In this document: piece after piece, positions 1-44,923 of the stretch
How positions within the stretch are numbered: position 1 is the stretch's first letter
Layout of the letters: each line of letters begins with the position of its first letter
Source of the DNA: a virus
Reading direction: 5' to 3' (one strand)
Length of the DNA: 44,923 nucleotides
Virus record (IMG/VR): IMGVR_UViG_3300032265_001669
Location: 1 to 44,923 of that record
Notes under the pieces: model-generated
Database searches by the model: none
What the model was told of the DNA's origin: nothing
The model's input: the letters and a program-made list of their open reading frames with translations, nothing else
Position numbers and translations under genes: made by a program

Positions 1-2
1 CA

Positions 3-203
3 TTACCAATGCCTTATGACGCCTGCGATTATAAAAGTGTTTGTAAGTATATATGATAACACAATTAAGGTACGAATGCAAGCAATTCGGTCCGATTCCT
101 CGTCCGAACTGCCTGATTTTTCATCTAGGGCTTTTGCCCATATTCGCCAAAGTTGTTTAGCCTTCGTACGTAGCTGAGTTAGCACCGTGTTCAAATACTT
201 CAA
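3..203 (-). CDS. small single-pass membrane protein
   Basis: 66 residues. A basic and polar N-terminal half is followed by one hydrophobic segment (about residues 44-63) that should span the membrane. I do not recognise the family. It overlaps the end of the QueD-like gene by 47 bases, which is long, so a later start is possible. Its TAA stop overlaps an ATG at positions 3-1 that would begin the next leftward gene outside the window. That TAATG coupling supports it being a real gene. Confidence 0.55.
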   Translation of the reverse strand: MKYLNTVLTQLRTKAKQLWRIWAKALDEKSGSSDEESDRIACIRTLIVLSYILTNTFIIAGVIRHW

Positions 204-642
204 CTGATTTAACCCTAACTGTTGGATTGATTGGATAGCGCATGTCGCCGCCAGCTAATAGTTCTGCCATTTTGTCGTATGCCATTTTAGCAAACATTTC
301 ACAGCCTACGCCTGGGACAATGCGTAAGTCGCATAGTCCGCTGTCTTCAAATCCTCCTTTGATTTCGTTTAGCTTTTGAAAAGTTTCTAAGTGAGGATCA
401 TCTTCTGCAATTATCAAAGTGTGATCAAACATATGATCTGCCCATGCTTTGAATTCTTTAAGACCGCCAAAGTCCATACACCAGTTTTTATCATCCAGTG
501 TGTCGCATTCAAAAATTAGTTTGATACCGATTGAGTATCCGTGTAGTGTTGAGCAGTGACTATGGGTCGCTCTCCACTGTCTAAAACAGCATGACAGACC
601 CCTGTCGTTGCCGTAAGTCTTCGTTGAGTAAAATTTTGCCAT
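157..642 (-). CDS. queD: QueD / 6-pyruvoyl-tetrahydropterin synthase-like enzyme
   Basis: 161 residues, normal for the T-fold PTPS/QueD family, which converts dihydroneopterin triphosphate to 6-carboxytetrahydropterin in the 7-deazaguanine (queuosine/preQ0) pathway. Visible signatures are the metal-binding region around H27, H29 and H34 with C30, the MDF motif near 56-58, the D73-H74 pair, and the C-terminal E148/E151 pterin-anchoring stretch. The usual HGH motif reads HGY (H34-G-Y36), so one classical zinc histidine is replaced. Start ATG has an AGGAG site about 7 bases upstream and its own sigma-70-like promoter. No queC, queE or folE partner is in the window, so it may top up a host pathway or serve DNA or RNA base modification; that role is inferred. 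Confidence 0.85.
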   Translation of the reverse strand: MAKFYSTKTYGNDRGLSCCFRQWRATHSHCSTLHGYSIGIKLIFECDTLDDKNWCMDFGGLKEFKAWADHMFDHTLIIAEDDPHLETFQKLNEIKGGFEDSGLCDLRIVPGVGCEMFAKMAYDKMAELLAGGDMRYPINPTVRVKSVEVFEHGANSATYEG

Positions 643-715
643 TGTTATCTCCTAAAAGTAGCAATGACATGCAGAGTTTATATTGCGGGATGAATGCCTA
701 AGTCCGCATATAGTA

Positions 716-743
716 ATTATACGCTTTTATACAATAAGGTCAA
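716..743 (-). promoter_or_regulatory. sigma-70-type promoter for the QueD-like gene
   Basis: On the minus strand, TTGACC (738-743) and TATAAT (716-721) are separated by 16 bases. It sits directly after the stop codon of the tail-fibre gene and about 75 bases before the QueD-like start. Five of six -35 bases and all -10 bases match consensus. Confidence 0.7.
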
Positions 744-745
744 TG

Positions 746-2215
746 TTATTGAGATTTAATTTCACCAAACGGTAACCATTGACCAGGGTTACCAGCACTT
801 ACGCAAACCCAACCAATATAATTAGCCGCTACTGGATTTGAATTCCAACAAATATCACCAAGCTCATAGCTTCCAGAAGTTGGCGAAGCTGTGCCGTTAG
901 TAAAACGCTTATTACCAATACTAACATCGCCGTTGACGCTAAAGTTAACCGTTGGGTCTGGATTGTTAATACCAACGCTCAAAGGCCCAAATACTTTTAT
1001 TGGTTTGCGATTATTAGTTTTTGAACCAATTTCGATCGAATCTTTATTACCGCTTAGTATTAGACTTTCTTGGCTGGAAATAGTAACAGTACCGCTAGAG
1101 TTGATACCGTTTGTACCGATAGTAACAGATTGTTCTCCATTGTTGAATACTAGTGTTCCTACAGTAACAATGCTATTAGATGCATCTACAGCACCGTGTA
1201 ATTGAGTTTCACCAATTACAGTTAAATTTTGTAATGCTCCGACAGTTGTTAAGTTACTTTGATGTACGCCTGATCCTAAACTGCTACTGGTAATAACAGG
1301 ACGACCATTAATGTGATACATCTTTTCTTCACCGATATCTATACTTTCTGAAGAAAAAATTCTGTCCGGACCAGACATCATAATCAACTGACGATTAGCG
1401 CCAGTACCAATCCATGATATGCCTAATCCATAAATACTTTGATCGTTAGTTGCTTGAAATTGTAATGGGCTCGATCTATCAAGTCTTGTGTCGCTAATTA
1501 AATTATCCACATATAGAGAACCATTAATACGTACAACACCGTTCTTTCCAACAGCATCTCCAATTACAACTTCTCCGCTGTTCTTAACCAGTATTCTTGG
1601 AATATTGTCTGTTATGATCCCAACATCGTGATTACTATTAGTACCGATGGTGGCTAAATTGGTTGCAGGGCTACCGATAGTGATATTGACATTATTTTCA
1701 ATAATATCTATTGCGGCATTTGGCTCATCATTGCCTAGTCCCAATCTGTTGTATGTGCTGTTAAAAAATGCAAAATCGCCTAGTAATGTGTCGCCTGATA
1801 CTGATAGTTTTTCTAAAGTACCAACACTGGTAAGTTTACTAGATCGCACAGTTGAACCGAGACTAGATAAGCTAATTACAGTCGTTCCGTCAATGTTATA
1901 ATTTGATTCAGAAGTTACATCTAGTTTTGCATTGGTCCATAAACGATTGCCTGTTCTATAAATTAATTGTGTACTGGCATCGCCCCAAGTCCAGCTAAAA
2001 CCTTTACCATTTAAATCAGATTCAACATTGCCTGCCCATGCACCCATTTCAGCAGGATTGCCCAATTCTGTAACTAGATTTTTAACATTAATAGTGTCGG
2101 CAGTTATTACTCCGGTAACAATAATGTCTCCGGTATGTGTAACCGCACCCGTAGAATTTGCTAGTTCTTCTCGAACTATCTGTACTATACTGTCATTGAT
2201 TGATGTGTGGGCCAT
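746..2215 (-). CDS. tail-fibre-like virion protein with C-terminal tip motif
   Basis: 489 residues of Gly/Ser/Thr/Asn-rich beta-structured sequence with no transmembrane segment, typical of phage fibre or baseplate-appended proteins. Two copies of a module of about 42 residues (106-147 and 300-341) share the pattern N-I-D/N-G..VI..SSLGS.V..S.LT.VG.L..L.V.G.T.L. The last 40 residues (GD-I-CWN ... YIGWVC ... G-x-W-x-PFGEI) resemble the tip seen at the end of many marine phage fibre proteins. Residues 1-60 probably attach to the virion. It is read from a late-type promoter buried in a hairpin. Exact role (receptor-binding fibre versus whisker) is not resolved. Confidence 0.75.
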   Translation of the reverse strand: MAHTSINDSIVQIVREELANSTGAVTHTGDIIVTGVITADTINVKNLVTELGNPAEMGAWAGNVESDLNGKGFSWTWGDASTQLIYRTGNRLWTNAKLDVTSESNYNIDGTTVISLSSLGSTVRSSKLTSVGTLEKLSVSGDTLLGDFAFFNSTYNRLGLGNDEPNAAIDIIENNVNITIGSPATNLATIGTNSNHDVGIITDNIPRILVKNSGEVVIGDAVGKNGVVRINGSLYVDNLISDTRLDRSSPLQFQATNDQSIYGLGISWIGTGANRQLIMMSGPDRIFSSESIDIGEEKMYHINGRPVITSSSLGSGVHQSNLTTVGALQNLTVIGETQLHGAVDASNSIVTVGTLVFNNGEQSVTIGTNGINSSGTVTISSQESLILSGNKDSIEIGSKTNNRKPIKVFGPLSVGINNPDPTVNFSVNGDVSIGNKRFTNGTASPTSGSYELGDICWNSNPVAANYIGWVCVSAGNPGQWLPFGEIKSQ

Positions 2216-2250
2216 GGATAAAATACTCTCTTATGGAGTATTTATCCATG
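2213..2250 (-). promoter_or_regulatory. hairpin enclosing the start codon of the fibre gene
   Basis: An inverted repeat pairs 2213-2228 with 2236-2250 (15 pairs, one bulged A) around a 7-base loop at 2229-2235. The ATG of the fibre gene is at the base of the 3' arm, and the nearest Shine-Dalgarno-like bases (GAGAG) are at the loop edge. A transcript arriving from upstream would hide the start. A transcript beginning at the late promoter inside the 5' arm would lack that arm and leave the start free. Confidence 0.7.
2239..2246 (-). promoter_or_regulatory. T4-late-type promoter (GATAAATA)
   Basis: Minus strand reads GATAAATA, a match to the NATAAATA late motif of T4-like phages. Initiation would fall near 2229-2235, the loop of the surrounding hairpin, a few bases before the fibre-protein start. 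Confidence 0.65.
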
Positions 2251-2262
2251 TTTTACTATAGC

Positions 2263-3459
2263 TTACTGAACTTTTAGAAGAATAGTTTCTTCGTTTAGAC
2301 GTCCGTTTAGCTTAGTATCTGTAGCGTTAATATCGTCTAAGAACTTACGCAACTGCACCTTGCCTGCGGTTTTGAACTCTTTGAGCTTTTCCTCGGGCTT
2401 ACGAACGGTCTTTTGAACGCTCTTAAACTCGTCAAAGTTAGTAATCGTAGTACCTTTAACACCCAGCGTGTTGAACTCGGTGGCAACATACCTGCCAAGT
2501 TTACGTGTCTTAGTGTTAAAAATCCACAACTCACCAGCACCAATAATATCAACCGGATTGATACTTACAAGTTTTAAAGGCTCGTTAGTCTTCATAAACT
2601 TGAGTTTAGCAATCAGTTTCTCTTTTGGAACTGCCTTAGTTTTGCGTGGCGCACGATTAACTTTAGCTTCCTGGGCAAGCATATCGCAAGCCATCATAAT
2701 TTCTTGATAAAATGCAATCAAATTCTTAATTTGTTTCTTGCTACGATGGCTGTAGCCCTCACGTAGCTGTTCATCAGCCTTACCGGATGCCAACAGCTCC
2801 AGTTCAGCTAAGTCACTGCTGTAGAACCCTTTAATGATCCTTGCGTGAGCGGCCTTAACTTCTTTGCCTTTGAGCAAGTTAAGCATCTTAAATGCTTTTG
2901 GATCAAACGCCTCTGGATCTTTTTGGAAACCGTCGATAGCATCTTCAATTTCTTCAGTCATACGCATTGCGGCTTCGCGAACACGGTCTTGGATGCTGGG
3001 CTGTGCAACAGTGCTTTTAACTTCTATGACTTTTTCGTCATCCGCATCATTCTTGCCTTGTTCAATAATTTGAACAATTTCATTACGCAACCATGCGGCA
3101 GTGTCTCGACCCTTGTTAAAGTCTGCACGAACAGCTGGCATGCCACGGAGCAAACAACTTGCGATAGCACCCATTGTGACATTTACACGGTTGTCTTTGG
3201 TTTGCTTAAAAGCCGCGATGTCTTCTTTGGTACAGTTAACACTGGCCATCCATTTGAGAACAGCGGGTTTTAAATCCTTACCACCAAACTCCAAACGGTA
3301 GTAACTCATAGCACTATGCCAGTGGCGCAAAAATTGGTTAGCATCCATAGCTTCTACACCATCCCATGTTGGGCTGTAGTCTTTAGGGGCCTTGGTACGA
3401 TGTGCAATCACTTGCTTTTTGGTAACGCGGGTCTTTTTTGCTGGTGCTTTAGTAGCCAA
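2263..3459 (-). CDS. conserved-looking phage protein of unknown function
   Basis: 398 residues from the chosen TTG start. The N-terminus is lysine-rich (about residues 1-25), followed by a mixed helical body and a C-terminal part with a WIFNTKTRKLG motif. No catalytic motif is recognised; the basic start could bind nucleic acid or a virion partner. The open frame extends upstream to 3519, but that stretch is the promoter itself. The TTG at 3457-3459 has AGGAG six bases upstream and is the best-supported start. Confidence 0.7.
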   Translation of the reverse strand: MATKAPAKKTRVTKKQVIAHRTKAPKDYSPTWDGVEAMDANQFLRHWHSAMSYYRLEFGGKDLKPAVLKWMASVNCTKEDIAAFKQTKDNRVNVTMGAIASCLLRGMPAVRADFNKGRDTAAWLRNEIVQIIEQGKNDADDEKVIEVKSTVAQPSIQDRVREAAMRMTEEIEDAIDGFQKDPEAFDPKAFKMLNLLKGKEVKAAHARIIKGFYSSDLAELELLASGKADEQLREGYSHRSKKQIKNLIAFYQEIMMACDMLAQEAKVNRAPRKTKAVPKEKLIAKLKFMKTNEPLKLVSINPVDIIGAGELWIFNTKTRKLGRYVATEFNTLGVKGTTITNFDEFKSVQKTVRKPEEKLKEFKTAGKVQLRKFLDDINATDTKLNGRLNEETILLKVQ

Positions 3460-3490
3460 TTTCTGCTCCTGTTTGTTTAACAATGTAAGT

Positions 3491-3519
3491 ATTATAGCAT
3501 CAAGTATAGAACTTGTCAA
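3491..3519 (-). promoter_or_regulatory. consensus sigma-70 promoter
   Basis: TTGACA (3514-3519) and TATAAT (3491-3496) on the minus strand are separated by exactly 17 bases, a perfect consensus. It lies between the glycosyltransferase-like gene and the unknown 398-residue gene. It overlaps an apparent in-frame extension of the latter, which argues against the longer start. Confidence 0.85.
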
Positions 3520-3528
3520 CTATCAAAT

Positions 3529-4380
3529 TTATACTCCGTTTAACATTTTCCATTTTTTAATATCCAAATCGTCAATAATATCTTTGTCTTTGAGCAATTG
3601 ATGATTGATATCTACTAGTGTAGGGTTGTTTTTCATACGACGATGAAATGACCAAAATGGCATAGTTTTATAAAATGGCAGTACATTTTCTTCAGTATGA
3701 AAATCGATTAATTCACCGTTACTATTTCTTTCTTCAAATATACCCTCACCCATATCCATATGGACCCATTTGATAAGGTCTTGGGCAAACCACCAATAAG
3801 CGTTAAATTCCCAAGCAGGCAAATCGTATTCGGTATTATAAATGTCGTGACCTCGTTTAGCATATTCGTTTATTGTAAGTTTAACCAAATCTTTACGCCA
3901 TACCCACGGAGTCAATGTCCAACCTTCTATTTTTTCATAAGGATCGCTACCAAAATATTCGCAACACATTTTCCAACAGTCCATGGGCTCCCTATCGATA
4001 TTGGGTCCTACTCTAAATATTCTTACTTTTTGTGCCCCATCGACAAAGAACCAACTACCGTCAATTGGATTGATTAAGAAATTCTTTGCATCTAATATAA
4101 GGGAATACTCAGATTGACTAACTTCAGATGCCGCCCAGAGTTTTAAGATTTGCTGGCGCCACCATCCTGATTTGGTTGGAGTTACTAATGTGTCTGTGAT
4201 AATAACATTCCACCCTTTCATTATTTCTAGAATGTTATCAATTACAAACTGTTTGCTATCGTTTCCATCCTCTGGCACAATAATCCATTCTTTTGCCCCC
4301 TGCCAGTTCTTTGCTAAACTTTTGGCTTGATACAATAAGTTACCGTAGTCTTCCTTATAAAAAACTGTAATAATATTCAT
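3529..4380 (-). CDS. glycosyltransferase-like protein, paralogue 1
   Basis: 283 residues, strongly similar in pattern to the neighbouring 279-residue protein. An N-terminal ITVFYKEDYGNLLYQA-type strand-helix, a GWWRQQILKLWAA helix (about residues 72-84) and an SLILDAKNFLI strand recall GT-A-like families such as DUF6492, in which a DxD motif binds the nucleotide sugar and metal. Here the motif reads D-A-K-N, so metal use is doubtful. Last gene of the leftward cluster with the radical SAM proteins. No clear ribosome site precedes the ATG. Substrate unknown; family assignment is from motif pattern only. Confidence 0.6.
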   Translation of the reverse strand: MNIITVFYKEDYGNLLYQAKSLAKNWQGAKEWIIVPEDGNDSKQFVIDNILEIMKGWNVIITDTLVTPTKSGWWRQQILKLWAASEVSQSEYSLILDAKNFLINPIDGSWFFVDGAQKVRIFRVGPNIDREPMDCWKMCCEYFGSDPYEKIEGWTLTPWVWRKDLVKLTINEYAKRGHDIYNTEYDLPAWEFNAYWWFAQDLIKWVHMDMGEGIFEERNSNGELIDFHTEENVLPFYKTMPFWSFHRRMKNNPTLVDINHQLLKDKDIIDDLDIKKWKMLNGV

Positions 4381-4405
4381 TTTAAATTAGATCATATCTA
4401 TAGAA

Positions 4406-5245
4406 TTATTTTGGACATAGCATTTTCCATTCATCTATCAAAGATTCATCAATTATACCAAGCCTAGATAAAAAATCGTTATGAAATTTAGAACATGTTT
4501 CGTGATTGGCCATCAGTCTATGAAAAGACCAAAAAGGATGCGCTTCGAATCCCGGCCTTACTCTAGACAAAGAATAATTACAATCTCCTGAATTAACACC
4601 GTCATAATAAAATATTCCCTCCCCAAAGTGTTCAGTATCTTCCCATTCAATCAAATCTTGTGCAAAGAACCAGTAAGCATTAAATTCCCATGCTGGTAAA
4701 AATTCTTCATTATAAATATCGCAACTTTGTTTTTTATATTCTTCTATAGTTAACTGAACTATATCTTTCCTCCAAACCCAAGGAGTTTTAACCCAAGCAA
4801 GTAATTTTCTATCAAAATCGCCTTTAAAAAAATTACAACACTCTTTATAATTATTTTGATTAACTCCCCATTCTTTTTGCCATATTCTTACTTTAGTTTT
4901 TCCATCTACAAAAAACCAATCGTCACTTATAGGATTTATTAAAATATTTTTTGAATCTAAAATAAGAGAATATTGGTCTTGATTGATTTCGCTAGCTGCC
5001 CAAAATTTACAGATTTGCTGTCTCCACCAACCTATTTTAGAAGACATAGGTGGAGCCTTGACTAAAATAACATTCCACTCATCCATAACTGGTATAATTC
5101 TGTTTAATACAAAACTATATGTACTGTCGTTATCTTCTGCAACTATAATCCATTCCTTTTTTCCAAGCCAATTCTTTTTTAAACTGTATGCTTGATATAA
5201 TAAATTATGTAGGTCGTTTTTCCATGTAACAGTTATTAGATTCAT
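4406..5245 (-). CDS. glycosyltransferase-like protein, paralogue 2
   Basis: 279 residues. It shares the same block order as its downstream paralogue: N-terminal ITVTWKNDLHNLLYQAYS, GWWRQQICKFWAA, SLILDSKNILINPI, a TPWVWRKDIV block, and a C-terminal HPFWSFHRLM block. The DxD-like site reads D-S-K-N. Its ATG overlaps the stop of the upstream radical SAM gene (ATGA), so the two are probably translated together. A tandem duplication is the simplest origin. It could transfer a sugar to a product of the radical SAM enzymes or to a virion protein; this is inference. Confidence 0.6.
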   Translation of the reverse strand: MNLITVTWKNDLHNLLYQAYSLKKNWLGKKEWIIVAEDNDSTYSFVLNRIIPVMDEWNVILVKAPPMSSKIGWWRQQICKFWAASEINQDQYSLILDSKNILINPISDDWFFVDGKTKVRIWQKEWGVNQNNYKECCNFFKGDFDRKLLAWVKTPWVWRKDIVQLTIEEYKKQSCDIYNEEFLPAWEFNAYWFFAQDLIEWEDTEHFGEGIFYYDGVNSGDCNYSLSRVRPGFEAHPFWSFHRLMANHETCSKFHNDFLSRLGIIDESLIDEWKMLCPK

Positions 5246-6459
5246 TTTAACGATGTTTTACCTTCGTGTGTATATATTCTGTCTATAGAACTATTTTGTC
5301 CGCAAGTGTCTGCACAAAATAATAACTTTCCATCTTTGATGGATTCTTTCGTCCAACTATTGGTAAACACCTTATCTAAGTGTCTTTCGTTGATGATATT
5401 TTCAAAAGAATTATAATTAAGATTAAATTTTTCTAACCCATATTTTTTTACTTCGTGGTGCAACTGCAATGTCTTATCGTCCGCATAATTGCCGTTTAAA
5501 TGTGTGCCTACATAACAACAAGGTAATACATTTCCGTAGTTGTCAATAAAAATATCTACAATACCTTGCCTTAAACTTTTGCACTGTATGTTGCAAGAAT
5601 TTTCTTTTTGATAAGTGTTAACATTTAATGTTTCGTAAATTTTTGTATATCTTTGTTGGTGATATCGTTGTATTAGTTTTTCTTCTTTTTGTTTTTTATA
5701 ATCTTCTACAGAAAATAAGTTGGCTGAAACACTACCAATTTTCTCATATTTTTCTAAGTTTCGATTTTTAGGATTTGTCGGAGCTTCGATTATATAATCT
5801 AATGTTCCTTCTTTAGTCAACGCACCCATGGCATGTAAATTGACACCGTTATCAACTCCCAAAGCCTTCTTAGGTACAAACCTAGCAAATCCTAATTCTT
5901 CTGCTAGTTGTCTAGCTTGATCGATTTGATGTTCGTTATGTTTAAAAATAAGAAAATCCCAATGAGCTCTGCCACCTGCCGCAATAAAGGCTTTTACATT
6001 AGCCATTAGTTTATCCCATTTGACATTTCTACGATATAAATGATTTGTATCTTCCAGTCCGTCTATACTAAATGTAACCCAATTGCTTGGATTATCTTTT
6101 AGTGTTGAACCTAAGTTACTCCACCATTCTGGATTACGCATACCACCATTAGTGTTAAACAATATATTTGTTTTAGGACTATTTTCAATAATATATTTGG
6201 TAATTTCTAATGTATCCTGAGCAATACACGGATCGCCATGTACTCCGCAAAATAAAATTAATAATTGTTTTTTTAAAATTTCTGGGCTAAACCAAGATTT
6301 AAATTGATCAAGCGATATTTCTCCTAACTCTAAATCTGGCCTTAACAATGGACTGCTTTGATGAAACCTCATACACATTGGGCAAGCGGCATTACATCTA
6401 TTAGTCAGTTCAATATGTAAGTGATTAACTAATTCATAATCAAATGATGTTGGAATCAA
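5242..6459 (-). CDS. radical SAM protein with SPASM-like C-terminus
   Basis: 405 residues. The CX3CX2C cluster motif is C22, C26, C29 (CNAACPMC), binding the 4Fe-4S cluster that cleaves S-adenosylmethionine. The C-terminal third carries several cysteines (a C-x3-C near residue 280, LPCCYVG, and C-x3-C near the end) that fit a SPASM-type auxiliary cluster domain, as in peptide-modifying radical SAM enzymes. The start is TTG with GGAG six bases upstream, overlapping the preceding gene by 20 bases. It is the only one of the five radical SAM proteins here with the motif at the very N-terminus. Substrate unknown. Confidence 0.8.
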   Translation of the reverse strand: MIPTSFDYELVNHLHIELTNRCNAACPMCMRFHQSSPLLRPDLELGEISLDQFKSWFSPEILKKQLLILFCGVHGDPCIAQDTLEITKYIIENSPKTNILFNTNGGMRNPEWWSNLGSTLKDNPSNWVTFSIDGLEDTNHLYRRNVKWDKLMANVKAFIAAGGRAHWDFLIFKHNEHQIDQARQLAEELGFARFVPKKALGVDNGVNLHAMGALTKEGTLDYIIEAPTNPKNRNLEKYEKIGSVSANLFSVEDYKKQKEEKLIQRYHQQRYTKIYETLNVNTYQKENSCNIQCKSLRQGIVDIFIDNYGNVLPCCYVGTHLNGNYADDKTLQLHHEVKKYGLEKFNLNYNSFENIINERHLDKVFTNSWTKESIKDGKLLFCADTCGQNSSIDRIYTHEGKTSLK

Positions 6460-7648
6460 AATATGCTCCGTATTCTTTAAATGTATTTTTGAAATTTTGA
6501 TTGCGATAATTATCGCTTGTACTAGTAACTTTCAAAAATTTTCTAAATGCTTCTTCATTGCTAGTATTAGTATTCATAAAATTAATAACACCAGGAATAT
6601 GATCCCATGCTTGTACACGATCTTTTGGCACAGATAATAGTCGTTCCTCAACAGCGTTTTTAATATGCTCAGGCAATATTCCAATATTATGATGTATAGG
6701 CCCGTGTACTAGGTTAAGGTACATGCCAACATTTTTATTGGCATACTTGTTGTAATAATAATCAAGTGTTTCAGGCACATTGTAGATATTTGCTACACTA
6801 AGAGTTATACACCAGCTAAAATGTATGTTGCCAAACTCACGACCGAGTTCCAAGAATTTTTCTATGTTAGCGTCTACTTCCGGCCACTTAGCCGGGTAAC
6901 GCATATATTCAAATTGATCTCCTATTCCGTCGATACTAAAACTAACATTAACTTCTTTGAAGTCTTTCCAAGATTGCATTTCCTCTAGAGGAAAATGTGT
7001 ACCGTTAGTATTATAATGCAAATCGATATTTTTAGATAATCCGGTAGACTGTGCAATCTTTAATAGTTCCCACATCTTCTTACTCATAAAAGGTTCGCCA
7101 CCGTAAAAGTCAAATTGTCTTATATCCGGTAATATAGTTTTAAGTTCTGCCCAAAATTTACTATCTTCATCGTATGACTGATGGAACTTTTTAAATTTAA
7201 CTGCAAATTCTTTATAAGTTACATCATTGGTTTCAGTTTCGTATGCTTCTTTCATCCACCCTGAACTGATATAAGGGTTACAAGTACGACAACTAATATT
7301 GCAAGTATTGCCTAAGTTTAATTCTAAATAGGCTAAATTTTTGTAAGGATCTGGCCTGCGAGCATGTTTTTCGTTATCTCGCATACGCTTACTTTTGCGA
7401 CCGGCGCTTTCTTCATTCCAACAATAATTGCACCTACTATTTCGTATGCCGGCATCTAGATCTTCACGTACAATTTGAAATACCTTATTATTAAAATGTT
7501 CGTCAAGGGTTTCCTCACCTAATACTAATCTAGGATCAGTATGATCTGCGTTGTACATACAACATAATTTTGTAGTACCATCATTATTTCCACTCATTCC
7601 GTGGAAGGCATTGACACACCATGAATGTTTATTCTTTTCGTTGAGCAT
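6440..7648 (-). CDS. radical SAM protein with N-terminal cysteine block
   Basis: 402 residues. The radical SAM motif CNISCRTC is internal (C116, C120, C123), followed by a YGGEPF motif that contacts the SAM amine. Ahead of it lies a separate cysteine block (C11, C29, C30, C73, C76, the last two in a C-x-YCW motif), reminiscent of a SPASM/twitch auxiliary cluster domain placed before rather than after the barrel. Same architecture as the two upstream neighbours. It overlaps the upstream gene by 20 bases with no obvious ribosome site, suggesting coupling. Substrate unknown. Confidence 0.8.
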   Translation of the reverse strand: MLNEKNKHSWCVNAFHGMSGNNDGTTKLCCMYNADHTDPRLVLGEETLDEHFNNKVFQIVREDLDAGIRNSRCNYCWNEESAGRKSKRMRDNEKHARRPDPYKNLAYLELNLGNTCNISCRTCNPYISSGWMKEAYETETNDVTYKEFAVKFKKFHQSYDEDSKFWAELKTILPDIRQFDFYGGEPFMSKKMWELLKIAQSTGLSKNIDLHYNTNGTHFPLEEMQSWKDFKEVNVSFSIDGIGDQFEYMRYPAKWPEVDANIEKFLELGREFGNIHFSWCITLSVANIYNVPETLDYYYNKYANKNVGMYLNLVHGPIHHNIGILPEHIKNAVEERLLSVPKDRVQAWDHIPGVINFMNTNTSNEEAFRKFLKVTSTSDNYRNQNFKNTFKEYGAYFDSNII

Positions 7649-9005
7649 CGTTTGTAAAATATTCTAGTTCTGGAAATGCGGCATTAAAATCTGTATTACG
7701 TCTACGATCATGTTCCTTAACAAAGGCCGCAAAATCTCTACGATTGATTGCGAGTTCTTCTCCGCGATAACGATTGTGTTCGATCCAACGAACAACACGT
7801 TCAAGTTTAGAATATTCTGTTGAGTTAAACATTAACGGATCGCTGTTTTTTACCAGTGTACCCATGTATTTAAGTGTATCATTTAAATGAGCAATCATCT
7901 TATCGTCTGCAATTAAACTAGACAAATGCGGTGGCTCAATAAGATATGGTGTATCGAACCGTATGCGATCGGGGTATCGTTGTCGCATTTCTAAAATCTT
8001 ATCTAACAATAATTTAAAATTAGGAATACTTAAAAAGCAAAATGTAATCATGATGCCAATTCTTGTTCCAGGAACTTCTGTAAGATACAAGTCAATATTG
8101 CTTTCCCACTTAGACATTGTAAATCCATTGCGGATCCATTCTGCTTGAGGCCCCCATGTATCTACACTTGTGAATAAGCTCAACTGACCTATTTTGTTTT
8201 CTGCTTTTAAATTTTTGCAAGCATCTACAAACTTGTTAAGGTTACGTTCTGGAATACACATATTGCTATTGATAGCAAATTCTAAATCGTTGCGTGGATT
8301 ATCGTTGATCCACTCTAACACTTTAAACACATTACTACTCAATAACGGCTCTCCACCAGTTACCCTTAGTGTGTGAAGTTTAGGATAGGCACTTGGAAAC
8401 CATTTCCAAAATGCTTCGATGTATGGGTTATCATCTTCTTTTTGAAAAAATCTTCCAACTTGTGATATTTGGTGTATATTATACTGTCTACGATTTATTT
8501 CGTTTTCTAATGGATAGTCGCCGTGTTTTTTAATTTCTTTATGCCACGCACTGCTAATAGAAGAAGCACAGTAACTACATTTAAGCTGACATTCGTATCC
8601 AAAATTAATTTCTAAATAGCGAGGAACAACATCGGCCTGCCAATCTATTTTGCTAGTTTCATCTAATAATGGAGTTGCCCAGGGTTCGCTTGAACGTAAT
8701 TGTCGGTCGCTAATATGCTCTCCGGGCAAGTCTTCGATATCCCAACAGTAACTACACTCCGATGGCCGACCACCCTCGAGCATAGTTTTACGTTGTTCTT
8801 TCTTCCACTCACTGTTATGTAGTGCGCTAGGATTTTTAGTAATTTCTTCTAAAGATACTCTGTGCGGCATAGGATGATAGCAACTGTGGTTTGTGCCTGT
8901 GTGCAAATGCATACTTACATGATACCATTTTGCTAAACAAAATCCAGGACCAGTTTTATCCAGTGTTACTTTAATTTCTTTAAGTTTTGTGTTATAGTCT
9001 GTCAT
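7629..9005 (-). CDS. radical SAM protein, twitch-type, paralogue
   Basis: 458 residues. The core motif is C139, C143, C146 (CQLKCSYC), with RVTGGEPLL downstream. The N-terminal block FCLAKW (about 22-27), HSCYHPMPH (40-48) and C-SYCW (about 84-88) matches its upstream neighbour nearly residue for residue, so the pair arose by duplication. The ATG overlaps the preceding stop in an ATGA junction. The C-terminal motif NRRDFAAFVKEHDRRR is also shared with the neighbour. Probably a peptide- or small-molecule-modifying enzyme; the target is unknown. Confidence 0.8.
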   Translation of the reverse strand: MTDYNTKLKEIKVTLDKTGPGFCLAKWYHVSMHLHTGTNHSCYHPMPHRVSLEEITKNPSALHNSEWKKEQRKTMLEGGRPSECSYCWDIEDLPGEHISDRQLRSSEPWATPLLDETSKIDWQADVVPRYLEINFGYECQLKCSYCASSISSAWHKEIKKHGDYPLENEINRRQYNIHQISQVGRFFQKEDDNPYIEAFWKWFPSAYPKLHTLRVTGGEPLLSSNVFKVLEWINDNPRNDLEFAINSNMCIPERNLNKFVDACKNLKAENKIGQLSLFTSVDTWGPQAEWIRNGFTMSKWESNIDLYLTEVPGTRIGIMITFCFLSIPNFKLLLDKILEMRQRYPDRIRFDTPYLIEPPHLSSLIADDKMIAHLNDTLKYMGTLVKNSDPLMFNSTEYSKLERVVRWIEHNRYRGEELAINRRDFAAFVKEHDRRRNTDFNAAFPELEYFTNDAQRKE

Positions 9006-10417
9006 AATGTTTTACAGTAGTTATAAAATTCTGCCATCTCCGGGAATGTTTTTAGGAATTCTGTTTGACGCCTACGATCGTGTTCATCAACAAATACAGC
9101 AAAGTCTTTTTGATCTGTTTTATTTGTAGTCCTATTATCAAACACACTTAGGATTCTACTCATTCTGTTTACTTCGTAGTCATAAAACCCACGGCCGCAC
9201 AGTTCTGGTACATAGGTTTGTTGTAAGTTATCCTGCATAAACTTGATTTGTTCTTCAATCATAGTTCTATATTCATCCGGGAGTATTTCAATAGTTTGAT
9301 GTGTGGGCCAACGCAAGTAAGGAATGTCTATACCAATAGGGTGACGATCCACTTCATTAGTATACTTTAATCTAAATTCTAGCATGTCCTCTAAAAACTC
9401 TTTAAAGCTGGTAATACTTAGTGCATTATATGTACTCATTACTGTAATTTTACATCTAGGAACATTTTGCATTAGTCGATTACAGTTATCGAGCCATTGA
9501 TTATAGTCTAAACCATATCTAATGTATTCAGCACGACCACCCTTGGCTTCGCAACTTGTGTAAATCTTTACTTCTTTAACAGCACCTGCCTCTTGTATCT
9601 GTTTAAGTACGTTCATAAAATCCACAAATAATTTGTCAGGTACACACAAGTTACTGTTTATGTTTAAGTCTAAATCAGGACGAGGATTCTTTAAAATAAA
9701 ATCTAATAGTCTGAATGTGTGTTTAGTAAGTAATGGCTCTCCTCCTGTAACACGCAGTATTTTTAGATTTGGATACAAGTCTGGCCACCAAGACCAAAAT
9801 GCTTCAACATAAGGATTTACATCGCGTTCTAAGTAAGGCAACCGATCGTTATCCTTAAGCCAAGTTATGTCATGTAGGTTTTTACTAGTTGGATACGCAC
9901 CGTGTTCCTTTATTTCTTCCATCCATTTACTACTAACTTCAGGAGTACAATAACTACATTTAAAATTACAAACACTTGAGAAGCTTAGTTCTAAATAACT
10001 AGGGTCGTGTGTAGTTTGCGGATTGGCAACAATGTCATCAATATAAGGTCTTGCCCACTTGTCTACACTTTTCATTATACGATCACTAAACACTTGACCT
10101 GTAGGATCGCTATCCTCAACCTTCCAGCAATAATCGCACTCGTTTGGGCGTTTGCCTTCTAGCATTAATTGTTGTTGTTGTAGTTTGAATGAAGTGTTGT
10201 GTAATGCACTACTCGCTATCTTAATTTCTTCTATAGGAATATGATGAGGTGTTGGATGGTGGCAACTATGTGTTCTACCATTATGCAGATGTACAGTTAC
10301 TTGTTTCCATTTGGCTACACAAAAACTTGGACTAATAGCGTTAAGTTTATCTCTAAACGCTATTAGTTGTTGTCGTCTTTCTGCGTCTGTTCCAAAATCA
10401 TTCACAATTAAGTCCAA
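9002..10417 (-). CDS. radical SAM protein, twitch-type, paralogue
   Basis: 471 residues. The core motif is C150, C154, C157 (CNFKCSYC), with RVTGGEPLL following. The N-terminal block has FCVAKW (32-37), SCHHPTPH (51-58) and C-DYCW (94-98). The C-terminus FAVFVDEHDRRR parallels its downstream paralogue. First of four consecutive radical SAM genes. The called start is TTG at 10417; a GTG four codons later at 10405 is equally possible because neither has a strong ribosome site. It overlaps the stop of the preceding unknown gene. Confidence 0.8.
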   Translation of the reverse strand: MDLIVNDFGTDAERRQQLIAFRDKLNAISPSFCVAKWKQVTVHLHNGRTHSCHHPTPHHIPIEEIKIASSALHNTSFKLQQQQLMLEGKRPNECDYCWKVEDSDPTGQVFSDRIMKSVDKWARPYIDDIVANPQTTHDPSYLELSFSSVCNFKCSYCTPEVSSKWMEEIKEHGAYPTSKNLHDITWLKDNDRLPYLERDVNPYVEAFWSWWPDLYPNLKILRVTGGEPLLTKHTFRLLDFILKNPRPDLDLNINSNLCVPDKLFVDFMNVLKQIQEAGAVKEVKIYTSCEAKGGRAEYIRYGLDYNQWLDNCNRLMQNVPRCKITVMSTYNALSITSFKEFLEDMLEFRLKYTNEVDRHPIGIDIPYLRWPTHQTIEILPDEYRTMIEEQIKFMQDNLQQTYVPELCGRGFYDYEVNRMSRILSVFDNRTTNKTDQKDFAVFVDEHDRRRQTEFLKTFPEMAEFYNYCKTL

Positions 10418-11244
10418 AGACTTTGTCTAATTTTGATAAGACGAATCATCATGGCTTCTTCTTCTTTTTCGTAGTCCGCCTCGATCTTACGAAGTAGCTT
10501 GTGCGCCTTGTCGCTGGCTTTTTTAATCACTGGATCTTTATCTCCGCTGAAACTTAGTCGACCGCCGTTTGCCAAACGACTGGCTTCGCAGGCCGCAGTC
10601 CAACCACTTGCATCATAAGCATCTGGACGATTGCGATATGTTTGAGTCCACCAAGTATAAAGCTCAATAATTTCCTTAGCGGCTTTGGCTTGATAAGTTG
10701 GCTCACCGTAACCTTTTTCGCCAGGAGTAGCACCCATGTCTTCGCTGACAACAAGTTCACTAGCCCATTTGAGATATTCAAGGCCGGCTTCTGGACAACG
10801 CCATGTACGCCAACGCAACCAACCGCTACGATACCATGGAACCTCAAACTTAGTCTTAGCTTCATCACTCCATATGCAGTGATGCCATGCTTGCTCTATT
10901 TCAACAAAGTCCACAAGCTCATTGAACATGCAAGGAAGAAAGCGATTACCAACGTCACTCCAATTACCTGGTTTGATGTCTCGAGGATGGGCTGTAAGAG
11001 CATGGCTGTTGCTAACCCAGCGATTATTAATATAATAACGTACATCATTTAATTTATCCGGTATGTAGTAAACAAATTTTTGAAGGTAGTCTAAACCTTC
11101 TTCGGCAATCCACCAACGAACGGGATATGCGGCTTTGGCCTTGTCTTCCCAGTCGTTCCATTCCTCACTGGTGCCGCACTTGAGCTTTGGCGTACCGCGT
11201 AGCCAGTCTGCAAATTTACCAATTGTCCAATAATGACTTCTCAT
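10408..11244 (-). CDS. phage protein of unknown function, tryptophan-rich
   Basis: 278 residues with many tryptophans, including WKYRS-like and WRTWRCPEAGLEYLKWA segments, and a charged helical C-terminus (about residues 235-275) likely to form a coiled coil. No signal peptide or catalytic motif. It follows the 43-residue small gene by two bases and overlaps the first radical SAM gene, so it lies in the same long leftward transcript. Function not recognised. Confidence 0.65.
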   Translation of the reverse strand: MRSHYWTIGKFADWLRGTPKLKCGTSEEWNDWEDKAKAAYPVRWWIAEEGLDYLQKFVYYIPDKLNDVRYYINNRWVSNSHALTAHPRDIKPGNWSDVGNRFLPCMFNELVDFVEIEQAWHHCIWSDEAKTKFEVPWYRSGWLRWRTWRCPEAGLEYLKWASELVVSEDMGATPGEKGYGEPTYQAKAAKEIIELYTWWTQTYRNRPDAYDASGWTAACEASRLANGGRLSFSGDKDPVIKKASDKAHKLLRKIEADYEKEEEAMMIRLIKIRQSLWT

Positions 11245-11246
11245 TT

Positions 11247-11378
11247 TTATACCTTATCTATTCCGTACATACTTTCGTATGGTGTTTTGTAAATCGAATA
11301 ATACACCGCTTCTTGTAGAGTGGGGAAGAACCGCACCCGCAATATTCCCCCAGTATCCCACCAACGTAGTTTATACAT
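11247..11378 (-). CDS. small protein, 43 residues, unknown
   Basis: A 43-residue reading frame (starts MYKLRWWDTGG, ends YGIDKV). Its ATG overlaps the TAA of the BI-1-like gene (TAATG), and its stop lies two bases before the next start, so it fills the gap exactly. That fit and a non-random composition (RVRFFPTLQEAVYYSIYKTPYE) support a real gene. Function unknown. Confidence 0.55.
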   Translation of the reverse strand: MYKLRWWDTGGILRVRFFPTLQEAVYYSIYKTPYESMYGIDKV

Positions 11379-12073
11379 TACTTTCTATCGCCAAACAACT
11401 GCAACAAGTTGATAAACAAGTTGATAAAGTCCATGTACAATGTTAATGCACCGCGAACTTCTGCGGCTGGTGTAGTATCCATACTGAGTTCTTCACGGAT
11501 CTGTTGTGTGTCGTATGCTGTCAATCCTAAGAAGATGATAATTGCCAATGCCGAGATAACCATGGCCATTACACTGGACCCAATAAAAATGTTTACAATG
11601 CTGGCAATAACAATAGCAATCAATCCAATGAACATAAATTGTCCAAGACTTTCTAAACTACGTTTGGTAAAGTAGCCGTACCCACTCATGACTCCAAATA
11701 AGATTGCCGCACCCATAAATGCACTTACAATACTACCCATAGTGAATACAGCAAAGATTGTAGCAAAGCTCAATCCCATCAGCGCCGCAAAACCATGCAA
11801 ACACAGTTGAGCAACTGGTTTACTAGGGTCATTGCCTAGTACCATAGCAACACCAAATATTGCCGCAAGTGGAGCAAAAATCACAATCCACTTTAATACA
11901 CCTGTAAAAAAGAATTGTAACAACTCTGGACTAGTACCTACAAAGTAGCTTACTAGCATGGATACAATAACCGCCAAACTCATGTGGCCATACACACGAC
12001 CCATTGCACTGTTAATTTCTTCTGCTGAGCGATAATTTAAAATACTGCCAGCTGTATAATTTGCACCAAACAT
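11378..12073 (-). CDS. BI-1 / YccA family membrane protein
   Basis: 231 residues with about seven hydrophobic segments, the usual size and topology of the Bax-inhibitor-1/YccA family. The LTAYDTQQI motif late in the protein and a C-terminal LYMDFINLFINLLQLFGDRK tail with conserved acidic residues are family hallmarks. Bacterial members such as YccA inhibit the membrane protease FtsH. In a phage, such a protein could shield newly made proteins or alter host membrane proteostasis; that role is inferred. A strong AAAGGAG site precedes the ATG. It is followed by the overlapping 43-residue gene. Confidence 0.88.
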   Translation of the reverse strand: MFGANYTAGSILNYRSAEEINSAMGRVYGHMSLAVIVSMLVSYFVGTSPELLQFFFTGVLKWIVIFAPLAAIFGVAMVLGNDPSKPVAQLCLHGFAALMGLSFATIFAVFTMGSIVSAFMGAAILFGVMSGYGYFTKRSLESLGQFMFIGLIAIVIASIVNIFIGSSVMAMVISALAIIIFLGLTAYDTQQIREELSMDTTPAAEVRGALTLYMDFINLFINLLQLFGDRK

Positions 12074-12084
12074 TTTATTCTCCT

Positions 12085-12447
12085 TTAAACAAACGGTTTA
12101 AGATTGGGAGGTACCCAACCACTTGGTTTCAAAACTTTGCCATCTTCACGCTTACGTACTAGACCAGTTTCTTTATCAATTTTTGCAAAGTTAGTACTCA
12201 TAACTTCTTTCCATGCACCTTCTGCATCTGCACCCATTGAATGAATAGCGCCAACGGTAACAACTAGAATATCGATAAGGGCATCCAATTGTTCTACACG
12301 GTCTTCCGATAATGTAGCTTCTAGCAATTCTTGATGTTCTTCATCAATTAAGTTAACATACATTGCATATTGCAGTTCGTTGAAGTTGCCAACGCTCTGA
12401 TCGCAGGCTCTCATAAATTTTTCTTGATCTCTAAACGGGTTTGTCAT
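12085..12447 (-). CDS. MazG-like all-alpha NTP pyrophosphohydrolase
   Basis: 120 residues. It shows the EExxE-type acidic motif (DEEHQELLEA, about residues 35-44) and the downstream D-x2-D motif (LDALIDILVVTVGAI) that bind magnesium in MazG/HisE-like enzymes hydrolysing (d)NTPs to monophosphates. The C-terminal NFAKIDKETGLVRKREDGKVLKP block is characteristic of phage members. In phages these enzymes may adjust nucleotide pools or alarmones. Its ATG overlaps the TAA of the preceding small gene (TAATG). Confidence 0.8.
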   Translation of the reverse strand: MTNPFRDQEKFMRACDQSVGNFNELQYAMYVNLIDEEHQELLEATLSEDRVEQLDALIDILVVTVGAIHSMGADAEGAWKEVMSTNFAKIDKETGLVRKREDGKVLKPSGWVPPNLKPFV

Positions 12448-12647
12448 TATGCCATCCTATCTATGTTTTGTCCAGGACGATTCATCTGACGATTCATCTC
12501 GATCCTTTTATCTTCATTATCTTTAAGACGTTCTTTAACACGCATCGCTTCTAACCTGAGTTCTTCGTGTCTACGGTCTAGCTTTTTAATTTCCATCTGT
12601 TGATACATTTCTGCATTTTGTGCAGTTACTCTACTAACTTCTGTCAT
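12447..12647 (-). CDS. small coiled-coil protein
   Basis: 66 residues, highly charged, with heptad-like Leu/Met spacing over residues 12-55, predicting one long helix or coiled coil. The ATG overlaps the ligase stop (ATGA) and its own stop overlaps the next start. I do not recognise the family; it may be an accessory of the ligase or MazG-like neighbours, but only proximity suggests this. Confidence 0.6.
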   Translation of the reverse strand: MTEVSRVTAQNAEMYQQMEIKKLDRRHEELRLEAMRVKERLKDNEDKRIEMNRQMNRPGQNIDRMA

Positions 12648-13963
12648 AATTTTTCTCCTACTTCAAATCCACGAAAGCCTTTAAAACGTGGAAACCTTAA
12701 ACTGTATGATCCGTCTTGATTTTGTGTAACAGCGTCTGCACGTACTTCGACAACATTACCGATAAGGTTATCCCGACCGGACCAATAAGTAGAGCGATTA
12801 TCATCGCTAAATCCGCTTCCGACATTGACTCTAATAAGTTTACCATCATCATCTCCCTCGCATACAAATGCGCCTAGTTTGCCCACATTCTTACCTGTAC
12901 CTTCTTCTACTTCAACAATAGCAAGACTTACTTCAATGAAAGGCTTTAACTTGAGCCATGCTACACTACGTTTGCATTCGTAAGATGCTTCTGGATCTTT
13001 AAGCATAATGCCTTCGTATCCGCCGGCAATTGCTTTGGCATTAATTTCTTTATATCGCCGTTGGCCTTCTGTAGTATCCAAATCCACAAGCTCGTGTCCC
13101 ACAACTGTTACGTTGGGCAACACATCTTTATGTTGTTTATGCCAATAGTAAACCATTGCACTACGGTCTTCTTGACGTTTGTTGCAAATACCTGCTTCAA
13201 ATTCTTCTAGAGACAACACATCAAACAAATTAAGAACAGCATCGTTTGCTTTGACATCACTTTTACGATGTACCTGTGTCATCAAGTCTTGGAAACTGCT
13301 ACTCATGATCTCGCCGTCTAATACAATTGCATAAGGCGGCGGATCTTGTTTAACCACACGACTAATCTGTTCTGTTACATGCGGAAAGTTTAAAAGTTCT
13401 TTGCCGTTGCGACTAAACATATCGACACGGCCATCTGGATAAACAATAGTAATAACACGTACCCCATCGAGCTTAACTTCAATAAGTTTTTTTCCCGTAA
13501 CTTTACTTTCGTGATTAGCACTGTCATGAGCAAGCTGACAACCAAAAACAGGTATAGAATACTTTCCATATTTCTTCTCCACTACTTTGTTAATTGTTTT
13601 TTCACTAGTACCGCAACGCAAATCTTTAATAAGGATACGGCGGTACCAACCGTTCCATTCCGTTTTAGTTGATAGTTTTATGGCTTCAGCAATGGCATCA
13701 CGGGCATCGTGACCGGTGAGGTTACGATTGCGTAAACCGCTAGTAAGCACAACAAAACTATCCCAACTAAACCCAGGGCCATCTTCATCTGTTTTCTCCG
13801 GAACTTGTTTAACACCAAAAGTAACCATAGGGTCCAATGCTAATTGGCAACCGTGGAAGAATTCATCGTTGCCCTCTTTGGCAATTTCTTCAATGATAGC
13901 TTCTTTGTTTAAGCGGCTTGGATGACTTTCCAAACTCCAAATGTGGCTGGCACAATTACTCAT
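12644..13963 (-). CDS. ATP-dependent DNA ligase
   Basis: 439 residues. Nucleotidyltransferase motifs are in order: motif I K164-L-D-G (adenylated lysine), motif III LDGEIM (215-220), motif IV EGIMLK (317-322) and motif V WLKLKP (336-341). A C-terminal OB-fold follows, with the N-terminal helical domain (about residues 1-130) of phage and viral ligases in front. It seals nicks in duplex DNA during replication or repair. Start ATG has GGAG five bases upstream, and a perfect sigma-70 promoter lies just ahead, so it probably opens the long leftward operon that runs into the radical SAM genes. Confidence 0.93.
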   Translation of the reverse strand: MSNCASHIWSLESHPSRLNKEAIIEEIAKEGNDEFFHGCQLALDPMVTFGVKQVPEKTDEDGPGFSWDSFVVLTSGLRNRNLTGHDARDAIAEAIKLSTKTEWNGWYRRILIKDLRCGTSEKTINKVVEKKYGKYSIPVFGCQLAHDSANHESKVTGKKLIEVKLDGVRVITIVYPDGRVDMFSRNGKELLNFPHVTEQISRVVKQDPPPYAIVLDGEIMSSSFQDLMTQVHRKSDVKANDAVLNLFDVLSLEEFEAGICNKRQEDRSAMVYYWHKQHKDVLPNVTVVGHELVDLDTTEGQRRYKEINAKAIAGGYEGIMLKDPEASYECKRSVAWLKLKPFIEVSLAIVEVEEGTGKNVGKLGAFVCEGDDDGKLIRVNVGSGFSDDNRSTYWSGRDNLIGNVVEVRADAVTQNQDGSYSLRFPRFKGFRGFEVGEKL

Positions 13964-13994
13964 TTCAACTCCGATAGTTACTGTATAAGTTTAT

Positions 13995-14023
13995 ATTATA
14001 CAGTGTAATTATCAGTATGTCAA
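13995..14023 (-). promoter_or_regulatory. consensus sigma-70 promoter for the ligase operon
   Basis: TTGACA (14018-14023), 17-base spacer, TATAAT (13995-14000) on the minus strand. The -35 box overlaps the last codons of the metalloprotease gene. No later promoter of this type is seen until 3519, so this could drive about 10 kb of genes. Confidence 0.85.
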
Positions 14024-14740
14024 GTGTGTTGACGTCTTAAATGGCTTTCCGTACCAAGCATTTTCTAATTGTGTCATTATCTTACGCTTCATCTGGATAA
14101 CTTTTGGATGCGTGTGATCATAGTCAAATGATTTCATAAAACGACCCCAACCATTTGGCCGAACCCTTTTTGGAACATTGCTGTCCAAATACTCTTTGAT
14201 GGCTTTTAAATCCCAACCATATTTGTCCAGCATGTCTTGGGCAATATTAAACGAGTGAGCACCCATCTCATCTCTATCTCCGTAATATTCTTGCCATGCT
14301 CGATCTTTGGCATAGTATGCAGTACTTTCATAGCCCGGAATGTCTTTAAATTTTCTAGCACGATATTGGCGTGTGTGTATAATTTCGTGTAGTACAGTAT
14401 CTGCAAAAAGAGTGCAAATGCGTTCCCAACGATACAGACTAGTTTTCATAGTTTGAGTGTCTGTGGGGAATGCCAGCTCTACTTCAATAAATCTCTTTTT
14501 ACCTGTTCTATCAAGATCACTGTAGTAAGCACCCCCGACCCAAAGTTCGCCCTTTTTAACGGGCTTGTGTCTACTACTAACAACTTTGATTGGAAGGTGT
14601 GCTTTAATGTGCTTGCTCATCTGACGGATAATTTCGCCTATGGGCAAGCGTCTATCTACAATCTCAGGTTTAAGACTGTAAAGCATTGAGTACAACGTAT
14701 CACGGTCCAATTGGGACCAGTTAAAAGCCTGACGGGCCAT
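14012..14740 (-). CDS. zinc metallopeptidase-like protein (HEIIH)
   Basis: 242 residues. The HExxH metal-binding and catalytic motif is H118-E119-I-I-H122. A downstream acidic helix (GDRDEMGAHSFNIAQDM, about 154-170) could give the third ligand at E158. There is no signal peptide, so it should act in the cytoplasm or within the virion. Similar in layout to the HEFRH protein at 21.7-22.3 kb, which also has an acidic D-E-L/M-x-A-x-S/F helix after the motif. Substrate unknown. A late-type motif and an AGGAG site precede the start. Confidence 0.7.
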   Translation of the reverse strand: MARQAFNWSQLDRDTLYSMLYSLKPEIVDRRLPIGEIIRQMSKHIKAHLPIKVVSSRHKPVKKGELWVGGAYYSDLDRTGKKRFIEVELAFPTDTQTMKTSLYRWERICTLFADTVLHEIIHTRQYRARKFKDIPGYESTAYYAKDRAWQEYYGDRDEMGAHSFNIAQDMLDKYGWDLKAIKEYLDSNVPKRVRPNGWGRFMKSFDYDHTHPKVIQMKRKIMTQLENAWYGKPFKTSTHLTY

Positions 14741-14760
14741 AGCACACTCCTAGACATTAG

Positions 14761-14768
14761 TATTTATA
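14761..14768 (-). promoter_or_regulatory. T4-late-type promoter (TATAAATA)
   Basis: Exact TATAAATA on the minus strand in the gap between clpP and the metallopeptidase gene, about 20 bases before the latter's start codon. It suggests the metallopeptidase has a late transcript separate from clpP. Confidence 0.6.
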
Positions 14769-14799
14769 GTGTACTACGGCTTTTGGTTATGTGCGCACT

Positions 14800-15390
14800 T
14801 TATGAGCGTTTTGTTATGATCTCGTCAACTAGCCCATAGTCTACAGCTTCCTGCGCACCCATAAATTTGTCACGTTCCATGTCGTTTTTGAACTGATCAA
14901 ACGTCTTGCCTTTGCTGTTATGAGTAACATAAATTTGGGTAAGATTTTGTTTCATTTTGATAATCTCTTCAACTTGGATCTGCATGTCCGTGGCCTGCCC
15001 ACCTGCACCGCCCGAAGGTTGATGAATCATGTGACGAGCGTTTGGTAGAATTTTACGTTTGCCAGGAGCGCCAGCAGTGGCGAGTAAACTACCCATTGAG
15101 CAAGCCTGTCCCATAACGATGGTGCTGACGTCTGGCTTGATGAACTGCATAGTGTCGTAAATTGCCATACCAGCGGTAACGCCACCACCAGGGCTATTAA
15201 TGAAAAAGTGAATGTCTTCATTACCTTGACTTTCTAAAAATAACAGTTGGGCTACCAACAAACTTGCTGTGTGTTCATTCACATCTGTATCTAACATTAT
15301 GATACGATCCTTGAGCAATCTGCTGTAAATGTCGTATGCACGTTCTCCGCGAGCTTCAGTCTCGATAACCATTGGTACTAGATTAGGCAT
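14800..15390 (-). CDS. clpP: ClpP-type ATP-dependent protease catalytic subunit
   Basis: 196 residues, matching the mature length of bacterial ClpP. The catalytic triad is intact: S98 in GQACSMGS, H123 in [10 protein letters not shown], and D174 in MERDKF. The oligomerisation and handle-region residues are also present. ClpP forms a tetradecameric chamber fed by ClpX or ClpA; no unfoldase is in the window, so it would depend on a host one. It could replace or poison the host protease or process phage proteins. Start has AAGGA upstream. A T4-like prohead protease role is unlikely because the sequence is a canonical ClpP. Confidence 0.93.
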
Positions 15391-15607
15391 ATTCTTTTCC
15401 TTTAATTGTATTCATTAATTGTTCGCGCTCTGCACTGATATAACGCTGTGCATGACGTAATGTCCATATAGCATGATTTATATCTACTAGATCAACGAGC
15501 TTTTCACCGCTACGCAATTGACGCAATTCTTCTGCATCTTGCAATGCAACACGTTCCATGGCTTCGTAATCTCGAGCCATTTCCATCAGTTCAATTTCGT
15601 TATACAT
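15383..15607 (-). CDS. small helical protein, unknown
   Basis: 74 residues from the ATG at 15607, preceded by GAGGAAG. The open frame continues upstream without a good start signal. It is charged and mostly helical, with [23 protein letters not shown] in the first half. It overlaps the preceding gene by 8 bases and clpP by 8 bases. No family recognised. Confidence 0.55.
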
Positions 15608-16061
15608 TATCTTCCTCACGTAATTGACTTTGATACAATGCCAATTGATCAATTAGATTTTGCACACCTTGATGGTTCATGGTCACGGTGCTATAACCCA
15701 TTTTTATAGACACACGATTGTCTGTGGTATGTCCAATCTCATAGTAGGTAGTAGCGGGCTTCTCTGGAGCCTTGGGTGGTTCTACTAACTTAGGTGGCTC
15801 AACTGATTTAGGCACAGGAAACGGTACTACATTTTTGGGCATTTTATTTTTCTTAAACAAATCAAACATCACGGGCTCCATATTGAAATAACGGGCGACT
15901 GGTGGAACTAACACAGGTGCGGCCATCGCCAATAGCCACGCCATCTGTACATATTCTGGCTGAACTGCTTTGTAGTATACAGCACAGACTAGTCCTACTA
16001 CAAGATAAATGAACGAACACCAAAACAAATAGTATCCGCCTGAACGTCCAAATAACTTCAT
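15600..16061 (-). CDS. two-pass membrane protein with proline-rich linker
   Basis: 153 residues. Two hydrophobic segments (about 9-29 and 41-60) are followed by a lysine-rich stretch, a proline-rich linker (80-103) and a small C-terminal domain. The tail probably faces the cytoplasm. Function unknown; it sits between envelope-type genes and clpP. The ATG overlaps the previous stop (ATGA). Confidence 0.6.
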   Translation of the reverse strand: MKLFGRSGGYYLFWCSFIYLVVGLVCAVYYKAVQPEYVQMAWLLAMAAPVLVPPVARYFNMEPVMFDLFKKNKMPKNVVPFPVPKSVEPPKLVEPPKAPEKPATTYYEIGHTTDNRVSIKMGYSTVTMNHQGVQNLIDQLALYQSQLREEDNV

Positions 16062-16507
16062 ACTGCTTTGCTGGTGTCGTAAGTTTGAGCAAAGATGTCT
16101 TTTTTCACCACACCGTAATCGCCAGCACCATGACGCACAATGTAGTCTTCACCTGACTTGAAATTCAAATCGCCCCACGATGCTTTTACTACACCATCGT
16201 GATCTGCCAGTTTGGCATGTTTATGAATTTTCTTAGGAGTGGCTGTGCCATCCCCATTGTCATCATAGTACTCAGCAAACTTTGCTGGGTTGACTGGATA
16301 CTGCTCACCTTTTGGCCCAGTAATAATTTTATGACCAGCTAGATAGTCCACAGGACCTTCCAGCGTTTCAATTGTGCCAGGCGAAATAGCAGTTTTATAA
16401 TGAATTGGTGTAGGGTGCTTGAAAGTTTCGAAACTACCGTGAGCAAACCACTCATCGGTAATTCCTTTACTCATAGACTCTACAATGTTAATATATTCAC
16501 GAATCAT
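16058..16507 (-). CDS. phage protein with PGDYG-like C-terminus, unknown
   Basis: 149 residues, no signal peptide. The C-terminal SGEDYIVRHGAGDYGVVKKDIF part resembles small phage proteins carrying a G-D-Y-G motif, which lack a known function. An ITGPKGEQYPVNPAKFAEYYD block repeats the theme of short beta-strands. It overlaps both neighbours by ATGA junctions within the lipoprotein operon. Confidence 0.6.
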   Translation of the reverse strand: MIREYINIVESMSKGITDEWFAHGSFETFKHPTPIHYKTAISPGTIETLEGPVDYLAGHKIITGPKGEQYPVNPAKFAEYYDDNGDGTATPKKIHKHAKLADHDGVVKASWGDLNFKSGEDYIVRHGAGDYGVVKKDIFAQTYDTSKAV

Positions 16508-17082
16508 TGTGGTTTATCCAATTCTTTAAATGCTTCAGGAGCACGCCGAGCCGCTTGCTCGTTAAGTTTGGCCTGCTCTTTTGAGCGACGCAGAACATTA
16601 GCATCTCCAGTTGGCAGTGCCAACAACACGTAGGCTGTGAATTGATCACCTGAACGAACAACTACAGGATTGTCTCCTACATTCTTTGCACCATATGTTT
16701 CAACTCCAGTCACATCAACTGCATTGCATCGTGTGCGAGTTGCCTTCTCAATAGAGCTAGTACGAGATTGACTAGTCTCAAACTGCTTAGTTTGACTGTC
16801 AACAGTACCTCCTGCGCTATAACAGATATCAGACAAGGCATTGGTACGTGCCAAATGCACAGCCATGTTATAACTACCAGCAGTACCTTCAGCGGCCGCA
16901 AAAACAGCACTGTCGCTGAGTGGAACTCGGCTCATCCATTCAGGGCGCTTTTTAAGAGCCTGATCGATTGCCTTTTCACGATACTCACGTTCGTTATCAG
17001 CACGGCGTTCATAGGCATCACGAGTTGTACCGCAGGCCGCCAGCATAGCAACGATCGGAATTAGTAGTAGAGTCTTTTTCAT
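16504..17082 (-). CDS. LPP20-like outer-membrane lipoprotein
   Basis: 192 residues. A signal peptide ends in a lipobox L-A-A-C (C17), so the mature protein should be lipid-anchored in the envelope. The rest, with an AAAEGTAGSYNMAVHLARTNALSDIC helix and a TAYVLLALP strand, resembles LPP20-family lipoproteins, whose role is poorly known. Coupled by ATGA to the entericidin-like gene upstream. A phage-made lipoprotein could block receptors or alter the cell surface against superinfection; this is inferred. Confidence 0.72.
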   Translation of the reverse strand: MKKTLLLIPIVAMLAACGTTRDAYERRADNEREYREKAIDQALKKRPEWMSRVPLSDSAVFAAAEGTAGSYNMAVHLARTNALSDICYSAGGTVDSQTKQFETSQSRTSSIEKATRTRCNAVDVTGVETYGAKNVGDNPVVVRSGDQFTAYVLLALPTGDANVLRRSKEQAKLNEQAARRAPEAFKELDKPQ

Positions 17083-17195
17083 TTCATTTTCTCCTTAGTC
17101 CATTCGGCGGTTGACGAAATGTCTTTACCAATACCCGAAACGGTCGAACATGCGGCAAGTACACTTGCCAAAATAAGTGCTACGAAAATTTTCAT
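17079..17195 (-). CDS. entericidin-like small lipoprotein
   Basis: 38 residues: signal sequence, lipobox L-A-A-C (C16), then S-T-V-S-G-I-G-K-D-I-S, the conserved entericidin A/B core. Entericidins are tiny envelope lipoproteins linked to bacteriolysis in enteric bacteria. Its ATG overlaps the stop of the 42-residue gene (ATGA) and its stop overlaps the LPP20-like start, with AAGGAG near its end serving that next gene. Confidence 0.72.
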   Translation of the reverse strand: MKIFVALILASVLAACSTVSGIGKDISSTAEWTKEKMK

Positions 17196-17320
17196 TTTGC
17201 CAACTCCTGACTCTGAGTCTTAACTGTGTCTACACCTCGGTCCAACATCTTAGCAATACCGGAAAATCCAACAGTTGCCAAAACAAGTCCAAAGACTGTG
17301 CCTAAGATAAATGCCTTCAT
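17192..17320 (-). CDS. small membrane protein, 42 residues
   Basis: 42 residues: hydrophobic segment (about 3-24, GTVFGLVLATVGFSGIA) followed by a short charged tail. It starts after an AGAGAGG ribosome site and about 31 bases below a perfect sigma-70 promoter, so it is the first gene of the envelope operon. No lipobox. Function unknown. Confidence 0.65.
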   Translation of the reverse strand: MKAFILGTVFGLVLATVGFSGIAKMLDRGVDTVKTQSQELAK

Positions 17321-17350
17321 AAAAGCCTCTCTGTGTGTTAATATATGTTA

Positions 17351-17379
17351 ATTATATGACATGTAACTTCAAATGTCAA
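17351..17379 (-). promoter_or_regulatory. consensus sigma-70 promoter for the envelope-protein operon
   Basis: TTGACA (17374-17379), 17-base spacer, TATAAT (17351-17356) on the minus strand. The -35 box overlaps the end of the HNH gene. It drives the 42-residue protein, the entericidin-like lipoprotein, the LPP20-like lipoprotein and probably genes through clpP. Confidence 0.85.
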
Positions 17380-17854
17380 ACCTTTTGGCAACCATTTTGC
17401 ATAACTCTAAAAACTGCTCATGGGTCATTGCATTTTTAGCGCAGTTTGCCTGCCACGTTATCAATTGTACATTACTTTCCCAATATCCAATGCTACTATT
17501 AATTCGATCAATAGTACAACTATTTGGGTTAGTATTGTTACCAAAATCTCCGCCTCGTGTAAACTCTAGAGGAATTCCAGTGTAAGCACACTTCCAATCT
17601 TGTTTCTTGCCAATTTCCCATAATTGGTCTAAGTTAACATTAATAGACTTAGCATTATCTCTACTGTTAGCCCTTGCCAGATTTTGACGCAAGAATGTTA
17701 ACTTGTCTCGAACATCAAACCAATGTTCTAAAATTGGAACATATTCAGGCGGATCCCAAGTTTGCACTTGAGTTCGAAAGTTTACATCTCCCACATTAAG
17801 ATAACGCTTTGCGTTATAATAAACCGAAGACTCGTTTACCCGTTGAATTGACAT
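17369..17854 (-). CDS. HNH-like endonuclease
   Basis: 161 residues. The C-terminal half has a C-x-Y-T-G-I-P-L segment, then SCTIDRINSSIGYWESNVQLITWQANCAKN, the layout of phage HNH nucleases (ID-R-I-x-S ... G-Y ... N-V-Q-L). The first histidine position is not a His here, so activity is uncertain. Such proteins are often selfish homing nucleases or DNA-processing enzymes. It has its own promoter and an AAAGG site, so it is an independent single-gene unit. Confidence 0.75.
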   Translation of the reverse strand: MSIQRVNESSVYYNAKRYLNVGDVNFRTQVQTWDPPEYVPILEHWFDVRDKLTFLRQNLARANSRDNAKSINVNLDQLWEIGKKQDWKCAYTGIPLEFTRGGDFGNNTNPNSCTIDRINSSIGYWESNVQLITWQANCAKNAMTHEQFLELCKMVAKRFDI

Positions 17855-17886
17855 ACTGTGCCTTTCTTTTAAAATAGTATGAAGTT

Positions 17887-17915
17887 ATTGTATGTTCGAA
17901 ATCACCACTTGTCAA
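17887..17915 (-). promoter_or_regulatory. sigma-70 promoter for the HNH gene
   Basis: TTGACA (17910-17915), 17-base spacer, TACAAT (17887-17892) on the minus strand; one mismatch from consensus. The -35 box lies within the last codons of the gene upstream. Confidence 0.8.
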
Positions 17916-18243
17916 CTACTAACCAGTTTGCCTTGTTATCATCTAACTGACACATGACTCCGTGGTACACTCGTAGTTCACTATTTTTGACAGCACTTTC
18001 GGTAAACATTTTACATTGACTATTTCGATAACTGAAAACTTTATCAATTTTACTTTTACCAACTTCGCTTTCCAAAATCACATCACCGACTTTAATTTTT
18101 CTAACATCAGCACCTTCTTTGCATACTGTTGCAGTTTCGGTTTGAAATTTGCCTTCGTTTTCAATTTGAACTGTAGTTACTTTGCAATTGGTCGCGTATG
18201 CTTGAGCTGATACTAGCATTAAAAGGATCAAATACTTTTTCAT
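17902..18243 (-). CDS. secreted small protein with signal peptide
   Basis: 113 residues. An N-terminal signal peptide (about 1-17, cut after A-Y-A) leaves a mature domain of about 95 residues with four cysteines (near residues 20, 41, 77 and 98) that could form disulphides in the periplasm. A GDVILESEVGKSKID stretch suggests a small beta domain. No family recognised. Its ATG overlaps the stop of the upstream membrane gene. Confidence 0.62.
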   Translation of the reverse strand: MKKYLILLMLVSAQAYATNCKVTTVQIENEGKFQTETATVCKEGADVRKIKVGDVILESEVGKSKIDKVFSYRNSQCKMFTESAVKNSELRVYHGVMCQLDDNKANWLVVDKW

Positions 18244-18593
18244 GATTTATCGCACCTATAAGCAAACCACCAAATTGTGGCTTTTAGCCTACCGTTGTAG
18301 TCCTGATCATCGCTGTTAAGCAAATCGGGATCTGGGTTGAAGTTTTTATGGGCTTGCAAACGTTTGAGAATTTCTAGTTGATTGTTAGCCTTTTCACAAC
18401 TATTTGGAAAGTTCCAAAGTTCCTGATAACTCAAGACTTTGTAATAGGAATAGTCATAGGCCTTTTCTTTGGTAGCAGATTCGCCCCCGGAAAATGCAAG
18501 TATGAGCATTGACAGAATTGCTATGCCAGCAAAAAATCGTATAACAGGCCATAGCAATCCCAATATGCAAAGTGCCAGTAATCCCCAAATCAT
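18240..18593 (-). CDS. membrane-anchored protein, unknown
   Basis: 117 residues. A long hydrophobic N-terminus (about 2-35, possibly two short spans) carries a polar C-terminal domain with two cysteines and several aromatics. It may sit in the inner membrane with the tail in the periplasm, fitting its secreted partner downstream (ATGA overlap). Weak ribosome site. Function unknown. Confidence 0.58.
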   Translation of the reverse strand: MIWGLLALCILGLLWPVIRFFAGIAILSMLILAFSGGESATKEKAYDYSYYKVLSYQELWNFPNSCEKANNQLEILKRLQAHKNFNPDPDLLNSDDQDYNGRLKATIWWFAYRCDKS

Positions 18594-18624
18594 TTTGTAC
18601 TTTCTATTCTGTTACGATAGTGTT

Positions 18625-18653
18625 ATTATAACTGAATTACTGGTACTTGTCAT
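18625..18653 (-). promoter_or_regulatory. sigma-70 promoter for the two envelope genes at 17.9-18.6 kb
   Basis: ATGACA (18648-18653), 17-base spacer, TATAAT (18625-18630) on the minus strand. One mismatch at the -35 box. About 30 bases upstream of the membrane-protein ATG. Confidence 0.75.
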
Positions 18654-19077
18654 CCAATGTGACGCTCGAAAGACTAGCGATAGTTTGAAACTTTTCCCAG
18701 GCCATTTTAGCGGCAGGATTGTTTTCCAATTCACTATTTGGCAACACTGCTTCCAACCAAATTTCTGGACGGCGTGTTGGACGAGCACCAAACTGTCGAG
18801 GCTGATGCATTTTCCCGTCATCATAAAGCATAATGCTTATGCTACGGAATTTGTCTTCTTCATGATAGCCTGCCCATTCTGGATTGCTTTGGCTAAAGAA
18901 TCCTGTGGAGTAAGCATTATCCGTGCCGCCACCGTAGCCAATCCAAATACCAGACCACTGCTCATCGTCGTGCGGATCGAAGTCTGTACGTGTGATTAAA
19001 ATGAGTACATCGTCAATACTAACTTTGCCATCCACAATGTCTCGAACGCAACGACTATAACTTAATCCAATTTTCAT
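18637..19077 (-). CDS. conserved-looking phage protein, unknown
   Basis: 146 residues from the ATG at 19077, which has GGAAG upstream and follows the previous stop by one base; a longer open frame upstream is the overlapped neighbour. Acidic, with the blocks SYSRCVRDIVDG, TRTDFDPHDDEQW and WIGYGGGT. No enzyme motif is recognised. Predicted soluble. The compact blocks look like a widespread phage family without known function. Confidence 0.6.
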   Translation of the reverse strand: MKIGLSYSRCVRDIVDGKVSIDDVLILITRTDFDPHDDEQWSGIWIGYGGGTDNAYSTGFFSQSNPEWAGYHEEDKFRSISIMLYDDGKMHQPRQFGARPTRRPEIWLEAVLPNSELENNPAAKMAWEKFQTIASLSSVTLDDKYQ

Positions 19078-19078
19078 A

Positions 19079-19312
19079 TTATCTTCCAGTTTGTGTTTTA
19101 CTAATTGTAGGACCTTCGCTGGTAAAATCCATGCCAGCACTACGGCCTTCGTATATTCTACCATTCCAATTCATCATTAGTTTAACTGCCTTGTTCATTA
19201 CTACAGTAAGATTACGACCTTCATTGAAAGCCATAATCTCACCTTTTACTTCACGTCCGCTAGACACTTGTTTAACAACGCACGTATCACTGTGCCTGGT
19301 TATCGTTGCCAT
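19079..19312 (-). CDS. small beta-rich protein, unknown
   Basis: 77 residues with alternating hydrophobic beta pattern (TCVVKQVSSGREVKGEIMAF, LTVVMNKAVKLMMNWNGRIYEGRSAG). The ATG lies inside the 3' end of the overlapping coiled-coil gene in another frame. No family recognised; a small OB-like or barrel fold is possible. Confidence 0.55.
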   Translation of the reverse strand: MATITRHSDTCVVKQVSSGREVKGEIMAFNEGRNLTVVMNKAVKLMMNWNGRIYEGRSAGMDFTSEGPTISKTQTGR

Positions 19313-19466
19313 TTAGGCCACCTTCCAGTTCAGTTATACGGGCTGTAAGTTCTTTGACTGCACCTTCAAGTTTTTCAATATGTTCAGCAATCTGTTTCAT
19401 AAATTCCAAACTATTATTTGCAGTCAATCGAACCATCTCTGGTACTGATAGTGTTTCATCTGTCAT
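19287..19466 (-). CDS. small coiled-coil protein, 59 residues
   Basis: A 59-residue frame beginning MTDETLSVPEMV with heptad-like I/L spacing over residues 20-50 (IAEHIEKLEGAVKELTARITELEGG), a clear coiled coil. It starts directly after the phosphoesterase TAA and overlaps the next gene by 26 bases in a different frame. That fit makes it a likely gene that small-size cut-offs would miss. Confidence 0.55.
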   Translation of the reverse strand: MTDETLSVPEMVRLTANNSLEFMKQIAEHIEKLEGAVKELTARITELEGGLNGNDNQAQ

Positions 19467-20357
19467 TTAAATCTCCAATAAAATATTAGGGTTCCAGCCA
19501 GTGTCTTCGCTGTAACCATCGTTTTCGTAACCACGTGGGTTACATACAACACGAGTCTCACCAATCACATAATCAAAAGGATGATGAGTATGGCCATGTG
19601 TCCATAGAACAATCTGCGGATGATCCATAATAAACTCACTTAGATCACTGTGGTATCCACCGTTCATCAATGTATCGTTACCGTACATTGGATGACAACT
19701 TTGGAAACTAGGGCTGTGATGTCCAACTACTACAACCTTTTTGTCTTTATGTTCCTCAACAATTAGTTTGATGTAGGCCAGTGTCTTGTCATGTCTAATA
19801 GCAACATCCAACGCACTCATAGTGGCAAAACTTCTTTTGTCGTTACGAATGATACGGAAGTCGTTCATCATGTCTTTAATGGCATGCATTGTGAGCGGAT
19901 CTCGCCGGTTCATATCAGTCCACAGTGTTCCACCAACAAAGACCACATCAGTGACTTCACCTGTTTCTTTATTACGATCTTGAATAGTGTAGGTATCATT
20001 CTCTAACATATGAATGTTAGGATACTTAGCGCACTCGTCACGCATGTGTTCAATGCTGTCGTAGAATCTACCATTGTAAAATTCATGATTGCCCATAATG
20101 TAAATTACATGTGGGAACTGGAAACTGCAACGCTTAAAGAAATCACGAAACTTTTGAGCACGTTCTTGTCTCCGACCCAATCCAGTGCCGTTAGCAATGG
20201 CCGCTTGATCCGCAGTATTGTTAGGCTCTGGATGGTCGTGGAGATCCTGTGCGATCATAATATCGCCACCGAGGATCAGGACATCGTAATCTTGATCATT
20301 TTGAATGTTGCAGTCGCTAAACTCCAAATGGAGATCACTGACTAATTTGATTCTCAT
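19467..20357 (-). CDS. calcineurin-like metallophosphoesterase
   Basis: 296 residues from the ATG at 20357; the frame extends 30 codons upstream but the true N-terminus MRIKLVSDLHLEF carries motif I. The metallophosphoesterase motifs are in order: D8-x-H10, GGDI (about 34-37), GNHEF (near 103), H in VVVGHHSPS and GHTHH near 260. These ligate two metals for hydrolysis of phosphomono- or diesters. The substrate could be a nucleotide, RNA end or protein. It overlaps the end of the zinc-finger gene by 23 bases. Confidence 0.85.
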   Translation of the reverse strand: MRIKLVSDLHLEFSDCNIQNDQDYDVLILGGDIMIAQDLHDHPEPNNTADQAAIANGTGLGRRQERAQKFRDFFKRCSFQFPHVIYIMGNHEFYNGRFYDSIEHMRDECAKYPNIHMLENDTYTIQDRNKETGEVTDVVFVGGTLWTDMNRRDPLTMHAIKDMMNDFRIIRNDKRSFATMSALDVAIRHDKTLAYIKLIVEEHKDKKVVVVGHHSPSFQSCHPMYGNDTLMNGGYHSDLSEFIMDHPQIVLWTHGHTHHPFDYVIGETRVVCNPRGYENDGYSEDTGWNPNILLEI

Positions 20358-20937
20358 ATTCTGCTCGTTTCTTTTCTCTTTGTTCTTCACATGCCGTACA
20401 CAATGTACGCACCCATCCACCGCCATGGCGGTTACCGGGATTACCACAACCTTCGCAAGTACATCCGCTCATAGCTTCTGCCATAGTGACCATGCCACTA
20501 ATATATTCGTCACCGCCTGTGTAGTAAAAACGCAGTGTGCCAAACTTTTCTTTAACTTGATCCAATGTTACTTGGGGAACAAGTTCTGGAACATCACGTA
20601 GGGGATTCTTAATCATGTCTTCGCAACGTTCACGGATATAGTCTGCACTAATGGTTGGTTTGTCTGCGTACTCTTTAGCAACCAAATCAGCAAACAATTC
20701 TGCATTACCACTCTTACCAGCTTGTGCCATCTCGTTATATTTGACAGCCCAATTATGTTGTTTCTCTTTCCAATCAATGTGATGTTGAATATTGCCCATA
20801 AGTTGATTAAGGATATTGTACCAACCATCACCGCACTCAAAGCCCCAACACATACAAGTTTCTTTCATGTCCTTGTTGCGGTTAACCATCATCTTTGGAT
20901 ACTTCTCACAAAGCAATTTATCTAATTCTTGTTTCAT
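20335..20937 (-). CDS. zinc-ribbon phage protein, unknown
   Basis: 200 residues. The C-terminal third holds a KFGTLRFYYTGG block and a cysteine set (C-x-C-x2-C-x2-C ... C-x2-C, about 158-183, with GGGWVRTLC) that should bind zinc. The N-terminal half is helical with a C-x-C-W-G-F-E-C cluster (about 28-35). This arrangement recurs in phage proteins without known function; nucleic acid binding is plausible. ATGA junction with the upstream gene. Confidence 0.65.
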   Translation of the reverse strand: MKQELDKLLCEKYPKMMVNRNKDMKETCMCWGFECGDGWYNILNQLMGNIQHHIDWKEKQHNWAVKYNEMAQAGKSGNAELFADLVAKEYADKPTISADYIRERCEDMIKNPLRDVPELVPQVTLDQVKEKFGTLRFYYTGGDEYISGMVTMAEAMSGCTCEGCGNPGNRHGGGWVRTLCTACEEQREKKRAEYENQISQ

Positions 20938-21626
20938 TGCGCCGCCTTCACATAGTTGAGTCTGGTTACATCATTTTGATGTTTCCAATGTTTTGTGTGA
21001 TCCTTAACCTTTGCTTTTACTATAACACAGGCACCTAGGTTAAGGCTTGTCTTGTTAATCCAAGACGCCATCTTATTGTTTATTATAGCATCTATATTGT
21101 AGCCTTCAAAGTTTTTTGACTTAACTGACGAAAGAATTTCTGCATCTAAGTCTTTAAGGTTACTGCCTACTTCTCCCAAATGACCTTCGTCTACACTTCG
21201 AGCAACTTTCTTAAGTTTGTTTTGCACCCTGTCCTTGACATAGACGTGTGGCAAACAGGCAATGTAACCAAAGTTTTTTGATTCAATATTTTCCGAACTT
21301 AGAAAACTGTTGATGTTAGTTTGGAAATCGTTCTCACCTTCAATGGCCGCAAACAGCAATCGCTTGTAATAAGTTTTAATTTCCTGTGCAAGTACAACAT
21401 CTTCATCTGCGATCTTAAGAGGCATAGGTGCATCTTTTGGATCAGCAGTCCAATTAGTAGGATTTACTGTACACAACATCTGCATCTTATTAGTCTGTTT
21501 GGTGTACATATAAATGCCATCAGAGCTGTAAACACCTTCTGCTTCTTTTAGATATTCACCATTTACTCGCTGTGCCGCACAAGCCAATTCTAAAACTTGC
21601 TGGGTTGGAAACTCTTTTTTGGACAT
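20934..21626 (-). CDS. phage protein, unknown
   Basis: 230 residues, soluble, mixed composition. It starts MSKKEFPTQQVLELACAAQRVNGEYL, has an SSDGIYMYTKQTNKMQMLCTV block, and ends with an aromatic and basic segment (HTKHWKHQND). No catalytic motif seen. First gene below a sigma-70 promoter and coupled by ATGA to the zinc-ribbon gene. Function unknown. Confidence 0.6.
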   Translation of the reverse strand: MSKKEFPTQQVLELACAAQRVNGEYLKEAEGVYSSDGIYMYTKQTNKMQMLCTVNPTNWTADPKDAPMPLKIADEDVVLAQEIKTYYKRLLFAAIEGENDFQTNINSFLSSENIESKNFGYIACLPHVYVKDRVQNKLKKVARSVDEGHLGEVGSNLKDLDAEILSSVKSKNFEGYNIDAIINNKMASWINKTSLNLGACVIVKAKVKDHTKHWKHQNDVTRLNYVKAAQ

Positions 21627-21659
21627 TGCTCGCTCGCTACATGAGTTAATATACTTTGT

Positions 21660-21688
21660 ATTTTACATGAAAATATGTCGAGTGTCAA
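21660..21688 (-). promoter_or_regulatory. sigma-70 promoter
   Basis: TTGACA (21683-21688), 17-base spacer, TAAAAT (21660-21665) on the minus strand. The -35 box overlaps the end of the HEFRH gene. It would drive the block from 21.6 down to about 18.6 kb. Confidence 0.75.
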
Positions 21689-22325
21689 CCGTTTGTAAGT
21701 GCTTATAGACTTTTTTGGCTAATTTCTTGGTTACAGGACTTAGCCCAAAAATACTAAGATATGCGCAAAATGTTGGGCTAACATATTGTGAACCTTTTCG
21801 CATCTTACTCATAATACTAATCTTGCTCATATATCGACTAGCACGTTCTTTTGACATAAATCTTAACAGTTCAATTGCGATGCTAAATGCATACGCATCC
21901 AGTTCGTCTTGACTTGCCAAATATGCTTCGTATGGGGATTCGATAGGATCTACGTAATCGTTGTAATTGCGTAATTTACTTTGGTATTGGTGACGAAACT
22001 CGTGTACTGTAGCATCATATATTTCTATAAGAAAGTTAGTAATATGATGTAAACCAAATTCTTCATCGCCAGTTAGATTATGATGAATAATAACTTCTAT
22101 AGGTGTGTCACCATCCAAGTCATTTTCGTTATCGTAGTATGCCATTACATACCAGCGGTCGGTATCTAAATCCTTATCTTTCTTAGTCCTGATAGTTAAA
22201 TCCAATCCTTGTTCTTTGAATTCTTTACGGACTCGATTTATTAATTTTTTAAAAGTTGTTGCACCGTTGGTCGTTAATCGAACTTGCTGGCAAACTGTGT
22301 TGACTTGCTCGATTAACGAATTCAT
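21663..22325 (-). CDS. metallopeptidase-like protein (HEFRH)
   Basis: 220 residues. The HExxH motif is H108-E109-F-R-H112, with an acidic helix (SQDELDAYAFSIAIELL, about 138-154) offering E141 as third ligand. No signal peptide. The layout resembles the 242-residue HEIIH protein at 14.0-14.7 kb, so the two may be distant paralogues. Substrate unknown. Located directly after the IF-1-like gene with only one base between stop and start. Confidence 0.68.
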   Translation of the reverse strand: MNSLIEQVNTVCQQVRLTTNGATTFKKLINRVRKEFKEQGLDLTIRTKKDKDLDTDRWYVMAYYDNENDLDGDTPIEVIIHHNLTGDEEFGLHHITNFLIEIYDATVHEFRHQYQSKLRNYNDYVDPIESPYEAYLASQDELDAYAFSIAIELLRFMSKERASRYMSKISIMSKMRKGSQYVSPTFCAYLSIFGLSPVTKKLAKKVYKHLQTVDTRHIFM

Positions 22326-22326
22326 A

Positions 22327-22545
22327 TTACAACCTATAAGTTACGCGGCCCTTTGTTAGATCATAAGGGCTTACTTCTAATCGGACGTTATCGCCCAAAA
22401 TGATTCTAATTTTGTTTTGCTTCAATCGACCACCCATGTAACATAACAATGGTTTAGGCATATTTTCTACTTTTACTCTAAACATGTTGCCTGGCAAAAC
22501 TTCTTCAACTTCTCCAGTTAGTTCTATAATGTCGTCTTTAGCCAT
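22327..22545 (-). CDS. infA: translation initiation factor IF-1
   Basis: 72 residues, the same length as Escherichia coli IF-1, and aligned end to end: MAKDDIIE-x-G-x-V, the M-F-R-V-x-V-E-N strand, GGRLKQNKIRI, GD-x-V-x-L-x-V-S-PYDL-T-KGR. It is a single OB-fold that binds the ribosomal A site with IF-2 and IF-3. A phage copy could favour phage mRNAs or replace the host factor late in infection. The start lies inside the end of the AbrB-like gene (8-base overlap). IF-1 is an unusual phage gene. Confidence 0.9.
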   Translation of the reverse strand: MAKDDIIELTGEVEEVLPGNMFRVKVENMPKPLLCYMGGRLKQNKIRIILGDNVRLEVSPYDLTKGRVTYRL

Positions 22546-22708
22546 TAGTTGCCTTTGATATGGTCCATGAGCCGTTGCCCATATCGGTCCATTCTAATGT
22601 GTCGCCTTCTTTCCAACCCTGTGTTTCCAGCAGTTCAGGCGGCAATGGCAGAACTATGTCTCCGCTACCGTCATCTGCTTCTTCGACTGTTACAGTCCAA
22701 TTTTTCAT
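22538..22708 (-). CDS. AbrB/MazE-like swapped-hairpin protein
   Basis: 56 residues. The sequence WTVTVEEADDGSGDIVLPLPPELLETQGWKEGDTLEW has the spacing of SpoVT/AbrB-type domains (strand, L-P-x-E-L-L helix, GW-x-GD-x-L strand), which dimerise and bind DNA or act as antitoxins. No toxin partner is adjacent. It overlaps IF-1 by 8 bases, so the two are probably translated together. Confidence 0.65.
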   Translation of the reverse strand: MKNWTVTVEEADDGSGDIVLPLPPELLETQGWKEGDTLEWTDMGNGSWTISKATNG

Positions 22709-22724
22709 AGTATTATTTACCGTG

Positions 22725-23279
22725 TTATTCTTCTTCAGTGTAAGGAATTGGTCTCCAACCTAGCCGATTTAAATCCAATTCAATTTCTTCGGTTACTGTA
22801 CCTTCTGGCACATAATCTCGTCCATCGGGATCTGGAGTAGGGACATAATGGTCTAAACCAAATCCCGCTTCTTGATTTCCAATGCCCGAGCAGTACCAAT
22901 CAATGTAGTCGCCCTTTTCCTGCATGTCAGCAACGATACCACCAGCATGCCGCCAACTGCAACTCCAAGTTTGGCCTTTCATCTCTTGCCAAAAATCTCT
23001 ACTTTGCCAATCCATGTTGCACATTGCGGCGTACAAGTTTTGAGCATAGTTGTCGGACTCTTTAACTTTGTCACAAAGTTCTTTGCTACTGCGCAAATCG
23101 TATTCCATATTGTGCTTTTGCCAAATTGGATCATTGATCTTGTTAGCATCATCAATCTTGATTTGATCCCACATGTCAATATAGGCTTGGTTGGGCTCTT
23201 CGCCCTTTTCTTCTGCCCGCTTGATTGCACCTTCTTTTTGAAAGGTGTGCCGTTCAGGGCTACTTGCTACTTTTTTCAT
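22725..23279 (-). CDS. conserved-looking phage protein, unknown
   Basis: 184 residues, acidic, soluble. A central W/C-rich block (MCNMDWQSRDFWQEMKGQ, then CSWRHAGGIVADM and GDYIDWYCSG) is followed by a proline-rich acidic tail. No catalytic motif recognised. TAATG coupling with the upstream secreted HEFRH protein. Confidence 0.58.
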   Translation of the reverse strand: MKKVASSPERHTFQKEGAIKRAEEKGEEPNQAYIDMWDQIKIDDANKINDPIWQKHNMEYDLRSSKELCDKVKESDNYAQNLYAAMCNMDWQSRDFWQEMKGQTWSCSWRHAGGIVADMQEKGDYIDWYCSGIGNQEAGFGLDHYVPTPDPDGRDYVPEGTVTEEIELDLNRLGWRPIPYTEEE

Positions 23280-23599
23280 TAATGAAAACTTCCTTGAATG
23301 CAGTGTCGGAATTCGTGTCCGAGAATATCGTTGTTAGTACGATACCCGACTATGATAGTGCAAGTCCGTTCGTTATGGAAACTACAGGCTTCCATAGTTG
23401 CTCCTCTGAACCCGCCAAATCCACGACGTTTGCTTTCAGCTTCGCAAGTTTGCATAACGTTATCTGTTCTGATAACTTTGACTTGTGTTTCGGTTGTCAC
23501 TAGATTTTGAATAGAATACATCTCAGTTGCTGATTTTTCCAATTGAGCATTTGCGTTCATAGTTACTGCTGTTAACAAAACTACCAGTATCTTTTTCAT
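23279..23599 (-). CDS. secreted HExxH protein
   Basis: 106 residues with a signal peptide (about 1-18, cut after ANA). The HExxH motif is at the extreme C-terminus (H95-E96-F-R-H99), leaving only seven residues after it, so a third metal ligand must come from earlier or the site is incomplete. Three cysteines could pair in the periplasm. Possible envelope protease or a degenerate relative of one. First protein gene after the tRNA-like element, with AAAGG upstream. Confidence 0.6.
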   Translation of the reverse strand: MKKILVVLLTAVTMNANAQLEKSATEMYSIQNLVTTETQVKVIRTDNVMQTCEAESKRRGFGGFRGATMEACSFHNERTCTIIVGYRTNNDILGHEFRHCIQGSFH

Positions 23600-23629
23600 A
23601 AACTGCCTTTCTGTGCCTGTGTGTTAAAA

Positions 23630-23740
23630 TGGTGTAGACGGTAGGATTCGAACCTACAAAGCCACCCTAAGGGCTAGGCCAATTCCCTCCGTTCGCTTGC
23701 GCTACTAGGAGGAGGTATACCAAGTTCCACTCACGTCTAC
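23630..23740 (-). tRNA. tRNA-like element with atypical anticodon region
   Basis: Minus strand. A perfect 7-bp acceptor stem pairs 23734-23740 with 23634-23640. A canonical T-arm (GTAGG-TTCGAAT-CCTAC) precedes it, a Leu-like D-loop (GGAACTTGGTA) follows it, and the 3' end encodes ACCA. Total length 111 bases with CCA, longer than class II tRNAs. Between D- and T-arms are two hairpins: one with CCTCC/GGAGG and a GCAA-type cap, and one with AGCC/GGCT around CTTAGGGT, where U33-UAG-G37 would fit a Leu(UAG) anticodon in an 8-base loop. The order of a normal long variable arm is not met, so decoding function is doubtful. Confidence 0.6.
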
Positions 23741-23746
23741 AATGTA

Positions 23747-23775
23747 ATTGTATAGGTTTTTTAAGATAGTGTCAA
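23747..23775 (-). promoter_or_regulatory. sigma-70 promoter for the tRNA-like element and downstream genes
   Basis: TTGACA (23770-23775), 17-base spacer, TACAAT (23747-23752) on the minus strand. The predicted start falls at or just before the first base of the tRNA-like element, so the RNA is the leader of this transcript. Confidence 0.8.
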
Positions 23776-23784
23776 CCTTAAACG

Positions 23785-23792
23785 AGTAAATA
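23785..23792 (+). promoter_or_regulatory. possible late promoter (AGTAAATA) at the island edge
   Basis: Plus-strand TAAATA core about 24 bases before the first island ATG. Weaker than NATAAATA because the second base is G. On the opposite strand, CATAAATA occurs at 23811-23818 and could serve the tRNA operon late in infection. Confidence 0.35.
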
Positions 23793-23815
23793 ATGTATAT
23801 GCTAGGAAATTATTT

Positions 23816-24427
23816 ATGTACACAATAATAGAAGATTGTAGCCCATATTATATAAGATTCAAATGGGAAGGATTGCAAGATGTTATAAGTTCTATATCTC
23901 AACAACCTTTAGAAAACGAAGAAAAATATCCCGGTTATCAGAACCAATGGTTGACTAAAAAAGCGGCTATAAAAATAAATGACATGTTACCTTTTAAAGA
24001 TTTAAGATTACGATTATCTAGATTTTGTATTTTTGATACATACCCAGACGGCGGAATGGGTATACATACGGACGGGGTAACCAATGAAGACGGAATCAAC
24101 ACTCAATCAGTTGGTATCAACATAGCACTAGAAATATCAGACGATAAATGTATAACGTATTGGTATGATGACGAACAGTTTAAAGACTGGCCAGCCAATA
24201 TTAGTAGATGGAGTAAAAATATATTAAAAGATTGGCGCAAAGCGGCAACTTATCCCAATGTAAAAACAACAAATGTACGCCCAGGTGAAGCAATCCTTCT
24301 GAATACTTCTATCTATCATAGTGTTTGGAATAAAGATTCGCCCAACAGAAGAATACTGTTGACGCTTAGACCTAGAGTCAACACCATTCCGTTTGCCGAG
24401 ATTAAAAAAATAATGTTTGGTTTGTAA
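23816..24427 (+). CDS. Fe(II)/2-oxoglutarate oxygenase-like protein
   Basis: 203 residues. The metal site is H84-T-D86 in MGIHTDG, with the distal His at H168 (SIYHSVWN) and the 2-oxoglutarate-anchoring Arg near R178/R179, the normal order of the double-stranded beta-helix. First gene of the enzyme island, read rightward. Such enzymes hydroxylate peptides, nucleobases, sugars or lipids; the substrate here is unknown. AGGAAA sits near the ATG. Confidence 0.72.
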   Translation: MYTIIEDCSPYYIRFKWEGLQDVISSISQQPLENEEKYPGYQNQWLTKKAAIKINDMLPFKDLRLRLSRFCIFDTYPDGGMGIHTDGVTNEDGINTQSVGINIALEISDDKCITYWYDDEQFKDWPANISRWSKNILKDWRKAATYPNVKTTNVRPGEAILLNTSIYHSVWNKDSPNRRILLTLRPRVNTIPFAEIKKIMFGL

Positions 24428-24450
24428 AATCTTAGACAAAGGAAAACAAC

Positions 24451-25185
24451 ATGCAACTAATTAATAATCAAATATTTTATAATCTAGAAAACCATTTAGA
24501 TATGAAAGCATTTGACGAGATAAACGATAAAATTGCACTTGCGTTGGCAAAAAATTATGCACATTGTCGACCATCAGGTACTGGTCAAGCTACACTATAT
24601 GATCAATCTACCGTGAGTGTATTTAAAGAACGGGATCGAATCTTGTTAGAAATGCCTGAGCTAAGCCGCATAGAGGCTGAGTATTATGCTAAATTATCTG
24701 GAGCATCTACTCTTGGAACTCGTCTTATTGTACGAGGAGTTTTGGGTGATCAAGCAAAATATCATGAGAAGCATCTAAAAAGAAATGTAATAAAATATCC
24801 GTTTGACGACCAATTTAAGTTTTTATTTGATTGGATAGATGCGCAGAATTGTTTTACTGAGTACTGTAGAGTAATTTTTTGGATCAACGAGTCTTGTCAA
24901 AAAACAGCTTTTCACCGAGATTACGCTGAAAATAATGCTAGATATAAAGATGTCAAAGATCAATTTATTTGGTTGACCGGAGTAATTCCAAAGAGACTAG
25001 TTGTCAATGATTCCGATACCGGCAAACTACATCTTTCAACTTGTAGAGCGTGTGTTTTTAGTACGCACAATATTCATTCAAGTGAAGGTCATCCTCAATA
25101 TGCCGCTTGGAGTCTTCGGATAGATGGTAAATTTAATAAAGAATGGGCAGAAAAAGCAGGTATTTCTGAGTACTTTAATCTTTAA
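24451..25185 (+). CDS. Fe(II)/2-oxoglutarate oxygenase-like protein
   Basis: 244 residues. H155-R-D157 (AFHRDYAE) is the proximal site, with distal H206 or H209 (STHNIHSS) and R223 (SLRID). The extra N-terminal 140 residues are helical. AspH-like (aspartyl/asparaginyl hydroxylase) enzymes share this HRD-type spacing. AAAGGAAA site upstream. It ends 22 bases before the convergent leftward oxygenase, with no terminator hairpin between. Confidence 0.7.
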   Translation: MQLINNQIFYNLENHLDMKAFDEINDKIALALAKNYAHCRPSGTGQATLYDQSTVSVFKERDRILLEMPELSRIEAEYYAKLSGASTLGTRLIVRGVLGDQAKYHEKHLKRNVIKYPFDDQFKFLFDWIDAQNCFTEYCRVIFWINESCQKTAFHRDYAENNARYKDVKDQFIWLTGVIPKRLVVNDSDTGKLHLSTCRACVFSTHNIHSSEGHPQYAAWSLRIDGKFNKEWAEKAGISEYFNL

Positions 25186-25207
25186 ATTATAGGTACACTT
25201 GGCTAGT

Positions 25208-26065
25208 TTAATTTTCTATATCCAACGTTAATCCTTCAAAAACATCACCATCGGCTAGCATATCAAATGGGTGTTTAACTCCGTAGAATTCGTTTTTTAA
25301 CCAATACTGCTCTTCAGGGTTATAATTCCACCAAGGACTAAGTCCCAATACAAGGTGTATTCTTCTAAAATTATCTGTTTTAACTTTATAAACTTTATGT
25401 AGATCGTGTGTATCCCAACTATAAGCCCACCCTACAGGCAAATTAACAGGGGGATAATCCTCTATTTCCATTAAGTAATTATCATTAGTAGTCAATGGAA
25501 TATTAATCCTTGTATTGATAAACACGGGCTCATCTCGGTGCCATCCTTGGGAGGCATTAACTTTGCCGTTTATCACAGATATTCTACTTCTTATACGGGT
25601 TAGTTTGCAACGAGACATTAACTCTCCGATACTTTTGTGGTTACTTGCCGGCGTCGGAACATTGAATCCATAGCTATCAAAATACCCGTTGCGTAATACT
25701 TGGTGAGTTTCTAACGAACCGAATACAAATTCTTCTTTTTTATTTTTAGGAGTTCCTAATGTACTAGCATGAATATTCAATTTGTCTTGGTGATTTGGAT
25801 TATACACTAAACTGATTCCAGTATATAAACTACTTTCGCCTGTGGCGTGCCGCCATCCGTATTCACCGTAAATTTCTGAAGCTTCGTTGTAATCCTTAGT
25901 TAGTTGATCAGCATCAAAATTAGAAATTTTAAAATTTAATATTTTTGGATAGACAATTCTGGGTTTGATTTTGGCCATCTGATCTGACCAATCGGTATTT
26001 TGTAATAACCAATTAACTATAGTCATATCCTCAGGACAATCTTTAACATAATATTTTTTTTGCAT
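25208..26065 (-). CDS. Fe(II)/2-oxoglutarate oxygenase-like protein
   Basis: 285 residues from the ATG at 26065, one base past the previous stop; an upstream extension of 24 codons is the overlapped neighbour. H176-R-D178 (GWHRDEPVF), distal H220 or H223 (WDTHDLHKVY) and R234/R235 (RRIHLVLG) give a full site resembling aspartyl/asparaginyl beta-hydroxylases. Last gene of the leftward island operon. Substrate unknown. Confidence 0.72.
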   Translation of the reverse strand: MQKKYYVKDCPEDMTIVNWLLQNTDWSDQMAKIKPRIVYPKILNFKISNFDADQLTKDYNEASEIYGEYGWRHATGESSLYTGISLVYNPNHQDKLNIHASTLGTPKNKKEEFVFGSLETHQVLRNGYFDSYGFNVPTPASNHKSIGELMSRCKLTRIRSRISVINGKVNASQGWHRDEPVFINTRINIPLTTNDNYLMEIEDYPPVNLPVGWAYSWDTHDLHKVYKVKTDNFRRIHLVLGLSPWWNYNPEEQYWLKNEFYGVKHPFDMLADGDVFEGLTLDIEN

Positions 26066-26066
26066 A

Positions 26067-26363
26067 TTAAATAGTCGATACTTCTTTATCGACCTCGATA
26101 CCGTGACTAACATTATATATAAGTCGTTCATTAGCAATTTTATTATTTGAACTTTCTTTTAGAAAATTTGCGTAATTTTCTTCGTTGTCAAACATAATTA
26201 TTTGTTCTTTTACAGTAGTCGTTAAATTTTCATCTGTAAAACTAACAAAACCCTTACATGTTTTGACCCAGTTGATATACTCTTTATGTTTTTCTGGTTC
26301 ATGTTCTGCAAAAAACTGAGAATTATCAGGTTTACTTATAATCATTGATAAACAAATTGTCAT
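26067..26363 (-). CDS. small protein, unknown
   Basis: 98 residues, soluble, acidic, with a FDNEENYANFLKESSN segment recalling small alpha/beta ABM-like folds. Strong AAGGAGA site. It lies between the DUF2061-like gene and an oxygenase in the leftward operon. Function unknown. Confidence 0.55.
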   Translation of the reverse strand: MTICLSMIISKPDNSQFFAEHEPEKHKEYINWVKTCKGFVSFTDENLTTTVKEQIIMFDNEENYANFLKESSNNKIANERLIYNVSHGIEVDKEVSTI

Positions 26364-26373
26364 AAATGTCTCC

Positions 26374-26637
26374 TTAGACTGTATTTAGTGTGTTACTACT
26401 ATTAACAATTTCTTTCCCCCAGCCAGCACGATTCCACGCTCTTTCATGAAAATAGTACATTATGCTGTTTACTACTAGTGCAAAACTAACTACACCTAAT
26501 CCAACCCAAGGATTACCACTTGCTAGCCAACCTCCTAGAAAATTAGTAATAGTAACTAATATTCGCCAAGTAATCACTTTAGCCGCACTACGCGGTATCT
26601 TTTCTTGGAATCGTTCTTTAATTGTTGTTGAATCCAT
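26374..26637 (-). CDS. DUF2061-like membrane protein
   Basis: 87 residues. RSAAKVITWRILVTITNFLGGWLASGNPW ... VVNSIMYYFHERAWNR matches the DUF2061 pattern: K-x-I-T-W-R-x-L near the start, two membrane spans, then Y-Y-x-H-E-R-x-W. Members occur near sulphate-assimilation and other loci without known activity. It overlaps the PP-loop gene by 20 bases, with AGGAAAAA upstream. Membrane location suggests the pathway acts at the inner membrane. Confidence 0.78.
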   Translation of the reverse strand: MDSTTIKERFQEKIPRSAAKVITWRILVTITNFLGGWLASGNPWVGLGVVSFALVVNSIMYYFHERAWNRAGWGKEIVNSSNTLNTV

Positions 26638-27799
26638 TTTTCATTTTTCCTATAATATATTTTTGTTTAAAATCAAGTAGTGAGTCAGGGATACCCCACG
26701 TAGTCATATTGACATATTTTGGAATATTTTTTCTTAGAAAAAATAATCCATTTCTCCAATTTTCACGTTCTTTTTCAAACTGTTGTAGTCTCTTGAACCA
26801 TCCATCAAATTCTGTATTCCACCATTGTATTGACTTATCTGCTTGATACCAAGAATTATCCCATGTAGAGTATAACAAACTACGTAACCACCTTTCGTGA
26901 TATAAACGTCTCATTTGGGTTCCAGTATTTCTCCAATACCCCTGTCTATCTGGACGGTCTAATTCTAACCACCGTTTTATTACGTGTGCTTGTTTGCAAA
27001 CCATGTCAACAGAGTCAGGGCTCCAATAAAACAATTCTGTTGTTACATTACTGTACTCTTTATTAAAGTCGTTGATCGTTGTTATATTAGCAGTAGTATC
27101 ATTAAAAAATATATAAAAGTTTCCATTGTTATCAATCTGAGTCTTTGGTTTATCAACTCCTACAATTATACATGCGCTTTTTCCTTGGTCAAATTTCTTT
27201 TTAATTTCCCCAAAGTGAAAATAATTGTAACGGAATAGTTGCCCTGGTGATATATGATCATTTCGATGCAATACCCAATCTTCTTCACTAAAATCCTTCA
27301 TAGCATCTACAACGCTGTTACTGACATCTAGCACCGTAATTTTAGTTCTAGGTAGTTTATCAGTTATGTATTGTAATCTAGGCACAGCTTGAAGTTGATG
27401 CTCGGCAGCAAAGTTCCAACTATCTTTAAAATCGGAGTCTATTAGTGTGTATGATTTAGTAAGCTCGGTCATGTGATTAGTCACAATTTCATCTATGTGT
27501 AGACCTTGCCTGATAAAACTTTCTAATATATTATTAGTGTCAGCACCACCGCTAAAACTCAGCACAACGTAATCGTACTTTTCCCTCAATTGTCGACTAC
27601 GTCGATCGTATAGTTGGTCAAGAGATTCAGTAGGCTCAACTTGCCAATTATAGTTGTCAAACTCTAATCGATTAAAATACCATTCTACAGGTTTATTAGA
27701 TCTAGTACTGTGAAACAACGCATCAATTTTAGATGAAAATTCTATACCATCACAAAGATAGTATCCTAAATGTTTATTTGTCATATTATTTTCTAACAT
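26618..27799 (-). CDS. PP-loop ATP pyrophosphatase-like protein (asparagine-synthase-like)
   Basis: 393 residues from an ATG whose A overlaps the previous stop (TAATG). PP-loop S83-G-G-A-D87 in VVLSFSGGADTNNIL binds ATP for substrate adenylation. There is no N-terminal glutaminase domain. The C-terminal half is W/Y-rich and helical. This class activates a carboxylate or carbonyl for attack by an amine or thiol. It is next to another PP-loop gene, so the two may act on the same pathway. Exact family unresolved. Confidence 0.7.
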   Translation of the reverse strand: MLENNMTNKHLGYYLCDGIEFSSKIDALFHSTRSNKPVEWYFNRLEFDNYNWQVEPTESLDQLYDRRSRQLREKYDYVVLSFSGGADTNNILESFIRQGLHIDEIVTNHMTELTKSYTLIDSDFKDSWNFAAEHQLQAVPRLQYITDKLPRTKITVLDVSNSVVDAMKDFSEEDWVLHRNDHISPGQLFRYNYFHFGEIKKKFDQGKSACIIVGVDKPKTQIDNNGNFYIFFNDTTANITTINDFNKEYSNVTTELFYWSPDSVDMVCKQAHVIKRWLELDRPDRQGYWRNTGTQMRRLYHERWLRSLLYSTWDNSWYQADKSIQWWNTEFDGWFKRLQQFEKERENWRNGLFFLRKNIPKYVNMTTWGIPDSLLDFKQKYIIGKMKNGFNNN

Positions 27800-28713
27800 T
27801 AAAATATCCAATCTTTAAATTCTTTAATAGATCCCGAGCAAGATTCTAAATGTTGCACTACATCATTGTAATTTACACTGATGTGTGCTTCTTTAGGATA
27901 TGCCCAATGCGGAATCATCCAATTGGGATAATTTTCATAACCTGATTTTTTAGAAGGCCACAGGATGTCTCTTTTAAAGTATTTTCCTTTTAATAATCCT
28001 TTTAGATAATAATTAAATCTACTGCCCGGAACCATAGGCTGTTGAGTGCCCGCTACTACCAAATCGTTTGTAATATAATAATTACACACATCACCCCAAA
28101 TTTTAATTAGATCGTCGCAATAGTAAGAAGCGAGGCTTTCTGCACTATACGGAAAGTCTAAAATAGTTCGATGTTTATTAATTAAATTAAAACGTAAACG
28201 CAGACTTTCATGATAGTTGTGATATATGTGTAAACCAATTATTCGATTTCCTATGATTGCAGGTTCGTTTGCACCGCTCATAATCATGGGATAATTTTCT
28301 GGCAACATTTTGCTGGCAAGTTCAAAAGGGTAATGAACTAAAGTTGGTAAATTTTCAGAAATTGATCTTGCTTCCCACTCTTCGCGATGTTCTTCAAGTT
28401 GTACTTCTAAAATTTTAATTTTAATTCCGTAAAATTTTTCAGAAAGTTCCACTACTGTTTTTTCAAAATCATTACGTCCTTTTACATGAATGAAAAACGG
28501 TTCAAAATCTACCTTCATATCTAAAAAGCATCGAAGTATTACTTGGCTATCTACACCCGAACTAAACGCTACGTATACCTTACCGTATTTTTCATTAATA
28601 AGTTTTGTATCAGCATTAAGTTCTTCACGCAGATTTCCAAACTTTCGACTTGGACTTTGATATCTTACAACATATTCTTGTTTGTCGATTTCGTATGTTA
28701 TTGGATTGTCCAT
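27799..28713 (-). CDS. PP-loop ATP pyrophosphatase-like protein
   Basis: 304 residues. PP-loop S51-S-G-V-D55-S56 in VYVAFSSGVDSQVILRCF. A second block MSGANEPAII (about 150) may close the nucleotide site. Architecture parallels the 311-residue protein at 30.1 kb: N-terminal lead of 45-65 residues, PP-loop, then helical tail. Probably an ATP-dependent amide, thio or ammonia-transfer enzyme; no partner glutaminase is seen. Confidence 0.7.
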   Translation of the reverse strand: MDNPITYEIDKQEYVVRYQSPSRKFGNLREELNADTKLINEKYGKVYVAFSSGVDSQVILRCFLDMKVDFEPFFIHVKGRNDFEKTVVELSEKFYGIKIKILEVQLEEHREEWEARSISENLPTLVHYPFELASKMLPENYPMIMSGANEPAIIGNRIIGLHIYHNYHESLRLRFNLINKHRTILDFPYSAESLASYYCDDLIKIWGDVCNYYITNDLVVAGTQQPMVPGSRFNYYLKGLLKGKYFKRDILWPSKKSGYENYPNWMIPHWAYPKEAHISVNYNDVVQHLESCSGSIKEFKDWIF

Positions 28714-28714
28714 T

Positions 28715-29179
28715 TTAATTTTTCAAATCCATAGTTGTTCTATAAAATAAAGTTTCTTTTCCAATTGATTTACAAATTGCCAGCATTGGTATATTATCGC
28801 AATGCACGTGACTATTAATACTGCCGGAGTTATTAGTTTTTGCAACTTTTTCTAAATAAGAATGCATTATTTTATATAACCCTCTTCCTCTATATTTTTC
28901 AAAAACAGTCCCAAGAACTATCCATGTAGTTTTTTGGTAATCATTCTGGTAATTAAACACTATAAATCCTGCTACTTCATCTTCAATTTTGACATATATT
29001 ACTTTACTGTCATTTGAGCCCATTAAGGCTTGGTTCGCCCAACCTTTTTCTATTAATGATGCTGTTTCTTTTAAAAAGAAAGGCACAATGATAGATCCTC
29101 CTAAAGTACTAGAAAGATTAACAGAAACAATTGTTTGTGTTTTGTCTTGGACTTTTCCTAACTCGCTGACTATTGGCAT
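28715..29179 (-). CDS. GNAT family acetyltransferase-like protein
   Basis: 154 residues from the ATG at 29179, which has GGAG seven bases upstream. The acyl-CoA pyrophosphate loop is YRGRGLYKIM (about 96-105). GNAT enzymes acylate amines on small molecules or proteins. It opens the leftward operon; a GCTAAATA motif at 29197-29204 lies just ahead. Confidence 0.72.
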   Translation of the reverse strand: MPIVSELGKVQDKTQTIVSVNLSSTLGGSIIVPFFLKETASLIEKGWANQALMGSNDSKVIYVKIEDEVAGFIVFNYQNDYQKTTWIVLGTVFEKYRGRGLYKIMHSYLEKVAKTNNSGSINSHVHCDNIPMLAICKSIGKETLFYRTTMDLKN

Positions 29180-29227
29180 AATGTTTCTCCGTGACATATT
29201 TAGCAGGCAGTTTTTTAGGATAAAAAT

Positions 29228-29806
29228 TTATAAATCCAATCTGTACTTGTTCATATGCTGATTCCACTTGTCAGTTGCATCACTATTTAAAAAATACATA
29301 GCGACCCACTGTTTACAACTTTCCGGAATAGGATCTAGGGAACCGCACACGTTGTATTTGCTGGATTCCATGCAAAAGGAGATGTTGCAATTTATGTTAA
29401 TCAACTGCAAATAATGCACAAACGCTCTTTGATTATCTTCTCTACTGATAAAAACACAATCCAACTTCAATAATTTTGCCTTGGCTAGTTGTAAAGGAAG
29501 ACAATATGTTGTGTTGAGAAATTTTTCTCCACCCACAAATTTACCCCGGTGTCTGTAATCAGGATGTATCCACATTCTAGTGCTTACCCGTCCAATTCCC
29601 TTGCCCCATCGTTCGTCGTTAATTTGCAGTGCGCTGAAACACACAATTTTGTCATCCACAATCACCACCGGAAAACAAGCAAACATTCTCGGATCCAAAT
29701 TCAAATAGTTGGCTTTGAGATCATCTGTAGTAGTCAGCAGATATGCTTGATATTTTTCCCAAAGTTCAGAATCATAACTGGTAGCGAAATCGATAATTTT
29801 TTTCAT
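29228..29806 (-). CDS. GNAT-like acetyltransferase
   Basis: 192 residues from the ATG at 29806; the frame extends 20 codons upstream across the palindromic promoter region, so I use the shorter start. STRMWIHPDYRHRGKFVGG (about 95-113) resembles the beta4-alpha3 GNAT acetyl-CoA loop. Late part VFISREDNQRAFVHYL fits the following helix. No ribosome site is obvious. Divergent from the acyl carrier protein gene. Confidence 0.55.
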   Translation of the reverse strand: MKKIIDFATSYDSELWEKYQAYLLTTTDDLKANYLNLDPRMFACFPVVIVDDKIVCFSALQINDERWGKGIGRVSTRMWIHPDYRHRGKFVGGEKFLNTTYCLPLQLAKAKLLKLDCVFISREDNQRAFVHYLQLININCNISFCMESSKYNVCGSLDPIPESCKQWVAMYFLNSDATDKWNQHMNKYRLDL

Positions 29807-29813
29807 GGTGATA

Positions 29814-29827
29814 TATTTACGTAAATA
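29814..29827. promoter_or_regulatory. palindromic bidirectional late-type promoter candidate
   Basis: Perfect 14-base palindrome TATTTACGTAAATA in the divergent gap. Each strand reads CGTAAATA, which keeps the TAAATA core of late promoters. It could fire both ways, or be an operator. Confidence 0.4.
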
Positions 29828-29865
29828 CGTTGCGCACATACTAACACGTGGCAGGAGACATAACA

Positions 29866-30084
29866 ATGACAGATTCTGAAAAGATTGAATTTATAGAAAA
29901 TGCAATACTGATTCTTACAAAAAAAACTTTAAAATTGAAACCAACTGATATTTTGGTAGACTTATCTTTGGATTCGTTGGATATTGTTGAACTACAAATG
30001 TACTACGAAGAAACCACGGGACACGAAATAGAATCCGATGCTGTTGTTTTCACTGTTGGTGAATTAATGGCTTTGATGAAATGA
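29866..30084 (+). CDS. acyl carrier protein
   Basis: 72 residues from the ATG at 29866, with AGGAG eight bases upstream. The phosphopantetheine-attachment motif is D36-S37-L38 in SLDSLDIVELQM. Acidic helical fold of normal ACP length. It would carry an acyl or aminoacyl group on a host-added phosphopantetheine arm; no phosphopantetheinyl transferase is here. Stop overlaps the next start (ATGA), tying it to the PP-loop protein. Confidence 0.88.
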   Translation: MTDSEKIEFIENAILILTKKTLKLKPTDILVDLSLDSLDIVELQMYYEETTGHEIESDAVVFTVGELMALMK

Positions 30085-31016
30085 ACTTTACACAAAATAA
30101 TCATTTGACCTATACCATAGGCGATAGACTATTTGGACATCGTGACACACCGTATGAAAAATACAAAGTGCATGTGGGAAAAATAGATATTGATTATTAC
30201 AAAACAAGTAATTGGTTGGAAGAACAATACCGCACTGCTGACATGGTATCCAAAGAATTTGGTAAAGATTTAGTAGTAATGTTCAGTGGTGGAACAGACA
30301 GCGAAATTGTGTTGAGATCGTTCCTTAAAATCGGTGTCAAACCCAGGGCTGTGTTTATTAAATTCAAAGACGACTATAACTGGAATGATTATCTTAACGG
30401 ATTGGTAATTTGCAACGAACTTGGAATAATGATGGAAACTATAGAGTTCGATGTTAAGGAATTTTATAAAAGCGGTGAAGCCGCTGAGTTTGCAACAGTG
30501 CTACAATGTCGTCAAATTGCTTATTTGACAGTTTATCACAACATTTTAAAACTACAAGCACCTGCGGTAATGGGCGGCGAAATGCTGTTGAGACGTCACG
30601 TGACTCCTACAGACAGCAAGTGGTATTATACATTTAGAGAAAACGAAGATGCAAGTGCTATGAGATTTAGTATGAAATATACTATTCCATTAGTGAATGA
30701 ATGGTTCAGTTATACTCCAGAAATGATTGGTTACTATTTGGAAAACACTGGTATTCAGCAGTTGATCACCGAACGGTACAACTACAAACTGGCAAGCGTA
30801 AGTTCAAAAAATGAAATATTGTATACACTTATGCCTGAACTGGTGAGGAAAAACAAAACCACAGGGTATGAAAAACTGCTGGGGTTCAACGGGGAAACAT
30901 ATAGAGAGTTGTACCTAACACATCCTAGGCGACTAGAATCCAGCTTGGACGGCATTTTTATAGATGATTTAAAAATTCAATTATACGGAAAAAATTATGA
31001 CAGTAGTAAAACTTGA
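30081..31016 (+). CDS. PP-loop ATP pyrophosphatase-like protein
   Basis: 311 residues. PP-loop S69-G-G-T-D73-S74 in LVVMFSGGTDSEIVLRSF. A later MGGEMLLRRH segment may close the site. It is translationally coupled to the acyl carrier protein, which suggests it adenylates or amidates a carrier-bound or free acid. Third member of this class in the island. No glutaminase domain. Confidence 0.72.
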   Translation: MNFTQNNHLTYTIGDRLFGHRDTPYEKYKVHVGKIDIDYYKTSNWLEEQYRTADMVSKEFGKDLVVMFSGGTDSEIVLRSFLKIGVKPRAVFIKFKDDYNWNDYLNGLVICNELGIMMETIEFDVKEFYKSGEAAEFATVLQCRQIAYLTVYHNILKLQAPAVMGGEMLLRRHVTPTDSKWYYTFRENEDASAMRFSMKYTIPLVNEWFSYTPEMIGYYLENTGIQQLITERYNYKLASVSSKNEILYTLMPELVRKNKTTGYEKLLGFNGETYRELYLTHPRRLESSLDGIFIDDLKIQLYGKNYDSSKT

Positions 31017-31596
31017 TAGTTCACACGCAGACGCAGTTAAAAACTTGTTCCGTTCTAAAAAATACATGGGTGTTGATATCAACAGCACCAGTTTTAATCA
31101 AAACGGCAATGGTGAAATATTCAATGCAACATTGTATAATATTTTTTGCTCTAACTATCTAAGTGATTTGAATAATTTTCATGCATATGGTTACTTGGAA
31201 AATGACCAAATCAAAGCATTAATTTCATTTTATGAAAGTAATGAAGAACCTTCCTGGTTTTATACCATATATAGAAGTAGCGGAAATAATAACTTGCTGA
31301 GAGAAGTATTAGATGTAGTAATTGATCATAATGAAAAAAATGGAAGATTGAAATTTTACACGCTGACTCAGTCTGCACACACTCGATTATTGCGCAGGTT
31401 CCATTGGAGTAAATACAATGATGAAAGATATGGGTATTTTGACGAGTTTCTAGTACCAGGTAAAAATAAATGTTTCTATGTTAATCCTTGGGAATTGCTT
31501 TACAAAAGATTTTTAGTTCCTGAAGATTCTATTGTCAGATGTAATTACTTGAAACAAGAATATAGAACCACATTACCCATTGGAGGGGGGATATGA
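30997..31596 (+). CDS. GNAT-fold-like protein
   Basis: 199 residues. The opening VVKLDSSHADAVKNLF and the NNLLREVLDVVIDHNEKNGRLKFYTLTQSAHTRLLRRFHW section fit a GNAT fold, but the R-x-x-G-x-G/A loop is not clear, so catalysis is uncertain. Overlaps the PP-loop gene by 20 bases and the desaturase by 4. Confidence 0.5.
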   Translation: MTVVKLDSSHADAVKNLFRSKKYMGVDINSTSFNQNGNGEIFNATLYNIFCSNYLSDLNNFHAYGYLENDQIKALISFYESNEEPSWFYTIYRSSGNNNLLREVLDVVIDHNEKNGRLKFYTLTQSAHTRLLRRFHWSKYNDERYGYFDEFLVPGKNKCFYVNPWELLYKRFLVPEDSIVRCNYLKQEYRTTLPIGGGI

Positions 31597-32390
31597 ATTT
31601 GTTTAAAAATGTATCAAAATCATTTTGGTTACAATTTGTGCCTGGCATGATTTTGGGTGCCGCAACAATTGTATTATTGATAATGGGAGTTATTCCACTT
31701 TACTATTTGTGGGCAACATTTGTCATGTGGACATTGGTTTGCGGGCTGGGCATCGCAGTGGGATATCATAGAATATTCAGCCATCGCACTTACCAACTGC
31801 CTGTGTGGAAAGAGAACATAATATTATTTTTTGCCGCAATGGCCGGCCAAGGTGCAAGTATATTTTGGGTAGCAATGCATCGTGGTTACCATCATCCTCA
31901 TTCTGATACTGCAAAAGATCTACACAGCCCAGTGGCTTATGATAAAAAAACAGCATTTGTTGGTTGGTATCTCAAATTGACCACTGGTAATAATCCTGTA
32001 AATATCAAATACGCAGTTGACTTGCTTAGGAAAAAGAACCATGTATGGTTACACAACAACTATCATTCTGTGCTATGGGGTATTCCATTAGTTGTGGCAC
32101 TGTTTGATTGGCGACTATCTTTGACAGCATGTTGTCTTGTGACTTGCATTGGATTACTACAAGATAATTTGGTCAATGTGTACGGGCATTTGAAAGGCAG
32201 TATTGGTTACAGAAATTTTGAAACCACAGATAATTCCCATAATAATCCGATACTGGGATACCTAGCATGGGGCCAAGGTTGGCACAACAATCATCATCAC
32301 TCGCCTGGTTCTTTTGATTTTGGGTCTGGTGTAAGTGGAAAATGGTGGGAGTTAGATCCTTCTAGAATTTTTATTCCTTTTTTAAAATGA
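31593..32390 (+). CDS. fatty acid (acyl) desaturase
   Basis: 265 residues. Three histidine boxes: H59-RIFS-H64, H96-RGY-H100-H101, and H231-NN-H234-H235, set among about four membrane spans (11-31, 36-58, 76-94, 163-190). These bind the di-iron centre of membrane desaturases, typically the delta-9 class, which insert a double bond into acyl chains. Strong GGAGGGGGG site. Neighbouring acyl carrier protein suggests an acyl substrate. Confidence 0.9.
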   Translation: MNLFKNVSKSFWLQFVPGMILGAATIVLLIMGVIPLYYLWATFVMWTLVCGLGIAVGYHRIFSHRTYQLPVWKENIILFFAAMAGQGASIFWVAMHRGYHHPHSDTAKDLHSPVAYDKKTAFVGWYLKLTTGNNPVNIKYAVDLLRKKNHVWLHNNYHSVLWGIPLVVALFDWRLSLTACCLVTCIGLLQDNLVNVYGHLKGSIGYRNFETTDNSHNNPILGYLAWGQGWHNNHHHSPGSFDFGSGVSGKWWELDPSRIFIPFLK

Positions 32391-32995
32391 ATGATACAAG
32401 TCAATTATACCAAAAAATATTTTCTGAGTTCAGTGTATCTTGGAATATAGATGAATTAGAACGTGAATTTGAAACTATTGAACTTGATAGATATTATCGT
32501 AGACCTTATTCAGATCCAAACAACAGAACTCATTGGCAGCATTTTAGTAGCGGGATAGCATTTTGCAGAAATTTTCATTTAAATTTTAATAAAGAATGTA
32601 TTGAAGTAGCTGAAGAATTGAAAAAACATCAGCGTACAATTTCGCAGAGCTACCGTTCTGATAATCGTCTGATACTAGAATTTTTGCGACATAACATCAG
32701 GCCAGACAGGGTTAATATCACTAAAATTATGCCTACTAAACATGTTGGTGCCCATGTGGATATCACTAGAGACATATGTTTAAATATTGGATTAAAAAGA
32801 AGTAACAAGTGGGATACTCTTATTCAAGATACGCTGACTGTAGAAAACTTCGAGCCTGAACAAGCTCATAGGTTTGTGATAGACGAAGGCACTGGATATC
32901 TCATGTCAGTAAAACATGTTCACTCAGTGGCATGTAACGACTACTCAAATCAACTTCCTAGATATGTTATTACTTATAATTTGTTAAATAGATAA
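32387..32995 (+). CDS. Fe(II)/2-oxoglutarate oxygenase-like protein
   Basis: 202 residues. Proximal site H123-V-D125 (GAHVDITRDICLNIGL), distal H179 (VKHVHSVAC) and R192 (PRYVITY). ATGA overlap with the desaturase. Fold order is consistent with a complete enzyme; substrate unknown. Confidence 0.7.
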   Translation: MNDTSQLYQKIFSEFSVSWNIDELEREFETIELDRYYRRPYSDPNNRTHWQHFSSGIAFCRNFHLNFNKECIEVAEELKKHQRTISQSYRSDNRLILEFLRHNIRPDRVNITKIMPTKHVGAHVDITRDICLNIGLKRSNKWDTLIQDTLTVENFEPEQAHRFVIDEGTGYLMSVKHVHSVACNDYSNQLPRYVITYNLLNR

Positions 32996-32997
32996 TC

Positions 32998-33564
32998 ATG
33001 ACTGTCTATTTTAAAAAAATTGATTCAAGCATTTTTCCAACAGCTCTGATTGATCCTGATTCTATCAAAGGTGAGTTAAAATTTCATTATGGCCATCCTC
33101 GTTATTTTGAAATAAGTGATAAAGATTATGTAGAATCTTTAAAAAAAGTTTTCAAAATACCTCCGGTAAATTTTTATCTAGTAGAAGGACACGGTGTTTT
33201 GCCTCCTCATTTTGATCACGGTCAAGACAGCTGTCTTAATTTTTATATACGGCCAGGCGGTTATACTACTAGTTTTTGGAAACTAAAAGAAAACGCTAAA
33301 AATAGAGTAAGCATTAAGTATGATGCAAAAACTAACACAACAAAAGAAGTTAATACCGGTTATTATTATGAAGATTTAATATTGATAGATCAATTTCAAG
33401 CAATTGCCGGTGAGGCCTATGTTTTAAATATATCAGAAATACATTCTGTAGAAGGTGCTAATCCAGAAAAACCTAGAGCGTTTGTCCAATTGCAATGGAA
33501 CATGACAATGGATCAATTATTAAAATCTTTAAATTTTAACGGAAATAACAATGAAAATTTATAA
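32998..33564 (+). CDS. Fe(II)/2-oxoglutarate oxygenase-like protein
   Basis: 188 residues. Proximal H71-F-D73 (PPHFDHGQDSCLNFYI), distal H149 (SEIHSVEGA) and R160 (KPRAFVQLQW). Two bases after the previous stop. Compact, no extra domains. Substrate unknown. Confidence 0.7.
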   Translation: MTVYFKKIDSSIFPTALIDPDSIKGELKFHYGHPRYFEISDKDYVESLKKVFKIPPVNFYLVEGHGVLPPHFDHGQDSCLNFYIRPGGYTTSFWKLKENAKNRVSIKYDAKTNTTKEVNTGYYYEDLILIDQFQAIAGEAYVLNISEIHSVEGANPEKPRAFVQLQWNMTMDQLLKSLNFNGNNNENL

Positions 33565-34336
33565 ATTAACTACTGCTATTGGAGCAGAAATAACCGGTGT
33601 TGATTTATCGCAACCATTACCATCTACAACTGTAGTAGATTTAAAAAATGCATTAATTGATAATCGTATGATATTTTTTAGAGATCAAGAATTAAATCCT
33701 AACTACTTACCAGAGGTTATGAATCAATTTGGCGAAATTTATATTCATACCGATGAGAAGAAATATAATAATAATCCTAAAATTGGATATGTGTTTTCGG
33801 GGGAAGATACAACATTTTTTGAAGTTGATGGGAAATATATGCATTCTGACAGAACGGCTGTAGCAGAACCCCCTAGAACCTCTATGTTATATATTACCGA
33901 ATGTCCATCTGTCGGTGGCGACACAATATTTGTCAACACCTCTAAGATTTATAATCAAATGGATGACGGTCAAAAATCATTTCTATCGTCTTTATCGGCA
34001 TTGCATGTTGCTCCTGGCAAACGTAGAGACTTGGGCGATTATACAGTAGGAGCAACACATCCGGTCATTGCCATAAGGCCTGAAACACAAGAAAAATATT
34101 TAAATGTCAATGAGATGGCTTCAGTTAGCATAACACGTCTAAAATCAATGGAAAGTAATAATTTGTTATCGAGACTTTTTCACACACTTCGCCACCCCCA
34201 ATATTCTTGTAGACTACGCTGGAGTCCTAATACCATAGCTTGGTGGGACAATTTTGGATCACAACATCAAGCTGTATGGGATTATTATCCTATGCGTCGA
34301 GTTGGTTACAGGGTTCTTTCTAAAAATCTTTACTGA
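33551..34336 (+). CDS. TauD/TfdA family dioxygenase
   Basis: 261 residues. The classic TauD pattern is visible: GAEITGVDLSQPL near the start, H98-S-D100, GGDTIFVNT (about 122-130), THPVIAIRPETQEKYLNVN, and WWDNFGSQHQAVWDYYPMRR with H239 and R250. TauD relatives oxidise small substrates such as taurine or aryloxyacids. Overlaps the previous gene by 14 bases and the convergent SDR by 7. Confidence 0.88.
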   Translation: MKIYKLTTAIGAEITGVDLSQPLPSTTVVDLKNALIDNRMIFFRDQELNPNYLPEVMNQFGEIYIHTDEKKYNNNPKIGYVFSGEDTTFFEVDGKYMHSDRTAVAEPPRTSMLYITECPSVGGDTIFVNTSKIYNQMDDGQKSFLSSLSALHVAPGKRRDLGDYTVGATHPVIAIRPETQEKYLNVNEMASVSITRLKSMESNNLLSRLFHTLRHPQYSCRLRWSPNTIAWWDNFGSQHQAVWDYYPMRRVGYRVLSKNLY

Positions 34337-34992
34337 TTGCCGTAAGCATTACTTATTTCTAAAGATTTAATACTTACCCAAGGCGGTTGAGTTATGATCC
34401 ACTGAATAGTTTCTGCTATATATTCAGCACTCATAGGCATATAAGATTTAAAATCATAGTTTTCGTAAATATCTGTCATAGGCTTGCTATCAGCATCTGC
34501 TGACATCATGGTAGTGTACACTATTTGTGGCTCTAAACTTGTTATAAATACTGGCTTAGTTCGATAGTTTGATAAATTATTACTTAAATTCTTTATAAAC
34601 AACTTTGATGCTTTGTAACACAACTCACCGATACCAGATTTTGGGCCGCCAGATGTGTTGGCTGACCAGCTGGATATATTAATTATATACCCAGCTGTCA
34701 TTTTTGTATAAAATTTTACTAGTAAAAATCCCGCTGATTCTACATTGGTGTTTAATAATTCGTCTACTTTTACACTACCATTAACTCCTGCATTATTAAT
34801 AAACACTTGCGGAGTATACTTATTGACTAGCATGTTTCGAAATTCAGTATCGTTTATGTCCCCAACTTCAGTTACAAATTCTCCGGGAGTCCTAGATACT
34901 CCCACAATTTCATACAAATCTTTAAAGTGTTTTGCACAGGCAAGTCCTATGCCTCGACTAGTGCCAGTTATTAACATTATTGGTTTAGACAT
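34330..34992 (-). CDS. short-chain dehydrogenase/reductase
   Basis: 220 residues. NAD(P)-binding TG-TSRGIG (9-16), N66-N67-A68-G69, active-site S107/S108, and Y126-K-A-S-K130. It would oxidise or reduce an alcohol or ketone. Coupled with an oxygenase upstream. Convergent 7-base overlap with TauD-like gene and no terminator. Confidence 0.88.
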   Translation of the reverse strand: MSKPIMLITGTSRGIGLACAKHFKDLYEIVGVSRTPGEFVTEVGDINDTEFRNMLVNKYTPQVFINNAGVNGSVKVDELLNTNVESAGFLLVKFYTKMTAGYIINISSWSANTSGGPKSGIGELCYKASKLFIKNLSNNLSNYRTKPVFITSLEPQIVYTTMMSADADSKPMTDIYENYDFKSYMPMSAEYIAETIQWIITQPPWVSIKSLEISNAYGNQ

Positions 34993-35677
34993 TTTTTGTT
35001 TTCTCTAGTATTTCTTCCCACGGGTGGTGAATTTGTGTACTGACAATCAACCGTCGTTCACCATTTCGCTCTATAGAATGTACAATTTCAGTTCTTACAA
35101 AATCACCCGTTTGATCTACTTTAGATAATGTATGTGCTGAATGATCAGGGTTTCCTAATAGGCCAAGTTGTTCTTTTTTAGAATTTCCAATTACTTGCCA
35201 TCTTTTTCCAAAATTTGGAATATTGATAGGTTGAATTGCAGGGTGGTTTATATCTCTATTCCACCAGTGCATTTTAGAATTTTCATTGCCATAAACTAGT
35301 ACATTGAATCTGCCAGGTAACGGTTTCATTCCAGGAGTATCAATATGTGGGTTTTCTATAGAAAACAGTTTTGATTGAATTTTATACACAAACATTTGAA
35401 CGTGTATCTGTGTTAATTCTAGCTCGTTTAAAAATTTCTTTACTTGTATCGCAGGAGATGAAGATTGAAAAACAATAGAATCAGTATGATTAGGATTGTT
35501 AAAAATAGGACCACCGGTGTCTGGAAATGTTTCATCAAAATTCTTGATAATCGCTGGGCAATGGATGTCAAACCATTGTTTTGATTCTTCGTTGAATTTA
35601 AAATTTATACTGACGTGCGGAGTTATCATCCAATATTTAGCACAATATTTAACATGTGATTTCAAAATTTGAATCAT
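34985..35677 (-). CDS. Fe(II)/2-oxoglutarate oxygenase-like protein
   Basis: 230 residues from the ATG at 35677; a GTG two codons earlier is a possible but weaker start. Proximal H111-I-D113 (NPHIDTPG), distal H200 (EIVHSIERNGERR) and R208/R209. Leftward two-gene unit with the SDR. No late motif is visible on this strand upstream. Confidence 0.68.
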   Translation of the reverse strand: MIQILKSHVKYCAKYWMITPHVSINFKFNEESKQWFDIHCPAIIKNFDETFPDTGGPIFNNPNHTDSIVFQSSSPAIQVKKFLNELELTQIHVQMFVYKIQSKLFSIENPHIDTPGMKPLPGRFNVLVYGNENSKMHWWNRDINHPAIQPINIPNFGKRWQVIGNSKKEQLGLLGNPDHSAHTLSKVDQTGDFVRTEIVHSIERNGERRLIVSTQIHHPWEEILEKTKNV

Positions 35678-35690
35678 GCACACTGCCGTA

Positions 35691-35698
35691 CATAAATA
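35691..35698 (+). promoter_or_regulatory. T4-late-type promoter (CATAAATA)
   Basis: Plus-strand CATAAATA ends 22 bases before the ATG at 35721, in a divergent gap. This is the best late motif inside the island and would drive the last four genes up to 38990. Confidence 0.6.
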
Positions 35699-35720
35699 CT
35701 GATACTTTTAAAAACAACCT

Positions 35721-36362
35721 ATGATACCAGAAGATCTAAGTCGATATCGATATCAAATTGAAAAATGGCCTGAAGACAAAACTACATGGGCAAGTCTTAA
35801 AGGATCCACGACTACCAAAAATCTTACTAGATTAATACACAATCTCACAGGATTTGATGATAGCTACCGAGAACTAATTGATAATTTGGACAAATTTGAT
35901 TTACATTGCGGATCTAAAACGCCAACGGCTCCACGATCGTTAGTGTATGCACAGACCGGACCTTTAAGAGAATGCAGAACCATTTATCTAGCAAATAACA
36001 TGGAACGATCGGAACTAGTTGATAAATCTGTGTTTCCTAAAACTTTTTTATTTTTAAGAAAATTAAAGCAGTTGATAGAGGAAGAAAATCCTAGAAGGTT
36101 AACCAGAGCATACGTTACTACTCTAGGACCCGGAAAACAAATATATCCGCATAATGATACAATAGCACCATATTTTGATAATATTGAAAGGTATCAATTT
36201 TATTATACAGGAACAGATGAAGTTTTACAGATAGTAGGAGATACTCTATTTCCTGTCAAACCAGGAGACTTGTATTACCTCGATCATAAACAAATTCACT
36301 CATATCATAATAAAAGTTCTTTAGATTTGATGCTGATGGTATTTGATTTAGCCATAGTTTAA
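35721..36362 (+). CDS. Fe(II)/2-oxoglutarate oxygenase-like protein, AspH-like
   Basis: 213 residues. Proximal H144-N-D146 (YPHNDTIAPYFDNIERYQF), distal H193 (QIHSYHN). The expected co-substrate Arg about ten residues after the distal His is absent (the stretch reads SSLDLMLMVF), so it may use another anchor or be altered. The long N-terminal part has GSKTPTAPRSLVYAQTG. Substrate unknown. Confidence 0.6.
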   Translation: MIPEDLSRYRYQIEKWPEDKTTWASLKGSTTTKNLTRLIHNLTGFDDSYRELIDNLDKFDLHCGSKTPTAPRSLVYAQTGPLRECRTIYLANNMERSELVDKSVFPKTFLFLRKLKQLIEEENPRRLTRAYVTTLGPGKQIYPHNDTIAPYFDNIERYQFYYTGTDEVLQIVGDTLFPVKPGDLYYLDHKQIHSYHNKSSLDLMLMVFDLAIV

Positions 36363-36387
36363 TGTACGTGCGAATAAAAGGAAACTT

Positions 36388-37068
36388 ATGATTAGTCATA
36401 GATCAATACAATTGACAGATGCTCAAGCAATTTTAACAGAAATTGTCAACGACCCCGACCCAAATTGGTTTAGACCAAAGGGTAAACCTGGTAAACAACT
36501 TCATGATGATTCACCCGGAGATTTTGACTTAGGTGCAATGAAATTTGTTAATAAAAATTTAAATTATTTTTATTTTATTAATATGATATCATATGCCCTC
36601 AAAAACAATTACGAATATAATCCAAATTATCCCCATACATTAAATTTTTGTAATAGGATGAGAGAAGTACTAAATGAACCTGGTCCGTTTGGCAGAATGT
36701 GTATATGGAATTTAGATGCTCATTGTAAATTATTGCCTCACACTGATGCATGGAAATATCATAAACGAATCAAAAGATATATACTCTGTGTAAGTACGCA
36801 TGCCGGTAACGAAGCATTAATAAGAATTGCTGGTGAAAAAATTGATGTTAAACAGGGATTATTTTTTAGTTTTAATCCCGACACCGATATACATGAGTTT
36901 GTAAATTATACCGATCGTCCTTTTTATTTTATTGGTTTTGATTATTGGAACATTGAAAAATTATCCGAAGCAAGTTTAGAAAATAATATAACAATCGATA
37001 CTGTGATACCATACACAGAAGAATATGGGGGCCATGGATATACTACCAGATTTATGGGCCCGGAATAA
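36388..37068 (+). CDS. Fe(II)/2-oxoglutarate oxygenase-like protein, AspH-like
   Basis: 226 residues. Proximal H118-T-D120 (LLPHTDAWKYHKRIKRYI), distal H169 (DIHEFVNY), R177 (DRPFYF). AAAGGAAA site. The block order is that of aspartyl/asparaginyl beta-hydroxylase-type enzymes. Followed by the fifth radical SAM gene, with which it probably shares a transcript. Confidence 0.7.
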   Translation: MISHRSIQLTDAQAILTEIVNDPDPNWFRPKGKPGKQLHDDSPGDFDLGAMKFVNKNLNYFYFINMISYALKNNYEYNPNYPHTLNFCNRMREVLNEPGPFGRMCIWNLDAHCKLLPHTDAWKYHKRIKRYILCVSTHAGNEALIRIAGEKIDVKQGLFFSFNPDTDIHEFVNYTDRPFYFIGFDYWNIEKLSEASLENNITIDTVIPYTEEYGGHGYTTRFMGPE

Positions 37069-37087
37069 TTAAAAGGAAAAAGAAATT

Positions 37088-38413
37088 ATGTTTTGTAAAA
37101 CTGTTTGGAGCGGGTTGCATATTTTACCTGACGGATACATTAGATTATGTTCTATTGGGCAAAATTCTAATAAAAAATTAGACATGCAACGTGCCAGAGA
37201 TAAAGATGGCAAGGTAATGCATATACTAACCCATAGTATCTATCAAATAATGAATAGTGATAAACACAAAGAAGTTAGATTATTCAATGTTAATAATCCT
37301 GATAAATGGAGTCCGCATTGCGACTGTTGTGAGAATCGAGAGATAATAACAAATCATGATAGAAACCATAAAAATAAAAGTCGTAGAATATATTTGCTGA
37401 AAATAGAAGATGATAATGTTGTGTCAGAAGAAGACTATCAGCAAAACAAAATAGATAGTGAGGGTAATATAGATTGGATGCCAAGCTCGTTGGATATAAG
37501 ATTTGGCAATTTGTGTAATCAAAAATGCATTATGTGTAGCCCTGCGTTTAGCAATTTATGGTACGAAGAACATTTTGATTACTTTAAAACTAATTCGTTT
37601 GGGCAAGGAACTAAAATTACAGTTACCAAAAACACAGATACTGGTAAATGGATGGAGCCTGCTGAACTTCAATGGTATGAAGATCCTAGATGGTGGCCAA
37701 AGTTTGAAGAAATGATGCCGCATTTAAAACATATCTATATCACAGGCGGCGAACCAATGGTTACTCCAGCTCATGATATCATGCTTGATAAACTAATCGA
37801 AGCTGGTTACGCAAAAAATATATGGATAGAATACGATACAAATGCCAGTGCTATCAATAATAAAATAGCACAACGATGGAGTCATTTTAAGAAAGTAGAT
37901 ATTCGTGCTAGTATGGATGCAATTGGCAATCAATATGAATTGATAAGATTTGGTGGTAAATGGGAAAAATTTCAAAACAATATTAAAACTTTGAAACAGT
38001 ATGAAAAAGATTCTGGTGGTATAGTGAATTTATTATCAGTTAGTACATGTTTTCAAATTCCCACAGTGTACAGCATTATTGAAAGCGAAGAATGGTGCAA
38101 GAGTGTTGGGGTTAATTTTCATTTAAGATTTTTAGAAGGGCCTGCTCGATTATCAGTATCTTCATTATCTGACAAATCAAAACAAGAGTTGCTGGACTAT
38201 TATATAGAAAATCGAGATAAAGCAGATAAAGCACCAATGATTATAACATATTTAAAAAATCACATGGGTGATAAATTTTATAAACCCGATGAAGTAGTAG
38301 AGTTTATAAAATTTATGAATTATCTCGATGGCACAAGAAAAACTGATTGGAAATTAACTTTCCCCCAAGTATCACAAATGATAGAGAAAAATGAAATACA
38401 GAAAGCTGGGTAA
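37088..38413 (+). CDS. radical SAM protein with N-terminal cysteine block
   Basis: 441 residues. Internal motif C143-x3-C147-x2-C150 (CNQKCIMC), ITGGEPM downstream. N-terminal block has C3, C21, C78, C80, C81, like the proteins at 6.4-10.4 kb but with longer spacing. So this island enzyme is related in architecture to the distant cluster. Strong AAAAGGAAAA site. It overlaps the next oxygenase by 23 bases. Confidence 0.8.
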   Translation: MFCKTVWSGLHILPDGYIRLCSIGQNSNKKLDMQRARDKDGKVMHILTHSIYQIMNSDKHKEVRLFNVNNPDKWSPHCDCCENREIITNHDRNHKNKSRRIYLLKIEDDNVVSEEDYQQNKIDSEGNIDWMPSSLDIRFGNLCNQKCIMCSPAFSNLWYEEHFDYFKTNSFGQGTKITVTKNTDTGKWMEPAELQWYEDPRWWPKFEEMMPHLKHIYITGGEPMVTPAHDIMLDKLIEAGYAKNIWIEYDTNASAINNKIAQRWSHFKKVDIRASMDAIGNQYELIRFGGKWEKFQNNIKTLKQYEKDSGGIVNLLSVSTCFQIPTVYSIIESEEWCKSVGVNFHLRFLEGPARLSVSSLSDKSKQELLDYYIENRDKADKAPMIITYLKNHMGDKFYKPDEVVEFIKFMNYLDGTRKTDWKLTFPQVSQMIEKNEIQKAG

Positions 38414-38990
38414 GTTGCCAATAGAAACTATTGATTTCTTTTTGGTCGAAATACTAAAAAGAAAAAAGGCCGACTCTCCATACCAATGGATACATTTTGA
38501 CGAATACCTCAATGACGAATTTTTAAAAATTTTTACCAATACGGAATTAAAAATTCAATGGGACGAAAATAAAACCAAACCCATTCAGAAAGCATTTTAC
38601 TCTGATCCAGGTCATGGTTTTAGAATACACAAAGACGGTTTTCAATGTAACAGTGCATTGAATGTCACTGTGTCATGCAATCCCGGTGATTGGGTAAGAT
38701 GGTACGACGAACAGTATATCAATAGCATATCAAAAATTGATTACTCTAACAATTTTGGCAAAAGTAGAAACACTAATATATTTGACTATGAAAATATACC
38801 GTATGTTGAAGAGTTACATACTGAAGTGGGCGATGTGTATGTGCTAGATGTTAATACATATCACAGTTTTAAATGTATAGGAGATAAACCTCGAATCATA
38901 TTACAAACCAAATTTGAAGGTTTTCCAGTGTTAGATACTATTGATAAATCGCTTGCAAAAAATAGTTTTTCTAATCTAATTTCAAAATAA
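38391..38990 (+). CDS. Fe(II)/2-oxoglutarate oxygenase-like protein
   Basis: 199 residues. Proximal H80-K-D82 (FRIHKDGFQCNSALNVTVSC), distal H158 (NTYHSFKC), R168 (KPRIILQTKF). The site is complete. Start lies within the radical SAM gene; a later TTG is possible. It ends one base before the convergent fibre gene's stop. Last gene of the island. Confidence 0.68.
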   Translation: MKYRKLGKLPIETIDFFLVEILKRKKADSPYQWIHFDEYLNDEFLKIFTNTELKIQWDENKTKPIQKAFYSDPGHGFRIHKDGFQCNSALNVTVSCNPGDWVRWYDEQYINSISKIDYSNNFGKSRNTNIFDYENIPYVEELHTEVGDVYVLDVNTYHSFKCIGDKPRIILQTKFEGFPVLDTIDKSLAKNSFSNLISK

Positions 38991-38991
38991 A

Positions 38992-40509
38992 TTAATGAAC
39001 AGCCACCCAAGCTCCATTTGCGTATGCTGTTATCTTTAGTGTGACACTGTCATAAAACATCATTCCTTCTACTGGTGGAGATGTTAAGACAAGGGTAGCA
39101 CCGGTCAATGTTCCAGCTGTAGTTGTAATTGCGCTGCCGCCACTGGTAGTTGACAAGGTAAATGTTGTAGAACCGTTAGTAGCTGTAATAAAATATGTCG
39201 TTGGGTTGCTATAACCAGTTATGGTTGCACCGGATAGTGTACCACTGATTGTAATTTGTCTACCAACTGCTAAGTTTCCTGCAAAAGAAGTTCCTAATGT
39301 AAATGCGCCACCGGTGGCTACAGTAATCGTACCAGATAATGTTACAGTATTACTAACTGCTGTTGTTGCGGCCGCAGTTCCTGCAAATGTTGGCAATATA
39401 GGCATTACAGAAAATCGTACTTGTGATCCTGTATTTGATTGTGTAGTTATCATTACACCACTTGAATTCTTGCATTGGATTTTTACGTCAGTTTGCAGTT
39501 GTCCTGTAGAGACTGCGCCGTACACTGTAGATGAAATCTGTGAACCGGTAAGTAAGTTTGTACCGTCATAGCCCATAAATCGTAAAGTGTGTATTTTATC
39601 TCCAGTTGTTAAGGCAACCTGTGAAGTAGTTGTTCCAGCATATCTTCCAAAATTTGTATATGTACCGTTACCTCCGGGGGAGATTAGATATGAATATATC
39701 CCAAGCTGTGTTAAGTCGGGTGAAAACATCTGAAAACGTGTTCCCATATCCGCATCCAAGAATAAACCAGTGTTTAAATTTCCTGATCCATCTGCGGTAA
39801 TAAAATTGAGTCTTCCAGGTACGGCTGTAGAGGTAACAGGAAATCTTGTTGACACCGCAGATGCTATCATTGATGCTGTTTTATAAGATCCAGAGCTATA
39901 CCCTTGAGCTGATATTTTAACTAAGTTGTCGCTAGCCGCTACAGCAAGCGGAACTGCCTCTGTGCCTCTTGCTCTATTGCCTATTAAGTTAAAGACAATA
40001 TCTCCATTATTTAGGAATTGATTTGATATGACACTTCCATTAATATTAATATCACCCATTCCGGTAATATTAAAACTATTTAAGTTCAAATTACCACCTA
40101 AATTAGGATTAGTATCTGAGATAATATTAGTTAGACCGCCTGTTGTTGCTGTTATACGATTATTAGCATCGTCATAGGTAAAAGTAATACCAGTATTGTA
40201 TGAATTACCAGCTGTTAGGGCCGCACCCACTGCATCTTGGGCACGTTCTGTTGTAAAATATAAGTTAGAATTTTCAGTTACTTGTGCTGTATTAAGATTT
40301 AAGTTTCCAATAGAAAAATCAATTTGCTGAGTAGTCGGGTTAAATGTAAAACCGTTTCCTGCGCTTGTTTCTAGAACGTGCTTACCGCCAGCGGTAATGC
40401 CGTCACCGATATATAATTTTTGAGTATCTGTTGTGTAAACAATTTCACCCTGGTCAAATGTGATACTTGTTCTTTGACTGTTAGTTCCGCGTCTAATGCG
40501 TAGCGACAT
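38992..40509 (-). CDS. fibre-type virion protein with Mtd-like N-terminus
   Basis: 505 residues. The N-terminal LRIRRGTNSQRTSITFDQGEIVYTTDTQKLYIGDG block matches the Mtd N-terminal/hyaluronate-lyase-type domain that anchors phage fibres. An NLYFTTERAQDAV repeat-type segment follows, then Ser/Thr/Gly-rich beta structure, and a GMMFYDSVTLKITAYANGAWVAVH C-terminus. Probably a tail or neck fibre. Read from a late-type motif with GGAG before the ATG. Confidence 0.8.
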   Translation of the reverse strand: MSLRIRRGTNSQRTSITFDQGEIVYTTDTQKLYIGDGITAGGKHVLETSAGNGFTFNPTTQQIDFSIGNLNLNTAQVTENSNLYFTTERAQDAVGAALTAGNSYNTGITFTYDDANNRITATTGGLTNIISDTNPNLGGNLNLNSFNITGMGDININGSVISNQFLNNGDIVFNLIGNRARGTEAVPLAVAASDNLVKISAQGYSSGSYKTASMIASAVSTRFPVTSTAVPGRLNFITADGSGNLNTGLFLDADMGTRFQMFSPDLTQLGIYSYLISPGGNGTYTNFGRYAGTTTSQVALTTGDKIHTLRFMGYDGTNLLTGSQISSTVYGAVSTGQLQTDVKIQCKNSSGVMITTQSNTGSQVRFSVMPILPTFAGTAAATTAVSNTVTLSGTITVATGGAFTLGTSFAGNLAVGRQITISGTLSGATITGYSNPTTYFITATNGSTTFTLSTTSGGSAITTTAGTLTGATLVLTSPPVEGMMFYDSVTLKITAYANGAWVAVH

Positions 40510-40554
40510 AAGCTATCTCCGTTTTTCTGTAATCAATCGAATGATTTTATAGTG

Positions 40555-40562
40555 TATTTATT
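40555..40562 (-). promoter_or_regulatory. T4-late-type promoter (AATAAATA)
   Basis: Minus-strand AATAAATA about 45 bases before the Mtd-like fibre gene. It pairs this gene with the other fibre gene in having a late motif. Confidence 0.6.
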
Positions 40563-40586
40563 CAAATGCTTAGAAGCGATAGCCAC

Positions 40587-40610
40587 AAAAATAGGGCCCG
40601 TAGGCCCTAT
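40587..40610 (-). terminator. rho-independent terminator for the 40.6-44.7 kb block
   Basis: Minus strand: an 8-bp stem ATAGGGCC/GGCCCTAT with a 4-base loop (40591-40610), followed by a run of T. It ends the leftward hydrolase transcript ahead of the fibre gene's promoter. Confidence 0.85.
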
Positions 40611-40637
40611 TAAAATGCTAGTATATTAGATAAATTA

Positions 40638-41375
40638 TCAATTGTGTAGCCAGTAGTCTAAGAATCTCCTAACACGACTGTAGCTTAACTCAGTAACCGC
40701 AGAATTATATTCCATAGGATATCCCTCGGCATTGAGTCTGTAGGGTTTAGGAGTATCGAACGCATGATACGCCCCAGGATACATGTATAAATGATAATTA
40801 GAATTAGTGGTTGTATCATTGAGATGACAACTATGTTGAATTCCTTGCAGATTCAAGCCATCCTGATCGCCGATGTGGATTTCCAGTGGTGTATTACTAG
40901 ACCAATACGGTCCGCCTGTAAAATTAAGTCGACAACTGGGATAAAATGATACCATTGCTGTTAAACCTTTAATGCCGCCACGTTGTGCGATATTTAAAGC
41001 CACTGCACCGCCGTGACTGTAACCTACTAGACCTATGCTGCCTAGGTGCCAACTCTGTTGTGATATCCAGGCAATGGCTTTTACTACATCTTCAGTTCTA
41101 TCTGCAGGCATAACCGATCTACCCTGTCCTGTTTTACAAATATTTGTGTACCCACGTGGTCCAAAACTATCTAAAATAACTACATTATAACCCCAGGAAC
41201 TAATAGTATTTGCATGGGTGCGATACATAGGATTACTAATGCCATCGCACCCATGCAAAAGAATCACAGTGGGTTTAGGAGTTAAATCTGCTTGAACCAC
41301 GGTAATGGGGCTACCATCACACGCTGATAAAATCCAGCATAATAAAACTGTTAAAATTAGACGAAGTTTAATCAT
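40638..41375 (-). CDS. secreted dienelactone-hydrolase-like lipoprotein
   Basis: 245 residues. Signal peptide with lipobox L-S-A-C (C19). Alpha/beta-hydrolase features: HGCDG oxyanion region (41-45), nucleophile S120 in GYSHGG, D170/D172 in GDQDG, and H204 in GAYHAFD. Dienelactone hydrolases cleave cyclic esters or related esters. A lipid-anchored phage esterase could act on cell-envelope acyl groups or fibres' target; that is inference. Confidence 0.82.
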   Translation of the reverse strand: MIKLRLILTVLLCWILSACDGSPITVVQADLTPKPTVILLHGCDGISNPMYRTHANTISSWGYNVVILDSFGPRGYTNICKTGQGRSVMPADRTEDVVKAIAWISQQSWHLGSIGLVGYSHGGAVALNIAQRGGIKGLTAMVSFYPSCRLNFTGGPYWSSNTPLEIHIGDQDGLNLQGIQHSCHLNDTTTNSNYHLYMYPGAYHAFDTPKPYRLNAEGYPMEYNSAVTELSYSRVRRFLDYWLHN

Positions 41376-41406
41376 TGCGTTCTCTTAGTTAAGTATATTA
41401 AATTTT

Positions 41407-42012
41407 TCACATTGTTGGGCCGTTCCCAGACTTAAATCCAATGCTTCCACCTTCTGCTTCGATGTTTTTGATGACATCTTCAAATAAGATGGGTGCAAAG
41501 TCTGGAGTTTGCTCCACACAAACGCAATGATAGCGTGGATCAATTTCATCGCTGTATAAAACTTCGCCAGTTTTAGCATCTACTCCACGAGCCTTCTTCA
41601 CACGATTTGCGTGAGTGTGTCCGTGAATGTTTGTACCAAAGCGCCCCATTGAATCACTATGTAATGGGATATGGCTAAGGATCATACCGTTCATAACATG
41701 GTATGCACGTAATTCTCTAAAGTACATCCTGTACTCGTCGTCACGGAAGATGTCGTGGTTACCGCGGATTAACACCTTGTCGCCGTTCAAGCGGCTCATG
41801 ATCTTTAACGCTTTACGGTTGATCACAACGTCGCCCAAATGGTACACCTTGTCAGTGGGCTTGACTCTTTCGTTCCAAGCCTTGACCATAGCTTCGTCCA
41901 TTTCTTCAGGACTATCCCACGGCCTTAACTTTGTAACACCGTCATTACGGGTGAAGCGACATACACCGGTGTGTCCGAAATGCGTGTCGCTAACTAAAAA
42001 TACACTTGGCAT
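41407..42012 (-). CDS. metallophosphoesterase
   Basis: 201 residues. Motifs: SDTHFGH (8-14), GDVV (about 61), GNHD (about 85), SHIP, and GHTH (about 131). Standard two-metal phosphatase of phage type, differing from the 296-residue one. GGAGG site and a perfect promoter. Substrate unknown, possibly nucleotides or RNA/DNA ends, next to a kinase gene. Confidence 0.86.
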   Translation of the reverse strand: MPSVFLVSDTHFGHTGVCRFTRNDGVTKLRPWDSPEEMDEAMVKAWNERVKPTDKVYHLGDVVINRKALKIMSRLNGDKVLIRGNHDIFRDDEYRMYFRELRAYHVMNGMILSHIPLHSDSMGRFGTNIHGHTHANRVKKARGVDAKTGEVLYSDEIDPRYHCVCVEQTPDFAPILFEDVIKNIEAEGGSIGFKSGNGPTM

Positions 42013-42038
42013 ATTCGCCTCCCTTCATTTAAAATAGT

Positions 42039-42067
42039 ATTATAACACCAAAATTTGATCCTGTCAA
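42039..42067 (-). promoter_or_regulatory. consensus sigma-70 promoter
   Basis: TTGACA (42062-42067), 17-base spacer, TATAAT (42039-42044) on the minus strand. Overlaps the end of the kinase gene; drives the phosphoesterase and the hydrolase. Confidence 0.85.
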
Positions 42068-42525
42068 ACGTACCAAATTTCCTTGAAGCCTTCGTCTTCG
42101 GTAGGATCTTCCCAATTATCAATCATTCCCTGTAAAACTTCCCAAGGAATTTCCTTGCCAGGTCGGCTAGCTAACCTTGCCTTAAGCACATCCAATTCTG
42201 GAGTTCGAAACACTACTGCAATATGCTCGTAGTCTGGAAGCATATTAAACTTCCTAGTTCTGCTTTTAATTGTAGTGCTAGTTTGATCCCAAATTACCGT
42301 ATGTCCGTGATCACGTGCAAATACAACCTGTTCAGCCATTAGGTTAACTGCTGTAGGCATATAATCCTTAAACACTTCGGTATAAGTTTTACCTTGTGCT
42401 CTTGCATAATCTTCCACCCACAGATCTGTACTAACCACGGTCAAGCCCAAAGCCCAAATTTGGTCTTTGATCCAAGTGCTTTTGCCTGCGGAAGGAACTC
42501 CAATAAGTTGATAGCATTTAGGCAT
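42064..42525 (-). CDS. P-loop kinase (polynucleotide-kinase-like)
   Basis: 153 residues from the ATG at 42525 that overlaps the previous stop (TAATG). Walker A G9-V-P-S-A-G-K-S-T17, VVSTDLWVEDYA motif after it, and IWDQTST for the lid. The layout resembles the kinase half of T4 polynucleotide kinase and related zeta-toxin-type kinases. Could phosphorylate nucleic-acid ends, paired with the neighbouring phosphoesterase. Confidence 0.75.
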   Translation of the reverse strand: MPKCYQLIGVPSAGKSTWIKDQIWALGLTVVSTDLWVEDYARAQGKTYTEVFKDYMPTAVNLMAEQVVFARDHGHTVIWDQTSTTIKSRTRKFNMLPDYEHIAVVFRTPELDVLKARLASRPGKEIPWEVLQGMIDNWEDPTEDEGFKEIWYV

Positions 42526-42716
42526 TACCAATTCTCCACACCACTGATTTCAGTTTTGAACTCGCCGTCTAGTCCATTAATTGTAGTATGCACAATTAAA
42601 TTGGTAACACTGCCAATACCGCTGGAATTATCTTGTAGCAACTCAAAACTGGTAGCCTCTGGAAACAGTTCCATTGTTGCCAAAATCTTTACAACTTCAT
42701 CTCTACACAAGTACAT
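42525..42716 (-). CDS. small protein, unknown
   Basis: 63 residues from the ATG at 42716, in a TGATG overlap with the phosphatase stop, with AAGGAGA upstream. Short strands and helices; no family recognised. Confidence 0.55.
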   Translation of the reverse strand: MYLCRDEVVKILATMELFPEATSFELLQDNSSGIGSVTNLIVHTTINGLDGEFKTEISGVENW

Positions 42717-43231
42717 CAAATATCTCCTTCATGATTGGGCATTATGAAGCCCCACTCGTTCACTGTGCCATTCACATCGTAGGACTTTTCCTGCTCATCG
42801 TAAGTCCAACCAAGCACCTGCATCATTTTGTGTTTGACTAACAAGTTGGGCACTCGAAAACGCTCGCAATCTTGGAAGCCCATCATGACACCAACTTCGC
42901 AGACAGCACCACTACGGCAAATACCCGCATGGCAATGAACAACAACATTCATGCGATTTTCAAATGCGTGTTGTAACAAGCGAACAAGTTCTGCGGCCTG
43001 TGCATCCGTGATAGCAAACTCACTAAGGTCAATCATCTTTCCACCAGTGCTAGTCATACCATCTTCTTCAATGTCTAAAAAAGTAAACTGATGAACTTCT
43101 TTAAACTGATGTTTTGGTGTCGGAAACGCCATATCATGATCCGAAATCTGAATCAACATGCTGTTAGCACCACATGCGTGATGTTGTCCTTTTGCCACAT
43201 TCTCTAAAGGTATGTTTTCAATCCATGGCAT
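42716..43231 (-). CDS. CX5R (dual-specificity/tyrosine) phosphatase-like protein
   Basis: 171 residues. P-loop signature H99-C100-H-A-G-I-C-R106-S-G. A D-rich stretch (about 53-57) may hold the general acid. Dephosphorylates proteins or small phosphates. AGGAGG site. Sits with a kinase and phosphoesterase in one leftward block. Confidence 0.82.
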   Translation of the reverse strand: MPWIENIPLENVAKGQHHACGANSMLIQISDHDMAFPTPKHQFKEVHQFTFLDIEEDGMTSTGGKMIDLSEFAITDAQAAELVRLLQHAFENRMNVVVHCHAGICRSGAVCEVGVMMGFQDCERFRVPNLLVKHKMMQVLGWTYDEQEKSYDVNGTVNEWGFIMPNHEGDI

Positions 43232-43240
43232 AATTGCCTC

Positions 43241-43408
43241 CTAATGTACTGGTTCTTTCGCATCTACTTCACATTCGATTACCCAGTTCGTAAACTCGGT
43301 AAACTTGTTGACTTCTACACCAAGCCCCACTGCTTCATTTACAAAATGCTGTAACAGCGTATTGTACAAATGATCGGGCATGGTATCTTTATCAAACTTA
43401 ATTTTCAT
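43241..43408 (-). CDS. small protein, 55 residues, unknown
   Basis: 55 residues starting MKIKFDKDTMPDHLY, acidic. Its ATG overlaps the TGA of the upstream 53-residue gene (ATGA), and its stop is 9 bases before the phosphatase start. No family recognised. Confidence 0.55.
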   Translation of the reverse strand: MKIKFDKDTMPDHLYNTLLQHFVNEAVGLGVEVNKFTEFTNWVIECEVDAKEPVH

Positions 43409-43429
43409 TCTTCAACTCCGAAATGTTCT
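43403..43429. repeat. 27-base direct repeat, copy 1
   Basis: Identical to 43561-43587. It spans the 3' end of the 53-residue gene and the first codons of the next one. Copies are 158 bases apart. Confidence 0.85.
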
Positions 43430-43566
43430 TTAATCCTACGGTTAATCTCCGTTAATACCTCTTCGGTAACATCTTTGACCTTGCCTGTTAGAACACAATG
43501 TTCATGTTCCCAAGTGCAGATTGTTTTACTTTTTCCATCTTGCTCAACCGCAACCGACAGTTTCAT
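43405..43566 (-). CDS. small protein, 53 residues, shares C-terminus with neighbour
   Basis: 53 residues starting MKLSVAVEQDGKS; ends EHFGVEE, identical to the end of the 67-residue protein upstream. ATGA overlap with both neighbours. Function unknown; a duplicated gene end suggests recombination made this reading frame. Confidence 0.55.
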   Translation of the reverse strand: MKLSVAVEQDGKSKTICTWEHEHCVLTGKVKDVTEEVLTEINRRIKEHFGVEE

Positions 43567-43587
43567 TCTTCAACTCCGAAATGTTCT
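43561..43587. repeat. 27-base direct repeat, copy 2
   Basis: Identical to 43403-43429. It covers the end of the 67-residue gene and the start of the 53-residue gene, giving both genes the same C-terminal residues and the same stop/start junction. Confidence 0.85.
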
Positions 43588-43766
43588 AATACATTCAATG
43601 CCGATTTAGGACCAGTCTTTTTGTGAACAACCAGGGCACATTCCCGCACAATCAACTCGGCAAACTTTTTAGGATCATCAATTGTATACTCGGGCCAAGT
43701 GTGTTGATTGCCGCTATTGTAGTGACCTCCAGCCTGCGACCAAAGTTCTAGAATTCGTTCGTTCAT
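43563..43766 (-). CDS. small phage protein, unknown
   Basis: 67 residues. A DPKKFAELIVRECALVVHKK helix and the EHFGVEE tail look like a widespread family of short phage proteins without known function. ATGA overlap with the upstream gene. Confidence 0.6.
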   Translation of the reverse strand: MNERILELWSQAGGHYNSGNQHTWPEYTIDDPKKFAELIVRECALVVHKKTGPKSALNVLEHFGVEE

Positions 43767-43993
43767 ACTCGTTCTTTCTTTACACGACCAATACGGCTGG
43801 CCTTGTTCCAGTCATATGCAACACCGTCTGGGCACAAACCGTCTGCAATGGTGTCTACACCAAAATGGCCAACCACTTCAAACTCTGGGCCTTTGATAGT
43901 TACAAAGACTCCGACTGCTTTGGCAAATGCCATTGCTTCGTTTAATGTAATAAATCGTTCTAGTTCTTTATCATTACAAATAACTTTATACAT
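43763..43993 (-). CDS. small phage protein, unknown
   Basis: 76 residues from the ATG at 43993, preceded by AAGGAAAA; the longer frame upstream overlaps the neighbour. Begins MYKVICNDKELERFITLNEAM, suggesting a small alpha/beta fold. Function unknown. Confidence 0.55.
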   Translation of the reverse strand: MYKVICNDKELERFITLNEAMAFAKAVGVFVTIKGPEFEVVGHFGVDTIADGLCPDGVAYDWNKASRIGRVKKERV

Positions 43994-44534
43994 TCTTTTC
44001 CTTCTTTCTCTTTCTATATGTTTCATTATTACAGTAAGGCCAGATAGTGGGTATTACTGCTTCTTCAATTGAACTAATTTGTTCAGCGGACAAGTGATCC
44101 AAATTCCAAACCAACACTTCCAGTGTGTCCACATCCACCTTGTGCTTAACTGGAAAGTCCAGCACACCGGGTGCTACTCGCTTTTTTCCAATCTTTACAT
44201 AGTGACTTGGAATCTCTTCCACACCTTCGATAATATATTTACATACACCCTCTTTCCAACCTTCTGGAAACATCCACTTGGGTTCCACTTTTTCAACTGG
44301 TGTACTATACAAACAGGCCAAATCTACATCCAATTTAGGACGATGTGTCTGATGGCGATTAATAACTGTATTCGTTGCCGCTTTGCCAAAGTAGAAATTT
44401 ACTTTGGGATAGATGTAATACAAGCCTCTGTGGTTGCCCACTTCGCCTCTGTTGATTGCACCTTCGGTAGTTGAGTAGGGTTCAACCCAGTCATAGCCTA
44501 ATTGCTCAAATACTTGCTTAATGTTTTCAATCAC
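43986..44534 (-). CDS. GIY-YIG-like nuclease candidate
   Basis: 182 residues. N-terminal GLYYIYPKVNFYFGKAATNTVINRHQTH (about 37-64) matches the GIY-YIG pattern (G-x-Y-Y-I ... x-F-G-K-A ... R-x-x-x-H). The later catalytic Glu is not obvious, so activity is uncertain. Start is GTG in a GTGA overlap with the previous gene. Confidence 0.55.
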   Translation of the reverse strand: MIENIKQVFEQLGYDWVEPYSTTEGAINRGEVGNHRGLYYIYPKVNFYFGKAATNTVINRHQTHRPKLDVDLACLYSTPVEKVEPKWMFPEGWKEGVCKYIIEGVEEIPSHYVKIGKKRVAPGVLDFPVKHKVDVDTLEVLVWNLDHLSAEQISSIEEAVIPTIWPYCNNETYRKRKKEKNV

Positions 44535-44722
44535 ATCAAACCTACCATTCTAAAATATTCATCATGCGGAATATAGAAGTCTGTTTTCGGATCCCAGTAC
44601 TTGCCTTCTTTTGGATCGTAGTATAAAATGCGTCCAGCAACTAAAAACGGACCTTCCATTTTTGGCAAAGGACCATAGCCTTGATACAAGTCTGCTGAAT
44701 TTCCCAAAACTTTAAAACCCAT
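44531..44722 (-). CDS. small phage protein, unknown
   Basis: 63 residues from the ATG at 44722 with AAGGAG six bases upstream. An ATG eight codons earlier lies at the predicted transcription start and is less likely. Contains DPKEGKYWDPKTDFYIP. First gene of the block under the 44753-44781 promoter. Confidence 0.6.
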   Translation of the reverse strand: MGFKVLGNSADLYQGYGPLPKMEGPFLVAGRILYYDPKEGKYWDPKTDFYIPHDEYFRMVGLM

Positions 44723-44752
44723 TGCTCGCTCCTTTTTTGTTACCATACCACT

Positions 44753-44781
44753 ATTATAACGTCAAAAAGACGCCCAGTCAA
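44753..44781 (-). promoter_or_regulatory. sigma-70 promoter at the right edge
   Basis: TTGACT (44776-44781), 17-base spacer, TATAAT (44753-44758) on the minus strand. The -35 box overlaps the terminator hairpin stem, so termination of the upstream transcript and initiation of this one share sequence. Confidence 0.8.
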
Positions 44782-44798
44782 CCTAAGCTAACTGGGCG
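44771..44798 (-). terminator. rho-independent terminator
   Basis: Minus strand: stem CGCCCAGT/ACTGGGCG (44771-44778 with 44791-44798) with a 12-base loop, followed by TCTTTTT. It would stop leftward transcription from genes outside the window. Confidence 0.75.
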
Positions 44799-44923
44799 GT
44801 TGTTGTAATAAAACAACGAATTAGTGTTACTCTTTTTTGTGTCAGGAAGAGTAACAAACCCCGGATACACAGCCCATCCCACATTTCGTGTATCGCGGAT
44901 GCTGGGTTCTCAGCCTAGGCTAA
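44799..44923. other. structured non-coding region with serial hairpins
   Basis: No gene is seen. Inverted repeats: GTTGTT/AACAAC (44799-44804 with 44812-44817); a 10-bp TGTTACTCTT/AAGAGTAACA (44825-44834 with 44847-44856); GATACAC/GTGTATC (44864-44870 with 44888-44894); and a palindrome AGCCTAGGCT (44912-44921). It may be the 3' leader of a leftward transcript or a small RNA. Confidence 0.5.

Follow-up and report, generated by a model that had tools for sequence, protein, structure and literature searches.

An operon of N-terminal-twitch radical SAM genes in a viral genome, with a gene context that suggests modification of fibre-type surface proteins

Radical SAM genes recur in marine phages, where they are classed as auxiliary metabolic genes with no substrate assigned. 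The IMG/VR virus record IMGVR_UViG_3300032265_001669 (positions 1 to 44,923; this whole stretch of 44,923 nt is referred to as the window) encodes four such enzymes in tandem and a fifth at a second site, raising the question of what they modify. The operon comprises three N-terminal-twitch radical SAM enzymes (rA, rB, rC) and one SPASM radical SAM enzyme (rD), its genes overlap by 4–20 bases, and fibre-like genes are found near both radical SAM sites. The features considered here are as follows.

746..2215, minus strand: protein resembling a tail fibre, encoded downstream of the operon (matches to phrog_6002, virion structural; phrog_2617, short tail fibre; phrog_23059, tail fibre)
2263..3519, minus strand: P2263, phrog_11903 protein of unknown function, adjoining rA or lying close to it in L025 and L059, two relatives
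3529..4380, minus strand: gt2, DUF6492 protein, 51% identical to gt1 (Pfam)
4406..5245, minus strand: gt1, DUF6492 protein, 4-base overlap with rD (Pfam)
5242..6459, minus strand: rD, radical SAM protein of 405 aa whose SPASM-like block takes the usual C-terminal position (cysteine pattern, PF04055)
5245..5592, minus strand: SPASM-like block at the C-terminus of rD (79% to the N-terminal blocks by hhalign)
6440..7648, minus strand: rC, N-terminal-twitch radical SAM protein, 402 aa (NF033640)
7391..7630, minus strand: N-terminal SPASM/twitch block of rC (hhalign; PF13186 over the whole profile at 16.2 bits, short of the cut-off)
7629..9005, minus strand: rB, N-terminal-twitch radical SAM protein, 458 aa (NF033640)
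8715..8951, minus strand: N-terminal twitch block of rB (cysteine pattern, hhalign)
9002..10417, minus strand: rA, N-terminal-twitch radical SAM protein, 471 aa, encoded by a resident gene conserved in the phage lineage (NF033640)
10097..10333, minus strand: N-terminal twitch block of rA (C33, C52, C94, C97; cysteine pattern, hhalign)
10408..11244, minus strand: upstream neighbour of rA with unknown function, 10-base overlap, kept in L007, L025 and L059
37088..38413, plus strand: rE, fifth N-terminal-twitch radical SAM protein, 441 aa (NF033640)
37088..37360, plus strand: N-terminal SPASM/twitch block of rE (PF13186 28.6 bits, cut-off 21.5)
38992..40509, minus strand: fibre-like protein near rE with a major tropism determinant N-terminal domain (PF18454, 1.9e-10)

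No near-identical phage DNA to window positions 1–24900 was found in INPHARED, and a search for close named phage proteins gave only those of Vibrio phages K566/K567 and VS1 and of one marine virus, at 20–28%.

Radical SAM enzymes with a cysteine block ahead of the core

Each of rA to rE contains a single CxxxCxxC core motif. In rA, rB, rC, and rE the core is preceded by a block with the pattern C-x13-G-x4-C ... CxxC, with cysteines at C33/C52/C94/C97 before core C150/154/157 in rA, 23/42/84/87 before 139/143/146 in rB, 11/29/73/76 before 116/120/123 in rC, and 3/21/78/81 before 143/147/150 in rE. The order is opposite in rD, with core cysteines 22/26/29 followed by 289/293/314/315/382/386. 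The same four proteins match the whole NF033640 (N_Twi_rSAM) profile at 342.5 (rA), 299.1 (rB), 315.9 (rC), and 265.2 bits (rE), all above the curated cut-off of 170 bits and beyond what chance would give, while rD is a non-member, reaching 55.1 bits over positions 110–268 only (the core region). Cysteine positions and profile matches thus confirm the original prediction that three of the four tandem genes place a cysteine block before the core and that a fifth gene at 37.1 kb has the same order; the order itself is not new, because these four proteins belong to an already named NCBIfam family. Matches to PF04055 (cut-off 29.5) exceed the cut-off for rC, rD, and rE and fall below it for rA (26.6) and rB (21.4). 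A viperin-like antiviral role was rejected, with NF038283 scores of 22.7 (rA), 18.9 (rB), and 25 bits (rC) against a cut-off of 180.

Sequence comparison identifies the N-terminal block as a relocated SPASM/twitch domain. The isolated rE block exceeds the cut-off of PF13186 (SPASM), and the isolated rC block spans the whole profile at a score below it. For the rA and rB blocks no SPASM match was found in Pfam, and these are tied to the domain family only via hhalign (97.7% probability to the rC/SPASM blocks), matches that agree with the SPASM/twitch-like character first proposed. Conservation of the N-terminal cysteines in homologues had been set beforehand as one test of that proposal; the aligned relatives, 54 of 54, all have the four residues, and the pattern is kept in 124 of 129 radical SAM proteins from independently chosen loci. 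The core of each enzyme would bind a [4Fe-4S] cluster that cleaves SAM, and the front domain would bind an auxiliary cluster.

The description of rA and rB as clear duplicates holds in that they are homologues (38% identity over 459 positions). A simple, recent local tandem duplication was rejected on the tree (a quick method with SH-aLRT only, in which rE and several further rows carry long-branch flags), because rA and rB belong to different clades, both of which include bacterial rows as well, and they appear to be old paralogues.

The closest solved radical SAM folds to the predicted rA model include the peptide modifiers SkfB (Z 14.2, rmsd 3.5, 228 aligned), anSME, and SuiB. Since BlsE and DesII, which act on sugars, score level with SkfB (Z 13.7 and 13.7), the fold cannot separate a peptide from a sugar substrate.

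Glycosyltransferase-like and fibre genes around the phage enzymes

In related phages, fibre-like genes are followed by two GT8-like genes (F2), one GT-A-like gene (F1), and then N_Twi genes, often two or three in a row. The first N_Twi gene was usable in 49 loci (from 54 clustered sources); the immediate upstream listed gene belongs to the F1 family in 41 of these, and both F1 and F2 occur within the last four upstream genes in 37. In a reverse test, 80 loci were picked by the F1 gene alone; N_Twi proteins scoring >150 bits, the threshold used, are encoded in 76 and F2 in all 80. The 66 F1-picked loci with a full 4-kb flank contain at least one N_Twi gene in 65 cases, at least two in 47, and at least three in 27, and in none is N_Twi found upstream of F1. 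The F2 family resembles glycogenin (E 1.9e-4), and the predicted F1 model matches the PBCV-1 capsid glycosyltransferase (4.1e-4) and SunS (1.2e-3) in Foldseek and GT-A enzymes (VIA) with Z up to 9.6 (rmsd 3.0, 142 aligned); a sequence search of F1 in the PDB gave only weak matches to repeat or designed chains.

In the window itself, gt1 and gt2 match Pfam DUF6492 above cut-off. They had been called two glycosyltransferase-like genes; the pair of related genes is present, but comparison of their shallow two-sequence profile with the F1 and F2 families found no link. As evidence for fibres, self-cleaving chaperone domains are matched in some phage loci: an upstream F5 protein of L074 matches the Peptidase_G2 autoproteolytic chaperone above cut-off (1.4e-6), F5 of L045 and one F5 protein of L017 match below it (1e-4 and 0.001), and no match was found for four other F5 proteins (L017, L028, L008). 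A regular expression for the S74 motif found none in the phage loci, and later profile searches gave S74 ends in two (L055, L288).

At a probability of roughly 40%, we propose that N_Twi radical enzymes modify fibre-type or glycosylated proteins, acting with glycosyltransferases on receptor-binding fibres. The target would lie in a surface protein of the fibre type, as a protein or peptide segment that may be glycosylated, and the two kinds of enzyme together would decorate the phage receptor-binding fibres late in infection. It is possible, if doubtful, that the radical SAM enzymes and glycosyltransferases instead build or alter a surface glycan, either the O-chain of the host LPS, as a guard against co-infection, or a nucleotide sugar. 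The tight pairing with glycosyltransferase-like genes fits such sugar chemistry, as do BlsE and DesII among the closest folds and neighbours in the loci that, by eye, we take to be of epimerase, carbamoyltransferase, and SGNH type. Modification of the O-chain by glycosyltransferases of pelagimyophages is also argued in the excerpted text of PMC7029224. However, rA is found without F1 or F2, and without glycosyltransferase genes, in L025 and L059, and the bacterial PqqD partner and peptide-like S74 protein described below point to a ribosomal substrate. The lack of F1 and F2 in L025 and L059 also weighs against the fibre proposal itself.

It is quite unlikely that these genes are generic auxiliary metabolism or an Fe-S sink, that is, mobile cassettes whose substrates are varied and unrelated and which share no fibre or glycan role. 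Excerpts of the literature report numerous radical SAM genes in some marine phages, with 12 in one T4-like genome (PMC5332604), and cassettes that differ between close phages (PMC7029224), and relative L007 keeps rB-rC-rD at 78–82% but rA at 59%. Against this stand the near-invariant cysteine signature and the fixed position after F2-F2-F1 in many loci.

Bacterial relatives and the search for a peptide substrate

No precursor peptide gene was found at the phage loci examined, including between or beside the overlapping genes of the window operon, which bears out the original statement that none lies between them. Two free small ORFs are present near the operon (11247–11378 and 11254–11364), and the former (43 aa) matched nothing in a search of 155 viral loci. 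Neither the window nor the viral loci examined contain a PqqD-like ORF (E 0.69 for the best PqqD match), and the phage N_Twi genes examined have no B10-like leader nearby. Of the usual marks of a RiPP maturase, a PqqD/RRE neighbour and a precursor gene, neither was found in phages, and PqqD was found in bacterial relatives only. A diffusible RiPP-type peptide natural product with its precursor gene located elsewhere is therefore very unlikely, even though the fold list includes RiPP maturases and SPASM-type enzymes and the bacterial relatives have a PqqD partner; the abutment of F1 on the first N_Twi gene in most loci also speaks against it.

In Bacteriovoracia-type genomes, an N_Twi gene often adjoins genes for a PqqD-like protein and for a small S74 protein; in the latter, a conserved stretch ends in a near-invariant YLDVFAG directly before the S74 self-cleavage motif (SDxxxK in 25 of 26, with Cys replacing Ser in the remaining one). 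Across 129 genomes of one class, N_Twi scores above cut-off in 63, the PqqD-like protein occurs in 30, the full-length small S74 protein in 26, and the latter two together in 25; every one of the 26 genomes carrying the small S74 protein has a strong N_Twi match. The 26 fetched stretches around the S74 protein contain PqqD in 22 and an rA-like protein (at least 250 bits) in 16, of which two are truncated where the stretch ends, plus a cut fragment in L199; the remaining nine have neither an rA-like protein of that score nor a fragment, partly because contigs are short. Most PqqD-linked bacterial enzymes (11 of 15) fall in one all-bacterial clade and not the phage clade, so inference from bacteria to phages crosses paralogues. 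Among the bacterial enzymes, those closest to the phage clade (L081, L082, L085) are encoded beside housekeeping genes, and no fibre gene is visible there; in L082 and L085 nuo and atp genes were recognized by eye. These clade positions and neighbours, the nine stretches lacking an rA-like protein, and the absence of PqqD and a leader from the phage loci examined count against the fibre proposal.

Taken together, the phage and bacterial gene contexts suggest modification of fibre-type surface proteins. An extended version, which we judge unlikely as a whole, is that N_Twi enzymes form a fibre-modifier class common to phages and predatory bacteria, that the N-terminus of the Bdellovibrionota S74 protein is a new type of RiPP precursor, and that phage fibres receive both a radical modification and sugar. 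The Bdellovibrionota substrate would then be a peptide of ~40–60 residues at the N-terminus of a self-cleaving S74 chaperone, with a leader-like FGGI.EFNLEEIE.EVLNDSVYLDVFAG followed by SDxxxK, recognized by PqqD and freed by autoproteolysis; in phages, two GT8-like and one GT-A-like transferase would stand in for PqqD.

Comparison with known systems

The NF033640 definition, matched in full by rA, rB, rC, and rE, includes neither a function nor the tandem array, rD, or the glycosyltransferase and fibre context. A functional paper on the family was not found in the open-access literature, within which the gene context, both phage module and bacterial triad, seems unreported. Near full-length fold matches in BFVD are the viral protein A0A6J7WHA2 (TM-score by target 0.88, 23% identity) and the KVP40 MoaA/nifB/pqqE family protein Q6WHP4 (0.74, 16% identity). 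The phage enzymes share the core fold and a related auxiliary-cluster domain with the SPASM/twitch enzymes SkfB, anSME, and SuiB, but differ in carrying that domain ahead of the core and in having no nearby leader-binding PqqD gene.

The pelagimyophage host recognition cluster likewise combines fibres, glycosyltransferases, and radical SAM genes in one variable region, whereas the N-terminal domain and the fixed F2-F2-F1-rSAM order are not described in the excerpted text of that source (PMC7029224). Such a fixed GT-GT-GT-rSAM module beside fibres offers a concrete, testable target for phage radical SAM genes. The triad of radical SAM enzyme, PqqD, and self-cleaving S74 protein is an even simpler test of N_Twi function. 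In the excerpted text of PMC10769870, the MAT fibres of Bdellovibrio bacteriovorus carry S74 domains whose SDxxxK motif is shared by the small bacterial S74 protein, which differs in its size (~140–170 aa) and in having a peptide in place of the fibre; the main text contains no occurrence of “radical” and mentions no radical SAM enzyme. The organisms that carry the triad depend on phage-like fibres to recognize their prey.

Front-placed cysteine domain in four of five radical SAM genes

The window is a virus record from IMG/VR with a length of 44,923 bases. Radical SAM (rSAM) genes occur in two parts of it, with fibre-type genes close by in each:

Before the rSAM row: a gene of unknown function, in the operon context
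5242-10417, minus strand: rA-rB-rC-rD operon of four rSAM genes, mutual overlaps of 4-20 bases
After the row: two DUF6492 genes (gt1, gt2), then P2263 (phrog_11903 protein, 2263-3519, minus strand), a tail-fibre-like gene
37088-38413: rE, a fifth rSAM gene, in a second cluster

The NCBIfam NF033640 (N_Twi_rSAM, hereafter N_Twi) cut-off is exceeded by rA, rB, rC, and rE, and the profile search gave no match over the cut-off for rD. One gene separates rE from a fibre-like gene whose product has an N-terminal domain of the major tropism determinant type. The second cluster (23816-38990) resembles a cassette for biosynthesis or decoration. Around rE it holds fatty acid desaturase, TauD, GNAT, and Asp/Arg hydroxylase-like genes, together with acyl-carrier-like (PF00550, 0.0013) and PP-loop-like (PF01507, 9e-4) genes, the last two both below cut-off.

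The original prediction placed an N-terminal cysteine block ahead of the core in rA, rB, rC, and rE, and a motif scan confirmed this arrangement: C-x(9-15)-G-x4-C, then CxxC, precedes the CxxxCxxC core in all four; in rD a C-G-C pattern lies behind the core, not before it. An alignment of 54 selected rA-, rB-, rC-, and rE-type proteins (rD-type excluded) shows no variation at C33, G47, C52, C94, C97, C150, C154, and C157. Among 129 proteins no shorter than 330 aa from loci picked via a different gene, 124 contain the N-terminal pattern and all contain the core. When isolated, the rE block matches Pfam SPASM over cut-off, the rC block covers the whole profile with a score below cut-off, and the rA and rB blocks have no Pfam SPASM match. 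However, hhalign relates the rA/rB block to rC/SPASM-positive blocks (probability 97.7%, E 2.3e-12) and the latter to the rD C-terminal block (79%), and an rC-type block profile scores 25.4-39.7 bits on ten rA/rB-type blocks, while shuffled blocks reach 9.6 at most. Based on the SPASM match, hhalign, and block-profile scores, the N-terminal block is, at the sequence level, a SPASM/twitch domain relocated to the front; by our own reading, the family name N_Twi seems to carry the same meaning, a front-placed twitch domain.

Glycosyltransferase-like genes in phage loci

Relatives of rA were found in 70 viral loci and of rC in 5; with near-copies removed, the clustered set comprises 54 sources, including the window. 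The rA-rB-rC-rD order recurs in L007, L027, L078, and L079. Because L025 and L059, from the window's own lineage, hold a lone rA between the same neighbours as in the window, rB-rC-rD-gt1-gt2 looks like an insertion. One SGNH-like gene adjoins the lone rA of L059. A membrane protein at 11378-12073, Bax-inhibitor-1/YccA-like by eye, is kept in phages L014, L025, L058, and L059, with a relative in bacterial locus L126.

Of 49 loci, 41 list a gene of the GT-A-like family F1 immediately before the first N_Twi gene, and in 37 both F1 and the GT8-like family F2 are among the four nearest upstream genes. The F1 model (pLDDT 89.9) has a predicted GT-A glycosyltransferase-like fold, and F2 resembles glycogenin, a GT8 enzyme. 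In a reverse test with loci selected solely by F1 (the top 80 among 597 relatives, hence biased to close ones), F2 was present in 80/80 and an N_Twi protein in 76/80. Three of the remaining four (L278, L286, L296) end ~1 kb or less from F1; the fourth, L287, is a genuine miss. Fibre-like genes lie upstream of this module, some with a Peptidase_G2 chaperone match, and an S74 end (the self-cleaving chaperone domain of fibre proteins) occurs there in L055 and L288.

Bacterial relatives with PqqD and S74 proteins

One scan of genome contigs retained 80 loci. Judged by title, most of the strong loci (L081-L128) are from Bdellovibrionota (Bdellovibrio, Bacteriovorax, Halobacteriovorax); a few are not, and one of these, L088, has the gene order of phage loci. 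Of the 129 genomes in the class to which L122's genome belongs, 63 score above the NF033640 cut-off, often with many copies. At least 10 N_Twi matches, several in tandem, are present in some genomes of the G001 class, such as G003, and in G012 and G013 as well.

Several bacterial N_Twi copies adjoin both a protein resembling PqqD, a peptide-binding partner of rSAM enzymes (PF05402, 4.8e-11), and a 140-170 aa S74-domain protein (PF13884, 8.5e-16). Near these copies is a pilin-type protein with fibre-like repeats, matching PF07963 only (0.0005, below cut-off). N_methyl pilin-type proteins of ~500-800 aa with glycine-rich fibre-like repeats lie near N_Twi, PqqD, and S74 genes in L106, L109, L111, L122, and L126. 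Full-length small S74 proteins occur in 26/129 genomes, PqqD-like proteins in 30/129, and both in 25 (Fisher p 1e-20, kinship ignored). The 26 fetched S74 stretches (L191-L216) include PqqD in 22 and rA-like proteins of at least 250 bits in 16, plus one cut fragment. Conserved GT4 genes and a carbamoyltransferase-like gene surround N_Twi genes in L104, L107, L109, L111, L114, and L128, with ABC polysaccharide-export-like genes in some (names by eye, except GT4).

All 26 small S74 proteins share a stretch ending in YLDVFAG or YIDVFAG, followed directly by SDxxFK in 25, with Cys replacing Ser in one; mean conservation is 0.82 in the 26 columns up to FAG vs. 0.57 in the rest. For the Bdellovibrio fibre Bd3182, SDxxxK is described as the catalytic motif of S74, which cuts itself at the Ser (PMC10769870). 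Self-cleavage of the small S74 protein would free a ~39-63-residue peptide.

A tree of 154 rows puts window rA in a clade of 41 (37 from phages, 4 others) and window rB in a clade of 12 (9 from phages, 3 others), with rC in a third position apart from both. Near the phage clade are rA genes on two Bdellovibrionota contigs, L082 (6440-9395) and L085 (7971-9368), located between respiratory-chain/ATP-synthase genes (nuo and atp, named by eye); these contigs look chromosomal. N_Twi genes have probably passed between phages and Bdellovibrionota, one way or the other. Eleven of 15 PqqD-adjacent enzymes group within one all-bacterial clade.

Candidate substrates and known systems

The AlphaFold2 model of rA (31 input sequences; mean pLDDT 91.4) has near full-length matches among viral predicted proteins. 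Its nearest solved folds are SkfB (Z 14.2), anSME (Z 13.3), and SuiB (Foldseek E 1.3e-4), along with BlsE and DesII (both Z 13.7), viperin, and MoaA. SkfB, anSME, and SuiB act on peptides or proteins, and BlsE and DesII on sugars. For this predicted structure the fold matches are ties, and the fold leaves the substrate undecided.

What is firmly established is a known enzyme family whose gene surroundings are unusually constant. We give a probability of roughly 40% to N_Twi enzymes modifying fibre-type proteins, a reading that combines three circumstantial lines: the phage genes have fibre-like and glycosyltransferase-like neighbours, the bacterial ones lie next to PqqD and a peptide-like S74 protein, and enzymes that modify peptides are among the closest folds. 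That sugar enzymes tie with these in the fold comparison counts against it, and to the alternative, action in glycan chemistry, we give a somewhat lower probability. Fibre-protein modification is further disfavoured because neither PqqD nor a precursor occurs in the phage loci examined, and because PqqD-linked enzymes mostly form a bacterial group of their own.

rSAM genes are described in other phages, including 12 in one T4-like environmental genome (PMC5332604), and the portions consulted of this paper and of PMC7029224 give no rSAM substrate. In the latter, pelagimyophage genomes carry rSAM cassettes within the host recognition cluster; for the glycosyltransferases, its authors prefer a role in modifying the O-chain (PMC7029224).

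Follow-up and report, generated by a model that had tools for sequence, protein, structure and literature searches.

A phage-borne gene island with a conserved ACP, PP-loop ligase, GNAT and desaturase core and a possible role in acyl-amide biosynthesis

An island of enzyme genes at 23816-38990 in a viral record (IMGVR_UViG_3300032265_001669, positions 1 to 44,923, the whole 44,923-nucleotide stretch that is called the window here) raises the question of whether a phage carries a biosynthetic pathway or an assortment of unrelated genes. Matches to tail fibre, head-maturation protease and DNA ligase proteins back the phage identity of the window. The enzyme-rich block described in the original prediction is real, and its 22 ORFs (Table 1) include the ten HxD oxygenases, three PP-loop ATPases, acyl carrier protein (ACP), three GNATs, desaturase, SDR, radical SAM protein and DUF2061 protein named there, as well as one addition, S98, which has no annotation. 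The island is A/T-rich, as had been noted, with a GC content of 0.340 versus 0.407 in the rest of the window, and a second low-GC block (3529-10417, GC 0.346) lies elsewhere. Its strands are mixed, the flanking genes considered are all on the minus strand on both sides, and the gene at its right edge does encode a fibre (Mtd_N domain, E 2e-10). The proposal that the island is read late was unsupported: the T4-type late promoter TATAAATA was found 3 times versus 6 expected.

Table 1. Features of the island and its flanks (f and L labels denote related families and loci).
Feature	Coordinates	Strand	Evidence
tRNA-Ser-like RNA with encoded CCA, left edge	23630..23740	-	
O1, 2OG/Fe oxygenase-like, HTD	23816..24427	+	weak Asp_Arg_Hydrox; family link to O9
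O2, 2OG/Fe oxygenase-like, HRD	24451..25185	+	HxD...H motif; family links
O3, 2OG/Fe oxygenase-like, HRD	25208..26137	-	linked to f4 Asp_Arg_Hydrox family
S98, 98 aa	26067..26363	-	weak relatives in L062 and, by clustering, L107
DUF2061 membrane protein	26374..26637	-	Pfam 1.1e-13
PP1, PP-loop ATPase	26618..27811	-	SGGADT; profile link to PP3
PP2, PP-loop ATPase related to PP3	27799..28713	-	SSGVDS; hhalign 99.3% to PP3
GNAT1 acetyltransferase	28715..29197	-	Pfam 1.1e-7
GNAT2, acyltransferase-like	29228..29866, likely ATG start 29806	-	weak Pfam
ACP (core)	29848..30084, first ATG 29866	+	PF00550, PHROG ACP
PP3 (core), predicted stand-alone asparagine/beta-lactam-synthetase-like PP-loop ligase	30081..31016	+	
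GNAT3 (core), GNAT-fold acyltransferase	30997..31596	+	predicted structure
DES (core), membrane di-iron fatty acyl desaturase	31593..32390	+	FA_desaturase 3e-14
O4, 2OG/Fe oxygenase-like, HVD	32387..32995	+	profile comparison
O5, 2OG/Fe oxygenase-like, HFD	32998..33564	+	profile comparison
TauD/TfdA 2OG dioxygenase, HSD	33551..34336	+	Pfam 5e-45
SDR (FabG-like)	34330..34992	-	Pfam adh_short 4.9e-12; PHROG FabG-like 2e-19
O6, 2OG/Fe oxygenase-like, HID	34985..35683	-	f24 family link; conserved in L004
O7, Asp_Arg_Hydrox-like 2OG oxygenase, HND	35721..36362	+	invariant triad
O8, Asp_Arg_Hydrox 2OG oxygenase, HTD	36388..37068	+	Pfam 4.2e-6, above cut-off
Twitch-domain radical SAM protein	37088..38413	+	NCBIfam NF033640 1e-78
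O9, 2OG/Fe oxygenase-like, HKD	38391..38990	+	invariant triad; reverse scan
Tail fibre, Mtd_N domain, right flank	38992..40509	-	Pfam 1.9e-10

Genes carried singly and scattered among related phages had been named as the pattern that would speak against a pathway, and searches started from several of the genes found a different one for the core and O9. Among 65 non-redundant viral loci recovered with DES, PP3 lay within 3 kb in 61, GNAT3 in 56 and ACP in 23. Order and strand of ACP-PP3-GNAT3-DES were kept in 24 of 71 viral loci, and those of PP3-GNAT3-DES in 23 more. Scanning with GNAT3 placed PP3 within 3 kb in 54 of 57 loci, and the contigs of the three loci lacking it start no more than 0.8 kb upstream; the O9 scan found PP3 in 18/19 loci and DES in 17/19, and all four relatives of the radical SAM protein were on contigs with the core. 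PP1 retrieved only five loci, one of them with both PP3 and DES, and a single-sequence reverse scan with O7 (tblastn) returned no relative. Biosynthetic genes co-localised and conserved across phages, the mark of a phage biosynthetic gene cluster, are present. One of the loci, L118, comes from a Neomarinimicrobiota MAG and is probably a large phage, because its contig carries a terminase. In INPHARED neither PP3 nor the radical SAM protein had a match, and DES matched phage Mosig and two records labelled "Acinetobacter phage MD-2021a", whose neighbouring genes are ordinary bacterial ones and which are probably a mislabelled bacterial contig.

The ACP and the desaturase of the core have conserved catalytic motifs. 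The ACP match to PF00550 is just under the cut-off (E 1.3e-3; PHROG ACP, 4.5e-6), and its DSL motif (D42 S43 L44), with the phosphopantetheine serine S43, is invariant in 23 sequences. The three His boxes of DES (H59, H64, H96, H100, H101, H231, H234 and H235) are invariant in 30 sequences, and its best PDB relatives are acyl-CoA desaturases (6e-26). GNAT3 has no match in Pfam and a clear GNAT fold in its predicted structure (Z up to 14.2), for which structure comparison found no informative closest enzyme. In a relative, GNAT and ACP are fused in one ORF (L024:9237-10004). Only 24 of 63 viral loci showed an ACP close to the core, so the ACP may be dispensable or host-supplied; a motif search for ACP-like ORFs in the ACP-less loci gave only two unconvincing matches. 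Purifying selection was detected in fourteen island genes, with pN/pS of 0.11-0.32 among genes with close relatives (PP3 0.18, GNAT3 0.17, DES 0.23).

PP3 carries the PP-loop SGGTDS, in which S69, G70, G71 and S74 are invariant in 56 sequences. Its structure was predicted with a pLDDT of 93, and asparagine, beta-lactam and carbapenam synthetases matched its fold best (237-260 residues aligned, Z 13.4-15.6, rmsd 3.6-4.4), with LarE and NadE lower at Z of about 10. PP3 thus folds like a glutaminase-free ligase of the asparagine/beta-lactam synthetase kind, an assignment made by fold. It shares with beta-lactam and carbapenam synthetases and asparagine synthetase B the SGGxDS motif and, along most of its length, the synthetase-domain fold, but it is 311 aa long and lacks the N-terminal glutaminase-type domain, and outside the PP-loop half its sequence does not match asparagine synthetase significantly. 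The alignment of its C-terminal half with E. coli AsnB was not significant, and no catalytic Lys/Glu is claimed.

Around this core the island is changeable. It consists of more than one unit: much of the right half (29848-38990) shows synteny with three other loci (L004, L001 and L034), and the left half is found again, differently combined, in other phages. DUF2061 genes adjoin PP1 in other loci too, and GNAT2 is linked by profile to two families of GNATs that lie upstream of ACP elsewhere (f3/f20). O1 and O7 gave sub-threshold Pfam oxygenase matches and O2-O6 and O9 gave none, but profile comparison joins the island oxygenases and related families into one superfamily, O6 through f24 only. 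The O9 set H80/D82/H158/R168 is invariant in 14 sequences, and the O7 metal triad H144/D146/H193 in 12. A B12-radical SAM protein, a Rieske oxygenase and a fatty acid hydroxylase (PF04116) appear in other loci, and accessory and oxygenase families turn over fast (median Jaccard 0.10 between loci). Different phages carry different accessory sets, so their products probably differ as well. The idea of one pathway with one product therefore holds in part: the core and O9 behave as a pathway, and the plausibility of a single product is limited to the core with nearby tailoring genes.

The explanation we prefer, and judge to be evenly balanced between right and wrong, is that the island is a phage-borne, ACP-dependent acyl-amide biosynthetic gene cluster with interchangeable oxidative tailoring. 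We infer each chemical step, that the product is an amide, and how it is used. The phage ACP would be activated by a host phosphopantetheinyl transferase, and one GNAT would load or unload the acyl group. Against this scheme, no acyl-loading ligase or ketosynthase was recognised in the island, and a search of 16 phage records, each possibly incomplete and without a completeness estimate, turned up no such transferase. The membrane di-iron desaturase would give the chain a double bond. PP3 would activate a carboxylate with ATP and join it to an amine, giving an amide or lactam by the chemistry of asparagine and beta-lactam synthetases minus the glutaminase domain, and GNAT3 would N-acylate an amine. 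Hydroxylation or other finishing of the molecule would then fall to the 2OG oxygenases, TauD, the SDR and the radical SAM protein, with a tailoring set particular to each phage lineage. Because no exporter was recognised in the island, the product would act in the cell, in the cell membrane, or after lysis.

A cluster of similar content, which favours the pathway reading, occurs in one genome of the bacterial order Bdellovibrionales: Ga0074139 encodes an SDR, a 2OG oxygenase, a B12-radical SAM protein, PP3, DES, GNAT3, ACP and a further DES between chromosome-type genes. It brings the same kinds of enzymes together as the island, but it is bacterial and its gene order is different. Its PP3 falls in a separate clade of the PP3 tree (support 0.95), and with the two clades apart a recent transfer between Bdellovibrionales and phages is not shown. 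PP3 relatives in this order often stand alone, which counts against the pathway reading. Bdellovibrionales has predatory members, and its homologous cluster offers a bacterial entry point to the system.

Among known systems, the JamABC-type terminal alkyne cassette consists of a ligase, a membrane desaturase and an ACP. The island likewise pairs a membrane desaturase with a dedicated ACP, but in place of an AMP-forming fatty acyl-ACP ligase it has a PP-loop ligase and GNATs, and no AMP-binding enzyme is among its Pfam matches. The ornithine lipid route combines the acyl-ACP-dependent N-acyltransferase OlsB, an OlsC/LpxO-type Asp_Arg_Hydrox 2OG enzyme, the fatty acid hydroxylase OlsE and a desaturase to make one lipid; acyl-ACP logic and Asp_Arg_Hydrox oxygenases are common to it and the island, as is a fatty acid hydroxylase in some relatives. 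Remodelling of this sort, in which the set would make or modify an ornithine-lipid-like membrane aminolipid, is an unlikely explanation that draws on the ACP, the membrane desaturase, the PF05118-type oxygenases and the PF04116 hydroxylase of some relatives, and on the known lipid desaturases of cyanophages (Roitman 2018, cited in PMC11480375). Against it, no OlsB-type (PF13444) match was found in the island proteins (Pfam, E<=1), GNAT3 itself matching no Pfam model, and ten oxygenases with several PP-loop proteins are more than a simple lipid pathway would call for. Decoration of the phage or host surface, with an acylated, amidated group placed on a glycan, an LPS-like structure or a tail fibre, we regard as improbable. 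The adjoining fibre gene argues for it, as do epimerase-like and glycosyltransferase-looking proteins near some relatives (f47, f55 and f56, judged by eye) and a comparable enzyme block beside the tail fibres of the cultured Pelagibacter phage Mosig EXVC030M (MT647606). That block has a desaturase (E 1.7e-29 to the DES profile), two Asp_Arg_Hydrox genes, TauD, an N-acetyltransferase and radical SAM-type genes, but profile search showed no PP3, GNAT3 or ACP there. Within the island, however, no protein was recognised as a glycosyltransferase or sugar-nucleotide enzyme, and a counterpart cluster also sits in a bacterial chromosome.

Two further explanations have little probability. Independent auxiliary cargo merely piling up in one slot would fit the low sharing of accessory families and the different cargo held between the two backbone blocks in L107, L110, L082 and L083, but it is largely refuted by a core that is co-linear in dozens of loci and by core genes and O9 that retrieve one another. 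Modification of tRNA or DNA by the PP-loop, radical SAM and oxygenase enzymes is very improbable: NadE, LarE, MnmA and QueC are among the PP-loop relatives by sequence, and hypermodified-base pathways include 2OG oxygenases and GNATs, but the whole-chain fold of PP3 favours asparagine/beta-lactam synthetase over tRNA thiolases, and no role in such modification is known for an ACP or a desaturase.

If the acyl-amide reading is correct, it may extend beyond this phage. Tentatively, and with more doubt than conviction, we suggest that large phages share an undescribed class of natural-product pathway whose core is a ligase resembling asparagine synthetase without its glutaminase, an ACP, a GNAT and a membrane desaturase and whose tailoring enzymes are quickly exchanged 2OG oxygenases, each phage making its own variant of a common acyl-amide scaffold during infection. 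Phage-encoded biosynthetic gene clusters are described as rare, mostly for bacteriocins, and as belonging to temperate phages (Dragos 2021, as summarised in PMC10452541); they resemble the island in placing natural-product-like genes on phages, whereas the island family is based on ACP, ligase and desaturase and occurs on contigs of up to 524 kb. The gene set was not described in the open-licence literature searched, and dozens of large phage contigs keep this enzyme core in one order without a counterpart that could be named. If the core does make a compound, phages would supply diversified natural products and, by infecting, change the chemistry of their hosts in a so far unmeasured way.

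The left flank is the tRNA-like element that the original prediction had placed there, with a departure from a tRNA: in place of the anticodon arm it has a sarcin-ricin-loop-like hairpin, a near copy of the 23S rRNA loop. It is probably independent of the island pathway and belongs to a separate RNA family of 25 distinct sequences.

The predicted 15-kb enzyme block was borne out: the island comprises 22 open reading frames on mixed strands, between flanks that lie entirely on the minus strand, and it is richer in A/T, with a GC content of 34.0% compared with about 41% in the rest of the window. Ten of its proteins have an HxD...H motif and three a PP-loop motif, and profile searches confirmed the acyl carrier protein (ACP), desaturase, SDR, TauD, DUF2061, GNAT and twitch radical SAM annotations. 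Matches to tail fibre, head-maturation protease, DNA ligase and MazG-like proteins identify the window as phage DNA.

Four genes in the right part of the island form a core: ACP, the PP-loop ligase-like protein PP3, the GNAT-fold protein GNAT3, and the membrane desaturase DES. Grouping was tested from PP3, DES, GNAT3, the oxygenase O9, the radical SAM gene and PP1. Before redundancy removal, 36 viral loci were retrieved with PP3 and 79 with DES; among 65 non-redundant viral loci found via DES, PP3 lay within 3 kb in 61, GNAT3 in 56 and ACP in 23. The same-strand order ACP-PP3-GNAT3-DES was present in 24 of 71 non-redundant viral loci, and PP3-GNAT3-DES in 23 more. GNAT3 had PP3 close by in 54 of 57 loci, and in the other three a truncated contig starts just 17-786 bases before it. 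The O9 scan yielded 19 loci (18 with PP3, 17 with DES), and all four loci found with radical SAM were on core contigs; the five PP1 loci included one with PP3 and DES, two with PP3 and no DES, and two with neither. These scans are not fully independent, as many loci were retrieved by several of them and the O9 query alignment was built from core loci. The neighbour counts from the DES, GNAT3 and O9 scans favor the pathway of the original prediction over scattered single genes; conserved grouping held for the core and O9 and was looser for PP1. There is good support for the core and tailoring enzymes acting together.

Most of the right half of the island, including an inverted SDR-O6 pair, recurs in nearly the same order in one related locus (L004), and in two others (L001 and L034) O4, O7, radical SAM and O9 come after the core. 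At least two 2OG-type oxygenases occurred within about 7-8 kb in 50 of 63 viral loci (maximum ten), and at least two PP-loop proteins in 35 of 63. Accessory families were little shared between loci (median Jaccard 0.10), and extra enzymes elsewhere included a B12-radical SAM protein, a Rieske oxygenase and a fatty acid hydroxylase. The left half (PP2-PP1-DUF2061, GNAT1, GNAT2 and O1-O3) partly recurs with the core in other loci, for example L029, L107, L110, L163 and L176. In L107, L110, L082 and L083 the two backbone gene groups that enclose the island in the window also enclose the cargo, which differs in content; the island position is therefore a cargo slot. Values of pN/pS were 0.11-0.32 for about fourteen genes with close relatives, a set that leaves out O2, O4 and PP2, which have none. 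A second recurrent module consists of PP1 and DUF2061, often with PP2 (also in loci L159, L160, L163 and L176-L178), and was also seen where a fatty acid hydroxylase adjoins PP3. A second low-GC block in the window (34.6%) encodes two DUF6492 proteins and four consecutive twitch-type radical SAM proteins, relatives of which were found again near the core in other phages.

Coordinates of features in the window and in related loci
Feature	Record	Position	Strand
Enzyme island	window	23816-38990	mixed
tRNA-like element	window	23630-23740	minus
tRNA-like element	L110	2903-3013	
PP2-PP1-DUF2061 module	window	26374-28713	
Second low-GC block	window	3529-10417	
GNAT-ACP fusion	L024	9237-10004	
ADP-ribosyltransferase-type domain protein	L121 (Bdellovibrionales)	3318-4478	
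MerR regulator with TipAS domain	L121 (Bdellovibrionales)	1970-2770	
Mosig enzyme block	L135 (MT647606.1)	47723-72286	

The predicted model of PP3 (pLDDT 93) is alike in fold to asparagine, beta-lactam and carbapenam synthetases, its best structural matches (Z 13.4-15.6), with LarE and NAD synthetase clearly below them (Z about 10); unlike these synthetases PP3 has no glutaminase domain, and sequence backing for the likeness is confined to the PP-loop half. Structure comparison identified GNAT3 as a generic GNAT (Z up to 14). The histidine boxes of DES are complete and it is nearest to acyl-CoA desaturases; the ACP serine is invariant. One open reading frame in a related locus, directly upstream of PP3, fuses the upstream GNAT to ACP, directly linking the two. 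A search of 16 phage records for a PPTase gave none, so ACP activation would fall to the host. We infer a mechanism in which the activated ACP would carry an acyl group that the GNATs would load or transfer and DES would unsaturate, PP3 would form an amide, and the oxygenases, SDR and radical SAM protein would finish the molecule. The enzyme classes suggest an acyl amide as the product; possible but less likely roles for the gene set are the remodelling of lipids and the decoration of the surface or virion.

At the left edge of the island is a tRNA-like element on which ARAGORN, at default settings, made no call, nor did it in 14 relatives; Rfam returned no tRNA match at E <= 1 in the window, and only sub-threshold tRNA or tmRNA matches in two relatives. 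A pattern derived from its odd arm was present in 40 viral contigs, and 28 of the 29 distinct matches were tRNA-like. The family has 25 or more distinct members, phage RNAs of 111 nt, of which 25 were extracted (from the window, L110 and contigs within L236-L275), with an encoded CCA, a T arm, a long variable arm, a tRNA-Ser-like body and, in most members, a TATAAT-like box just upstream. Across 15 sequences 99.5% of cells pair, falling to 33-51% in slid controls; in nine pairs both positions change, and the acceptor, variable and T stems covary. The anticodon arm reads CTCCTAGTA-GC-[TTCG, GCAA or GTAA]-GC-GAACGGAG, and a near match by sequence, CTCCTAGTACGAGAGGACCGGAG, is contained in E. coli 23S rRNA, at its sarcin-ricin loop. 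The anticodon arm is replaced by a near copy of that loop with interchangeable UUCG, GCAA or GUAA tetraloop caps; apart from the tetraloop it is invariant, which partly reflects the requirements of the search pattern. An ordinary tRNA-Ser(GCU) occupies the same spot in L107. As a non-decoding tRNA/rRNA mimic, the RNA might interact with elongation factors or a ribotoxin.

Of 141 genomes from the order to which the Bdellovibrionales genome Ga0074139 belongs, 24 have PP3 profile matches (E <= 1e-20), and these often stand alone. Ga0074139 has a full counterpart cluster, with a MerR regulator and transketolase halves as its flanking genes; a search of this genome for one terminase family found no member, and phage and Bdellovibrionales clades are separate in the PP3 tree. 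Adjoining the cluster are genes for an ADP-ribosyltransferase-type domain protein and a MerR regulator that carries a TipAS antibiotic-recognition domain.

No description of the core gene set was found in the searchable literature. Desaturases are mentioned as already known in cyanophages and pelagiphages (PMC11480375, citing Roitman 2018), and a summary of Dragos 2021 describes phage biosynthetic clusters as rare and mainly bacteriocins (PMC10452541). Like the island, pelagiphage Mosig has an enzyme block beside its tail fibres; unlike the island, PP3, GNAT3 and ACP were not found in the stretch examined. The Mosig block is long and encodes aminotransferases, a carbamoyltransferase, nitroreductases, radical SAM-type proteins, oxygenases and a desaturase. 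The record CAKLQH020000002.1 (L136), which carries the label Acinetobacter phage MD-2021a, looks like ordinary bacterial chromosome over the stretch examined, with trp genes, acetyl-CoA carboxylase and a two-component system as neighbours.

Follow-up and report, generated by a model that had tools for sequence, protein, structure and literature searches.

A co-conserved phage gene set combining a predicted asparagine-synthetase-type PP-loop enzyme, a GNAT-fold protein and a fatty-acid desaturase

Genes for a PP-loop protein (PPa), a predicted GNAT-fold protein (GNATa) and a membrane fatty-acid desaturase (DES) form a strictly co-conserved set under purifying selection in viruses of bacteria, of which an acyl carrier protein (ACP) is an optional member. 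We tentatively propose that these genes constitute a phage biosynthetic cassette which, with host partners, would make an unsaturated, N-acylated, amide-containing small molecule/metabolite or an aminolipid. The genes were read in a 44,923-nucleotide stretch of viral DNA (hereafter, the window), with the following features.

26618-27811, minus strand: PPc, PP-loop-like, read from an SGGADT motif alone, with no Pfam match
27799-28713, minus strand: PPb, a second PP-loop protein and PPa paralogue (PF01507, E 9e-4; match to PPa)
28715-29197, minus strand: GNATb, a GNAT acyltransferase (PF00583, 32.6 bits, E 1e-7)
29228-29866, minus strand: GNATc, divergent and weakly GNAT-like (PF13508, E 0.046; PF00583, E 0.057), likely start ATG 29806
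29866-30084 (ORF 29848-30084), plus strand: ACP, FAS-like, with a putative DSLD phosphopantetheine site (PF00550, family profile)
30081-31016, plus strand: PPa, a predicted stand-alone asparagine-synthetase-type PP-loop synthetase lacking a glutaminase domain (AlphaFold model, SGGTDSE)
30997-31596, plus strand: GNATa, a predicted divergent GNAT-fold acyltransferase (model, adjacency to PPa)
31593-32390, plus strand: DES, a membrane fatty-acid desaturase (PF00487, His boxes)
32387-32995, plus strand: 2OG-oxygenase-like tailoring gene (oxygenase reading by eye, no significant Pfam match)
32998-33564, plus strand: oxygenase-like gene (HxD...H pattern by eye, no Pfam match)
33551-34336, plus strand: TauD-family 2OG dioxygenase (PF02668, E 5e-45)
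34330-34992, minus strand: short-chain dehydrogenase (PF00106, E 5e-12)
35721-37068, plus strand: two Asp/Arg-hydroxylase-like oxygenases (PF05118), 36388-37068 above the cut-off (27.1 bits) and 35721-36362 below it (19.4 bits)
37088-38413, plus strand: radical SAM/SPASM protein (PF04055, 29.6 bits; PF13186, 23.9 bits)

ACP, PPa, GNATa and DES overlap and run in one transcriptional direction. As the initial annotation had it, the TGA of ACP and the ATG of PPa share ATGA at 30081; the ACP probably starts at ATG 29866, preceded by AGGAG. The GNAT-like gene and the desaturase indeed follow in overlapping frames, GNATa starting at 30997 inside the 3' end of PPa (stop at 31016) and its stop sharing another ATGA with the DES start at 31593. 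DES in turn is joined by an ATGA overlap to the 2OG-oxygenase-like gene at 32387-32995, whose family comprises 9 genes in 8 loci. Two more PP-loop genes had been described, and PPb and PPc are both present, lying outside 28715-32390; PPb shares 31% identity with PPa (E 6e-7), and the PPc family (10 genes in 8 loci) recurs in related loci. The divergent side carries two GNAT genes in place of the one reported, GNATb and the weaker GNATc, and GNATc relatives occur near the cassettes of loci L031, L035 and L037. The proposed divergent promoter comes down to a gap of 59 nt; matches to promoter consensus in the region numbered 91 against 64.7 (sd 8.4) in shuffles, a modest excess that proves nothing, and a promoter/terminator scan of the region was uninformative. 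A palindrome at 29814-29827 is present in one copy, with 0.52 expected when two mismatches are allowed.

We collected 78 viral loci, from uncultured viruses of bacteria, with the PPa profile. GNATa lies directly after PPa in all 73 loci where the contig continues, DES is found in 70 of the 78 and an upstream GNAT gene (GNATu) in 50. In the reverse scan with GNATa, PPa was adjacent in 63 of 65 loci, the remaining two being cut loci, and the stop codon of PPa falls within the ORF of GNATa in 70 of 72. Median dN/dS values were 0.10 for PPa, 0.12 for DES, 0.17 for GNATa and 0.39 for ACP. Gene distances are correlated (Mantel), the observed value being reached in none of 999 shuffles for five of the six gene pairs and in 6 of 999 for the other. 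Dozens of viral contigs keep one gene order (cassette-bearing phage contigs reach 524 kb), which together with low dN/dS and co-inheritance places the set far beyond chance. The earlier view of the genes as one unit is supported.

At the DNA level, positions 24000-44923 of the window had no match among deposited phages. PPa had no relative among 50,697 deposited phage records, and no match to the ACP was found among deposited phages. Among the matches listed for the PPa relative of locus L039, about one quarter of the query was covered at E 0.1-0.6, and we regard these matches as noise. DES gave distant matches, to phage Mosig and to a record named 'Acinetobacter phage' whose neighbouring genes resemble a bacterial chromosome. 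No published account of the gene combination was found in the literature covered, outside which lie most subscription papers and bioRxiv.

The ACP scored 19.4 bits against PF00550 (PP-binding), just below the cut-off of 20.8, and its family profile matched solved ACPs with a best E of 4e-12. Residues D42, S43 and L44 are invariant in the 23 aligned sequences and DSL[DE] is present in 32 of 33 ACPs. In locus L026, GNATu is fused to the ACP and the fusion passes PF00550 at 22.2 bits. An ACP was recognised in 33 of the 78 PPa loci, 30 of which have a desaturase no more than 2.6 kb from PPa; the other three contigs end early. The 45 loci without recognisable ACP nearly always keep GNATa and DES. 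Oversight by the HMM is disfavoured, since a short-ORF scan of the ACP-less loci for a DSL-like motif returned only unrelated-looking ORFs and whole-record searches of six ACP-less contigs found no ACP. The presence of ACP switches at least seven times on the PPa tree. Conversely, 31 of 59 ACP-profile loci have none of PPa, GNATa and DES less than 2.6 kb from the ACP; five of these 31 belong by their ACP to a second cassette, and the remainder include a 144-aa ACP in structural-looking phage regions. In the second cassette the same ACP family is accompanied by DES and other enzymes in all three contigs examined in full. As ACP is found in just 33 of 78 loci, the core is PPa-GNATa-DES, and not, as first annotated, an ACP coupled to PP-loop ATPases. 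The reported lack of a phosphopantetheinyl transferase and a glutaminase was upheld: neither PF01648 nor GATase_7 was detected in any of 16 viral records, while controls were positive in 10 of 14 and 14 of 14 genomes, respectively. Host partners would therefore be needed.

PPa is a protein of 311 residues with its PP-loop at residue 69. Pfam returned a sub-threshold PP-loop-type match alone, and PF00733 (Asn_synthase) gave no match at E up to 1. The AlphaFold model (pLDDT 87) aligned with human asparagine synthetase (9b6c_A) over 252 residues, with Z 16.1 and an rmsd of 3.8. Asparagine, beta-lactam and carbapenam synthetases scored Z 13-16 over 239-256 residues, followed by TsnB9 at 11 and a next group at about 10. 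QueC, PAPS reductase and LarE were considered as the PPa family and rejected, their HMM matches being all sub-threshold and their Z below that of asparagine synthetase. The loop reads SGGTDSE in 76 of 78 loci and SGGTDSD in one. Candidate counterparts of the catalytic Glu and Lys of AsnB are E167, invariant across the 30 rows of alignment A1, and K243 and K259, invariant in 77 phage sequences and also in 10 Bdellovibrionota relatives. Since the profile comparison with E. coli AsnB gave a weak match (E 0.0025, probability 12%), the link to asparagine synthetases rests on predicted structure. The model thus points to PPa as an asparagine-synthetase/beta-lactam-synthetase-type PP-loop enzyme without the glutaminase half, a predicted type that narrows the chemistry.

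In the same way, the GNAT fold of GNATa is predicted from its model (pLDDT 87), which matched the GNAT 3g8w_B with Z 14.4 and an rmsd of 2.8 over 154 aligned residues; GNATa had no Pfam match. DES scored 53.7 bits against PF00487 (FA_desaturase; cut-off 29.7), while its match to the NCBIfam DesA family (E 8.5e-17) fell under the cut-off of that family. His boxes 1 and 3 are present in all 67 full-length relatives, and box 2 takes the form HxGYHH in 45 of them.

A related arrangement, PP-DES-X-GNAT-ACP-DES, was found on one Bdellovibrionales chromosome (LNEB01000015.1, locus L041). As in the phage, a PP-loop relative, a GNATa-like gene, an ACP and desaturases, here two, occur with radical SAM, 2OG oxygenase and SDR genes; the order differs, however, membrane protein and transketolase genes are added, and PPa identity is 29%. 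This GNATa copy was found by hmmsearch on the locus itself (36 bits), and a six-frame search of 368 Bdellovibrionota genomes with the GNATa profile returned nothing. The PPa profile matched 37 of the 368 genomes, many weakly, and as this phylum alone was searched no enrichment is implied.

For the cassette as a whole, we infer the following chemistry. Host AcpS would convert the phage ACP to holo-ACP and host fatty-acid synthesis would load it; cassettes without ACP would draw on the host ACP. GNATu and/or GNATa would then acylate an amine of an amino-acid-like head group with the carrier-bound acyl chain; the fusion of GNATu to ACP, and GNATs known to use carrier proteins, support this step. 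PPa may adenylate a carboxylate of the acylated molecule with release of PPi, and attack by ammonia or an amine would yield the amide, as in asparagine or beta-lactam synthetase minus the glutaminase half, in keeping with the predicted fold. DES, a desaturase by class, would add a double bond to the acyl chain, its presumed substrate, and the variable neighbours (2OG oxygenases, radical SAM, SDR, methyltransferases) would tailor the product in each phage. Amide formation, acyl transfer and desaturation all agree with the enzyme classes encoded, which supports that part of the earlier interpretation; the acyl-amide or lipid-like product it suggested stays a proposal. Against this reading, the desaturases could instead act on bulk membrane lipid.

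The genes may instead modify a macromolecule or glycan, such as amino sugars of the host envelope or virion, a less probable reading in which PPa would form an amide on a uronic acid or sugar, the GNATs would N-acylate amino sugars and DES would act on a lipid carrier or acyl groups. The window island adjoins tail-fibre-like genes (an Mtd_N protein at 38992-40509, a fibre at 746-2215), and in Pelagibacter phage Mosig a comparable island with desaturase, TauD, Asp_Arg_Hydrox, GNAT, aminotransferase and carbamoyltransferase genes also adjoins tail fibres. Glycosyltransferases, an epimerase and a carbamoyltransferase are among the neighbours, but such sugar genes lie outside the conserved core, a membrane desaturase is an odd fit for sugar chemistry, and the cassette of the 524-kb contig adjoins baseplate-like, NrdA-like and lysozyme-like genes (named by eye). 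It is improbable that PPa is a PP-loop acyl-ACP ligase that takes the role of the FAAL JamA in jamABC, activating a free acid (fatty or amino) as its adenylate and passing it to the thiol of the ACP. PP-loop enzymes do form acyl-adenylates open to attack by N or S nucleophiles, the ACP and PPa genes overlap, and 15 of 16 phage records have no ANL adenylating enzyme (PF00501, ANL/FAAL), the single match in the other lying about 190 kb from the cassette. However, PPa occurs without recognisable ACP in 45 of the 78 loci, ACP presence changes repeatedly on its tree, and its constant partners are GNATa and DES, not ACP.

Lasso-peptide macrolactams are formed by AS-fold enzymes, and a radical SAM/SPASM protein and oxygenases are close by; AS-like modification of a ribosomal peptide (RiPP/lasso type) by radical SAM and 2OG enzymes is nonetheless very doubtful, as it leaves no obvious role for the ACP or the membrane desaturase, and the window genes scanned and the 25 neighbour families listed included neither a lasso protease nor an RRE family. 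Least credible of all are unlinked auxiliary metabolic genes in a hypervariable region, with DES serving membrane fluidity, as proposed for desaturases of sea-ice and Lake Baikal viruses in the available portions of PMC7300359 and PMC7678222, and with phage ACP genes on record in that of PMC8224337, because dozens of contigs preserve the gene order and the overlaps, and the genes are inherited together.

It is conceivable, though doubtful, that a large-phage lineage produces its own lipid or signal, an acylated amide, through a dedicated multi-enzyme cassette. At its centre would stand a stand-alone AS-like ligase acting on carrier-bound or GNAT-acylated substrates, a chemistry in common with Bdellovibrionota, and the products would form a so far undescribed family of phage natural products. 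Phages are known to carry single metabolic genes, whereas a constant unit of three to five genes that includes a carrier protein suggests an infection-relevant molecule. The identity of the product would test whether phages make their own lipids or signals and would extend the range of amide-forming enzymes by an AS-type ligase without a glutaminase.

Among known systems, the asparagine synthetase B type has the SGGxDS PP-loop in common with PPa and carries an N-terminal Ntn glutaminase-like domain, whereas PPa lacks this domain and has a conserved T..NNH motif at its N-terminus instead. Beta-lactam and carbapenam synthetases retain a degenerate glutaminase domain. Cyanophage fatty-acid desaturases were reportedly described by Roitman et al. 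in 2018. The sbz cluster (altemicidin/SB-203208) resembles the phage set in bringing adenylate-forming enzymes together with carrier proteins and GNATs, and its GNATs draw on carrier-bound acyl groups, as those of the phage may, but its activating enzymes are of other kinds and a desaturase is not named in the available part of that account (PMC6331615). GNAT-type N-acylation, with acyl-ACP among the activated donors, is described for the OlsB, OlsF and FeeM systems of aminolipids and N-acyl amino acids in the accessible text of PMC11631085, which does not mention an AS-like enzyme or desaturase like those of the phage cassette; by Pfam, no similarity of GNATa or GNATu to these proteins was detectable, nor any resemblance of GNATa to known N-acyl amino acid synthases. 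The jamABC system, as far as the accessible portion of PMC8406139 goes, encodes a membrane desaturase together with a dedicated ACP and an adenylate-forming-type enzyme, as here, but that enzyme is an FAAL where the phage has a PP-loop enzyme, and the phage cassette adds GNATs and treats the ACP as optional. Finally, DES shares its enzyme superfamily with other virus-encoded fatty-acid desaturases; those of the sea-ice and Lake Baikal viruses appear in the same portions of their accounts as single auxiliary genes, whereas DES is a member of a fixed set.

The window (44,923 bases of a virus record) is considered a phage fragment because families for tail fibre, DNA ligase and phosphoesterase are present. 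The overlapping frames described in the initial annotation were recovered as real genes. The acyl carrier protein gene (ACP, 29866..30084, plus strand), which likely starts at ATG 29866, has a stop sharing an ATGA with the start of the gene for a PP-loop protein of predicted asparagine-synthetase type (PPa, 30081..31016, plus). PPa overlaps by 20 nt the gene of a GNAT-fold protein (GNATa, 30997..31596, plus), and GNATa shares an ATGA with the desaturase gene (DES, 31593..32390, plus), itself overlapping the next gene downstream by 4 nt. The downstream genes code for oxygenase-like proteins, a TauD dioxygenase, an SDR and a radical SAM/SPASM protein. The opposite strand carries a GNAT gene (GNATb), a weakly GNAT-like one (GNATc), two PP-loop genes (PPb and, by motif, PPc) and a gene for a DUF2061 membrane protein. 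The 59-nt gap separating the divergent GNATc and ACP genes contains a perfect 14-bp palindrome, TATTTACGTAAATA (29814-29827), present as a single copy in the window (0.52 expected when two mismatches are allowed). Elsewhere in the window, four radical SAM genes in a row on the minus strand adjoin two DUF6492 genes (5242-10417), possibly a second biosynthetic block, and a protein with a Major tropism determinant N-terminal domain (38992-40509, PF18454, E 2e-10) may be receptor-binding.

The AlphaFold model of PPa, built on a 30-row alignment, has a pLDDT of 87. Its top structural match is human asparagine synthetase (Z 16.1, 252 residues, rmsd 3.8), followed by E. coli AsnB (Z 14.7), beta-lactam synthetase (14.7), carbapenam synthetase (14.0) and TsnB9 (11.2), with LarE and NAD synthetase at Z about 10. 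In a viral library, a single named asparagine synthase was among the first eleven matches, the others being phage proteins with no characterised function. Sequence comparison of PPa with AsnB was weak (E 0.0025, probability 12%). PPa has no glutaminase domain, and GATase_7 was not found in any of the 16 viral records searched. Residues invariant in an alignment of 77 phage and 10 Bdellovibrionota PPa sequences include T4, N7, S69, G70, G71, D73, S74, G166, W181, E187, Y211, P213, E214, K243, K259, G262 and E264.

GNATa, which gave no Pfam match, adopts a GNAT fold in its predicted model (pLDDT 87, Z 14.4). The sequence of DES identifies it as a membrane desaturase: all 67 full-length relatives keep His boxes 1 and 3, and 45 of the 67 have box 2 in the form HxGYHH. 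The ACP is of the FAS-like type. A phosphopantetheinyl transferase was not found in any of 16 viral records, in agreement with the earlier proposal that a host partner is needed; therefore, host holo-ACP synthase would be required. AMP-binding enzymes were present in one of these 16 records.

We searched for related loci with the PPa query, which gave 36 viral loci, and with the ACP query, which gave one more. Including the window, ACP lies upstream of PPa in 31/38, with an opposite-strand ORF between the two in one locus (L027). Wherever the contig runs on (35 loci of this set, window included), GNATa is directly downstream of PPa; DES comes after it in 33/34 and lies upstream in the 34th. 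A PPa profile scan then gave 78 loci from the best 80 of 83 relatives, with GNATa in 73, DES in 70, GNATu (a GNAT gene upstream of PPa) in 50 and ACP in 33. In the five loci lacking GNATa, the contig ends at most 31 nt from PPa. Of the eight loci that lack DES, five stop soon after PPa or GNATa. Two more start within PPa or shortly ahead of it, and so would miss a DES that came first in order, as it does in 19 other loci; one, L270, lacks DES despite about 4 kb on both sides. In the reverse scan with GNATa, PPa was present in 63 of 65 loci, the other two starting 1 and 233 nt before GNATa. Several contigs are nearly the same, and filtering at 97% identity leaves 63 of the 77 PPa sequences, that of the window being one of the 77. 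PPa, GNATa and DES thus form a conserved unit.

The ACP is optional. It was not found by profile in 45/78 loci, nor in six whole records of ACP-less loci. On a quick PPa tree (63 phage rows, 61 scored) its presence changes at least 7 times, and on a careful tree ACP-bearing rows are in both large clades, so that repeated loss or gain is likely. In L026, GNATu and ACP are joined in one 255-aa ORF, of which the ACP part scores above the Pfam cut-off and the GNAT part below.

Median dN/dS values (Nei-Gojobori, only pairs with dS 0.1-2) were 0.10 for PPa (16 pairs), 0.17 for GNATa (16), 0.39 for ACP (83) and 0.12 for DES (56). Between-locus protein distances of the four correlate (rho 0.35-0.79; 20-22 loci per gene pair, hand-chosen from 38), and label shuffles reached the observed correlation in 0/999 for five gene pairs and 6/999 for GNATa-ACP. 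As related loci are not independent, these correlations show joint inheritance and not a probability.

Among the neighbours of 117 representative clusters, Asp_Arg_Hydrox was seen 6 times, Radical_SAM 3 times and TauD twice, alongside methyltransferases, glycosyltransferases, Rieske and carbamoyltransferase; the surroundings therefore differ from locus to locus, whereas the core is kept. Three loci (L308, L315, L316) come from one very large phage contig of 524,565 bases, with at least 4 PP-loop paralogues besides PPa. Its cassette, in the order GNATu-PPa-GNATa-DES, is preceded by genes which, named by eye, we take to be NrdA-, PAAR-, baseplate-, lysozyme- and IscU-like, and other loci also have similar-looking families upstream. 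In 7 loci (including L016, 3843-4223) an IscU-like gene for an iron-sulphur scaffold, also named by eye, precedes the cassette. TctC-type periplasmic receptor genes (PF03401) in 6 loci (including L018, 17687-18589) hint at proteobacterial hosts.

The same ACP family was found in a second phage cassette, located in three loci:
L312, 3197-14064, second phage cassette
L313, 1115-13685, second phage cassette
L314, 4173-14419, second phage cassette
It is accompanied by DES, a protein of 386-392 aa, a protein of no assigned family and several genes that look 2OG-like by eye. For the ORF that follows ACP (276 or 468 aa), the copy that was scanned matched no Pfam family. The L312 ACP, at the stretch end, is visible in L185. 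L312 and L313 have a separate DES-GNATu pair as well, and L312 two further PP-loop-type genes, by motif. Such recurrence of ACP, GNATu and DES with other enzymes is what would be expected of an acyl module. Another group of viral contigs, L209 (3845-4279) among them, has an ACP of 144 aa that carries a C-terminal tail and adjoins structural-looking and 2OG-like genes.

Using two strict peptide patterns on 84,980 species genomes, only four places were confirmed, all in Bdellovibrionales. One of them, L041, has the order PP-DES-membrane protein-GNATa-like-ACP-DES, together with a B12-type radical SAM, Asp/Arg-hydroxylase, SDR and split transketolase. L078 combines PP with DES and a GNATc-like protein; in L086, PP is found with two desaturases and a GNATa-like match that is very weak (12 bits). 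By profile, a PPa relative was found in 37/368 Bdellovibrionota genomes, many of them weak, and GNATa had no match in the 368, which counts against a common cluster there. In Pelagibacter phage Mosig (L098, 1640-14586) a comparable biosynthetic island adjoins tail fibres and encodes MoaA-like, carbamoyltransferase, desaturase, TauD and GNAT proteins. A record labelled Acinetobacter phage (L099, CAKLQH020000002.1), with trp, btuB and baeSR genes nearby, looks like a bacterial chromosome.

The enzyme classes of the cassette are established at the level of profile or predicted fold, whereas its reactions, substrates and product are inferred: on the best reading, the cassette would make an unsaturated N-acyl amide, with fatty acids supplied by the host. 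Precedents for parts of it exist in the sbz cluster (PMC6331615), jamABC (PMC8406139) and GNAT-made aminolipids (PMC11631085); in the parts of these sources available, none of the three is described with the combination seen here.
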